Shown here one piece after another: positions 1-40,084 of a DNA stretch of 40,084 nucleotides. The notes below the pieces were generated by a model. That model was not told the DNA's origin. It ran no database searches and saw only the letters and a list, made by a program, of their open reading frames with translations. Positions within the stretch are counted from its first letter, which is position 1. Each line of letters opens with the position of its first letter. Made by a program: the position numbers and the translations under genes. This DNA is from an uncultured Clostridia bacterium (lineage in GTDB: Bacteria > Bacillota > Clostridia > Christensenellales > Borkfalkiaceae), in contig CANPZV010000007.1 of the NCBI GenBank assembly GCA_947589285.1, forward strand, positions 1 through 40,084, written 5' to 3'.

Positions 1-360
1 TCGCTACGCTCTGAATGACGCAGTATGCCCTGCCGCTCATCCTGAGCGCAGCGAAGGATCCCCCAAACGAAGTCATCAGCCGAGGGGATTCTTCAGTCGC
101 TTCGCTCCTTCAGAATGAGCGTTTTCTCCCCCGCCGCTCATCCTGCCCCGCCCCCCGCGTCATGTTGAGGCGAAGCCGAAACATCCCGAAGAACGAAGTC
201 CTTATTCTCTCCACGGGATTCATCGCTACGCTCTGAATGACGCAGTATGCCCTGCCGCTCATCCTGAGCGCAGCGAAGGATCCCCCAAACGAAGTCATCG
301 GCCGAGGAGATCCTTCGCCTTCGGCTCAGGATGAGCGCGACGCGCTCAATTTTCAATTCG
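1..360. repeat. Dispersed intergenic repeat island 1
   Basis: No gene is credible here. Positions 1-85 recur almost perfectly at 223-307 (one early mismatch at 78/300), a direct repeat with a 222-base period. Positions 156-201 recur without mismatch at 5500-5545 in island 2. Short open frames in all directions translate to the low-complexity peptides that such repeats yield in many uncultured Firmicutes and should not be called as proteins. The right edge runs into the leader of rmuC, and its last 60 bases resemble the leader of iscU (see findings). The window begins inside the repeat. Confidence 0.85.
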
Positions 361-375
361 GAAAAAGGAGTACCC

Positions 376-1521
376 ATGACCATAGCATTGCTTGTGATCG
401 TTGCGATCTTGACGGCGGCAAATCTTGTCGTTCTCATTGCCATCCTCCTCAAAAAGAACAAAAATGGCGGCACCATGTCCAAGGAGGACCTCTCGCGTCT
501 GCTCCAAAAGACAGACCAGATCGCCGCCCTCGCAGACTACACCGCCCGCGCGACGGAGAATCTCAACCGCATGACGGAGACCCGCCTTGCGGGCATTCAG
601 AGCCGCCTCGCGGAGGACCTCAAATACATCGTGGACGCCAACGCGCAGAACCTCGAGCGCATCCGAAGAACGGTGGACGACAAGCTCACAAGCTCCATCG
701 ACGGCAAGCTCTCAGACAGCTTCGACAGGATCAGCCAACGCCTCGAAAAGATGTATGAGAGCGTGGGCGAGATGAAGACGCTCTCGGGCAACGTCGCCGA
801 CATCAAGCGGGTATTCAGCAACGTCAAACTGCGCGGCACCTGGGGGGAGGCCCAGCTCGACGCCCTCCTCGACCAGATGCTCTCCCCCGAACAATACCAG
901 CGGAGCGTCAAGCTCGACCCGCTCGGGAACACGCTCGTTGACTTCGCCATCCTCCTTCCCTCCCGCGACGGCCGCACGGTCTATCTCCCCGTGGACAGCA
1001 AGTTTCCGCTGGAGGAGTTTGAACGCCTCTCGGATGCCGCCGAACGGGGAGACAGGGACGCGGAGACGCTCTGCCGCAAAAATTTGGAGCGGGCGGTGAA
1101 GGTACAGGCCGATTCCATCGCCAAGAAGTACATCCTTCCCCCCGCAACGACGGACTTTGCCGTCATGTACCTGCCCTCCGAGGGGCTGTATGCCGAGGTG
1201 TGCAGAATGACGGGGCTTTCGGACTTTTTGCGGGCGAGGCGGGTCATCGCATGCGGGCCGACCAACTTCGGCGCGCTCCTCTCCACCCTTCAGACGGGCT
1301 TCCGCACGGCCGCGATCGAGCGGCGTTCGGGGGAGCTGAGGGAGATGCTCGAGGGATTCCGCCACGAATTTGCGAAATTCGCCGACCTCCTCGAAAAGAC
1401 GAGGAAGAAATTGCAGGAGGCGCAGGACAGCGTTGAGGGAGCCGAGAAAAAGACCGCCGCGATCGGGAGGAAGCTCGATTCCTTCAAGGGACTCGGCGAG
1501 GGAGACGCGGAGGAGGAATAA
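376..1521 (+). CDS. rmuC: RmuC family DNA recombination protein
   Basis: A 381-residue RmuC-family protein. In E. coli RmuC limits recombination between inverted repeats and carries a PD-(D/E)XK nuclease-like core; its exact biochemical role is unsettled. One N-terminal membrane anchor (about residues 2-25) is followed by a long coiled coil (about 35-145). The conserved core includes GTWGE at about residue 154, then LPVDSKFPLEEF, FAVMYLPSEGLY and a GPTNF segment; a second coiled coil ends the protein. An in-frame ATG lies 45 bases upstream at 331, but AAAAAGGAG ends 5 bases before the ATG at 376, and the protein then begins directly with the anchor helix, so 376 is preferred. The length is normal for Firmicutes RmuC. 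No strong terminator follows. Confidence 0.93.
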   Translation: MTIALLVIVAILTAANLVVLIAILLKKNKNGGTMSKEDLSRLLQKTDQIAALADYTARATENLNRMTETRLAGIQSRLAEDLKYIVDANAQNLERIRRTVDDKLTSSIDGKLSDSFDRISQRLEKMYESVGEMKTLSGNVADIKRVFSNVKLRGTWGEAQLDALLDQMLSPEQYQRSVKLDPLGNTLVDFAILLPSRDGRTVYLPVDSKFPLEEFERLSDAAERGDRDAETLCRKNLERAVKVQADSIAKKYILPPATTDFAVMYLPSEGLYAEVCRMTGLSDFLRARRVIACGPTNFGALLSTLQTGFRTAAIERRSGELREMLEGFRHEFAKFADLLEKTRKKLQEAQDSVEGAEKKTAAIGRKLDSFKGLGEGDAEEE

Positions 1522-1599
1522 GCCCGCCCCGCGCAGGGAGCCTCTGCCGCATTTTCCAAAATTTCTATCGCGGAATGCCCGCTTTTCGGCGGGAAATAC

Positions 1600-1628
1600 T
1601 TGCTTTTTCTTAACTTCCGTATTATAAT
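1600..1628 (+). promoter_or_regulatory. Sigma-A promoter for the 1231-residue repeat protein
   Basis: TTGCTT at 1600-1605 and a perfect TATAAT at 1623-1628 are separated by exactly 17 bases. Transcription should begin near 1636, giving a leader of about 65 bases before the ATG at 1702. The leader contains a short GC-rich dyad near 1645-1662. The gene is therefore transcribed independently of rmuC. Confidence 0.75.
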
Positions 1629-1701
1629 GGGTTAGCACCGAGAGGGCGGTCCGCCGCCTTCGGGCAAAGGAACACGAAATCTTCATTCGGGAGGATCATA
1701 T

Positions 1702-4700
1702 ATGGCAGACGATAAGAAACAAACGCCGAAAAAAGCGCCCGAGGGAACTCCCAAGGCCGCAAAGGGGTCTGAGGGCGGCGAACCCGCCGCACCGCAGGAT
1801 CCTGCCGCCGAAAAAAAGAGCAAACGGCAGGCCGCCGCCGAACAAAAGGCCCGCGACAGGGAAGCAAAACGGGCGCAGAAGGAACAGGGCAAAAAGAAGA
1901 AAGAGGTCGTCGACGACGATCCCCTCCACCCCAAGACCCGCAAGGGCAAAAAGGACCTCATAGCCCGCCAAAAGGAGAAGGAGAAGGAACTCGTCGAACA
2001 GGGCGTCATCCCGCCCCGCAACAAGTATAAGCCGCGGGGCTTCTTCTGGCGCGTCCTCGGGATCTGCCTCGCCTTCTTCATGGGCATCTTCGCCACCGTC
2101 GGCGCGGCGGTCGGCGCGGGCGTCATTCTGCTCGCCCGCCCCTCGCGGGATCTCCTGTCAACGCTCGGCATCCCGCTGGATGACGTTGAGGGTCTTCTCA
2201 ACGACGACTATCTCGACAAGTCCGTCTTTGCGATCTACGACGATCTGATGAAGGAGGTCATCCCCAATCTTGCGGACCCCTCGGGCCTCACGCTCGGCAC
2301 GATCTCCAAATACACCCCCCTTGTGGACACCTATATCAACGACACGCTCATGCCCAATCTCGAGAGCCTCGGCATCCACCTCGACCTCTCGGGGGAGAAC
2401 GCACTCAGCGACGTCCCCCTCAGCGGGCTTGCCGACTATGCGATGGATACCATCCTCCCGCAGGTGAAGATCGGCCCCGTGATGGGGCTTGACAAGGATG
2501 TCTCGCTCGAAAAGATCGACAAGAACGCCCCCATGTACGCCCTCTGCTACGGCAAGCTCGGCGTGGACTACACCATTAAGACCGTGACGGACGAGAGCGG
2601 CACGACGGCTGTCGTCTCCATGCTCGAAGGCCACAAGGAGCGGGGCATCACCGACCTCATCCCCACGCTGGGGACGGGCGACAGCGGCGTCTCCCCCACC
2701 GCGGCGGGCGATGATGGCGGCGACGGCGACCAAGGCATCATGGACGTCTTGGGCGAACTCGAACTCGGCTCCTTCCTCGGCCTCGACATCAAGCTCGAGG
2801 GCGAAGAGGATCAGAACAACGCGATGCTCTATGCGATGTGCTACGGCGCAGAGGGCGCGGATTACGAATTCCGGTCCCTGAAAGACGCGGACGGGGCCGA
2901 TATCGAGGGCGGGCAAGTCCTCAAAATGACGAACGGGCAGAAAAAGGCGACCACCGTCAATAAGCTCATCTCCGATTCCAACGCCTTCATCGACGAACTC
3001 TCCCTCGGGTCCCTCCTCGGGCTTGAGAGCGCGGAGCGCCTCGAAAACCGCGGCGAAAACATGATGATGTACACCCTCTGCTATGGCACGGAGAACGTCG
3101 ACTGGGAGGTGAAGGACGGCAAGCTCTCCATGCTCCCCGGCCATGAACCCGTCACCATCGGCAGCCTGACCAAGAATTCCAACGACGTCCTCAACGGGCT
3201 TCCCCTCGGCGAGATGCTCGGCCTCAACACGGCAGACAAGGTCGCCGACAGGAGCAACAACGCCATGATGTACGCGCTCTGCTATGGCGTAGAGGGCGTG
3301 GACTATGAGATCGACGAGGCGGGCCTCATCAAGATGAAGGACGGCGTGAAGGCGGTCACGCTCGGCGAACTGACGAGCAACTCCTCCACCTATATCGACA
3401 AGATGGAAGTGGACACCGTCCTCGGCGTCACCGCCGATTCGGACGCCATTCTCCGCACCGTCGCCTTCGGGAACGAAGCAAAGAAAGAGAACGGCGCATA
3501 CGTCATGGACAGCGATGACCACTCGAAATTTGCGACAGAACCCATTTTGGGCGACGACGGTCAGCCGACCGATAAGGTCCAATACCTCGACGGCGGAAAA
3601 TACTACATCAAAGAGGAAGAGGGAGGCAAAAAGACGGTCGTCATGCTCCCCGACCCCAACGATCCCACCAAGACCTATGCCAAAAAGACGATCGGCGATC
3701 TGACCGCGGCGGATGCGAACCTCCTCGACGGCGTGACCCTCGGCTCCCTGCTCAACGTTGAAAGCGATTCTTCCAAACTCATGAAGGCGATGTCCAGCTG
3801 GACAATCGACGACCTCAAGGATCAAAATAAGATCGAAGGTTTGAAGATCGGCGAGATCCTCAATATGGAAGGCCAGACTTCGGGCCTCATGAGCGCGCTC
3901 CAAGATAAGTCGCTCAAACAACTCAACGAACAGAGTACGATCGAGGGGCTTCTGCTCGGCCAAGTGCTTGATATCAAAGAGGACGACGGGGAGGACAGCG
4001 TTTCCTCCATCATGTGGGCACTCCGCAAAAACACCATCGGCGACCTCAAAGATCAAAACACAGTCAACGATCTCAAACTCAATCAGGTCCTCGAGATCAA
4101 AAGTAAAGATTCCACCTCAGACATTCTTTGGGCCATGCAGGATTGGACGCTCAGCGAACTCGGCCAGCAAACCCGCATCGAGCGGCTCAAGATCGGGCAG
4201 ATCGTCGACACGGAAAGTGGCGATTCGAAGCTCATGGAGGCAATGGCCGATTGGCGCATTTCCGACCTCAACAAGCAGGAGAAGGTCTACTCCCTCACCC
4301 TCGGCAATGTCATCGAGATCAATGACGGGTCGAACGGAAAGGCCAAATCTCCCCAAATGCTCATCGCGCTCAAAGACATGTCCCTCGGAGAGATCTCCAC
4401 GGGGATCGACACGCTCACGCTCGAGGACGTTCTCGGAAAAGAAGCGTTCGAAGGCGGCAACAAGATCCTCGACGCCCTCAAGGACACGCAGATCAAAGAC
4501 CTCGGCGACGCGATCGACGCCCTCTCCGTCGAGGACGTGTTCGGCGACGAGATCTGGTCGTATGCGAAGAAGAGCGGCTATACGAAGGGCCAGCGCGTCG
4601 ATAAGGCAAACAAAGTCGACAGCAAGGACATCACGGCAAGATATTTTGTCGGCGAAACAGAGGTGTTCGGAGCCTACTACACGGGCAGCGACGAAAGCGG

Positions 4701-5397
4701 CTGGACGAAGTACACGGGCAACAAGGAGATCGAACACGGGGCCTACTACACAGAGACCACCACTGTCATAAATAGGCCGACCTATAAGGTCATCGATTAC
4801 AGCAAACCCGCATCGCAATGGGTGACCTTTACGCCGACGAGTGACACCGAAGTCCTGCATGACGAATTTACCGATTACTATTTCGACGCGGACCATAACC
4901 GTCACGACCTTGACACGACCGATCATTTCTTTGACGGCGACGTGGAGGTGACGGGCAAGGTCATTCCCGTCACGTCTGAGGGCGTCGTGACGTCATACAA
5001 CTATGAGAAGAAGATCCCCGTCGCATACCGCTATGCCGCGGCAACGGGCGGGCAGACCTACGCAAAAGGCGACAGCGCGGTGGTGACGAAGTATTTCAGC
5101 GGCAACGACGAAGCCGTGCGGTACCATACGGGCGTGTGGTATCTCCTCCTCGGGGAGGACGACACGAAAAATCCCCCCATCACCGAAATGGGCGAACTCG
5201 TCACGGGGATCGCAGGCGAGATCAACACGATGACGCTCGGGGAGATGTACAACCACGAACTCATCGAAGATGACCCGACGTTTGACTTGAAAGATATCAA
5301 AGCGACGGGTTTGACAACACACGATAACCTCAGCGAATTGAAGATCTCCGAAGTCATCGAGCTTGTCAAAGGCCTTGCGAGGAAAATATCCAAGTGA
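1702..5397 (+). CDS. Membrane-anchored giant repeat protein of unknown function
   Basis: 1231 residues; I do not recognise a named family. Residues 1-110 are a highly charged Lys/Glu/Ala-rich cytoplasmic tail. One hydrophobic helix at about 113-141 anchors the protein, leaving about 1090 residues outside the membrane. Two repeat arrays follow. Array A (about residues 270-590) has four clear copies and one diverged copy of a unit centred on MMYALCYGxEGVDYE, each followed by an LGEL-type turn. Array B (about 690-950) has seven copies of a roughly 40-residue unit of pattern LMxALxDxxIxDLxxQxxIxxLxIGxVLxI, probably a solenoid. The C-terminal 270 residues are Tyr/Thr-rich with paired segments such as GAYYTGSDES and GAYYTETTT, and the last 60 return to the array-B pattern. 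GGAGG at 1690-1694 fixes the start. It has its own promoter and terminator. Gene call is certain; function unknown. Confidence 0.9.
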   Translation: MADDKKQTPKKAPEGTPKAAKGSEGGEPAAPQDPAAEKKSKRQAAAEQKARDREAKRAQKEQGKKKKEVVDDDPLHPKTRKGKKDLIARQKEKEKELVEQGVIPPRNKYKPRGFFWRVLGICLAFFMGIFATVGAAVGAGVILLARPSRDLLSTLGIPLDDVEGLLNDDYLDKSVFAIYDDLMKEVIPNLADPSGLTLGTISKYTPLVDTYINDTLMPNLESLGIHLDLSGENALSDVPLSGLADYAMDTILPQVKIGPVMGLDKDVSLEKIDKNAPMYALCYGKLGVDYTIKTVTDESGTTAVVSMLEGHKERGITDLIPTLGTGDSGVSPTAAGDDGGDGDQGIMDVLGELELGSFLGLDIKLEGEEDQNNAMLYAMCYGAEGADYEFRSLKDADGADIEGGQVLKMTNGQKKATTVNKLISDSNAFIDELSLGSLLGLESAERLENRGENMMMYTLCYGTENVDWEVKDGKLSMLPGHEPVTIGSLTKNSNDVLNGLPLGEMLGLNTADKVADRSNNAMMYALCYGVEGVDYEIDEAGLIKMKDGVKAVTLGELTSNSSTYIDKMEVDTVLGVTADSDAILRTVAFGNEAKKENGAYVMDSDDHSKFATEPILGDDGQPTDKVQYLDGGKYYIKEEEGGKKTVVMLPDPNDPTKTYAKKTIGDLTAADANLLDGVTLGSLLNVESDSSKLMKAMSSWTIDDLKDQNKIEGLKIGEILNMEGQTSGLMSALQDKSLKQLNEQSTIEGLLLGQVLDIKEDDGEDSVSSIMWALRKNTIGDLKDQNTVNDLKLNQVLEIKSKDSTSDILWAMQDWTLSELGQQTRIERLKIGQIVDTESGDSKLMEAMADWRISDLNKQEKVYSLTLGNVIEINDGSNGKAKSPQMLIALKDMSLGEISTGIDTLTLEDVLGKEAFEGGNKILDALKDTQIKDLGDAIDALSVEDVFGDEIWSYAKKSGYTKGQRVDKANKVDSKDITARYFVGETEVFGAYYTGSDESGWTKYTGNKEIEHGAYYTETTTVINRPTYKVIDYSKPASQWVTFTPTSDTEVLHDEFTDYYFDADHNRHDLDTTDHFFDGDVEVTGKVIPVTSEGVVTSYNYEKKIPVAYRYAAATGGQTYAKGDSAVVTKYFSGNDEAVRYHTGVWYLLLGEDDTKNPPITEMGELVTGIAGEINTMTLGEMYNHELIEDDPTFDLKDIKATGLTTHDNLSELKISEVIELVKGLARKISK

Positions 5398-5418
5398 CCT
5401 CGCAGATATTGTGCAGAC

Positions 5419-5446
5419 GCCCGCCGCTCCCGCGGCGGGCTTTTTT
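5419..5446 (+). terminator. Rho-independent terminator of the giant repeat protein gene
   Basis: GCCCGCCGC (5419-5427), loop TCCC, GCGGCGGGC (5432-5440), then six T. A textbook nine-pair GC stem with a T tract, 22 bases after the stop codon. Confidence 0.92.
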
Positions 5447-5489
5447 ATGCCCCTCTCTTTTCCCCCTCCATGGGGGTGCCTTCCCGCTG

Positions 5490-5835
5490 CCCATTGCCTC
5501 GCGTCATGTTGAGGCGAAGCCGAAACATCCCGAAGAACGAAGTCCGTACCCTCCTCCACGGGATTCTTCGCTTCGCTCAGAATGACGCATATTGCCTTGC
5601 TGCCCCTTTTAGGCCAAAGGGGTTTTGAAACCCTTCTGTCACTTCGTGACACCCACCCCTCAAGGGGTGGGCAAGGGTAAAACCGCTCATTCTGAGGGGT
5701 TTACCCCGAAGAATCCCCTTGGTCAATGTCCCTCCCACCACCCGCTACGCGGGAGCCTCCCCCCTCAAGGGGGAGCCGAGAGAAACCCCTCTGTCACTTC
5801 GTGACATCTCCCCTATAAAGGCGACAAAAGGGGTA
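5490..5835. repeat. Dispersed intergenic repeat island 2
   Basis: No gene. Positions 5500-5545 are identical to 156-201 in island 1, and the similarity continues more loosely to about 5595. 5636-5670 holds nested hairpins (TCACTTCGTGA, then CCACCCCTCAAGGGGTGG); the same block returns at about 34545-34578. 5786-5835 holds a related TCACTTCGTGA block followed by CTCCCCTATAAAGG. The 75 bases after the island are AT-rich and lead into the rpsF promoter. Confidence 0.85.
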
Positions 5836-5913
5836 CATGCAGTGTCTGAATGAGCAAGTTTCCCCCAAAATTTAATTTTCCCCTTATTTTCCCCTCTTCC
5901 CTTTCAAAAACCG

Positions 5914-5942
5914 TTGACGAAAGCCGAAAAAACGTTTATAAT
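5914..5942 (+). promoter_or_regulatory. Sigma-A promoter of rpsF-ssb-rpsR
   Basis: TTGACG at 5914-5919 and TATAAT at 5937-5942 with a 17-base spacer. The predicted start near 5949 gives a leader of about 55 bases before rpsF. Confidence 0.85.
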
Positions 5943-5959
5943 AAAGCTACAAAAACCTT

Positions 5960-5989
5960 GCATGCGGAGATCGCATGCCGAATAAGACC
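5960..5989 (+). promoter_or_regulatory. Leader hairpin before rpsF, possible S6:S18 autoregulatory site
   Basis: GCATGCG (5960-5966) pairs perfectly with CGCATGC (5972-5978) across a 5-base loop, and a CCG follows at once (overlapping 5978-5980). It lies between the promoter and the GGAGGTG ribosome site at 5991-5997. In many bacteria the S6:S18 complex binds a leader hairpin with a conserved CCG and represses its own operon. Position, gene context and the CCG fit, but I have not matched the known consensus in detail. Confidence 0.4.
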
Positions 5990-6004
5990 GGGAGGTGAAA
6001 CAAA

Positions 6005-6295
6005 ATGCAGAAGTACGAGATGCTCATGCTCTTGAAGAGCGGCATGGAGGACGACGCGAGGGAGGCTGAACTCAAAAAGTACACCGACATCGTTGCGTCC
6101 ATGGGCGGGACCGTGGAATCCGTCGACAAATGGGGCGTCCGCAAGACGGCGTACCCCGTGAAGTTCCAGACGGAAGCCTTCTTCGTCCTCATGACCTTCT
6201 CTGCGGAAGGTCCTGTCGTCAAGGAGCTTGACCGTGTCGCGGGAATCTCCGGCGACATGCTCCGCCGCGTGATCACGAAAAAAGAGGAAAAGTAA
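6005..6295 (+). CDS. rpsF: 30S ribosomal protein S6
   Basis: 96 residues, the usual length. S6 forms a heterodimer with S18 on the platform of the 30S subunit. The opening MQKYEMLMLLKSG, the central GxVESVDKWGVRKTAYPV segment and the C-terminal VKELDRVAGISGDMLRRVI are all typical. GGAGGTG at 5991-5997 sets the start. First gene of rpsF-ssb-rpsR, the standard order in Firmicutes, with one base between its stop and the ATG of ssb. Confidence 0.97.
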   Translation: MQKYEMLMLLKSGMEDDAREAELKKYTDIVASMGGTVESVDKWGVRKTAYPVKFQTEAFFVLMTFSAEGPVVKELDRVAGISGDMLRRVITKKEEK

Positions 6296-6296
6296 A

Positions 6297-6731
6297 ATGA
6301 ATAAGGTATTTTTGATCGGAAATCTTACACGCGACCCCGAAATGTCGGAAACCAACAGCGGGATCCCCATGTGCCGCTTCTCCATTGCCGTCAACCGCAG
6401 CTACTCTTCGAGCGACGGCGAGAGGCAGACGGACTTCTTCAACGTCACGGCTTGGCGCGGCCTTGCCGAAAATGTGGGGAAGTACTGCAAGAAGGGCAAC
6501 AAAGTTGCCGTGTCGGGCAGCATCCAGATCCGCAACTATGAGGACAACCAGGGCAACCGCCGCACCGCGGTGGACATTGTTGCGCAGGACATCGAGTTCC
6601 TCACTTCGAGGAGCCAGAATTCGGGTGAGGACTTCTATGACGCCCCCGCTTCCTCCAAGGGAACGGCCCCCGCGCCCAAGAAGAAGCCCGCCCTCGAATC
6701 CTTTGACGACGACGGAGACATTCCGTTCTGA
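6297..6731 (+). CDS. ssb: Single-stranded DNA-binding protein
   Basis: 144 residues. An OB-fold fills about residues 1-105, beginning MNKVFLIGNLTRDPEM and including FSIAVNRSY, TDFFNVTAWRGLAENV and the YEDNQGNRRTA strand. A short Pro/Lys-rich linker leads to the acidic tip DDDGDIPF, which recruits replication and repair partners. SSB coats single strands during replication, repair and recombination. It lies one base after rpsF and is co-transcribed with rpsF and rpsR. Confidence 0.97.
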   Translation: MNKVFLIGNLTRDPEMSETNSGIPMCRFSIAVNRSYSSSDGERQTDFFNVTAWRGLAENVGKYCKKGNKVAVSGSIQIRNYEDNQGNRRTAVDIVAQDIEFLTSRSQNSGEDFYDAPASSKGTAPAPKKKPALESFDDDGDIPF

Positions 6732-6764
6732 GTCCCCCAAAATTAAAATTTCAAGGAGATCATC

Positions 6765-7118
6765 ATGGTAGAGAATCAAGAGGTCGAAACCCCCGTTGCG
6801 CCCGCAGAGGCACCCGCCGAGGCGGAGGTGAGGGAAGAGATCAAGGAGACGACCGAACCCCGCCGCGAGCGCGAGAGGGGCGACCGTCCCGCAAAGCACG
6901 GCTTCAAAAAGCCCAACTTCAAAAAGGTCTGCCTCTTCTGTCAGGAAAAGAGCGAGATCGACTATAAGGACGTCAACAAGCTCAAGAAGTTCATCAGCGA
7001 GGGCGGGAAGATCCTTCCCCGCCGTATGACGGGAGCTTGCGCGAAGCATCAGAGGGAGATCGCGATCGCCATCAAGCGCGCCCGCGTCGCCGCCCTCATC
7101 CCCTTCAAGGCGGACTAA
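6765..7118 (+). CDS. rpsR: 30S ribosomal protein S18, zinc-type with long N-terminal extension
   Basis: 117 residues, longer than the usual 75-90 because of an acidic then Arg-rich tail of about 45 residues. The conserved body starts near [13 protein letters not shown]. Cys56, Cys59, Cys92 and His95 (CLFC and CAKH) form the zinc site of the C+ type of S18. The [20 protein letters not shown] and [15 protein letters not shown] segments are diagnostic. AAGGAG lies ahead of the ATG. Last gene of the operon and followed by a terminator. The tail could be variable in length between relatives; no other in-frame start has a good ribosome site. Confidence 0.96.
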
Positions 7119-7132
7119 ATCACAGCGCGAAG

Positions 7133-7169
7133 AAAACGGCTTCTCCTACTTGGGAGCGGCCGTTTTTTT
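7133..7169 (+). terminator. Rho-independent terminator after rpsR
   Basis: AAAACGGC (7133-7140) pairs with GCCGTTTT (7159-7166), extended inside by CTCC/GGAG around a short loop, and ends in a run of seven T. Confidence 0.88.
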
Positions 7170-7270
7170 GCGTTTGCGCGGGTCCGCCCCTTGGGCGAAC
7201 GTGCGTGCGGCCCCCGCCAAGCTCTTCTGCTTTCAACGCGAAGATCAGAGCGGCCTTTCTGCCGCAAGGC

Positions 7271-7309
7271 ATGCCAAAAGGGCGGGAACAATTCCCGCCC
7301 TTTTGGCAT
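7271..7309. terminator. Perfect 18-bp hairpin between convergent operons
   Basis: Positions 7271-7288 and 7292-7309 are exact reverse complements around the loop CAA. The stem holds CCCGCCC and TTTT tracts but no long T tract follows on either strand. It lies between the end of rpsR (+) and the end of the eight-gene minus-strand block (stop at 7360), so a role as terminator or 3'-end stabiliser for the minus-strand mRNA is likely. The rest of 7170-7359 shows no gene. Confidence 0.55.
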
Positions 7310-7359
7310 TTCACGCGGGCAGACATACCTCTATGCCCGCACGGTGCAAGTTTCCGTCA

Positions 7360-10300
7360 TCATTCCACAGGTTCGGGAAGGCCGAGCTTGTCATACTCCC
7401 CGATGTAGTAGTTGTACATCTCGCCGAAGCTCGCGTCGAAGGCGTCCTTGTCGTCCCCCTCAAGGGCCGCATACAGCTCCTTCATGCGCTTGGCGCAGGA
7501 CTTGAGGTCCTCCACATGGGGCGTCCCGTCGTCATACTTGCCCTTGGGATCGATCATATAGGTCACAAAGCTGTCCTCAAGGTCGATGACCTGCTCGGCG
7601 GCGTCAAAGGCGGCGTCCGTCGGGAGCGCGTCGAAGGCGTACGTCATCATCGTGAAGTAGAAGCTGTAATACGCCGAATCCATGGACTGGTAGAATTCCT
7701 TCTCCTCGATCGTAAATCCGCGGTAGAGCTTCATCGCGTCTAAGAGACTCTGACGCATTTCCGCCGTCCCGTAGAGCTGGTTCCGATCCCCCTTCTTGAG
7801 GTCCTGAAGGGCCTGATCGGGATTCCACGCGGCGGACCTCTGGAACCACCACTGGAAGGCCCACATGGGAGCCGCAGCCTTGAGCATGAATTCCTTCAAA
7901 ACGGGATGCGCGGTGTAGTAGTCCCAGATGACCTGATCATCATAGGTGAGGTTGCGCATGATGTAGGTGTACATGCTGCGGACATAGTACAGCGCGTAGT
8001 CCATGGTCCACTGATAGGTCTCGAGAATGCTGATGCTCACATAGAATTTCTGATGATAGTACGCAGATACAACTTCCGCGGGAGCGTTTTCGATGATGTA
8101 GTCCGCAAGGCTCTCGGCATACTCGTAGGCGGAGAAGAGCAGGGGGTACATGGGCTGGCCCGTCTGCGCGATCGTGCTGTACGCCATGTACGCGTTGACG
8201 ATCATGTTGTTCAAGTCCTCGAACACGCCGCCCCACTCGGTGTCCTTCCATTCATCGCTCGTAAAGTCGATGTCGTGGACAAAGGTCTCCTGTTCGTCCT
8301 CCACCTTCGATTCGACGCGCGTTTCGATTTCAGTATACTTGGTATAGAACGTCCCGAGGAGGCCGTCGAATTCCTCCTGTTGCGCGGGCGTGAGCGCGTC
8401 ATAGGCAAGTTCCGCCGCCGCAATGCTCTCCCTGAAGGAGGCAAGCTCGGTGTCGATAGCGTTCCTGCGCGCATAGTGTTCGAGCGCGAGCAGAAGGTCG
8501 CGGTAGATGTCCCGCGCGTATTCGGGCAGGGCGTCGGCATAGGCGAGGAGAGCCTGCGAGAAGAAGGTGCGGGAATCCTCGTCATCGCCGAATACGACTT
8601 CGGGCGCACCGGGCCTGCTCTGATAGAGCGGATTGAGCGTGATGAGGACGCCGTACTGCATGGACGGGGCCATGGCGACGTATTCATCGAGCATCGTCTT
8701 GACTTTTTGCTCAAAAACTGCGTCCGTCTTGAACGGGAACGTCCTCTCCTCCCCCGCCTCGTCTGCCTCGGCGCAGTACTCCCCATACAGGGAAAGATAG
8801 TCCTCGATAAAGGCCTTGAATTCGTCCACCCCGAGGTAGGCATAGTACATATCGTACACGCCGCCCGCGCCCGTGCGGAGGAAGTCGAGCAATTCGCTGA
8901 ACTTCACGGGGATGGATTTGTTGTCCTGATAGAGGAGGTCGTCGAAGGTGAGCTGCTCGTACAGATTCTTCTCCAGCCCCGACGAGGCGGCGATCTCCGC
9001 GGCGAACGCCATGATGTCGTTGTAATCGTAAAGCAAGAACGTCGAATCGACGATGTACCCGCCCGAGATCATCTGCATGAGGAACATCTCATCGACGAGA
9101 TCCTCGTACAGCTTCTCGAGACGGCCGGGCAGGTAGGCCTCTTTGAGAATGGAGATCGCGTCCTGATCGTCGAGGCGGCTGTAATAGGAATACAGGATGT
9201 CGAAAATGTCATTCTTTGTCCGCCACGAGGAGGCGACGCCGTAGGTGTTCCTCGGGAAGGAATAGCCGAGCTGTGCGTCTCCGACCTTCTCGACGACGGC
9301 GTTCATCTTCGCCGCATATGTCCCGAGCTGGGAGACCTCCCAATTTTCGGGAATGTCCTTCATGGACTCATAGACGAAGATCATGATCTCGAGACGGGCC
9401 TGGAATCCGAAGAAGTAGTCGGGCCTGCTGAATCCCCCGAGGTATTCCTCCACCGTGCCCTCGCCCATGGCGTGATTGCCGAAGTTGTCGAGAATGTCTG
9501 CAAGCGCGTACCCGTAGAAGTTGAGGGGGAAATCCGCGGAGTCAAGTTCCTCATACAGATCTTTCGCCTCTGCGTATGTCACCTCCTCGTTGAGAACGAG
9601 GTCATTGTTTGAGACGGTAAAGATCGACTTGTACTTTTCGGCCTCGCTCCTCCAAAGGGGAAATGCGTAGGCGGCGGCGGGCAGGACGACGGCGTCGATC
9701 TCAGCCGCAGTGAGGTAGTCGGCGTCGGTCTTGGAGAGGGAGAGATAGTCCTCCACAGCGGAGAGGGCTTCCTCGCCGTCCTCGGCCGCGATCGCGGGAA
9801 CGGACTGCGTAAAGTCGTATTTTGCGAGCTTTTCGGCGGTCTTTTGGAAGGCCGTGACTTTCGAATAGGTGATCTTGATCTTGAAGGAATCGGTCACTCC
9901 GCCGTATTGGACGGTGAGCGTCTGCTCGAGGGGAGTGGTGCGGTTCGCCTCGGTCGCACGGGAGGGATCGAAGCCCGACACCATGTCCGCCGTGAGGTTC
10001 ACGATCCGCTTCAGTTCGCCGTTGTTCGCCGAGAAGGAGAAATATCCGTCCGTCACATCGAGGGCTTCATGGCTCTGATAGGCCGTCTTGCGCGGCGCAA
10101 AGAACTTGGCGTCGTCTGCCGCAAAGAAGTGGACGGAGATCCGGTCCGAATAATCTTTATCGCCGCTCTGATAGCGGACCTTGAACTGTTTTTCCCCCTC
10201 CGCAGAGGAATCGAACTCCTCCACGGTGACGTGTTCATCGGAGAACGGGACGGTGAACGAGACGCCGTTGTTCTCCGTGATGACGAGGGTCCCCCGCTCG

Positions 10301-10671
10301 CGGTTGCAAGGCTCGCCGACGAAGTAATTGGTATCCACCCCGTCCGTGGCGATGCGCGGCACGACGGTCACTTTGAGGGCCGTCTGCGCCCCGCGGTAGG
10401 AGATCGTGAGCGTCTGCTCGCCCAGCACGGCAGAGTCGAATCCCGTGACCGTGACCCCCGCGTCGTCGAGCGGGACCTTGGTGTTCCCGTTGGCGTCCGA
10501 GACGGTGAGCGTCCCCGCCGAGAGATCGAGGGGCTGCCCCTGTACGAATGTGGTCTGCGGGAGGTCCTTCCTCTCAAAGGAGAGGCTGACGTCCGATCCG
10601 CACGCCGTAAACAGCAGTGCGCAGCTCATGACGAGGAGCAGACAGACCAGAATTTTCCTGAGATGTTTCAT
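7360..10671 (-). CDS. Ig-like-domain lipoprotein with large helical C-terminal region
   Basis: 1103 residues. The N-terminus MKHLRKILVCLLLVMSC and lipobox FTAC give a lipidated Cys24, so it sits on the outer face of the membrane. About residues 30-105, 106-185 and 190-275 form three bacterial Ig-like (Big) modules, seen from repeated features such as FVGEP, GTLTVSDANG, VTVTGFDSA and EQTLTISY. About residues 290-1103 are helix-rich with many Tyr, Phe, Asp and Glu; I recognise no family there. A longer frame starts at 10755 inside the upstream gene, but the ATG at 10671 has AGGAG in front and begins the signal peptide. It is the last gene of the block, 16 bases after the upstream stop, followed by the 7271-7309 hairpin. 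Its position ties it to the MoxR/VWA genes. Confidence 0.88.
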   Translation of the reverse strand: MKHLRKILVCLLLVMSCALLFTACGSDVSLSFERKDLPQTTFVQGQPLDLSAGTLTVSDANGNTKVPLDDAGVTVTGFDSAVLGEQTLTISYRGAQTALKVTVVPRIATDGVDTNYFVGEPCNRERGTLVITENNGVSFTVPFSDEHVTVEEFDSSAEGEKQFKVRYQSGDKDYSDRISVHFFAADDAKFFAPRKTAYQSHEALDVTDGYFSFSANNGELKRIVNLTADMVSGFDPSRATEANRTTPLEQTLTVQYGGVTDSFKIKITYSKVTAFQKTAEKLAKYDFTQSVPAIAAEDGEEALSAVEDYLSLSKTDADYLTAAEIDAVVLPAAAYAFPLWRSEAEKYKSIFTVSNNDLVLNEEVTYAEAKDLYEELDSADFPLNFYGYALADILDNFGNHAMGEGTVEEYLGGFSRPDYFFGFQARLEIMIFVYESMKDIPENWEVSQLGTYAAKMNAVVEKVGDAQLGYSFPRNTYGVASSWRTKNDIFDILYSYYSRLDDQDAISILKEAYLPGRLEKLYEDLVDEMFLMQMISGGYIVDSTFLLYDYNDIMAFAAEIAASSGLEKNLYEQLTFDDLLYQDNKSIPVKFSELLDFLRTGAGGVYDMYYAYLGVDEFKAFIEDYLSLYGEYCAEADEAGEERTFPFKTDAVFEQKVKTMLDEYVAMAPSMQYGVLITLNPLYQSRPGAPEVVFGDDEDSRTFFSQALLAYADALPEYARDIYRDLLLALEHYARRNAIDTELASFRESIAAAELAYDALTPAQQEEFDGLLGTFYTKYTEIETRVESKVEDEQETFVHDIDFTSDEWKDTEWGGVFEDLNNMIVNAYMAYSTIAQTGQPMYPLLFSAYEYAESLADYIIENAPAEVVSAYYHQKFYVSISILETYQWTMDYALYYVRSMYTYIMRNLTYDDQVIWDYYTAHPVLKEFMLKAAAPMWAFQWWFQRSAAWNPDQALQDLKKGDRNQLYGTAEMRQSLLDAMKLYRGFTIEEKEFYQSMDSAYYSFYFTMMTYAFDALPTDAAFDAAEQVIDLEDSFVTYMIDPKGKYDDGTPHVEDLKSCAKRMKELYAALEGDDKDAFDASFGEMYNYYIGEYDKLGLPEPVE

Positions 10672-10687
10672 AATTTTTACTCCTGTA

Positions 10688-13396
10688 TTATTGTTCGGTC
10701 CAAATGGCGTAAAGTGTTGTTCCCTCGGGGACGGAAGCGATCTCATTGGCCGCATACTCTACGGGGCCGTCCGCCGAGGTCCCCCAGCCTTCGAATTTAT
10801 ATCCGAAGCGCACGGGCGGGGCGATCTCCCTGTTTGCCGCATGTTCGATCGAACCCTCCGTCCGCTCGAAGGAGAGGACGTAGCCGTCAGCGGAGGTCTC
10901 ACACGCCCAGACGACGGGACGGTAGGAGGAATTCCAGCGGCTGTCCCAGCCTGCGGGGGCCTGTTTTGCCTCGCAATAGATCGTCATGTCGCTGCAACCG
11001 TAGAAGGCATGCGCCCCCATCGTGGCGACGTTCCCGCCGATGACGACGGAGGTGAGTCCGCTGCAGTTGCGGAAGGCGTACTTCCCGATCTCGGTCACGG
11101 AGGAGGGGATCGTCATGCGGGTAAGCGCGCCGCAGCCGTAGAAGGCGTAGTTCCCGATCGAGGTGACCTTTCCGCCCAGCGTGAGGTCGGCAAGCACGCC
11201 GCAATTATAGAAGGCGTTGTTGCCGATCCGCTCCACGCTCTCGGGAACGGAGAGTGCGCGGAGGGCGAGACAGTTGGTGAAGGCGTAGTCGCCGATCTCG
11301 CGCAGACCCTCGTGCAAAATGACGGAGGTGAGGGAGGCGCAACGTTCAAAGGCGTGGTCCCCCACGAATCCCACGGTGCGCGGGATGTTCACGCTCGCGA
11401 GTTTGAGACAGCTGTAAAATGCCCTTCCGCCGATCTCGGTGAGCTTATCCCCAAGCGAGAGAGAGGTCATCGAGGAGCAGGAATAGAAGGCGTATTCCCC
11501 GATCGAGGTCACGCTGTCGGGCACGTCCACCTTCCCGAGGCTCTCGCACTCATAGAACGCCGACCTGCCGATCTTTTCCAGCCCATTCGGAAGGATCACA
11601 TCCCCGAGCGCGCCGCAGCGGAAGAAGGTGTAGTCGTTGATGATCGTCACGTTTTCGGGAATGTTGATCGAGGACAGGGAGGAACAGCTGTAAAAGGCAG
11701 ATCTGCCGATAAAGCGCACAGTCTCGGGCAGAACGACCGTAGAGAGCTTGCCGCAGGAGTAGAAGGCATAGTCGGCGATGCCGATCGTCCCCTCACGGAT
11801 GTTCGCCGTCGCAATGTTCTGGTTGGTCGTTCCGACCACCCACTTCCCCGAGTAGATGATGCCGTAATTATCATTCCACAGGGCCGTATTGGTGAGGATA
11901 CGGGTGCCGATATGGGTAACGCTGTCGGGCAGTTCGATCGCCGCGAGGCGCGGGCAGGACGAGAAGGCGTAGTTTCCGACCTCCTCGAGCGCGTCGCCGA
12001 AGGTGATGTTGTCGAGGAGTTCGCAGTCAAAGAAGGCATATGCGCCGATGACGCGGAGATCCCCTGTGAGATCGACGTTCATCAGCCCGCTGCGGGAGAA
12101 GGCGTACGCGCCGATATATTCCGTACGCTCAGGCAGGGTCAGATTTTGTCCGCCGAACCCCGAAAAAACGGAGTCCGCGATCCCGCGCGTATCCGAGGCG
12201 AGTTCGATCGTCTGTTTCTCCCCGTCGCCGCGCTTCCAGCCGACTGCCCAGCCGTCCACATAGACGATATCCCCCTTTGCGTCCGCCCATGCGCGGGTCC
12301 CCGCAAAACAGGAGGTGCCGATAGAGGCAATGTTCTCCCCGAGGGAGACGCTGATCAGATTTTCGCATTCCGAAAAGACGATCATGCCGAGGGAGGTGAG
12401 ACTGTCGGGAAACTCGATCCTTTCGAGGGCGTGGCACTCGGCAAAGCCCCCCTCGCCCACCGACGAGACCTGCTCGCCGACATGGACGTCCGTCGCCGAA
12501 GAACAGCGGGCAAAGGCGTAGTTGCCGATCGTCTGGACGCCGTCGCCGATCGTGATCGACGTCGCGCCCGTGCAGGCAAAGAATGCCTCCGCGCCGACCG
12601 TGACAACGGAATCGGGGATCTCGATGGCGGTGAGCTTGTCACAGTCGGAGAAGGCAGATTCGCCGATGGTCTTTACCCCCTTCCCGAGGTGTACGGCCGT
12701 GAGCGCGCGGCAATAGGAGAAGGTGAAGGCGGAAATGGCGGTCACGGAGTCGGGGATCGTCACTTCCGTCAGCTTTCTGCAACTCTGGAAGGCGTAGTCG
12801 CCGATCTCCACGACGGAATCGGGGATCTCGACGTGGGTCAGCTCCGTGCAGTTATAGAAGGCATGCGAGCCGATCTTTTTGACGTTCTTCCCTATGGTGA
12901 TGCCGAGGAGGGCGGCGCGCCCCGTGAAGGCGTTGTCCGCGATCGAGATGACGGGTTTGCCGCGGAAGGTATCGCCGATCGTGATATCCCCCGCCGCGGT
13001 GCCGATGCCCGTGACCTCGTATGCCGTACCGTTCTCGACGGACGCATACCTCAGACCGTTCTCATATTCTTTGGTGTATTCAAGGGGTTCCGACCATGCG
13101 GAATCGGCATGCTCCTGCCCGTCCCCGATCGCTCTGACCCGAAACGTGTAGTCGTCCGCCTCCAACCCCTCCAGCGAGAAGCCGACCTCCACCACTTCCT
13201 CTGTGAGCGTCACAGAGGAGTTCTGCACTTCGACGGTGTACCGCCGCGCGTTCTCCACGGGATCCCACTGCAAGATTTGGCTGTCCACATCGACGCGCAG
13301 CGTTCGGGGCGCGTTCAGAGCAGGTGCCCCGCACCCCGCGAGCAGGGCGAGAAGGCACAAGAGCATCATAGCCGATACTGCCGCGAGCTTCTTCAT
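10688..13396 (-). CDS. BspA-type leucine-rich repeat lipoprotein
   Basis: 902 residues. Signal peptide with lipobox LLAGC, lipidated at Cys22. About residues 30-112 form a fibronectin type III-like domain (ILQWDPVENARRYTVEV, YTFRVRAIGDG). From about 125 to 835 I count about 26 LRR_5 (BspA/TpLRR) units of 23 residues, pattern xIGxYAFxxCxxLTxVxIPxSVTx. Two non-LRR inserts with a Trp (about 365-390 and 515-540) interrupt the array. The last 60 residues resemble an InlB/Listeria-Bacteroides repeat (FGYKFEGWGTS, LYAIWTEQ). Such proteins are surface-exposed and bind host or microbial ligands in characterised cases. The start overlaps the upstream VWA gene stop by four bases (ATGA), implying translational coupling with it. 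Confidence 0.93.
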   Translation of the reverse strand: MKKLAAVSAMMLLCLLALLAGCGAPALNAPRTLRVDVDSQILQWDPVENARRYTVEVQNSSVTLTEEVVEVGFSLEGLEADDYTFRVRAIGDGQEHADSAWSEPLEYTKEYENGLRYASVENGTAYEVTGIGTAAGDITIGDTFRGKPVISIADNAFTGRAALLGITIGKNVKKIGSHAFYNCTELTHVEIPDSVVEIGDYAFQSCRKLTEVTIPDSVTAISAFTFSYCRALTAVHLGKGVKTIGESAFSDCDKLTAIEIPDSVVTVGAEAFFACTGATSITIGDGVQTIGNYAFARCSSATDVHVGEQVSSVGEGGFAECHALERIEFPDSLTSLGMIVFSECENLISVSLGENIASIGTSCFAGTRAWADAKGDIVYVDGWAVGWKRGDGEKQTIELASDTRGIADSVFSGFGGQNLTLPERTEYIGAYAFSRSGLMNVDLTGDLRVIGAYAFFDCELLDNITFGDALEEVGNYAFSSCPRLAAIELPDSVTHIGTRILTNTALWNDNYGIIYSGKWVVGTTNQNIATANIREGTIGIADYAFYSCGKLSTVVLPETVRFIGRSAFYSCSSLSSINIPENVTIINDYTFFRCGALGDVILPNGLEKIGRSAFYECESLGKVDVPDSVTSIGEYAFYSCSSMTSLSLGDKLTEIGGRAFYSCLKLASVNIPRTVGFVGDHAFERCASLTSVILHEGLREIGDYAFTNCLALRALSVPESVERIGNNAFYNCGVLADLTLGGKVTSIGNYAFYGCGALTRMTIPSSVTEIGKYAFRNCSGLTSVVIGGNVATMGAHAFYGCSDMTIYCEAKQAPAGWDSRWNSSYRPVVWACETSADGYVLSFERTEGSIEHAANREIAPPVRFGYKFEGWGTSADGPVEYAANEIASVPEGTTLYAIWTEQ

Positions 13397-16110
13397 GATC
13401 TACCCCCCTCTGCCTGCATCTCCTTTTTGGCCTTGCGGTCGCGGATGATCTCATGCAACCATTTGAATTTGAACTTTCTGACCGCGACGTCGAGAAGGAA
13501 CAGGACGAGCGCGGTGATGATGAACGGGAGCATGGGGTCGTAGGTGCGGTGCAGGGTCTTTTCGTACTCCTCAAACACTTCCCACGGCGTCTCGGCGACG
13601 CCGACTTTTCCGCCCGTTGCAAGCCCTTCGACGGTCTCCTTGTCCAGCGTGGGGACCTTGAATGCGTCGTACTCCGCGGAGTACGAGAAAACTTTGTATG
13701 TGCTGTACCTCGCGGTCACATGGCCGCGGGCATCCTTCTTTTCGACGAGGATCTCGTGGATGCCGGGGTCGCGGATGAGGAAATCGTTGCGGCTCAATCC
13801 GTCCGAACTCGTGATGATCTTCTGCTGGTCGGCCGCCCTCGTTGAAGAGGGACCTCTCACCGTGATCTCGATCGTCTCGCCCTCGGCAAGGTCGGTATAG
13901 ACGGAGATCTGCGTGGTGTAATTTTCCTCCGTGATGCCGACGTCGATCTCCCGCGGGCGGATGTCCTCGATGGGGAAGAGGCTGCTGACGACGTTGTTGA
14001 GGAAGGCCGTCCCCGCTTCGCTCTTGAGGAAGTCCTCCGACCAGAGGCCCTCGAGGTCGCACATGAAACTGCCGACCGTGCCCATGCCGAATTTCCACTG
14101 CGCATAGATCGGTACATACGGCCCCTTGAGCGGGACGAGCGCGCCCTCCTTGGCCTTCGTGCCGTAGAATCCTTGCAGGGCGGGAAGGTCCTCCTGTTCG
14201 ATCCCCGAGACCGCCGAGGTATGGTCGCCGATCGTCGGGGTGAAGGTCTCGTAATTGACGTCGCGGATCTCGGGTGCCCTCAGGTCCTCCTTCATCGCAC
14301 TTGTGAGTTCGGAGGGTTTTTTGACGTCGTAAAATCTGCCGCCCGCTTCGCTCGTCACCTGTTCCATGTTGACGGCGTCGTTGTCGGCGACGTTGATCCC
14401 GACGACGGAGAAGGTGATCCCCGCCTCATAGTACCGCTTTGCGACCTCGCCATACTCTTCGGCTGTCTCGGCGGGCTGGCCGTCGGTGACGAGGACGATG
14501 TGTTTTTTCTCCACGCCGCGGAGGGCCTTCAACGCTTCGCCCGCCCGCTCGATGGCACCCGAGTAGATCGTGCCGCCGCCGATCTCGATCGCGTCGATCG
14601 CCGCCCGCAGCTTTGCCATCTCGGGAAGGGGCGTGATCTCCGCCTCCTCATGGTATTGGTCGTCGAGGGCCATGACGCCGCACCAGTCGCGCTCGCTGAG
14701 CGAATTGAGGCAGGCGATCGCGCCGTCCTTGGCGAGGTCAAGGTAGGTCCTGCCCGTCGCCGTGTCCTGCCCCGACATACTTCCCGAGCGGTCGATGATG
14801 ATCATCAGTCCGAGGGGCGGGGTGTAGTTGATCGCCTGCACGGGCAGCATCTGCTGATAGAGGGTCCCGTACATGTCGGCGCGGTCGTAGGCGTTGGCGA
14901 TGGGCGTACCGTCGGCCTCAAAGCCCTTGTTGCCGCCCACGGTGAACAGGCCGCCGCCGATCTCATAGACGTAGTTATAGAGGATCGTGTCAAAGCCTGC
15001 GGGCATATCCGCATTGGCGATGTTCACGAGGATGACCTGATCGTATGCGCGGAGTTCATCGAGCGTCGCGGGCATCTTTTCCGTGTCATAGACGCTGATC
15101 CGCGTCACATCGTACTCGCTGTCGTCGAGCAGGTCGTTGAGGCGGATGCCCTCGTCTTGGTCCCGCTCGATGATGAGGATCTTATCGAATACGTTCAGGA
15201 AGATGTAGCTGTAATAGGAGTTATTTTCGGTCAGAGTATCCCCGTCGCTCTCGATCTCGAAGTGCAGTTTGTGCATGTCGGGGATCTCAAAGAAGTAGTC
15301 GAGGCGGAAGGTCTGCGTCCCGCGCACAAAATCGACAGTGTAAGATTCATCGCTGACGTTGCCGTTCACGTCCTCGTCGAAGAGGCGGATGTTCGCCTTG
15401 CCTTCAAAGGAACTCTGCACGGTCATCTCCAGCTGAAAGACGTCCCCCGCGACGATGCTGTAATCGGGCGTCGTCACGCCGACGATCTCCACTTCATCGT
15501 GCGCCGAGGAGCCGAAAAATACGGTGTCGAGCCGCACGCCGTCCGCCGCGGCCGTCTTGATCGCCGAGATCGCGTCCCCGTCCGTGGGGATGCCGTCGGT
15601 GATGAGGACGATCTTTGCCGTCTCGGGGCGGGTAAACAGCCCCTTGGCGAATCCGATCGCCGAGGCGATGTCCGTCGCGCTGTCGTCGGGGGCTTCGGCC
15701 GAGAGATAGGACGCATAGGCGGCGTTCTTGTCGGACGTAAGTTCGGCGGCGTACACCTGATCGAAGCCGAACGTCACGACGCCGAGGCGGAATTGTCCCC
15801 CGCTCTCGTCGATGACGGACTTGACAAAGGCGTCCTTTTTGTCCCTCTCCTCCCTTCCGCTGTGCGAAAGATCGACGAGAAGAATGACTTCATTGTCGGA
15901 ATTGGGCACGTCGTAGCGGAAGTTGATCCCCGAGAGGACGGAGATGCACAGCGTCATCACGATCATGTGGAGGATCATGGAGATCACGCGATTGCGCGTC
16001 CTGCGGTACTTTTTGGCGAGCAGGAAATAGGGCAGCAGCGTGAGGGCAAGTGCGGGAATGAGCAGAAGCAACAGCCAAGGGCGTTCAAATGTGATGCTGA
16101 AATTCGACAT
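13393..16110 (-). CDS. Membrane protein with two von Willebrand factor A domains
   Basis: 905 residues. Two N-terminal membrane helices (about 11-32 and 42-62), then VWA domain 1 with MIDAS D80-x-S82-x-S84 and VLITDGIPTDGD. About residues 280-410 look like the glutamine amidotransferase-like (class I) fold often placed between such domains (ILIIERDQDEG, DQVILVNIANADM, GGGLFTVGG). VWA domain 2 starts near residue 435 with IIDRSGSMSG and has LVTDGQPAET. A C-terminal helix (about 865-885) returns the tail to the cytoplasm. Both MIDAS motifs look intact, so metal-dependent protein binding is expected. It lies 12 bases after the BatA-like gene with GAGGAGG ahead of the ATG. VWA partners of MoxR ATPases usually act in protein or metal-centre assembly. 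Confidence 0.92.
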   Translation of the reverse strand: MSNFSITFERPWLLLLLIPALALTLLPYFLLAKKYRRTRNRVISMILHMIVMTLCISVLSGINFRYDVPNSDNEVILLVDLSHSGREERDKKDAFVKSVIDESGGQFRLGVVTFGFDQVYAAELTSDKNAAYASYLSAEAPDDSATDIASAIGFAKGLFTRPETAKIVLITDGIPTDGDAISAIKTAAADGVRLDTVFFGSSAHDEVEIVGVTTPDYSIVAGDVFQLEMTVQSSFEGKANIRLFDEDVNGNVSDESYTVDFVRGTQTFRLDYFFEIPDMHKLHFEIESDGDTLTENNSYYSYIFLNVFDKILIIERDQDEGIRLNDLLDDSEYDVTRISVYDTEKMPATLDELRAYDQVILVNIANADMPAGFDTILYNYVYEIGGGLFTVGGNKGFEADGTPIANAYDRADMYGTLYQQMLPVQAINYTPPLGLMIIIDRSGSMSGQDTATGRTYLDLAKDGAIACLNSLSERDWCGVMALDDQYHEEAEITPLPEMAKLRAAIDAIEIGGGTIYSGAIERAGEALKALRGVEKKHIVLVTDGQPAETAEEYGEVAKRYYEAGITFSVVGINVADNDAVNMEQVTSEAGGRFYDVKKPSELTSAMKEDLRAPEIRDVNYETFTPTIGDHTSAVSGIEQEDLPALQGFYGTKAKEGALVPLKGPYVPIYAQWKFGMGTVGSFMCDLEGLWSEDFLKSEAGTAFLNNVVSSLFPIEDIRPREIDVGITEENYTTQISVYTDLAEGETIEITVRGPSSTRAADQQKIITSSDGLSRNDFLIRDPGIHEILVEKKDARGHVTARYSTYKVFSYSAEYDAFKVPTLDKETVEGLATGGKVGVAETPWEVFEEYEKTLHRTYDPMLPFIITALVLFLLDVAVRKFKFKWLHEIIRDRKAKKEMQAEGGRS

Positions 16111-16122
16111 TGTCCCCCCTCC

Positions 16123-18048
16123 TCAGAAATATTCGCGCGATTGCAGCCACCATTCGAGGAACAGCAGCGCGACTGCGGCGAGCGCGACCCAGATCAGGAG
16201 CGAATAATCCTCAGGGTCAGGTGCCTGTTCGACATAGGGACGGGCGAGCATGTCCTCGACGGCAAAGAGATCGCTCTCGGCCGCGGGGATCTTGACAAAA
16301 AAGCTCTGCGAGACGGTGTAATCGTCCTCCCCCGAACGGAGCGTCTGAGTGACGGTGTACGGCCCGTACATCGGAAGCTCGAGCGTGAAGGGGACTTCCT
16401 GCGGCTTGACGTTGATATTGGGGCCGCTGACGGCCAGATCCTTCCCGCGGGCGTTGAGCTGGACGGTGTCGTCAACGTCGAACACATACTGTGTGAGCGT
16501 GGACGGCAGGTAATATTCGAGCATGTTATAGAGAAGTGTGGGGAATTCGATGACGACGGGAAGATCCGACCAGTTCACGCTGAAAGAAAGCACGGCCATG
16601 CGGTTTTCGCCGTTCGAGGCGAGAAAGACGGGGTCGCCGCCGCAATAGAGGAGCGGGGTGAAGCCGTCGCTGCGCAGAACGCGCGTGTACTCCGTCACGA
16701 GGAAATTCTCGGGCGTCATGTACTTTGTGAGCGGGTGGGTCTCCCCCGCCGCGGGGTGGAATTCTCCCTGCACGGGATCGCCAAGCTCGAGGCCGTAGTC
16801 GCTGAGCCGCACCGACGACCCCTCCGTCTCGACGGGATCGATGAGAAAGATGACGCCGTCCGTCGGCATCGTCACGGGGAGCCTGTGTTCGAAGATATAG
16901 AGGTCAAAGCCCGTGAGTTCTGGCGTGTCGTTGCTGCGGACCTCGCTCAGGTCGATATCCCAGCGGGTGGAGAGAACGTCGCGCATGCTCATGAGCTGCC
17001 CGTAGAAGAAGTTGTTCGGCACGCCGCTCGTGTATTGGATGCGGAGGGGTTCCTTCTTGCCGCCGTGGAGCGTAAATGCGTCGTCATAGGGGAAGGAATC
17101 GGACTCATCGACGGAGACGATGAGATAGTCATACGAATAGATGAATTCCCCGCTCGTCTCAGAGTTGAAATAGACGGTCTGCGTCTTGTCCCCCTCACAG
17201 CGCACGGGCGTGCGCATGGAGATCCTGTCGTTCTGGCCGTTCGCGCCGTACACGTCGCAGAACAGCATCACATCGGTGTTCCGCCCATAGCAGGCGAGAT
17301 CGACGGCGAACGTGTAGAAGTTCTCCTCCACCGTCGCGGTCACGTTGAGGACGGCGGCGTTCCATTCGAGGGCCTTGCCCGAGGCGTCCCGCGCGCTCAC
17401 GTCCACGACTTCGATATTCCCTTCGTCGAAATAGCTCGTCGCGGTGTAGAGGACGACGTGCGCTTCGGGATTTGCGGCGAGCGCGCGCTCGGAGAGGCGG
17501 ACGGCTCCTTCGATGTCTGCCGTGCCGTACCCGCACGCGAGGGCCGTCTTGTCCTGCACGAGGCCGTCAAGCTCCCCGAGGAGGGTCTCCCCGCTCTCTG
17601 CGCCGTACCGTTCGGCAAGGAAGGAGGCCTCCTTCCCCGCGACGATCACGGAGACGACGCCGCCCGAGCCGAAGATCTCCTCCGCCCGATCGCGCATGAG
17701 CGCGACCGCGCGCTCATAGCGGGTCTCCTTGTTGTAGGCCGCGTGCATGTCCGCAGAGGAATCGAGAATGAAGATCTCCTCCCGCTGTGCGGAGGCGACA
17801 TCTGCACGGATAAAGGGCTGTGCCAACATGAATGCGCATGCCGTGATGATGAGCAGCTGGCACAGAAGGAGCAGAATGTTGCGGAAACGGCTGATGGGCA
17901 GCGATTTCCGCCTGTATTTGAGACTGAGTTTCCAGACGTAGGTGCTGGAGACGATCTTCTGCTGATAATTCGGTTTTAAGAGGTAGATGAGGATGAGGAC
18001 CGCGATCCCCAGAAGCCCCAAAAAGCCCAGAGGTGTGATCCAGCTCAT
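16123..18048 (-). CDS. BatA-like membrane protein with degenerate VWA domain
   Basis: 641 residues. The N-terminus (MSWITPLGFLGLLGIAVLIL, then SSTYVWKLSLKYRR) matches the aerotolerance-regulator BatA N-terminal domain. Helices lie at about 4-24, 57-78 and 615-636. A VWA-like domain starts near residue 88, but its MIDAS reads IFILDSSADM, so the DxSxS motif is only partly kept. Later regions are beta-rich. The open frame extends 32 codons upstream, inside the DUF58 gene; the ATG at 18048 overlaps the DUF58 stop by four bases (ATGA) and starts with the hydrophobic helix, so it is preferred. Together with the MoxR, DUF58 and VWA neighbours it makes a complete Bat-like module. Confidence 0.9.
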   Translation of the reverse strand: MSWITPLGFLGLLGIAVLILIYLLKPNYQQKIVSSTYVWKLSLKYRRKSLPISRFRNILLLLCQLLIITACAFMLAQPFIRADVASAQREEIFILDSSADMHAAYNKETRYERAVALMRDRAEEIFGSGGVVSVIVAGKEASFLAERYGAESGETLLGELDGLVQDKTALACGYGTADIEGAVRLSERALAANPEAHVVLYTATSYFDEGNIEVVDVSARDASGKALEWNAAVLNVTATVEENFYTFAVDLACYGRNTDVMLFCDVYGANGQNDRISMRTPVRCEGDKTQTVYFNSETSGEFIYSYDYLIVSVDESDSFPYDDAFTLHGGKKEPLRIQYTSGVPNNFFYGQLMSMRDVLSTRWDIDLSEVRSNDTPELTGFDLYIFEHRLPVTMPTDGVIFLIDPVETEGSSVRLSDYGLELGDPVQGEFHPAAGETHPLTKYMTPENFLVTEYTRVLRSDGFTPLLYCGGDPVFLASNGENRMAVLSFSVNWSDLPVVIEFPTLLYNMLEYYLPSTLTQYVFDVDDTVQLNARGKDLAVSGPNINVKPQEVPFTLELPMYGPYTVTQTLRSGEDDYTVSQSFFVKIPAAESDLFAVEDMLARPYVEQAPDPEDYSLLIWVALAAVALLFLEWWLQSREYF

Positions 18049-18941
18049 TCCATGATACCTGCCTTTAACAGCTCGCCGAAGAGCATAGTTTCGATAGGTT
18101 TTGAAGTATCGACAAGGATGTGGTCTGCCCCGCGGGAGGCGCAAAAACTCCTGATCCCGTCGAGGAAATCGCGCATGGCCTCGTCATAGGCCGCCAGCAT
18201 TCCCCTCGTGATGCGGAGTTTCATATTCCTTTCGTCGGTCATGTCCCGCGCCTCCGCGTCGAGAAGGTTGACCCTGCCGCTGTACAGGGGGTCAAGCTCT
18301 TCGGGAGTGAGCGTCTGCACAAGGAGGATCTGCCGTTTTTTATATACGAGAAAATCGACCGCCTTCTCCCAGCTGAATTCGGTCAAAAAATCGGAAATGA
18401 TCACAGTCAGTCCGTCGTTCGTTCCCGTCGGGGTGTTCACGACCGCCTCCGCGATGTCGGCTTCGTCCTCGAATTCGATCTTTTCGAGGTCGCCGATCGC
18501 CCTGAAGAAGGTGTTCTTCCCCACGATCGTCCCGATGGGGTCCTCCGCGACGTTGCCCTTGATGAGCTTGTAGGAGACCTTGTCCATGTTGTGGACGGCC
18601 AGAAAGCCGAGGGCCGCCGCCACGGCGACGGCATACGCCGCCTTCGCGGGGTTGGCCTTCCCCATGGAGGCCGAGCAGTCGAGAAAGATCTGCACGTGCA
18701 TCTGCCGCTCGTCGGTGAACAGTTTGAGGAAATATTTTTCGAAGCGGCTGTACAGGTTCCAGTCGATCCTTCGGATATCGTCCCCGAGCATATACTCGCG
18801 GTAATCGGCAAATTCTACCGTCTGCCCGTAGGTACGGACGAGGTGTTTCCCGCCGAAGAATCCCGCCAAGTTCGTCCTCAAACTCAATGCCAGCGTCTCC
18901 AAACGACTGAAAAATTCATCGTTTATGTATGACGGCTTCAT
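18045..18941 (-). CDS. DUF58 domain protein
   Basis: 298 residues. The DUF58 signature is clear: VEFADYREYMLGDDIRRIDW at residues 42-61. It is followed by a VWA-like core with FLDCSASMG (MIDAS-type D88, S90, S92) and VIISDFL. No membrane helix or signal peptide, so cytoplasmic. DUF58 proteins are the usual partner encoded next to MoxR ATPases and are thought to act as adaptors. The ATG abuts the MoxR stop with no base between, and the stop overlaps the next start by four bases. Confidence 0.95.
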   Translation of the reverse strand: MKPSYINDEFFSRLETLALSLRTNLAGFFGGKHLVRTYGQTVEFADYREYMLGDDIRRIDWNLYSRFEKYFLKLFTDERQMHVQIFLDCSASMGKANPAKAAYAVAVAAALGFLAVHNMDKVSYKLIKGNVAEDPIGTIVGKNTFFRAIGDLEKIEFEDEADIAEAVVNTPTGTNDGLTVIISDFLTEFSWEKAVDFLVYKKRQILLVQTLTPEELDPLYSGRVNLLDAEARDMTDERNMKLRITRGMLAAYDEAMRDFLDGIRSFCASRGADHILVDTSKPIETMLFGELLKAGIME

Positions 18942-20042
18942 TTACTTTCTCCCGAAGAGGCCCCTCTTGGCTTTTTTGGGTGCAGGTTCGCCCTCCTCCG
19001 CGGGTGCCTCTGCGGGCGCGGGCGAAGGGGCAGGTGCCGATTTGGGTGCCTTGTCGGCGTCGTAATTTTTCAATTCTTCGAGAATGAGTTTAACGATGTC
19101 GTCGGGCGTGATACGGCCCGCGATCGCCTCGAAGTTGAGCTTGATGCGGTGACGGAGGACGGGCAGGGCGAGCGCGTTGATGTCCCCGTAGGAGACGTTG
19201 AACCGCCCGTTCATGAGTGCCCGGACCTTCGCCGCAGAGATGAGTGCCTGCCCCGCACGGGGAGACGCGCCGAGGCGGACGTACTTTTTCGCCGCTTCGG
19301 AGGCGCACTCGCTGTCGGGGTGCGTCGCAGAGCAGAGGACCATGGCATAGCGCAGTACGTCCTCCGCGACGGGGATCCCGTTGGCCGTCTTGCGCATCTC
19401 GAGAAGTTCCTCGCCCGAGCAGGCCTTTTCGGCGGTCTCCGCCATCGTCTTTTGCGTCATGGTGACGATCTCCATCAGTTCGTCGAGGGAGGGATCCTTC
19501 ACGATGATCTTGAACATGAAGCGGTCCATCTGCGCCTCGGGAAGCGGATAGGTGCCGTCCTGCTCGATGGGGTTCTGCGTCGCAAGGACGAAGAACGGCT
19601 CGTTGAGTTTGCGCGAGACGCCCATGACGGTGACCGTGTGTTCCTGCATCGCCTCGAGAAGGGCCGACTGCGTTTTGGGCGTCGCACGGTTGATCTCATC
19701 GGCGAGGACGATGTTGCTGAAAACCGGCCCCGGACGGAAATCGAACTCCGAATTTCCCGCGGCGTCCTTGATGATGATGTTGGTGCCCGTGACGTCGGCG
19801 GGCATGAGGTCGGGCGTGAACTGGATCCTCGAGAAGGGAAGGTCGAATACCCGCCCGAGCGAGCGCACGAGACGGGTCTTTCCCACCCCGGGGACGCCCT
19901 CGAGCAGGACGTTGCCGCCCGCGATCATCGCGATGACGGCCCCCTCGATGACCTCCGTCTGGCCGATCATGTCGCGGCGGAGCTGTTCAAAGATGTTTTG
20001 GCATTGTCTGCCGAATGCACGGATGCTGTCTTCTGTTGCCAT
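18942..20042 (-). CDS. MoxR family AAA+ ATPase
   Basis: 366 residues. AAA_3 family: Walker A GVPGVGKT at 49-56, Walker B IVLADEIN at 111-118 (Asp115, Glu116), sensor-1 ATQNP with Asn157, and the C-terminal AAA lid with LGASPRAGQALI. A Pro/Ala-rich tail of about 40 residues ends KRGLFGRK, longer than in most MoxR proteins. MoxR ATPases act as chaperones that mature or assemble partner complexes through VWA proteins. A GTG at 20057 would add five residues, but the ATG at 20042 has GAGGA at an 8-9 base distance, so it is chosen. Co-transcribed with DUF58 (no gap) and 23 bases after the upstream membrane-protein gene. Confidence 0.95.
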   Translation of the reverse strand: MATEDSIRAFGRQCQNIFEQLRRDMIGQTEVIEGAVIAMIAGGNVLLEGVPGVGKTRLVRSLGRVFDLPFSRIQFTPDLMPADVTGTNIIIKDAAGNSEFDFRPGPVFSNIVLADEINRATPKTQSALLEAMQEHTVTVMGVSRKLNEPFFVLATQNPIEQDGTYPLPEAQMDRFMFKIIVKDPSLDELMEIVTMTQKTMAETAEKACSGEELLEMRKTANGIPVAEDVLRYAMVLCSATHPDSECASEAAKKYVRLGASPRAGQALISAAKVRALMNGRFNVSYGDINALALPVLRHRIKLNFEAIAGRITPDDIVKLILEELKNYDADKAPKSAPAPSPAPAEAPAEEGEPAPKKAKRGLFGRK

Positions 20043-20065
20043 GAAATTTATCCTCACATATTTTT

Positions 20066-21082
20066 TTACAAGATGATATCGAAGTAGGCTTCGATGATCG
20101 CGCGCAGTTCGTCGGGAATGTCCTCCCCCGCTTCGAGCATTTCAAGCGCGCGGCGGTAATAATCCTCATAGACGTCGCGGTAGTAGGTCTCGCCGTCGAT
20201 GATGTAGTTGTTCTCCTCGAGCTTTCCGCCCGCGCCTCCGGGGGAAGGATCGTTCTGATCCCCGGGCGAATCTTCGTCGCCCGGCTCGTCCTGTGCGGCG
20301 TCGCTGTCGCCGTCGCTCTGTTCCTGGTTGCCCTCGTTCTCCTCCACCTGCTGGAACATCGCCACCCGCGTGACCGATTCACGGATATTTCCGTCCTGCC
20401 GCACGGGTTCGGCGTAGTTGTCGTCCCACATCACGAACATCCAACCGTCGTCGGCGACCGCCTCCACAGGCGTCGCGTCCTGCCCGGGGAGGACGAGCTG
20501 AAATTCTTCGCCGAGAATGGATCCCCCCTCGTCAACGACATAGTTGACCTCGAGGTAGACAAGTTCCTCCTCCGTATCGGGACCGAGGACGTCGCCGCCC
20601 CCGGGGAGGATCCCCTCCGAGGAGAGCGCGGAGACCGTCGTCATGCCCGCCCCGAGAAGGAGCGCGACCGCGGCCGTGACGATCATCGCGAGCGGGAAGC
20701 GCAGGCGGAGCGACTTCGGGTCCACCCCCTTGACCTTCTCTTCGGCGTCCTCGCGCTGGAGCATGGCGATGTACGACTCGTCCTTGAGCAGTTCGAGCCG
20801 CGTGATGAGCCGCTCTTCCAGCCCGAGGCTGTCCACCCGCCGTGCCACGGCCTTTGCCGTCGGGCGGAAGCGGAAAAAGTAGAACAGCGGCGCGGAGACG
20901 GCCGTGCCGAGGAGGAGCGCGCCGAGCGAAAACCACAGCCCGTTCCATTCGGTGAACCACAGCGCGAAGGCGACGATGAAGTCGGCGGCAAGCCCCACGA
21001 CGAGGCCGCAGAGGAGAGCTTTGAGCCACCCCTCAAACTGCAATCGGCCATAGAATTTTTTGAAGATGCCCTTATTTTCCAT
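20066..21082 (-). CDS. Membrane protein leading the MoxR/VWA operon
   Basis: 338 residues. Two membrane helices (about 17-42 and 45-71), a cytoplasmic segment with VARRVDSLGLEERLITRLEL, which recalls the DUF4175-like proteins found beside Bat operons, then a third helix (about 128-150). The outer part has a stretch reading DDGWMFVMWDDNYAEP like a short InlB-type module, a low-complexity Asp/Glu/Gly/Asn region (about 250-295), and a helical C-terminus. GAGGG precedes the ATG. I see no clear promoter in the 125 bases upstream, so transcription may read through from the giant LRR gene. Family assignment is tentative; the gene itself is secure. Confidence 0.85.
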   Translation of the reverse strand: MENKGIFKKFYGRLQFEGWLKALLCGLVVGLAADFIVAFALWFTEWNGLWFSLGALLLGTAVSAPLFYFFRFRPTAKAVARRVDSLGLEERLITRLELLKDESYIAMLQREDAEEKVKGVDPKSLRLRFPLAMIVTAAVALLLGAGMTTVSALSSEGILPGGGDVLGPDTEEELVYLEVNYVVDEGGSILGEEFQLVLPGQDATPVEAVADDGWMFVMWDDNYAEPVRQDGNIRESVTRVAMFQQVEENEGNQEQSDGDSDAAQDEPGDEDSPGDQNDPSPGGAGGKLEENNYIIDGETYYRDVYEDYYRRALEMLEAGEDIPDELRAIIEAYFDIIL

Positions 21083-21145
21083 ATGAATCCCTCGGGGAAA
21101 GTCCGCTCTCCCCTTCGTTTTATTGAAAACCCCTAAAACGTCCTG

Positions 21146-21176
21146 ATACTCCGACCGAAAAACTCGATCGGAGTAT
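21146..21176. terminator. Hairpin between the giant LRR gene and the MoxR operon
   Basis: ATACTCCGA (21146-21154) pairs with TCGGAGTAT (21168-21176), with a further three pairs inside beyond one mismatch. On the minus strand a short TTTT run follows after 7 bases. It may end part of the giant-gene transcripts while allowing some read-through; it is not a strong terminator. The remainder of 21083-21207 shows no gene. Confidence 0.45.
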
Positions 21177-21207
21177 GGGACATTTTTAATTCAGTTGTGC
21201 CGCGCGA

Positions 21208-24200
21208 TCAGTTTGCCGCTTTGAGGTAGACGATCTGCGCTTCGTTGTTGGAGTACGGTCCTATCCACGCGCCCCATGCCGCCGTTGCCGCCGCTTCGTC
21301 TGCAAACGGGATCTCGATCGTCTGATCTTCCGTCCAGCCCTTGAACGCGCCGTTGTTGACGGAGGTCACGCTCTCGGGGATCGTGAGCTTGGTCAGGCTC
21401 GTCACGTTTTCGAACGCGCTGCTGCCGATCTCTTTCAATCCCTGCGGAAGAACAAGTTCGGTCAGACCGCTGCCGCAGAAGGCGTTGTAGCCGATCGTTT
21501 CGAGCGAAGCGGGAAGCTGCAATGTCTTGAGGTTCTTGCAGCCGTTGAACGCACTGCCCTCGATAGAGACGATCGTATCGGGCAAGGTGACATTTGCAAG
21601 TGCGGTACAACCGTTGAACGTGCCGCTCAGTTTGGTGACTTTCGCATTGACGACGGCCGTCTGAAGCGATTCGGCCTGCCTTGCGAAGCCGCCCATTTCC
21701 GTGACAGTCGCGGGAACGGTGACCGATTCAACGCCGCTCAACATGAACTCACTCTCGCCGACCGAAACGGTCCCTTCAGGGAAGGTGAACGATTTGAGCG
21801 CAGTGCATTCGCGGAAGGTGTACCCTGCGAAGGTGAACGGCATACTGCCGTCTGTATTGAAATTGACTTCCGCAAGGCTCGTACACTTCTCAAACGTGCT
21901 GCTGAACGTCGCAACGCTTTCCATCGTGGGATCGCTATAAGGTGAAGACAATTCGTATTCCACATCTCCGAGATATTCGGGGAAGGTGATGGACTTCAGT
22001 GCGGTGCAGCCGTAGAACGCGTCATAACCGAGCGTGAGCCTGTAACCCGCAAGGACGGCTCCCGTCTCCTCGAAGGTGACGCTCTCGAGCATGGTGTCGT
22101 TTGCAAAGGTATGGCCGCCGATGCCGTGAGAAACGTCTGCCGAAGGATACCACGAAGAATCGTCGATCTCAACGAGCGTGCGGACGCGCTTGGGGATCTC
22201 GATCGACTTGAGCGCGGTGCAGCCGCTGAACGCGTAGTCGCCGAGGGTGAGGACTTCGATGCCGTCAGGCTCGAAGTTCACGTCAGTGAGCATCGTGCAG
22301 TTCTGGAAGGCATACGAACCGATCTGCGTCGTGTACTTGCCGATCGTGATCGACTTGATCGCCGTCCCGCTGAATGCGTTGAGTCCGATGACCTGTACGT
22401 CGTCGTGCATTTCGACGACCGTGAGGTTCGCGCAGTTCTCAAAGGCGTGCGCGGGGATCTCATGAATGCTGTTCGGGATCTTGACCTCTTCGATCTGGGA
22501 CCCGCTGAACGCCGCGTTCATGATGCTCGTGACGGTATCGGGGATCTCGAACCGCCCGCCCTTGGTCGCGGGATAGCTCAGAAGGGTGGTCTTGTCGGCA
22601 TTGTAGAGGACGCCGTCCAACACGGAGAACGAAGGGTTATCGGGTGCGATCTCCAGCCCGGGAACGCCGCGGAACACGTTCGTCCCGATCTTCAGGACCG
22701 TAGAAGGAACGGTGATATCGGAGAGCGACGTGCAGTCTGCGAACGTCTCGTCCTTCAGTTCGCCAAGATTCCCGATGCGCATTTCGACTTTCACGAGGTC
22801 TGCGCACCCGAGGAAGGCCTGCCTGTCGATCGTTTCGACCGTGCCGCTGATGAACACAGAGGTGATGCCGGAGGCATTGAACGCGGCCGTTCCGATCGAG
22901 ATAAGGCTGTTGGAGAAGTCAAACGTCGCAAGCGATTCGGCCTTGCGGAACGCATAGCTGCCGATCTTCGTCACATCGGGGGCGAACTCCACGTCTGCGA
23001 GTTCGGTCGCCCCGTCGAAGAGATAGCTCGGGATCTCGGTGACGCCGGGAAGGCTCGCGCTGACGAGGGAGGTGCATGCCTGGAAGGCATTGCTCCCGAC
23101 CGTCGTGACGCTTGCGGGCAGTTCGATCTCCTCAAGCGAAGTGCAATTGTGGAATGCGTACTCTCCGACCGAGGTGAGCAGGTTGCCCGTAAAGCTGACG
23201 CTCTCCAATTCGGCGCAGTTCTCGAACGCGTAGGCCCCGATCGAGGTCACTCCCGCGGGAATAGAGATCGACTTGATCCCCGTTCCCTTGAGGGCTTCCC
23301 TCCCAATGCTCGTCACGCCCGAAGGGATCGTGAAGTTGTTGAGGGCGGCGCATCCGCCGAACACTCCGCTGGGGAAATCCTTGATCTTCTGTCCCGCAAA
23401 CGTGACGCTTGCAAGGGCAGAACAGTTGTTGAATGCCTGGCTTCCGATCGAATCGACATTTTCGGGGATGGTGATCGTCGTGATCTGTTTGCAACCGTAG
23501 AACGCGCTCGACCCGATCTTCGTTACCGTCGCGGGGATCGCGAAGGCGGTGAGCTTCGCGCACGAATAGAACAATTCGTCGGGAAGTTCGATGATCGTCG
23601 TCGTCGGATCGATCGTCACGGTCGCAAGTTCGCCGCAATTTGCGAACATCGATTCGCCGAGTTCGACCACGCGCGCGGGAATGGTGATCGTCTTGAGTGC
23701 GTCGCAATGCTTAAACACATCTGCGGCGAGCGTCCCTTTCTCGTTGGTCGCGGACGGCTCCTCATCCCTGAACTTCAGATTCACGCCATCTGTAAAGGTG
23801 ACCGTTGCAAGCTTGGTGCATTCCTCGAAGGCGGACGACATGATCCTGCTTACCTTCGCGGAGATCGTGACGGCCTCGAGGACTTGGTTCCCCTTGAAAG
23901 CCTTCGTCCCGATCGTCACAACGCTCTCAGGCACGACATAGTTCTTTTCCGTCTTGCCGAGAGGGTAGAACACGAGCGTCTGCATCGCATTATCGAACAG
24001 GACGCCGTTCTGCGCCTTGTACGTCTCGGACGTTTCAGGCACATTGATCTCGGACACGGTGGCGGGGAAGAGCGAGGAAACGTCCCCGACTTCTTTCAAG
24101 TTTGCAGGCAATGTGACCGAAGTCAAATGCTTGCATTCAAAGAACATACTGGAGGTAAGCTTTGTCAGCCCCGAAGGGAATACAATGCTTGTCACGGCCG

Positions 24201-27200
24201 AATAGGCAAATGCCTGTGAGCCGATCGACGTGAGCTTGCTCGCATTTTCACCCTCGCCGTCCGTGAATTCAATGGTCGCAAGAGGGCCGTCATCGCCATA
24301 GCTCCCCGTGAACGCATTGGCACCGATCGAAGTCGTGTGCGCGGGGAATTTCACCGCAGTGAAATGAGGATACCTGAACGCATAATCGAGGATCTGGAGG
24401 CCCTTTCCGCCCTCCGTAAACGTAACGGTCTCAAGGGCTTCGCATCCGTCAAACGCATATTTGTTGATCGTAGTCAACGAAGCGGGGATGACGATCGATG
24501 TGATGCCGGACTCCGCAAACGCATAGTCGAGGATCTCAACGGTGCGCTCGGGAAGTTCGACGGTCGTGATGGCCGAATCCGTGAATACATTTGTGTGGGT
24601 CGGTGAGGAAGTGTATTGCGATTCATTCACGCCGATCGTGAGCGGCTTGTCGGTACCCGCATATTCCTCGAAGGAGACTTTCGTCAGCTTGGAGCCATAG
24701 AACGCCTTGTTTGCGATGAGGGTCACGGTATTGGGCACGGTGACCGTTCCCGTCTTCCCGACGGGGCAATAGAGCAGCGTCGTCTTGTCGCTGTTGTACA
24801 GGACGCCGTCCTTCGCGCTGTAGGCCGTGTTGCCCTCCGCAACGTCGATGCTCGCAAGCGCGGAACATCCGTCAAATACGTCATTGCCGAGCTTCGTCAG
24901 ATGCTTGGGCAGAGAAGCGGAGGTGATCGCGGCGTTCTGGAATGCCTTGTCGCCAAGTTCCAGGGCAGCGTCTGCCCCTTCTGCCGCGGCAAAGGTGACT
25001 GTTTCGATGCCCGTGTTCGCAAACGCGCTCGCGCCGATCGTCTTTACCGTCGCGGGGATCTGCAAGGTCCCCTTCAGCGTCGCAACGCCTGAGAACGCAC
25101 TCGAGCCGATGCTTTCGAGCTTCGCGGGAAGCACAAGGCTCGTCAGTTTGGTGTTCGCAAACGCGCTATCGGCGATCGCCGTCACTTTTTCGGGGATCGT
25201 GACCGATTCGATGATGGTACCTGAAAACGCGTTATTGTCGATAACTTCGAGGTTGCTCGTCTCATCCTTGCCTGCAAATGTGACTTCGGAGAGCTGCGTG
25301 CAGCCCTTAAAGCAATTCTTGCCGACCGTCTTCGTGCGGGCGGGAAGCGCGATCTTGGCGAGCGAGGTGCAGTCCGTAAAGACGCCCGTGGAGAAATCCC
25401 CTGCAAGTTCGAGAGGATCTTCGCCGCCGCCGATCTCGACCGTCTTGAGCTGAGCGCACTTCGCAAACGCGCCTGCGCCGATCTTCGTGACGCTCGAGGG
25501 AATGGAGATAGAGGCAAGTTTGGTGCAGCCCGAGAAAGTCTCCGCGGGGATCTCCTTGACGCCCGCCGCGATCGTCACAGTTTCAAGCCGGGTGCAATTC
25601 TTGAACGCGCCCGAGCCAATGGAAACGCCGCTTGCAAGGGTCACGGAGCCGATCGCCGTCGATGCGAAGGCGGAATCGCCGATCTGCGTGACGTGCGTGA
25701 GGTCGATCGCCGTGAGGCCCGTACCAGAGAACGCTTCCTTGCCGACCTTTTCCACTTTCGAGAGATCGACCGCCGTGATGCCCGTGCCGTAGAACGCGCC
25801 TTCGCCGATCTCCGTCGCCCCGCCGAGCGTGACCGTCAACACGGCGACGTCGTGATACAGGGCGTGATCGGGGATCGCCTTCAAGCGTTCGGGGAAGTTC
25901 ACCGCCGTAAGCCCGGGGCAGTTTTCGAAGGCGGATTCGCCGATCGTGAGTTCCTCCGTCCCATCCGCGAATGTGATAGTGCGCAGGCGGGAGCAATTTG
26001 CAAACGCTTTCTCCGCGATCGTCTTGACGTTCGCACCGATCGTGATAGATGTAATGTTATTGTTGCCGCTGAATACGCCCTCGCCGATCGTCTCGAGCGT
26101 GGGAAGCAGCTGAGGGGTCTCCTCCGTCCTCGCCTTGGCATAGAAGAGGATCTCGGTCCCCGCTTTGTTGTAGAGGACGCCGTCCTCATCGCGGAAATGC
26201 TCGCTGTTTGCGTCCACGGTGACTTTGCGGAGGTTTTCGCAGCCTGCGAACACGCTCGCATTGAACTCCGTGACGTTGGCGGGAAGGTGGACGCTCGTGA
26301 GAGCCTGGCAGTTCTCAAATACGTTCTTGCCGAATTTGAGGTCCGCGCCGTCTGCCGCGAAGGACACGGAGGCGAGCAGGACGCAGTTGGCAAAGGCAGA
26401 ATCTTCGACGTCGGTCAACCTCTGAGGAAGGGAGATCTCCGTGATGAGACGCAGCCCCGAGAAGGCATTCGCACCGATGACGGTCACGGGCGAACCCGCT
26501 TCAAAGGTGACGGAACGGATATTGGTGTTGCCGCTGAAGGCATTCTCCCCGATCGTGAGAGCGACGTTGGCGGGAGCGTTCCCCTCGAAGAGAACGGTGC
26601 GCACGCCCGTGCAGCCCTCGAACGCGTTGTTGCCGATGACAGTGACGAAGTTGGGGATCACGATGTCGGTGAGTTTTGTACACCTCTTAAAGGCCTCGGC
26701 TTCGATCTCTTTGACGCCTTCGGGAACGGTGTAGCGGCCCGAACGCGCCTTGGGAACGTAGATGATCACGCTCTTGTCCTCATTCGTGAGGACGCCGTCG
26801 ATGGAGCCGAAGGTATCGTTGCCGTCTGCGACCTCGAGATAGGCGAGCTTGCTGCAACCGTTGATGATGTCGCCGATGCCGTCCGCCGCGTCTGCGTCGA
26901 GGGCAAAGTGCGCGGGAAGTTCAAGCCCGTACAGCGACGAACACTGTGCGAACGCACCCTTGTGGATCACGATAGAGACATCGCTCCCCTCCGAGCCGCT
27001 CTTTGCCTCAAAGTTGACCGCAACGAGCCTGTCGCAGTAGATGAAGGCATTCTGCTGGATCTCGGTGACGGTATTCGGAATGGTGATCTCGCTGATCTTC
27101 GCGCCGGAGAACACCTTTTGCCTGATGACCTCGACGCCTGCGGGGATCTTGTATTCCCCCGTCTTGCCGAGCGGGAAGAAGGCGACTTCGACCTTCCCCG

Positions 27201-30066
27201 TCGCTTCGAGATTCCTGATGACGACGCCGTCGTCGGAGTAATATTCCACGACCTCACATCCCGCGGGACGCTGATCCGTGGGGACGGCGTACAGTTCCAC
27301 CTCTTCGAGATAGGAACACATATAGAACGCTTCACCCTCGTTCAGATCCTGAATGGTGTCGGGCAAGCTGATCTTGAAGAGATTCCTCTGGGAAGAGAAC
27401 GCATAGGGCGCGACTTCCTTCACGGGAAGCACGCTGTCTCCGTCGGGATAGGTCACGGGGACGGTGATCTGGGTCACCTGGCCGATCTGGGGACCGCCCG
27501 AGACGGAATAGTATGCGGTGCCTCCTTCGGGTTCCACCTTGGTGAAGGTGAGGACTTCCGCATAGAAGGCGTACACGGTCACGTCGCTCGGGGCGTTCCA
27601 TGTGATCACGCTCTCGCCGTGGTCGTCCGTATAGCGCGTTCCCCCGCCGCCGGGCAGGCTGAACCAGCCCGCGAAGGCATATTTTGCATCGTCGATCGTG
27701 GCCTCGGGGAACTTGAAGGAGCTGCCGAAGGTGACCTCCTGCTTCTCCGATTCACCCGTGCCGTTGCCGAAGTTGAAGCTGACTTCAAAGGACGCCGCCT
27801 TCCAGTTCGCATAGACCACGCTGTCCTGTCCGAAGAAGTGGTCGTCTGTGAAGGGCGCGCCGCCGCCCGCCGCGCCGCCTGGCGCGTTGTACCAGCCGTC
27901 GAACTCGTACCCGTCGCGGACAGCGTCGGGAAGTTCGAGCTTGTCGCCCTGCGCCTTGTAGAGCGGATCGAGACGGTTGCCCATGCGGGTATCGAACTCG
28001 ATGGTGTAAACGTTGATGTCAAGGCTCACCCATTCGGAGAGCTGCCCGCGCATGACGTAGCGGACCCGTACCGTATTCACGCCCGCGTGGGGGAATGCGA
28101 TCTCGGCGGAATAGCTCCCGTCCTCAACATAGATGGGATCCTCGTTCTCGACGGCGACCTCATAGATCTCCGCACCCACAACGGGACGCCAGCTCAGGAC
28201 GCCCTCGGAGTAGGAGAGAACATCATAAAGTTCATCGTAACGCGCCGTGACGGCGTCGGAATAGAGGGAAGAACCGTTCGCGTCGACCGCCTTCACGCTG
28301 ATCGTGCAATCGTTCCCCTTCTGCCAGCCGATCGCGCCCGAGATGTCGCACTCCGTGCCCTGTGCGGGAAGTTCGATGTTGTTCACGCGCACAGTATAGG
28401 ATGCCGCGCCTTCGACGGGCGACCACGAGACGATCATGCCGTCGATGTGCAGATCTTCGGGCGTCGCGATCGTCGCCTTGTGGTATGCGACGGAGGCTGC
28501 TGCGGGAGAGTTGTATCCTTTAGTCGCGGGGACGACCTTGACGGTGACGTCGCCCGCAGGGAACGTTTTCAGACTGAAACTCGTCTTGCCGACGACGCGC
28601 ACATGCTCCTTGGAGAGGGCCGCGTTGGCGCATTCGACGTCAACGTAGTACTCCGATGCGCCCGCAACGGCGTCCCAGACGACCGTCTCTGTCTCCGCAT
28701 CTACATGCAGGCCCGTCACCGCGCCGAGGACGCGGTTATAGACGAACTCGCGCGAGACGGAGGGAGCGAACCCGTCGGCGACCGCCGTGACGGTGAATTC
28801 GATCCCCTCTTCCGTCAGGGCGCAGTTTGCGAAGTTGAAGTTGGTGGAGGTATCGTTGTCGAAATTCTCGTGATGATGCCCCTTCGTCCCGCACTCCACC
28901 GTGATGAGATAATGCTCCGCGTTCTCCACGCCGTCAAAGACGAGGAGGGAATCGGCCATCACATTGAAGTGCGACACGCGCGCGAGCGACTTATTTTTAT
29001 AATAGAGGACCGTGGGAGCGGAAGCACTCGTCCCCGTCCCGTTGGCGGTGACGCTGACGACGTAATCGCCCGCGGGCGCGGCGGCAAAGTTGACGTTCAC
29101 CGTCGTATCCGAACCCGTGCTGTTGACCGCGGTGAAGCCCTCAGGCCCCGTCACGCTCACCGTGTAGGAGACGGCCCCCGCGATGCCCTGCCAGCTGATG
29201 GTATTCGCGCCGATCGTGACGTCGGGAGAGGCAAGCCCCGCCGCGTTCGCCGACTTCCAGACGGCAAAGAGCGTCGTATCCTCGTTGAATACCGTCTGCG
29301 CGGTGCAGCGGTAGGAGAGCCGATCGGCTTTGTCGTACATGCTCACCCACCAGCCGTCAAAGACGTGCCCGTCCCATACGGGGGTGGGCAGGGAGTACAA
29401 TTTCCCGCCGACGGTACTCACTTCGGCATATTCGCCCGCCGCGCCGCCGAGGTCAAACCCGACCGTGTATTCCGCCTGCCCGGGCTTCTTCTCCCCCCAC
29501 TGCGCATAGAGCGTGAGGTCGCTCGTCACGGGGAGGGTCCCGAAGAGATAGGGCGTCGTGTGCGCGTCATCGGCATACCAGCCGACGAACGCATACCCCG
29601 TGCGGGTGGGATCCGCGGGCTTTTGCAGCGTTTTCCCGTTGAGAACGGTCACATCGTCCACGGCAGAGCCGCCGTCCACCTCAAAGTGGACGGTGCGGTT
29701 GACCTTTTTCAAAAAGCGCAGGTCGGAGCCGCGGTATGTAAGGGAAAGCGTCTCTCCGCTGAGCGTGCCGACGATCGCCTGCTCCTCCGTATTCCCGAAG
29801 GTCAGGGTGAGGACTTCCTCCGCGAGGGTATACTTGCCCGAGAGGACAGAACCCATCACGGCAAAGGAGAACCTGTTTCCGTCACTCAGCGTGACGAAAT
29901 ACTCTCCGTCCTCGGCGTCGTAATAGTAGACGCCCGACTCGGGGCCGGGAGAAACGATCTCATCGTCGGGATCCTTGCCGCCCTTATTGCACGCCGCAAG
30001 CGCGGCGGCGGCAAAGAGAGCGCATACGCAGGCCAAAAGAGTCACCAACCATTTTTTTGCTTTCAT
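21208..30066 (-). CDS. Giant BspA-type leucine-rich repeat lipoprotein
   Basis: 2952 residues. Signal peptide from MKAKKWLVTLL with lipobox ALAAC. The N-terminal 900 residues carry InlB/Listeria-Bacteroides repeats (about 95-165, 165-250 and 730-830; marks are GYAFVGWY, GHVFDGWW, GYEFDGWY and LTLYAQW) and four or five fibronectin type III-like modules between them (ISWQGIAGAVSYTV, VVWDAVAGASEYYV, VSWSPVEGAASYTV, LSWRPVVGAEIYEV). From about residue 880 to the end I count about 74 LRR_5 units. Six inserts of the type DGVLYNxDKTTLLxYPxGK break the array near residues 955, 1095, 1299, 1755, 2029 and 2489. The ATG at 30066 has GAGGTG ahead; the longer frame from 30135 lacks a signal peptide start. 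No sorting signal or cell-wall anchor is seen, so lipidation is the only anchor. Intact despite the repeats. Confidence 0.94.
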   Translation of the reverse strand: MKAKKWLVTLLACVCALFAAAALAACNKGGKDPDDEIVSPGPESGVYYYDAEDGEYFVTLSDGNRFSFAVMGSVLSGKYTLAEEVLTLTFGNTEEQAIVGTLSGETLSLTYRGSDLRFLKKVNRTVHFEVDGGSAVDDVTVLNGKTLQKPADPTRTGYAFVGWYADDAHTTPYLFGTLPVTSDLTLYAQWGEKKPGQAEYTVGFDLGGAAGEYAEVSTVGGKLYSLPTPVWDGHVFDGWWVSMYDKADRLSYRCTAQTVFNEDTTLFAVWKSANAAGLASPDVTIGANTISWQGIAGAVSYTVSVTGPEGFTAVNSTGSDTTVNVNFAAAPAGDYVVSVTANGTGTSASAPTVLYYKNKSLARVSHFNVMADSLLVFDGVENAEHYLITVECGTKGHHHENFDNDTSTNFNFANCALTEEGIEFTVTAVADGFAPSVSREFVYNRVLGAVTGLHVDAETETVVWDAVAGASEYYVDVECANAALSKEHVRVVGKTSFSLKTFPAGDVTVKVVPATKGYNSPAAASVAYHKATIATPEDLHIDGMIVSWSPVEGAASYTVRVNNIELPAQGTECDISGAIGWQKGNDCTISVKAVDANGSSLYSDAVTARYDELYDVLSYSEGVLSWRPVVGAEIYEVAVENEDPIYVEDGSYSAEIAFPHAGVNTVRVRYVMRGQLSEWVSLDINVYTIEFDTRMGNRLDPLYKAQGDKLELPDAVRDGYEFDGWYNAPGGAAGGGAPFTDDHFFGQDSVVYANWKAASFEVSFNFGNGTGESEKQEVTFGSSFKFPEATIDDAKYAFAGWFSLPGGGGTRYTDDHGESVITWNAPSDVTVYAFYAEVLTFTKVEPEGGTAYYSVSGGPQIGQVTQITVPVTYPDGDSVLPVKEVAPYAFSSQRNLFKISLPDTIQDLNEGEAFYMCSYLEEVELYAVPTDQRPAGCEVVEYYSDDGVVIRNLEATGKVEVAFFPLGKTGEYKIPAGVEVIRQKVFSGAKISEITIPNTVTEIQQNAFIYCDRLVAVNFEAKSGSEGSDVSIVIHKGAFAQCSSLYGLELPAHFALDADAADGIGDIINGCSKLAYLEVADGNDTFGSIDGVLTNEDKSVIIYVPKARSGRYTVPEGVKEIEAEAFKRCTKLTDIVIPNFVTVIGNNAFEGCTGVRTVLFEGNAPANVALTIGENAFSGNTNIRSVTFEAGSPVTVIGANAFSGLRLITEISLPQRLTDVEDSAFANCVLLASVSFAADGADLKFGKNVFENCQALTSVHLPANVTEFNASVFAGCENLRKVTVDANSEHFRDEDGVLYNKAGTEILFYAKARTEETPQLLPTLETIGEGVFSGNNNITSITIGANVKTIAEKAFANCSRLRTITFADGTEELTIGESAFENCPGLTAVNFPERLKAIPDHALYHDVAVLTVTLGGATEIGEGAFYGTGITAVDLSKVEKVGKEAFSGTGLTAIDLTHVTQIGDSAFASTAIGSVTLASGVSIGSGAFKNCTRLETVTIAAGVKEIPAETFSGCTKLASISIPSSVTKIGAGAFAKCAQLKTVEIGGGEDPLELAGDFSTGVFTDCTSLAKIALPARTKTVGKNCFKGCTQLSEVTFAGKDETSNLEVIDNNAFSGTIIESVTIPEKVTAIADSAFANTKLTSLVLPAKLESIGSSAFSGVATLKGTLQIPATVKTIGASAFANTGIETVTFAAAEGADAALELGDKAFQNAAITSASLPKHLTKLGNDVFDGCSALASIDVAEGNTAYSAKDGVLYNSDKTTLLYCPVGKTGTVTVPNTVTLIANKAFYGSKLTKVSFEEYAGTDKPLTIGVNESQYTSSPTHTNVFTDSAITTVELPERTVEILDYAFAESGITSIVIPASLTTINKYAFDGCEALETVTFTEGGKGLQILDYAFRYPHFTAVKFPAHTTSIGANAFTGSYGDDGPLATIEFTDGEGENASKLTSIGSQAFAYSAVTSIVFPSGLTKLTSSMFFECKHLTSVTLPANLKEVGDVSSLFPATVSEINVPETSETYKAQNGVLFDNAMQTLVFYPLGKTEKNYVVPESVVTIGTKAFKGNQVLEAVTISAKVSRIMSSAFEECTKLATVTFTDGVNLKFRDEEPSATNEKGTLAADVFKHCDALKTITIPARVVELGESMFANCGELATVTIDPTTTIIELPDELFYSCAKLTAFAIPATVTKIGSSAFYGCKQITTITIPENVDSIGSQAFNNCSALASVTFAGQKIKDFPSGVFGGCAALNNFTIPSGVTSIGREALKGTGIKSISIPAGVTSIGAYAFENCAELESVSFTGNLLTSVGEYAFHNCTSLEEIELPASVTTVGSNAFQACTSLVSASLPGVTEIPSYLFDGATELADVEFAPDVTKIGSYAFRKAESLATFDFSNSLISIGTAAFNASGITSVFISGTVETIDRQAFLGCADLVKVEMRIGNLGELKDETFADCTSLSDITVPSTVLKIGTNVFRGVPGLEIAPDNPSFSVLDGVLYNADKTTLLSYPATKGGRFEIPDTVTSIMNAAFSGSQIEEVKIPNSIHEIPAHAFENCANLTVVEMHDDVQVIGLNAFSGTAIKSITIGKYTTQIGSYAFQNCTMLTDVNFEPDGIEVLTLGDYAFSGCTALKSIEIPKRVRTLVEIDDSSWYPSADVSHGIGGHTFANDTMLESVTFEETGAVLAGYRLTLGYDAFYGCTALKSITFPEYLGDVEYELSSPYSDPTMESVATFSSTFEKCTSLAEVNFNTDGSMPFTFAGYTFRECTALKSFTFPEGTVSVGESEFMLSGVESVTVPATVTEMGGFARQAESLQTAVVNAKVTKLSGTFNGCTALANVTLPDTIVSIEGSAFNGCKNLKTLQLPASLETIGYNAFCGSGLTELVLPQGLKEIGSSAFENVTSLTKLTIPESVTSVNNGAFKGWTEDQTIEIPFADEAAATAAWGAWIGPYSNNEAQIVYLKAAN

Positions 30067-30193
30067 AAAACACCTCAAAAACTTTATCGATAAATCCTTG
30101 CGGCCGATCCTAACGGACGGTCGGTTCCGCGTCATGTGCGGCGTTCACAAATCGTGTTATCTGCTCACGCTTTTTTGATCGGAACTTTTGGAA

Positions 30194-30225
30194 GTATTCA
30201 TTTTTTTCTCCAAGAAAATGAATAC
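30194..30225. promoter_or_regulatory. AT-rich 11-bp dyad in the giant LRR gene leader
   Basis: GTATTCATTTT (30194-30204) and AAAATGAATAC (30215-30225) are perfect reverse complements around a 10-base loop. It lies in the predicted leader of the giant gene, downstream of its promoter. It could be an operator or a leader hairpin. No T tract follows on the minus strand, so a terminator is unlikely. Confidence 0.45.
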
Positions 30226-30253
30226 AAATGTATATTATCTTATTTTTTCCAAT

Positions 30254-30285
30254 ATCATATCACGTCCCCCCCCCATGGCTGTCAA
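30254..30285 (-). promoter_or_regulatory. Promoter of the giant LRR gene with a nine-G spacer tract
   Basis: On the minus strand TTGACA (30280-30285) is followed by a spacer with nine G (30266-30274) and then TGATATGAT. The best -10, TATGAT at 30254-30259, is 20 bases from the -35. A poorer one, TGATAT at 30257-30262, is at 17. A TG at the extended -10 position may help. The leader would be about 180 bases. The tract makes spacing changeable by slippage (see findings). Confidence 0.6.
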
Positions 30286-30415
30286 GCATTTTAAGGCATA
30301 AATTCAAAATTATAAGAAATTTTTTCAGGATTCGGCCCCTTTTATTGAATAACCTTCCAATTTGCGGATGCAGTCGGCTTGCAGACCATCCGATGTATAA
30401 TTTTCATGCATTTTT

Positions 30416-30458
30416 GCATAAAAAATACGAGAGGCGAAGCGGCTTCGCCTCTCGTATT
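30416..30458 (-). terminator. Strong minus-strand terminator upstream of the giant LRR gene
   Basis: AATACGAGAGGCGAAG (30424-30439), loop CGG, CTTCGCCTCTCGTATT (30443-30458): a perfect 16-bp stem. Read on the minus strand it runs directly into TTTTT. It points toward the giant LRR gene, yet I see no minus-strand gene just upstream of it, since iscS lies there on the plus strand. It may insulate the giant-gene promoter from antisense transcription or end a small RNA. Confidence 0.75.
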
Positions 30459-30499
30459 CCCGCAAAATAAGAAAATTTTTGATTTCATTTTTATTTTTC

Positions 30500-30528
30500 T
30501 TGACAAGGGCGCATATCTGTGATACAAT
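30500..30528 (+). promoter_or_regulatory. Sigma-A promoter of iscS
   Basis: TTGACA at 30500-30505, a 17-base spacer, and TACAAT at 30523-30528 with TG at the extended -10 position. Transcription is predicted to start near 30535, inside the CCTAC/GTAGG dyad. Confidence 0.85.
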
Positions 30529-30529
30529 C

Positions 30530-30546
30530 CCTACAAAATAAGTAGG
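30530..30546 (+). promoter_or_regulatory. Candidate operator overlapping the iscS start site
   Basis: CCTAC (30530-30534) and GTAGG (30542-30546) form a short dyad with a 7-base AT spacer at the predicted transcription start. The operon ends with an Rrf2/IscR-like gene, so autoregulation through this dyad is a reasonable guess. The arms are only five bases and the site does not match the E. coli IscR consensus closely. Confidence 0.35.
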
Positions 30547-30561
30547 AAATAAGGTCCACAT

Positions 30562-31749
30562 ATGAGAGTTTATGCCGACAATGCGGCGACGACGCAGATG
30601 CGCGACAGCGCGCTGAAAGCCTACGTCGAGGCCGCGCAGAAGTTTTACGGGAATCCCTCCTCCCTCTACACGATCGGGCAGGAGGCAAAGTCCCTTTTGG
30701 AGGACTGCCGCGCAGAAGTTGCGGCCGTTCTCGGCGCACAGCCCAAGGAGATCACCTTCACCTCGGGCGGGAGCGAGGCGGACAACCAGGCCATTCTCTC
30801 CGCCGCCCGCTTCGGAAAGCTCAAGGGAAAGACTAAGATCGTCTCCACGGCGATCGAGCATCACGCCGTCCTCCACACCCTGAACAAGCTGAAAAAGGAG
30901 GGCTTTGAGATCGTCCTGCTCCCCGTCGGGAGCGACGGCATCGTCCGCCTTGCCGACCTTGAGAGGGAACTCGATGACAGGGTCTGCCTCGTCTCGGTGA
31001 TGTTCGCCAACAACGAGATCGGCACCCTCCAGCCCGTGGAGGAGATCGGGAAGCTCTGCAGGGAGAGGAAAGTCCTCTTCCACACGGACGCCGTGCAAGC
31101 CGTCGGTCACACGGCGGTGGACGTCGGGAAGATCGGCTGTGACTACCTCGCCCTCTCGGCGCACAAGTTCGGCGGGCCGAAGGGCGTCGGCGCACTCTAT
31201 GTGCGGCAGGGCGCGCCCCTCTATCCCCTCATCGAGGGCGGGGCGCAGGAGCGGGGCAAGCGCGCGGGGACGGAGGATCTGCCCGCGGTCCGCGCCATGG
31301 CCGTCGCCCTGCGGGAGGCGGCAGATACCCTTCCCGAGACCGAAAAGAAGGTCTCCGCCCTGCGGGACAAGCTGATCGCGGGGCTGGAAACGATCCCCCA
31401 CTGCGCGCTGAACGGCGACAGAGAGAGGCGGCTCGCGGGGAACGTGAGCTTCTGCTTTGAGGGCATCGAAGGGGAATCCCTCCTCCTGCTCCTCGACGAC
31501 AGGGGCATCTCCGCCTCGTCGGGGTCGGCATGTACGTCGGGTTCGCTCGACCCCTCCCATGTCCTCCTTGCGATCGGCAGGGTGCATGACGTCGCGCACG
31601 GCTCCCTCCGCCTCACGCTGAGTGCGGACAACACCGATGAGGAGATCGACTACATCATCGAACAGGTCCCCGCCGTCGTGCAGTACCTGCGCAACATGTC
31701 CCCCGTCTGGCGCGACTTGCAGGAAGGAAAACGGAAATATATATTGTGA
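30562..31749 (+). CDS. iscS: Cysteine desulfurase
   Basis: 395 residues. PLP-dependent removal of sulfur from cysteine, passing a persulfide to the scaffold protein for Fe-S cluster assembly. Opening MRVYADNAATTQM, the IEHHAVLHTL histidine pair at 100-101, the PLP lysine Lys202 in SAHKFGGPKG, and the catalytic Cys324 in SSGSACTSG are all present. The ATG is 27 bases after the predicted transcription start; AGGAAAT lies 10 bases ahead of it. A NifS-type name would be equally fair. The downstream scaffold gene is 310 bases away, separated by a repeat island, which is unusual for this pair. Confidence 0.96.
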   Translation: MRVYADNAATTQMRDSALKAYVEAAQKFYGNPSSLYTIGQEAKSLLEDCRAEVAAVLGAQPKEITFTSGGSEADNQAILSAARFGKLKGKTKIVSTAIEHHAVLHTLNKLKKEGFEIVLLPVGSDGIVRLADLERELDDRVCLVSVMFANNEIGTLQPVEEIGKLCRERKVLFHTDAVQAVGHTAVDVGKIGCDYLALSAHKFGGPKGVGALYVRQGAPLYPLIEGGAQERGKRAGTEDLPAVRAMAVALREAADTLPETEKKVSALRDKLIAGLETIPHCALNGDRERRLAGNVSFCFEGIEGESLLLLLDDRGISASSGSACTSGSLDPSHVLLAIGRVHDVAHGSLRLTLSADNTDEEIDYIIEQVPAVVQYLRNMSPVWRDLQEGKRKYIL

Positions 31750-31784
31750 TAAGGTGGGCAGGAAGAAGCATGAACTCTTCCCTT

Positions 31785-32045
31785 GTCGCCCCTCATAGGG
31801 GAGATGTCGAGGCGTAGCCGAGACAGAGGGTGTGTCTTGCTGCCCCTGTAGGGGAAGTGGCGAACGAAGGATCTCGCGGGGCGTTTGCACAGTAGCGGCG
31901 AGATGCTTCGGGTCAGCCTTTCGGCTTCGGACAGCATCCCTTTTCAGCATGACGCCGCTACCATAGACTTCGTTTAGGGGATCCTTCCCCTTCGGCTGCG
32001 CTCAGGGTCAGGATGAGCGCGAAGCGCACATTTTCAATTCAACAG
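31785..32045. repeat. Dispersed intergenic repeat island 3, inside the isc operon
   Basis: The 310 bases between iscS and iscU hold no gene. 31789-31850 carries the CCCCTCATAGGGG and GGCGTAGCC type hairpins seen inverted in islands 2 and 4. 31871-31983 matches 39896-40014 in island 5. 31980-32058 resembles the leader of rmuC (309-375). The island lies between two genes that are normally adjacent, so it probably entered an existing operon. Confidence 0.85.
31892..31961. repeat. Stem-loop element, copy 1
   Basis: GTAGCGGCG (31892-31900), AG, ATGCT (31903-31907), a 38-base loop, AGCAT (31946-31950), GA, CGCCGCTAC (31953-31961). The two arms pair over 14 positions with a tandem AG/GA mismatch between them. 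The second copy is at 39918-39989 with the same arms and a mostly different loop. Confidence 0.7.
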
Positions 32046-32059
32046 AAAAAGGAGTACCT

Positions 32060-32497
32060 ATGTCATTATACAGTGAAAAAGTGATGGATCATTTCAGGAA
32101 TCCGCGCAATGTCGGCGTCATCGAGGACGCGGACGGCGTGGGCGAGGTCGGCAACGCCAAGTGCGGCGACATCATGAAGATGTATATCAAGGTCGAAAAT
32201 GACGTCATCGTGGACGTCAAGTTCGAGACCTTCGGCTGCGGCAGTGCCATCGCCTCCAGCTCCATGGCGACGGAGATGATCAAGGGCAAACCCATCAAGG
32301 AGGCCCTTCTTCTGACGAACAAAGCCGTGACCGAGGCCTTGGACGGCCTTCCCGCCTATAAGCTCCACTGCTCCGTGCTTGCCGAGGAGGCCGTCCAGGC
32401 GGCCGTCCGCGACTACTATGTGCGGCACAATATCCCTTATGACGAGAAGGACTTCCCCGCCCTCGACCACGGGCATCATGACGGGGGCGAAGAGTGA
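32060..32497 (+). CDS. iscU: Fe-S cluster assembly scaffold protein IscU/NifU-type
   Basis: 145 residues. Fe-S scaffold receiving sulfur from the cysteine desulfurase. Ligands are in place: Cys35 in NAKCGD with Asp37, Cys60 in FGCGSA, and Cys104 in LHCSVLA. The C-terminal His/Asp/Gly/Glu-rich tail (DHGHHDGGEE) is an extension. AAAAAGGAG ends 5 bases before the ATG, in a leader nearly the same as that of rmuC. The stop overlaps the start of the Rrf2 gene by four bases. Confidence 0.96.
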   Translation: MSLYSEKVMDHFRNPRNVGVIEDADGVGEVGNAKCGDIMKMYIKVENDVIVDVKFETFGCGSAIASSSMATEMIKGKPIKEALLLTNKAVTEALDGLPAYKLHCSVLAEEAVQAAVRDYYVRHNIPYDEKDFPALDHGHHDGGEE

Positions 32498-32880
32498 TCG
32501 TCTCCACGCGGGGGGAGTACGCGCTTCGGCTGATGGCCGCGCTCGCGGGAAAGGAGGGATTCTCCTCCCTCAGGGACGTCGCGCTCGCCAACAATATCCC
32601 CCACAAGTACTCCGAAAACATCATGACCGCCCTCGCCAAGGCGGGCCTTTTGGAGGGGTCGCGGGGGAAGAACGGCGGGTACCGCCTGAGCCGCCGCCCC
32701 GAGGAATACTCCCTTGCCGAGATCCTCGAGGCCGTGGAGAGTTCCTTTGCGGCGACGAGCTGTCTCAAAGACGGCTCCTGTCCCCATGCCGACACCTGCC
32801 CCACCCTCCCCGTCTGGAAGGGCCTCGATGAGACGGTACACGAATACCTCTCCCGCTTCACCCTGAAAGATCTGCTCTGA
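32494..32880 (+). CDS. Rrf2/IscR family transcriptional regulator
   Basis: 128 residues, starting with GTG in the overlap GTGA with iscU. N-terminal winged helix (TRGEYALRLMAALA, VALANNIPHKYSENIM, GRGKNGGYRLSR-like wing). Cys90, Cys96 and Cys102 follow the C-x5-C-x5-C spacing of Fe-S-binding IscR proteins, so it should sense cluster status and feed back on the isc genes. In most Clostridia the regulator gene comes first in the operon; here it is last. Followed by a terminator. Confidence 0.93.
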   Translation: MIVSTRGEYALRLMAALAGKEGFSSLRDVALANNIPHKYSENIMTALAKAGLLEGSRGKNGGYRLSRRPEEYSLAEILEAVESSFAATSCLKDGSCPHADTCPTLPVWKGLDETVHEYLSRFTLKDLL

Positions 32881-32895
32881 CGCCAACAGCACGAT

Positions 32896-32923
32896 AAAAG
32901 GTCCCGCGCCGCAGGACTTTTTT
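32896..32923 (+). terminator. Terminator after the isc operon
   Basis: AAAAG, a one-base bulge and TCC pair with GGA and CTTTT around a GC-rich loop, ending in TTTTTT at 32918-32923. It lies 16 bases after the Rrf2 stop and 28 bases before the end of the convergent protease gene. Confidence 0.7.
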
Positions 32924-32951
32924 CATACTTTATTTTCCTGTGCCGATGATC

Positions 32952-34265
32952 TTACGTCTCGAAATAGCTTTCGCTGTCGTATTTGACCGTGAGATCCAAC
33001 AGTTCGTCCCCGCGCGAGACGGTGACGATGAGCGTATCGCCCCCGCGGACAGAGAGGAGGACGTCGGAGATCTTGAAACGGCGGGTCACCTGCACGGTCT
33101 TTCCCCCGAGCGTGAGGGAGATGATCGTGTCCCCCACGTCCATGCCCGCTTCATAGGCCGCGCCGCCCTGCGTGACGCTCTTTGTCACGACCTTTTCGGA
33201 GATGAACGCCCTGCCCGAGACGGGGTCGTAGACCGAGCGGCTCTCCTCCGTCGCGACGGTGATGCCGAGGCGGGCCTGTTTCAGCTTCCCGCCGTTGGCG
33301 GTGATGTTTTCTGCCACCGCGAGGACGTGGTTGACGGGAATGGCATAGCCGATGCCCTCAACGCCGTCCGCCTCGCTCCGCGCGTTGACGATGCCGACGA
33401 GTTCCCCCGCCGCATTGAACAGCCCGCCGCCCGAATTGCCGTGGTTGACGACGGCGTCCGTGCGGAGTTCGAGCATATCGACGTCCCCGCTCCCGTCGAT
33501 GGCGTCCATGGTGATATATTCGGCGTCCACCGAGATGACGCCCTCCACGACGGAGATGCCCCACGCCTCTGCGTTCCCCACGGCATAGACCCGATCGCCG
33601 ACGAGGAGGCTGTCCGAATCGCCGATCTGCGCCTCCTGCGCCGCGCTCCCGAGGACGATGTCTTTATAACTGCGCGTCTTTCCCTCCGCCGTGACCGTCC
33701 CGCTCCCGTCAACGTGAAGGATGGCGACGTCCTCGGCGGCCGAACCGCCCTCAAAACTTGCCGTGAGCTTGGAGGTGGAGATCTCACCGCCATAGAGATA
33801 GACTTCGATGGTGTTGCAGATCTTCTGCGCCTTCTCGCTGTACACGACGTGATAGTTGGTGAGAATGTCGAGGTCGCCCGTCCCCCCGTCGAGCGAGAGG
33901 ATGACGCCCGAACCCGCGCTCGCCGAGGCAGACGAGTTGTAGGCGACGATACTGACGGCGGAGAGCAGGCTCCGCTGGAGGTCCGCACTGCTGTCGCCGA
34001 TGCCGAGCTGTTTCAAAAAGGTGAAGTAATCGCCCGTGAAGGAGCCGTCCGCAACGGCCTCCTGCCACATGCGGCGGTAGACGGAAACGGAGGTCTCCTG
34101 CGCAAGCCATTCGGCCTCGCTCCCCTCATACCCCCGCTCCACGGCGGCGTCATAGGGATAATTGTCGTCGGGCCGTCCCAGCTCCAGGAAGCCGCAGGCC
34201 GAAAGGGCGCACGCGGCCGTCAACATGGAAGCGGCGATGAAAAAAGCCGCTGTTCTCTTTTTCAT
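32952..34265 (-). CDS. HtrA/DegP-like trypsin-type serine protease lipoprotein with PDZ domain
   Basis: 437 residues. Lipobox ALSAC with Cys24 lipidated; most HtrA proteins of Gram-positives are instead anchored by a helix. Residues 35-56 hold an AVERGYEGSEAEWLAQ motif found as an N-terminal module in some Firmicutes surface proteins. Protease domain at about 100-330: catalytic His139 in TNYHVV, Asp179 in EDVAILHV and Ser278 in HGNSGGG. PDZ domain at about 340-430 (GGAAYEAGMDVGDTIISL). It likely degrades or refolds damaged exported proteins at the cell surface. AGAGG precedes the ATG. Single-gene unit with its own promoter. Confidence 0.94.
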   Translation of the reverse strand: MKKRTAAFFIAASMLTAACALSACGFLELGRPDDNYPYDAAVERGYEGSEAEWLAQETSVSVYRRMWQEAVADGSFTGDYFTFLKQLGIGDSSADLQRSLLSAVSIVAYNSSASASAGSGVILSLDGGTGDLDILTNYHVVYSEKAQKICNTIEVYLYGGEISTSKLTASFEGGSAAEDVAILHVDGSGTVTAEGKTRSYKDIVLGSAAQEAQIGDSDSLLVGDRVYAVGNAEAWGISVVEGVISVDAEYITMDAIDGSGDVDMLELRTDAVVNHGNSGGGLFNAAGELVGIVNARSEADGVEGIGYAIPVNHVLAVAENITANGGKLKQARLGITVATEESRSVYDPVSGRAFISEKVVTKSVTQGGAAYEAGMDVGDTIISLTLGGKTVQVTRRFKISDVLLSVRGGDTLIVTVSRGDELLDLTVKYDSESYFET

Positions 34266-34301
34266 GATATCTTACCTCTTAAAAAGCAATTTTCTTCCAA
34301 T

Positions 34302-34330
34302 ATTATATCACGCGGAAGATGTTTATGCAA
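34302..34330 (-). promoter_or_regulatory. Promoter of the HtrA-like gene
   Basis: On the minus strand TTGCAT (34325-34330), a 17-base spacer, and TATAAT (34302-34307) with TG at the extended -10. The block CGTGATATAATATTGGAA matches the giant LRR promoter at all but one base around the -10. Confidence 0.82.
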
Positions 34331-34378
34331 GGAATTTTGTTTTTATCCTGCGACAGGGCGGTCAAGTTTGTGTGAAAT

Positions 34379-34812
34379 CGTCCCCCCCCACCTTCGACGG
34401 GAGCCTCCCCCCGCAGGGGGTAGGCTTTTGCCCCCTCCATGGGAGGGGGGAGGGGGGTGGGTCACCGCATTTTAATTAAAAATTGAAAATTAAAAATTAA
34501 AAATTGTGGCGGGGCGATTCGGAATGACACCCCTTCCGTCACTTCGTGACACCCACCCCTCAAGGGGTGGGCAAGGCGGTTTCTCGGCTCCCCCTTGAGG
34601 GGGAGCTGTCACGCGCCTTTGCGTGACTGAGGGGGTGTCGTTCTGATTCCGTCATGGTGAGCTTGTCGAACCATCACCGCATTCTCGCTGCCCCTTTTAG
34701 GGGAAGTCCCCGAGCTTGCGAGGGGAAAGGGGTTTCAAAACCCCTCTGTCTCGCTTCGCTCGACATCTCCCCTAAGAGGGGCGACAAGGCGGTCTCGCTA
34801 CGCTCTGAATGG
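34379..34812. repeat. Dispersed intergenic repeat island 4
   Basis: No gene. 34379-34512 (a run of C, GCAGGGG, CCCTCCATGGGAGGG, GGTGGGTCACCGCA and an AATTTTTAATT tail) matches 39622-39740 in island 5. 34529-34578 matches 5630-5668. 34735-34790 is a related block in which the hairpin reads TCGCTTCGCTCGA. The stretch is dense in short palindromes. Confidence 0.85.
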
Positions 34813-34815
34813 CCG

Positions 34816-34852
34816 AAAACAAAAAGAAGCGAAAAATTGCTTCTTCGCTTCC
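34816..34852 (-). terminator. Terminator of the rubrerythrin operon
   Basis: GAAGCGAA (34826-34833) and TTCGCTTC (34844-34851) pair across a 10-base loop. On the minus strand the stem is followed by TTTTTGTTTT. It lies 9 bases after the stop of the second micro-gene. Confidence 0.85.
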
Positions 34853-34860
34853 CTTTTTTG

Positions 34861-34989
34861 TCAAAGGTCGTCAGCATCCTGCACGGGACGCTCATGCTCG
34901 TTCTCGGGTACTCCCGTATAACTGCCGAGCGGGTCGTGCGAGTGCATGTCGGCCCCGTTTTCAAGCCGCTTTCCTCTGAATTTCTTCAT
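34861..34989 (-). CDS. 42-residue conserved-looking micro-protein
   Basis: MKKFRGKRLENGADMHSH then DPLGSYTGVPENEHERPVQDADDL. The N-terminus is basic and the C-terminus acidic. I recall similar endings of the form DPxGSYTGVP...PVQDADDL in small hypothetical proteins of gut Firmicutes, but cannot check. Its ATG overlaps the stop of the preceding micro-gene by one base (TGATG), and AGGAG-like bases (TCCTGATG context) are weak, so coupling is the likely way it is translated. Last gene before the terminator at 34816. No known function. Confidence 0.72.
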   Translation of the reverse strand: MKKFRGKRLENGADMHSHDPLGSYTGVPENEHERPVQDADDL

Positions 34990-35102
34990 CAGGAGCAGTC
35001 CTTGCTGCCTCTGCCGCAGGAACGCGTGTTCTTCGTGGTCTTTTGCGCGTTTTCGGTCCTCTGCGTCTTGGCATTCTGGGTCTTGTTGGTGGTCTTTTTC
35101 AT
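34989..35102 (-). CDS. 37-residue Lys/Asn/Thr-rich micro-protein
   Basis: Starts MKKTTNKTQNAKTQRTEN and ends SCGRGSKDCS: basic, low complexity, with two Cys near the end. The ATG overlaps the rubrerythrin stop by four bases (ATGA), and AAGGAG sits at the right distance inside the 3' end of rubrerythrin. Its own stop overlaps the next ATG. The composition recalls small unstructured proteins of Firmicutes, but I assign no family. Coupled translation and the terminator downstream argue that both micro-genes are real. Confidence 0.7.
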   Translation of the reverse strand: MKKTTNKTQNAKTQRTENAQKTTKNTRSCGRGSKDCS

Positions 35103-35695
35103 ATATTCTCCTTTTTGAAGGGGAGATGGATCTCGACTTCACCCTGTGACGCTCCGCAAAGGGGACAGATGCTCCACGGCTCGCGTGAGGTGTGCATATA
35201 GCCGCATTCACTGCAGATCCAAAGCATCGGCTTTTCGGCCTTGTAGAGGGAGCCGTCCTTGAACGCCTCGTAGAGGTAATTGAAGATAATGCGATGATTG
35301 CCTTCTACCATTGCCGTCTTTTCGAATTTGAGCGCGATTTGCCCAAACCCCTCTTCCCGTGCGATCTTTGCAAAGGAGGGGTAGAGATTTTCCGCCTCGT
35401 CCTGCTCGTCGATCGCCGCAAAGCGCAGATTCTCCTCGATCGTCCCCGCATGGAAGGGGTAGCTGGCGTCAATATGAATATTGTCCTGGCTGCCCGCATT
35501 CTGCAAGATGGTCTCAAAGAACACCTTTGCATGGTTCGTTTCGTTCTTGGCTATCGTGCGGATGGTGTCCGCGAGGACCTCGTAGCCCTGTTTTGTCGCT
35601 TCCTTCGCCGTAAGTTGATATCGCATGCCCGCCTGACATTCCCCCGCAAAGCCGCGGGCGAGGTTCAGGAAGGTCTGCGTCTTGGTGAAATCCAT
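35099..35695 (-). CDS. rbr: Rubrerythrin
   Basis: 198 residues. Diiron ferritin-like domain followed by a rubredoxin domain; reduces hydrogen peroxide in anaerobes. Likely diiron ligands include Glu19 in GECQAGMRY, Glu52 and His55 in NETNHAKVF, Glu98 and Glu101 in DEQDEAE, and Glu131 with His134 in MVEGNHRII. The rubredoxin iron is held by Cys161, Cys164, Cys177 and Cys180 (CSECGY and CPLCG). A longer frame begins at 35764, but GAGGAGG precedes the ATG at 35695. First gene of a three-gene operon with the two micro-genes. Confidence 0.96.
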   Translation of the reverse strand: MDFTKTQTFLNLARGFAGECQAGMRYQLTAKEATKQGYEVLADTIRTIAKNETNHAKVFFETILQNAGSQDNIHIDASYPFHAGTIEENLRFAAIDEQDEAENLYPSFAKIAREEGFGQIALKFEKTAMVEGNHRIIFNYLYEAFKDGSLYKAEKPMLWICSECGYMHTSREPWSICPLCGASQGEVEIHLPFKKENI

Positions 35696-35738
35696 ATTCG
35701 CCTCCTCTTCGCAAACAGTTTGGGCGGGGAGACGACAG

Positions 35739-35744
35739 ATTATA
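35739..35744 (-). promoter_or_regulatory. Possible -10 of the rubrerythrin operon
   Basis: A perfect TATAAT on the minus strand, 43 bases before the ATG. No good -35 is found at the right spacing, so activation by another factor is possible. Confidence 0.4.
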
Positions 35745-35798
35745 CGCCGTGCAAAATTTTCCACCCGGCGTAATTTTCAGCTCTCATTTGCAGTCCGC

Positions 35799-36629
35799 TC
35801 ATTCGCAGAGGAGGGTATATCCTTCCCGCACCACCGCGGCGGCTTCCTCGGGATCGGAGGGAACATATTCTTTGACCTTCCCGCCGTCCACGTTCTTCTC
35901 ATAGTACCATTTGCCCGATGCGAATGTCGCACTCTTCAGAGCGGGACACTTTCCGAAAGCATTCCCCCCGATCTTTTTCAGCGAACTCGGGAAGGACACG
36001 GAAGTGATCTCACTTTTCCCATAGAATGCCAAACTCATGATCTGGATCGTGCCATCCCTCACCGCGACCGCCTTCTTCGCGTCGCTGTTGGAAGCGATGA
36101 GATGCTTCCCGATGTAAAACGCGCCGTCCGACCAATTTTCGGCCGCGCTGTAAACGGCGGTCCCGTTAAAGGCAGTACTGTCAACGAAAAGCGTCGTTGT
36201 GTTCGGCAGCGTCACGGTCGCCAAGGCCGTACACCCTTCGAAACAATCCCTCCCCACAGACGTTACACTCTCGGGGATCGCGATGCTTTTCAGCGCGGTA
36301 CAGCCGATAAAGGCTCCTTCCCCGATCTTCTGGAGGCTCGCGGGAAGCGTGATCTTCTCAAGATACTTTGCCCCCTGAAACGCCTGATCGCGGATCTCCG
36401 TAACGGGTTTTCCTGCGTCCTCTGCGGGGATCTCGATCTCCGTGATACTGCTGTCGTCAAGGCAACTCTTGTTGAAATACACATAATAGGCGACGATCGA
36501 ATTGTCGCTCCCGCGAATTCCGTCGAACTGCAAGGGGTCCTTCGGTCCGCCGCATGCGGCGAAAACCGCCATGACGCCAAGAGAAACGGCCGCTGTCAAC
36601 AAAAGTGAGACGATCTTTTTTAATTTCAT
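35799..36629 (-). CDS. Small leucine-rich repeat lipoprotein
   Basis: 276 residues. Lipobox FAAC gives a lipidated Cys near residue 26. About six LRR_5 units (RDQAFQGAKYLEKITLP, EGAFIGCTALKSIAIP, RDCFEGCTALATVTLP, then three looser ones) with an insert near 165-200. A short BspA-type surface protein. GGAGG precedes the ATG. It has a strong promoter of its own and is divergent from the XRE gene. Third LRR protein of the window and not part of the MoxR cluster. Confidence 0.92.
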   Translation of the reverse strand: MKLKKIVSLLLTAAVSLGVMAVFAACGGPKDPLQFDGIRGSDNSIVAYYVYFNKSCLDDSSITEIEIPAEDAGKPVTEIRDQAFQGAKYLEKITLPASLQKIGEGAFIGCTALKSIAIPESVTSVGRDCFEGCTALATVTLPNTTTLFVDSTAFNGTAVYSAAENWSDGAFYIGKHLIASNSDAKKAVAVRDGTIQIMSLAFYGKSEITSVSFPSSLKKIGGNAFGKCPALKSATFASGKWYYEKNVDGGKVKEYVPSDPEEAAAVVREGYTLLCE

Positions 36630-36658
36630 ACTTACCCTCCATTGGTGATTTTACATTG

Positions 36659-36687
36659 ATTATAGCAAAATCTAACTATAATGTCAA
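36659..36687 (-). promoter_or_regulatory. Consensus sigma-A promoter of the small LRR lipoprotein
   Basis: On the minus strand TTGACA (36682-36687), a 17-base spacer, and TATAAT (36659-36664). Both hexamers are perfect. It lies next to the XRE operator candidate. Confidence 0.88.
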
Positions 36688-36698
36688 TTAAAAATTGG

Positions 36699-36725
36699 TA
36701 TAATTACCGTTAAATTTTACGGTAA
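36699..36725 (+). promoter_or_regulatory. -10 and candidate operator before the XRE gene
   Basis: TATAAT at 36699-36704 is followed at once by a dyad: TTACCGT (36704-36710) and ACGGTAA (36719-36725) around an AAATTT core. It covers the predicted start site, as expected for an autorepressor operator, and is 17 bases from the -35 of the divergent LRR gene. No good -35 is seen for the plus direction. Confidence 0.5.
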
Positions 36726-36734
36726 ACTGTTTTT

Positions 36735-37049
36735 ATGGATATTGTAAAAAAGCTCAACGACATGCGGCTCAGGCGCAACATGAGCGTCTATCGGCTGGCA
36801 GAAATGTCGGGCCTGAACCAAAGCACGCTTGCCAATACCTTTTCCCGCGGGGTCGTGCCCTCGATCGAGAATCTCGGCGCAATGTGCGAGGCGATGGGCG
36901 TGACATTGGCGCAATTTTTTTGCGATGAAGAGGAGAAAGATCTCTTGACACCGCAGGAGAAAAGACTCATCGGTGCGTACAGGCAGCTCACGCCCGAAGT
37001 CAGGCAGGCGATCGTCGATTTGGCGTCGGCATGCTCTGATCTCCGTTAA
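36735..37049 (+). CDS. XRE family helix-turn-helix regulator
   Basis: 104 residues. Cro/CI-type helix-turn-helix at about 5-65 (RLAEMSGLNQSTLANTF, VPSIENLGAMCEAMGVTLAQFF), then an acidic hinge and a short helical region (LTPQEKRLIGAYRQLTPEVR). Binds DNA as a dimer; likely target is the TTACCGT-n8-ACGGTAA dyad just upstream, affecting itself and perhaps the divergent LRR lipoprotein. No clear Shine-Dalgarno precedes the ATG. Confidence 0.88.
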   Translation: MDIVKKLNDMRLRRNMSVYRLAEMSGLNQSTLANTFSRGVVPSIENLGAMCEAMGVTLAQFFCDEEEKDLLTPQEKRLIGAYRQLTPEVRQAIVDLASACSDLR

Positions 37050-37052
37050 ACC

Positions 37053-37081
37053 TTGACAAACCCCGCAATGTATGCTATCAT
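37053..37081 (+). promoter_or_regulatory. Promoter of the membrane-anchored protein at 37098
   Basis: TTGACA at 37053-37058, a 17-base spacer, TATCAT at 37076-37081. The leader would be only about 10 bases, starting at or in the GGAGG ribosome site, unless a start further upstream is used. Confidence 0.65.
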
Positions 37082-37097
37082 GAATTCGGAGGTCGAT

Positions 37098-38120
37098 ATG
37101 AAAAAACATTCGCGTGCGGCCAACGCCGTACTCTGGACGCTCATCGTGATCTTGACGGCGATCGCCGTCTTTCTCGGCGTGTGGTGGTTCGGCTTCACTT
37201 TCCCCGCTTTCGACAATGCCGCGGAAAGGGAAAGCAGGATCCCCGGGCTTGATTCGGGTCTCTCCCCGCAGGGGCTTTGTCCCCTCCCCGACGGCGGGCA
37301 GTACGCGTTCGCCATGAGCGGGTACATCTCGGGCGGGCCTTCCCGCGTCTACCTCATCCCCGCCGATCATGTCGCGAGCGACATCAAACAGGTGGAACGC
37401 TTCGTCACCTTCACCGAAGGGGGCAAGGACGTCAAGACCCACTTCGGCGGCGTGGCCTGCTCGGACAATTACATGTACATCGCGAGCGGGAAAAAGGTCA
37501 TCCGCATCTCCCTCGGCAAGATCCTCGCCGCAAACAACGGCGCGGCGGTGGAGATCGACGACTTCTTTGAGACGGACTTCCGCAGCAACGCCTACTGCTA
37601 TATCTTTAACGGCGTCCTCTATGTGGGGGAATTCTACCGCCCCGGGAACTATGAGACGGCCCCCTCCCATCACATGGACGTCGGCGGGACAACCAACCAT
37701 GCCCTCGTGTATGCCTACCCCATGGACGAAGAAAAGACGGGTGGGGTCGCGGACATGGTGCCCTCAAAAGTCATCTCCGTGTGCGACGAAGTGCAGGGCA
37801 TCGCCCTCGACGGACAGGCCATCTATCTCTCCTGTTCCTACGGTCTGCCCGCTTCCCGCCTCAAAATATACGAAAACCGCCTCGGCGAAGAGACGGCTGA
37901 AACGTTTGAAGTCGGCGGGAAACAAGTTCCCCTCTATAAGTTGGCAGACAGGGCCGCAGACCTCACGATGCCCTGCATGAGCGAGGAGATCTGCCTCAAA
38001 GACGGCAAGCTGTACGTCCTCTTCGAGTCGATGAGCAAGCAATACCGCTGGGTCGTACATAACAGGATCTCCGTGCTGATGTCCATCGGAGATCCCTTCG
38101 CCCTGCGCGTTGCGGACTGA
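37098..38120 (+). CDS. Membrane-anchored extracellular protein of unknown function
   Basis: 340 residues. One N-terminal helix (about 10-33) after MKKHSRAANAVLW, the rest outside the cell. The outer part has recurring strand pairs such as GQYAFAMSGYISG, SDNYMYIASGKKVIRI, FNGVLYVGEFYRPGNY, LDGQAIYLSCSYG and KDGKLYVLFESMSK, spaced as in a beta-propeller, but I recognise no family. A longer frame begins at 37053 inside the promoter; GGAGG at 37088-37092 supports 37098. The downstream terminator lies within the 3' end of the convergent clcA. Confidence 0.85.
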   Translation: MKKHSRAANAVLWTLIVILTAIAVFLGVWWFGFTFPAFDNAAERESRIPGLDSGLSPQGLCPLPDGGQYAFAMSGYISGGPSRVYLIPADHVASDIKQVERFVTFTEGGKDVKTHFGGVACSDNYMYIASGKKVIRISLGKILAANNGAAVEIDDFFETDFRSNAYCYIFNGVLYVGEFYRPGNYETAPSHHMDVGGTTNHALVYAYPMDEEKTGGVADMVPSKVISVCDEVQGIALDGQAIYLSCSYGLPASRLKIYENRLGEETAETFEVGGKQVPLYKLADRAADLTMPCMSEEICLKDGKLYVLFESMSKQYRWVVHNRISVLMSIGDPFALRVAD

Positions 38121-38128
38121 GTTTTCGG

Positions 38129-39508
38129 TCAGACAGCCTCTTCCGATCCCGCTTCGGCGGGATCTTTTGTTTGCTCTCTTTCGGGCGGGACCTCCTCGAT
38201 CATCTTATCGAGCATGTACTCATAAATGGGTTTGGTGTGAAAGACCGCGCCCACGAAGTAGGAGACTGCCGCGCAGATGACGGCGGGGAGGAGGAAGGCG
38301 AACTGCCCAGTGAGTTCCACCGACATGATGACGCCCGTGATGGGCGCGCGGACGACTGTCATGAAGAAGGTCACCATGCCGAGCGCGACGAGGAGATCGG
38401 AGAGCGCGGGGTCCATGCCCATCTTCACGAAGAGGAGGGAGAGGAGCTTGGAAAGCACGGCCCCCATCGCAAAGAAGGGGACGGACGCGCACGCGGGCAG
38501 GCGCATGCCGAGATTTGCGACCGTCGCGAGGAGGCGGACGGCGAACAAGATCAGAAGCACCGCCCAGAGAGGCAGGCCGAAGAGGCCAATCTCATCCGTC
38601 ACGACGGCAAAGATGAGTTCCCTGCCGCTCCCCATCGCAAAGGCGGTGAGAAGCCCCAGCCCGCCCGCGAGGAGGAAGGGAATGACATACCTCCCCACGC
38701 CCTTCCAAAAGGTGAGTTTTGCAAACACGCGGTACATTGCGACGAAGATGTAGTAAAAGCACACGGCGGCAAGGGAGACGACGAAGGCCATGAAAAGCGC
38801 GAAGGCGCAGAAGAGCAGACCCGCGTTTTGGGGAAAAGCGAAGCCCGCGAGGAAGGGGCCGATCTCCATTCCCATCGCGAGGAGGAGAAGGTTTCGCACG
38901 AGGACGGCGAAGATCACCGAGGAGAAGGAGCAGACGAACACCTCGGGGGTGAACTTCTTGTGCGCCTCCTCATAGGCGAAGATGATGCCCGAAAGGGGCG
39001 CGTTGAGCGCGACCGCGAGGCCCGCCGAACCGCCGCTCGTGACGGCGTAACGCCTGTCCTTTTCTCGCACCATCGCCCCCGTCGCGTCCCCGCACGCGCC
39101 GCCGATCATGAGGCTCGGCCCCTCCGAGCCGCCCGACAGCCCCATGAAAACGAGGAAGAGGGAGGAAGCGAACATTCCCGCCAAGGCCTCGTACCACTTG
39201 AAGCGGTACAGCCCCTGCGTCGCGCCCTCCACCTGCGAAAAGCCCGTGCCGCGCAGGACAGGGAGAAATTTCAGAACGCCGCCGATGACGATCCCGCCGA
39301 GGAAGAGGGCGACAAAGAGGAGCGGGATGAAAGCGGGGTTGTTGCGGAAAAAGGCGAAGTAGTTCTGCGAGAAGGCCTCTCCCCCCTCGAACAGCACGTT
39401 AAAGAGGGTGACGACGACGCCCGCAAACAGCCCCGTGAACGCACCGATGCCGATGATACGAAGGTAGTACACTGCCTTATCGCTGAGTTTTTGAAGTTTT
39501 GTTTTCAT
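38129..39508 (-). CDS. clcA: ClcA-type chloride channel/transporter
   Basis: 459 residues. Voltage-gated chloride channel family, a dimer with one pathway per subunit, probably exchanging chloride for protons. About 10-12 hydrophobic helices are visible. The family motifs are GGSEGPSLMIGG, holding the external gating glutamate in GxEGP, and GSAGLAVALNAPLSGIIFAYEE. KPIYEYML near the C-terminus contains the tyrosine position of the inner gate. No C-terminal CBS domains; a short acidic tail of about 20 residues follows. AGAGGCGG lies ahead of the ATG. No clear promoter was found. Confidence 0.94.
   Translation of the reverse strand: MKTKLQKLSDKAVYYLRIIGIGAFTGLFAGVVVTLFNVLFEGGEAFSQNYFAFFRNNPAFIPLLFVALFLGGIVIGGVLKFLPVLRGTGFSQVEGATQGLYRFKWYEALAGMFASSLFLVFMGLSGGSEGPSLMIGGACGDATGAMVREKDRRYAVTSGGSAGLAVALNAPLSGIIFAYEEAHKKFTPEVFVCSFSSVIFAVLVRNLLLLAMGMEIGPFLAGFAFPQNAGLLFCAFALFMAFVVSLAAVCFYYIFVAMYRVFAKLTFWKGVGRYVIPFLLAGGLGLLTAFAMGSGRELIFAVVTDEIGLFGLPLWAVLLILFAVRLLATVANLGMRLPACASVPFFAMGAVLSKLLSLLFVKMGMDPALSDLLVALGMVTFFMTVVRAPITGVIMSVELTGQFAFLLPAVICAAVSYFVGAVFHTKPIYEYMLDKMIEEVPPEREQTKDPAEAGSEEAV
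38145..38170 (+). terminator. Terminator inside the 3' end of the convergent clcA
   Basis: GATCCCGC, loop TTCG, GCGGGATC (38145-38164), then TTTTG. A stable UUCG-capped stem ending the plus-strand gene, coding at the same time for the last residues of the minus-strand channel. Confidence 0.8.
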
Positions 39509-39559
39509 ATGTGTCCGCCTCTTTTCCCAAAAATCGTGTTATCGTTTATTCCCCGCCGC

Positions 39560-40084
39560 GGAGGAGAGTAGGGGGGACCGCTCATCCTGAGGCCCCAACG
39601 GGGCCGAAGGATCCCCTCGGTCGTCCCCCCCACCACCGCCTTCGGCGGAGATCCCCCGCAGGGGTAGGCTTTCACCCCCTCCATGGGAGGGGGGTAGGGG
39701 GGTGGGTCACCGCAATTTTCAATTTTTAATTTTTAATTAAATCAATGGGATTCTTCGGGCTTCGCCCTCAGAATGAGCGGGGAGGAGAGATCGCTCATGC
39801 TGAGCGTTAGCGAAGCATCTCATAAACCCACGGAGCCGCCCCTGCGTCATTTTGAGAAACGGAGGTGAAACGAAGTCCGATAAGCGGAACCGAAGAATCT
39901 CGCAGGGCGTTTGTACAGTAGCGGCGAGATGCTTCGGGTCAACTTGTTATGACTTCGTATCACTTTCCTTCTCAGCATGACGCCGCTACCCACGGACTTC
40001 GTTTGAGGGGATTCTTCGGGCTTCGCCCTCAGAATGAGCGGGGAGGAGAGATCGCTCATGCTGAGCGTTAGCGAAGCATCTCAT
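39560..40084. repeat. Dispersed intergenic repeat island 5
   Basis: No gene. 39622-39740 matches 34379-34512. 39747-39823 is repeated exactly at 40008-40084, a perfect 77-base direct repeat with a 261-base offset. 39896-40014 matches 31871-31983 of island 3. The window ends inside the second direct repeat. Confidence 0.88.
39918..39989. repeat. Stem-loop element, copy 2
   Basis: GTAGCGGCG (39918-39926), AG, ATGCT (39929-39933), a 40-base loop, AGCAT (39974-39978), GA, CGCCGCTAC (39981-39989). Arms are identical to copy 1 at 31892-31961, whereas most of the loop differs. Confidence 0.7.

What the first reader, a model, noticed from the sequence alone, without database searches (positions are those of the whole stretch)
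7360..30066. MoxR/DUF58/BatA/VWA module fused in one block with three giant surface lipoproteins
Eight same-strand genes run for 22.7 kb. The moxR, DUF58, BatA-like, double-VWA and LRR-lipoprotein genes are linked by zero to 12 base gaps or four-base overlaps, and the Ig-domain lipoprotein follows after 16 bases. MoxR/VWA modules are known chaperone systems, but linkage to a 902-residue LRR lipoprotein, an 1103-residue Ig-like lipoprotein and a 2952-residue LRR lipoprotein suggests a system that builds, checks or organises repeat-rich surface proteins. The seen part is the gene order and overlaps; the function is inference.
Basis: partly seen in the sequence, partly recalled or inferred. Interest (0 to 1): 0.75.

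Follow-up and report, generated by a model that had tools for sequence, protein, structure and literature searches.

The report
ATPase module paired with surface lipoproteins
In gut Clostridia, a known kind of energy-driven protein-remodelling gene set is inherited as one unit with its own large leucine-rich-repeat surface proteins, suggesting a machine that builds or works surface structures; the link is conserved, but its function is untested.

Summary
Eight minus-strand genes fill 7360-30066: giant LRR lipoprotein, three-TM protein (P7), MoxR, DUF58, BatA-type, two-VWA protein (VWA2), LRR lipoprotein (LRR9), Ig lipoprotein. The linkage is not chance. Of 144 distinct VWA2 loci examined, 99 have an LRR gene next and 11 more have one only upstream; the sample leans to close relatives. 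In 15 same-genus genomes LRR9 divergence tracks VWA2 (r 0.91, Mantel p 0.0002) but hardly RmuC, an imperfect genome marker (r 0.25), so the cassette is inherited as a unit. It is patchy, sometimes multi-copy, and none of 18 same-genus genomes without it has a MoxR. The link is lineage-specific: 20 modules fetched from elsewhere in the class (19 outside the order) keep the core, but 0 of 20 has LRR adjacent.

Best reading: a Bat-like MoxR/VWA module specialised for dedicated surface lipoproteins. MoxR-DUF58 would act from the cytosol on membrane VWA proteins whose outward MIDAS sites hold the lipoproteins. Gene order and co-inheritance are shown; mechanism is inferred. The nearest precedent found is the bifidobacterial PFNA operon. 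New variant of a known kind.

The parts
21208..30066 (-). Giant LRR lipoprotein, 2952 aa: lipobox signal peptide, InlB-type (Flg_new) repeats, many LRR_5 repeats
   Evidence: an LRR gene is next upstream of P7 in 33 of 46 (fetched relatives) and 51 of 59 (named) loci with P7, 0 of 16 in the class-level set
20066..21082 (-). P7: 338-aa protein, three predicted TM helices, C-terminal part predicted outside with an InlB-like repeat (weak, below cut-off)
   Evidence: relatives recognised by profile in 16 of 20 class-level loci
18942..20057 (-). MoxR AAA+ ATPase, 371 aa from GTG (an ATG at 20042 is possible); Walker A/B intact
   Evidence: G57, G59, K60, T61 and D120, E121 each 104 of 104
18045..18941 (-). 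DUF58 protein, 298 aa, no convincing TM anchor, VWA-like DxSxS motif at D88/S90/S92
   Evidence: D88, S90, S92 each 110 of 110
16123..18048 (-). BatA-type membrane protein, 641 aa: two N-terminal TM helices, VWA-like region, C-terminal TM
13393..16110 (-). VWA2: 905 aa, two N-terminal TM helices, first VWA, beta-rich region, GATase1-like domain with a second VWA inserted, C-terminal TM with basic tail
10688..13396 (-). LRR9: 902-aa LRR lipoprotein with FN3-like N-terminal region (read by eye), LRR_5 repeats, InlB-type C-terminal repeat
   Evidence: consensus of 96 homologues; an LRR gene is next after VWA2 in 99 of 144 distinct loci
7360..10671 (-). Ig-domain lipoprotein, 1103 aa: three Ig-like domains then about 830 aa mostly helical; in 62 of 116 LRR-next loci (duplicates between sets not removed) the place is taken by another lipoprotein of about 1700 aa (X17)
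   Evidence: Ig type in 27 of the same 116

Best explanation
The block is a self-contained surface-lipoprotein cassette built on a Bat-like MoxR/VWA module. Shown: gene order, co-inheritance and domain content. Inferred: MoxR (hexameric ATPase) and DUF58 (cytosolic VWA-like adaptor) act at the inner face of the membrane on P7, BatA and VWA2. These three carry their large domains outside (from hydropathy and the positive-inside rule). The outward MIDAS sites of VWA2 grip dedicated lipoprotein partners (LRR9, giant LRR, Ig or X17), and ATP-driven remodelling assembles, arranges or releases them as a surface structure, most likely for adhesion or ligand capture in the gut. The confidence given is for 'the LRR lipoproteins are dedicated exofacial partners or clients of the VWA proteins'; the ATP-driven loading step alone is nearer 0.35.
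For: Conserved order: the next gene after VWA2 is LRR in 41 of 59 scorable loci (fetched relatives, same genus and order; 2 more of 61 cut) and 75 of 79 (named; 1 more of 80 cut). Tight coupling in the fetched relatives: DUF58-BatA 4-base overlap in 30 of 42, VWA2-LRR 4-base overlap in 17 of 41. LRR9 tracks VWA2 (Pearson 0.91, Spearman 0.70) but hardly RmuC (VWA2-RmuC 0.25) in 15 same-genus genomes. Among loci with LRR9, its tree distances follow BatA (0.84) and VWA2 (0.81) more than DUF58 (0.65) or MoxR (0.56). No MoxR in 18 of 18 cassette-free same-genus genomes. Ig lipoprotein family found along its length in 4 of 5 cassette genomes asked, against 0 of 18 without. MIDAS residues nearly invariant over 144 sequences. 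Three distinct loci keep P7-BatA-VWA2-LRR9-terminal lipoprotein without MoxR/DUF58 between P7 and BatA. In NorQD the MIDAS is needed for activity but not for MoxR binding (PMC9976466, passages).
Against: The core module occurs without adjacent LRR in 20 of 20 class-level loci and in 12 of 61 loci of the fetched relatives. LRR_5 proteins occur in the genus with or without the cassette (9-100 domain matches in 34 of 34 genomes asked, 9-75 in the 8 of these without VWA2; candidates capped at 90), so LRR proteins as such do not need MoxR. Tight linkage alone gives co-inheritance. The low MoxR/DUF58 correlations may be lack of resolution: even VWA2-MoxR and VWA2-DUF58 are only 0.54 and 0.61 in the same loci. 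MoxR is cytosolic and the lipoproteins outside, so force would have to cross the membrane, for which no evidence was found.
Confidence: 0.55

Rival explanations
1. The MoxR/DUF58/BatA/VWA module has a general envelope role (Bat-like stress tolerance), and the LRR/Ig lipoproteins are a co-regulated surface operon without direct contact.
For: Core exists without LRR in 20 of 20 class-level loci. The terminal lipoprotein is exchangeable (Ig type or X17). A run of lipoproteins with a giant LRR gene occurs elsewhere in the own genome without MoxR in the stretch read (L230).
Against: LRR9 co-diverges with VWA2 against RmuC, has a fixed plan, and is kept in three cassettes without MoxR/DUF58 at their usual place. 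Same-genus genomes without the cassette have no MoxR, so a general role is dispensable there.
Confidence: 0.25
2. The VWA and LRR proteins together are the adhesive or sensing device; MoxR-DUF58 only matures it (for example metal loading or folding of the VWA proteins), not the lipoproteins.
For: Cassettes without MoxR/DUF58 between P7 and BatA keep VWA and LRR. Borrelia BB0172, a VWA protein near a MoxR gene, binds integrin (PMC5700661, passages).
Against: MoxR may act in trans: the genome of L218 has two MoxR copies elsewhere, and a MoxR start follows X17 at the contig end in L221.
Confidence: 0.15
3. The linkage is a by-product of common LRR genes, without functional meaning.
For: LRR_5 matches in 34 of 34 genomes of the genus asked.
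Against: 99 of 144 distinct loci with LRR next, the named ones at 41-56% VWA2 identity to the window; LRR9 with a common plan.
Confidence: 0.04

Closest known systems
Bifidobacterial PFNA operon (pkb2-fn3-aaa-atp(MoxR)-duf58-tgm), PMC8430577 (passages)
   Same: MoxR and DUF58 in one operon with a large secreted surface protein; species-specific, gut-associated; chaperoning of FN3 was suggested there
   Different: There a kinase and a transglutaminase; here BatA, VWA/GATase-like protein, P7 and LRR/Ig lipoproteins; no kinase or transglutaminase hit among the cassette genes or scanned neighbours
Bat (aerotolerance) operon of Bacteroides, Borrelia and Leptospira (PMC5700661, passages)
   Same: MoxR, DUF58, BatA-type and BatB-like VWA proteins
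   Different: No BatC/BatD-type hit in the cassette genes or scanned neighbours; dedicated LRR, Ig and InlB-repeat lipoproteins added
MoxR-vWA ternary conflict systems (PMC7159879, passages)
   Same: MoxR with VWA partner plus variable third components; the MoxR also passes the bpMoxR cut-off, far below its AAA_3 score
   Different: Those carry VMAP, iSTAND, FtsH or a beta-propeller; no such hit in the eight cassette proteins, and only a weak AAA match to anti-phage models in seven of them
NorQ/NorD (PMC9976466 passages; PMC13036017 abstract and outline)
   Same: ATP-driven MoxR with a VWA partner whose MIDAS is proposed to bind the client
   Different: Soluble partners acting on nitric oxide reductase; here the VWA domains are predicted outside

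Membership tests
MoxR AAA+ ATPase | AAA_3 domain with intact Walker A and B | tested here: met
   PF07726 206.8 bits (cut-off 27); motif residues 104 of 104
MoxR AAA+ ATPase | Subfamily (MRP, TM0930 and so on) | not tested
   No subfamily tree made
Bat operon | BatA-type two-TM protein with VWA next to MoxR and DUF58 | tested here: met
Bat operon | BatC/BatD/BatE genes (recalled definition, partly in PMC5700661) | tested here: not met
   No such Pfam hit in the 8 cassette genes, 10 further ORFs or 9 further called genes; flanks are rpsF-ssb-rpsR type genes and a cysteine-desulfurase/NifU/Rrf2 set
PFNA operon | pkb2 kinase and transglutaminase | tested here: not met
   Not among Pfam hits
PFNA operon | MoxR-DUF58 with a large surface protein | tested here: met
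MoxR-vWA-beta-propeller ternary system | bpMoxR-type ATPase | tested here: inconclusive
   PF20030 39.7 bits (cut-off 27), but AAA_3 scores 206.8
MoxR-vWA-beta-propeller ternary system | Beta-propeller fused to the VWA protein | tested here: not met
   No propeller hit in P0003 or P0004; the VWA2 model shows VWA, GATase-like and beta-rich parts
BspA-type LRR (LRR_5) surface proteins | LRR_5 repeats | tested here: met
   717.7 and 1103.6 bits; solved LRR relatives 4fs7, 4gt6
Lipoproteins | Signal peptide with lipobox cysteine | tested here: met
   Sequences; simple pattern in 70 of 98 LRR, 21 of 23 Ig and 38 of 46 X17 homologues (starts are mechanically called)
Lipoproteins | Lipidation and surface exposure | not testable with these tools
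   Needs experiment

The most novel reading that the evidence does not exclude
A mobile, self-contained trans-envelope machine in which a cytosolic MoxR-DUF58 motor uses ATP to load, arrange or switch exchangeable LRR/Ig lipoprotein 'heads' on outward-facing MIDAS receptors; in multi-copy genomes several head sets share one motor, giving a gut commensal an energised, diversifiable surface.
Probability: 0.22. Interest if true: 0.85.

Novelty: new variant of a known kind. Interest (0 to 1): 0.6.

Why it matters
What many MoxR/DUF58/VWA operons act on is, to my knowledge (recalled), open. Here nature supplies dedicated, co-inherited candidate partners (LRR9, giant LRR, Ig or X17), lineages with and without them, a genome with nine VWA2 matches, and records of named strains that carry the cassette (Anaerocaecibacter muris L161, Pumilibacter intestinalis L213). 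That makes the client question directly testable. If the partners are real, BspA-type LRR surface proteins would have an ATP-driven assembly partner; four literature searches for such a link returned no paper (open-licence library only).

Tried and rejected
Anti-phage or conflict system: PADLOC scan of seven of the eight proteins (giant LRR not scanned) gave one weak AAA match only (DolB 19.4 bits); rejected.

Pfam name for P7: none above cut-off; a link to DUF4175 was recalled only and is not claimed. NCBIfam on seven proteins: no model reached its cut-off.

Promoter and terminator scans: near or below shuffle levels except 8 against 3.2 promoter-like sites in one region; uninformative. Rfam: 0 matches.

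'MoxR is missing altogether' in cassettes without it between P7 and BatA: not upheld. The genome of L218 has two copies elsewhere. In L221 a MoxR start follows X17 at a contig end, with 141 identical bases on a second contig after a P7 gene. G048 shows no MoxR, but an assembly gap at a repeat cannot be excluded. G035 has nine VWA2 and one MoxR match, G036 eight VWA2 rows (some fragments) and two MoxR; of the nine G035 copies one has MoxR in the stretch read, three are cut in or just above DUF58, five show none.

Motif 'RWNS..RPV.W' as an LRR9 signature: strict pattern in only 38 of 113 downstream LRR proteins, 0 of 78 upstream ones; kept as a consensus feature only.

First gene caller (codon model of the window) failed on AT-rich loci; replaced by per-locus training. 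The gap counts for the 60 fetched relatives come from the first caller.

Full report
WHAT IS THERE. Eight minus-strand genes run from 30066 to 7360 exactly as reported: giant LRR lipoprotein, P7, MoxR, DUF58, BatA-type, VWA2, LRR9, Ig lipoprotein. Hydropathy gives three TM helices each to P7, BatA and VWA2 and only a signal peptide to the three lipoproteins. Basic loops and tails place the large domains of BatA and VWA2 outside (inference by the positive-inside rule). The nearest called genes on either side face the other way: ribosomal protein S6, SSB and ribosomal protein S18 on one side, a class-V aminotransferase (cysteine-desulfurase type), NifU-like protein and Rrf2 regulator on the other.

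CONSERVATION. VWA2 has relatives in 46 of 101 genomes searched: own, 42 of 60 same-genus relatives (my count; one, G050, is a short VWA hit only) and 3 of other families in the order. I fetched 60 regions from the listed matches ('fetched relatives'), 20 class-level regions (19 of about 47 genomes outside the genus with a match above 430 bits by my count, plus G449 at 377 bits; one of the 20, G290, is from another genus of the same family, 19 are outside the order), and 80 named loci, the best 80 of 238 confirmed. That last query was built from LRR-bearing members, so its fractions are biased upwards. Next gene after VWA2 (same strand, within 700 bases): LRR in 41 of 61 fetched relatives (11 unassigned, 3 DUF58, 4 none, 2 cut), 0 of 20 class-level (11 unassigned, 9 none) and 75 of 80 named (2 unassigned, 1 none, 1 VWA2 piece, 1 cut). 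Upstream of P7: LRR in 33 of 46, 0 of 16 and 51 of 59. The gene after LRR9 is X17 in 30 and the Ig type in 8 of 41, and X17 in 32 and Ig in 19 of 75. The named and fetched sets overlap. After removing duplicates 144 loci remain: 99 with LRR next (41 fetched, 58 named), 11 with LRR only upstream (8 and 3), 34 without (20 class-level, 12 fetched, 2 named). Of the 11, L202 has LRR9 after a second VWA2 piece and L215 ends there; of the 34, the two named ones (L170, L183) are contigs of about 4 kb whose next ORF is cut. The tree was read as tip order only, without support values: most X17 loci group together and the class-level loci lie apart.

THE CORE IS WIDER AND LRR-FREE ELSEWHERE. In the 20 class-level loci BatA is recognised beside VWA2 in 20, DUF58 in 19, MoxR in 18, P7 in 16. 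Upstream genes of about 310 and 300 residues look like an ABC ATPase and permease (L132 read by eye; the 310-residue genes of L126, L127 and L137 are related). LRR_5 is absent from 15 of those 20 genomes. G290, in the same family, has further large proteins downstream and, about 13 kb on, a 2513-residue protein with LRR units on the same strand. A protein of about 450-500 residues follows VWA2 in L088-L092 and L123 and is one family; a second of about 750-820 residues is shared by L088-L090 and L123. So other lipoprotein-like partners may replace LRR there (inference).

CO-INHERITANCE. Among loci with LRR9 (96) its tree distances correlate, where both genes are present, with BatA 0.84, VWA2 0.81, P7 0.73, Ig 0.70, DUF58 0.65, X17 0.64 and MoxR 0.56; VWA2-MoxR and VWA2-DUF58 are themselves only 0.54 and 0.61, so resolution may explain the difference. 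As a control I used RmuC, found in only 17 of 30 genomes asked, an imperfect genome marker. In 15 same-genus genomes, one cassette each chosen by me where there were several, VWA2-LRR9 identity correlates 0.91 (Spearman 0.70; Mantel p 0.0002, 5000 permutations) and VWA2-RmuC 0.25 (Spearman 0.14; p 0.038). G088, of another family, has 50% RmuC but 52% VWA2 identity to the window, while the 14 same-genus genomes have 67-82% and 42-50%. Horizontal movement or old paralogy of the whole cassette would explain this.

ALL OR NOTHING. The 18 same-genus genomes without VWA2 show no MoxR: 17 give only hits of at most 21.8 bits in another AAA protein and one gives none, while the best hits of three cassette genomes are 634-814 bits. 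The 18 are 71-98% complete. The Ig lipoprotein family is found along its length in 4 of 5 cassette genomes asked (the fifth, G004, shows none) and in 0 of 18 without; G027 has two partial matches. LRR_5 in general is not tied to the cassette (34 of 34 genomes asked).

VARIANTS. Some genomes have several copies (G035 9, G036 8 VWA2 matches), several without an adjacent MoxR. Three distinct loci (L047 = L214, L218, L221) have P7 directly followed by BatA, with VWA2, LRR9 and a terminal lipoprotein kept (that of L218 cut by the contig end); caveats on MoxR elsewhere are in Tried and rejected. L084-L087 have no LRR in the stretches read.

HOW IT MOST LIKELY WORKS. In NorQD the VWA MIDAS is needed for active enzyme but not for MoxR binding, and is proposed to bind the client (PMC9976466, passages); the ATPase remodels a linker of the VWA partner (PMC13036017, abstract). 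By analogy, DUF58 with its own DxSxS would be the cytosolic partner of MoxR, and the outward MIDAS sites of VWA2 would hold extracellular partners, for which the co-inherited lipoproteins are the obvious candidates. The step across the membrane is unproven.

KNOWN OR NEW. The parts are known. The nearest operon found is PFNA of bifidobacteria (PMC8430577, passages), where chaperoning of the FN3 surface protein by MoxR was also only suggested. Searches for MoxR with DUF58/von Willebrand/LRR, with BspA/LRR, with LRR/lipoprotein/gene cluster, and with surface/lipoprotein/von Willebrand/Clostridia returned no paper (open-licence library only). I therefore call it a new variant of a known kind.

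Noticed in passing
window 1702-5397 (+): 1231-residue protein with a membrane anchor and many related short repeats (read by eye), no Pfam hit
   Followed up: no
window 35799-36629 (-): Small LRR_5 lipoprotein (276 aa) about 5.7 kb beyond the block, outside the conserved cassette
   Followed up: partly
window 32952-34265 (-): HtrA-like trypsin/PDZ lipoprotein close to the cassette; its conservation there was not examined
   Followed up: no
window 34474-34505: AATTAAA tandem repeat, 4.6 copies, in a contig of 55-62% G+C
   Followed up: no
L068 14523-15899, L078 1046-2611, also L071 and L077: Related lipoproteins of about 430-530 aa beside four cassettes; the two read (L068, L078) look like a thioredoxin-fold region after Cys-rich repeats (domain read by eye)
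   Followed up: no
L221 20661-20801 and L237 1421-1561: 141 identical bases with a MoxR start after X17 in one contig and after P7 in another, both at contig ends: MoxR may be a near-identical repeat in that genome
   Followed up: partly
L230 (own genome C8): Run of lipoproteins (about 510 and 804 aa) with a 2578-aa LRR protein and no MoxR in the stretch
   Followed up: no
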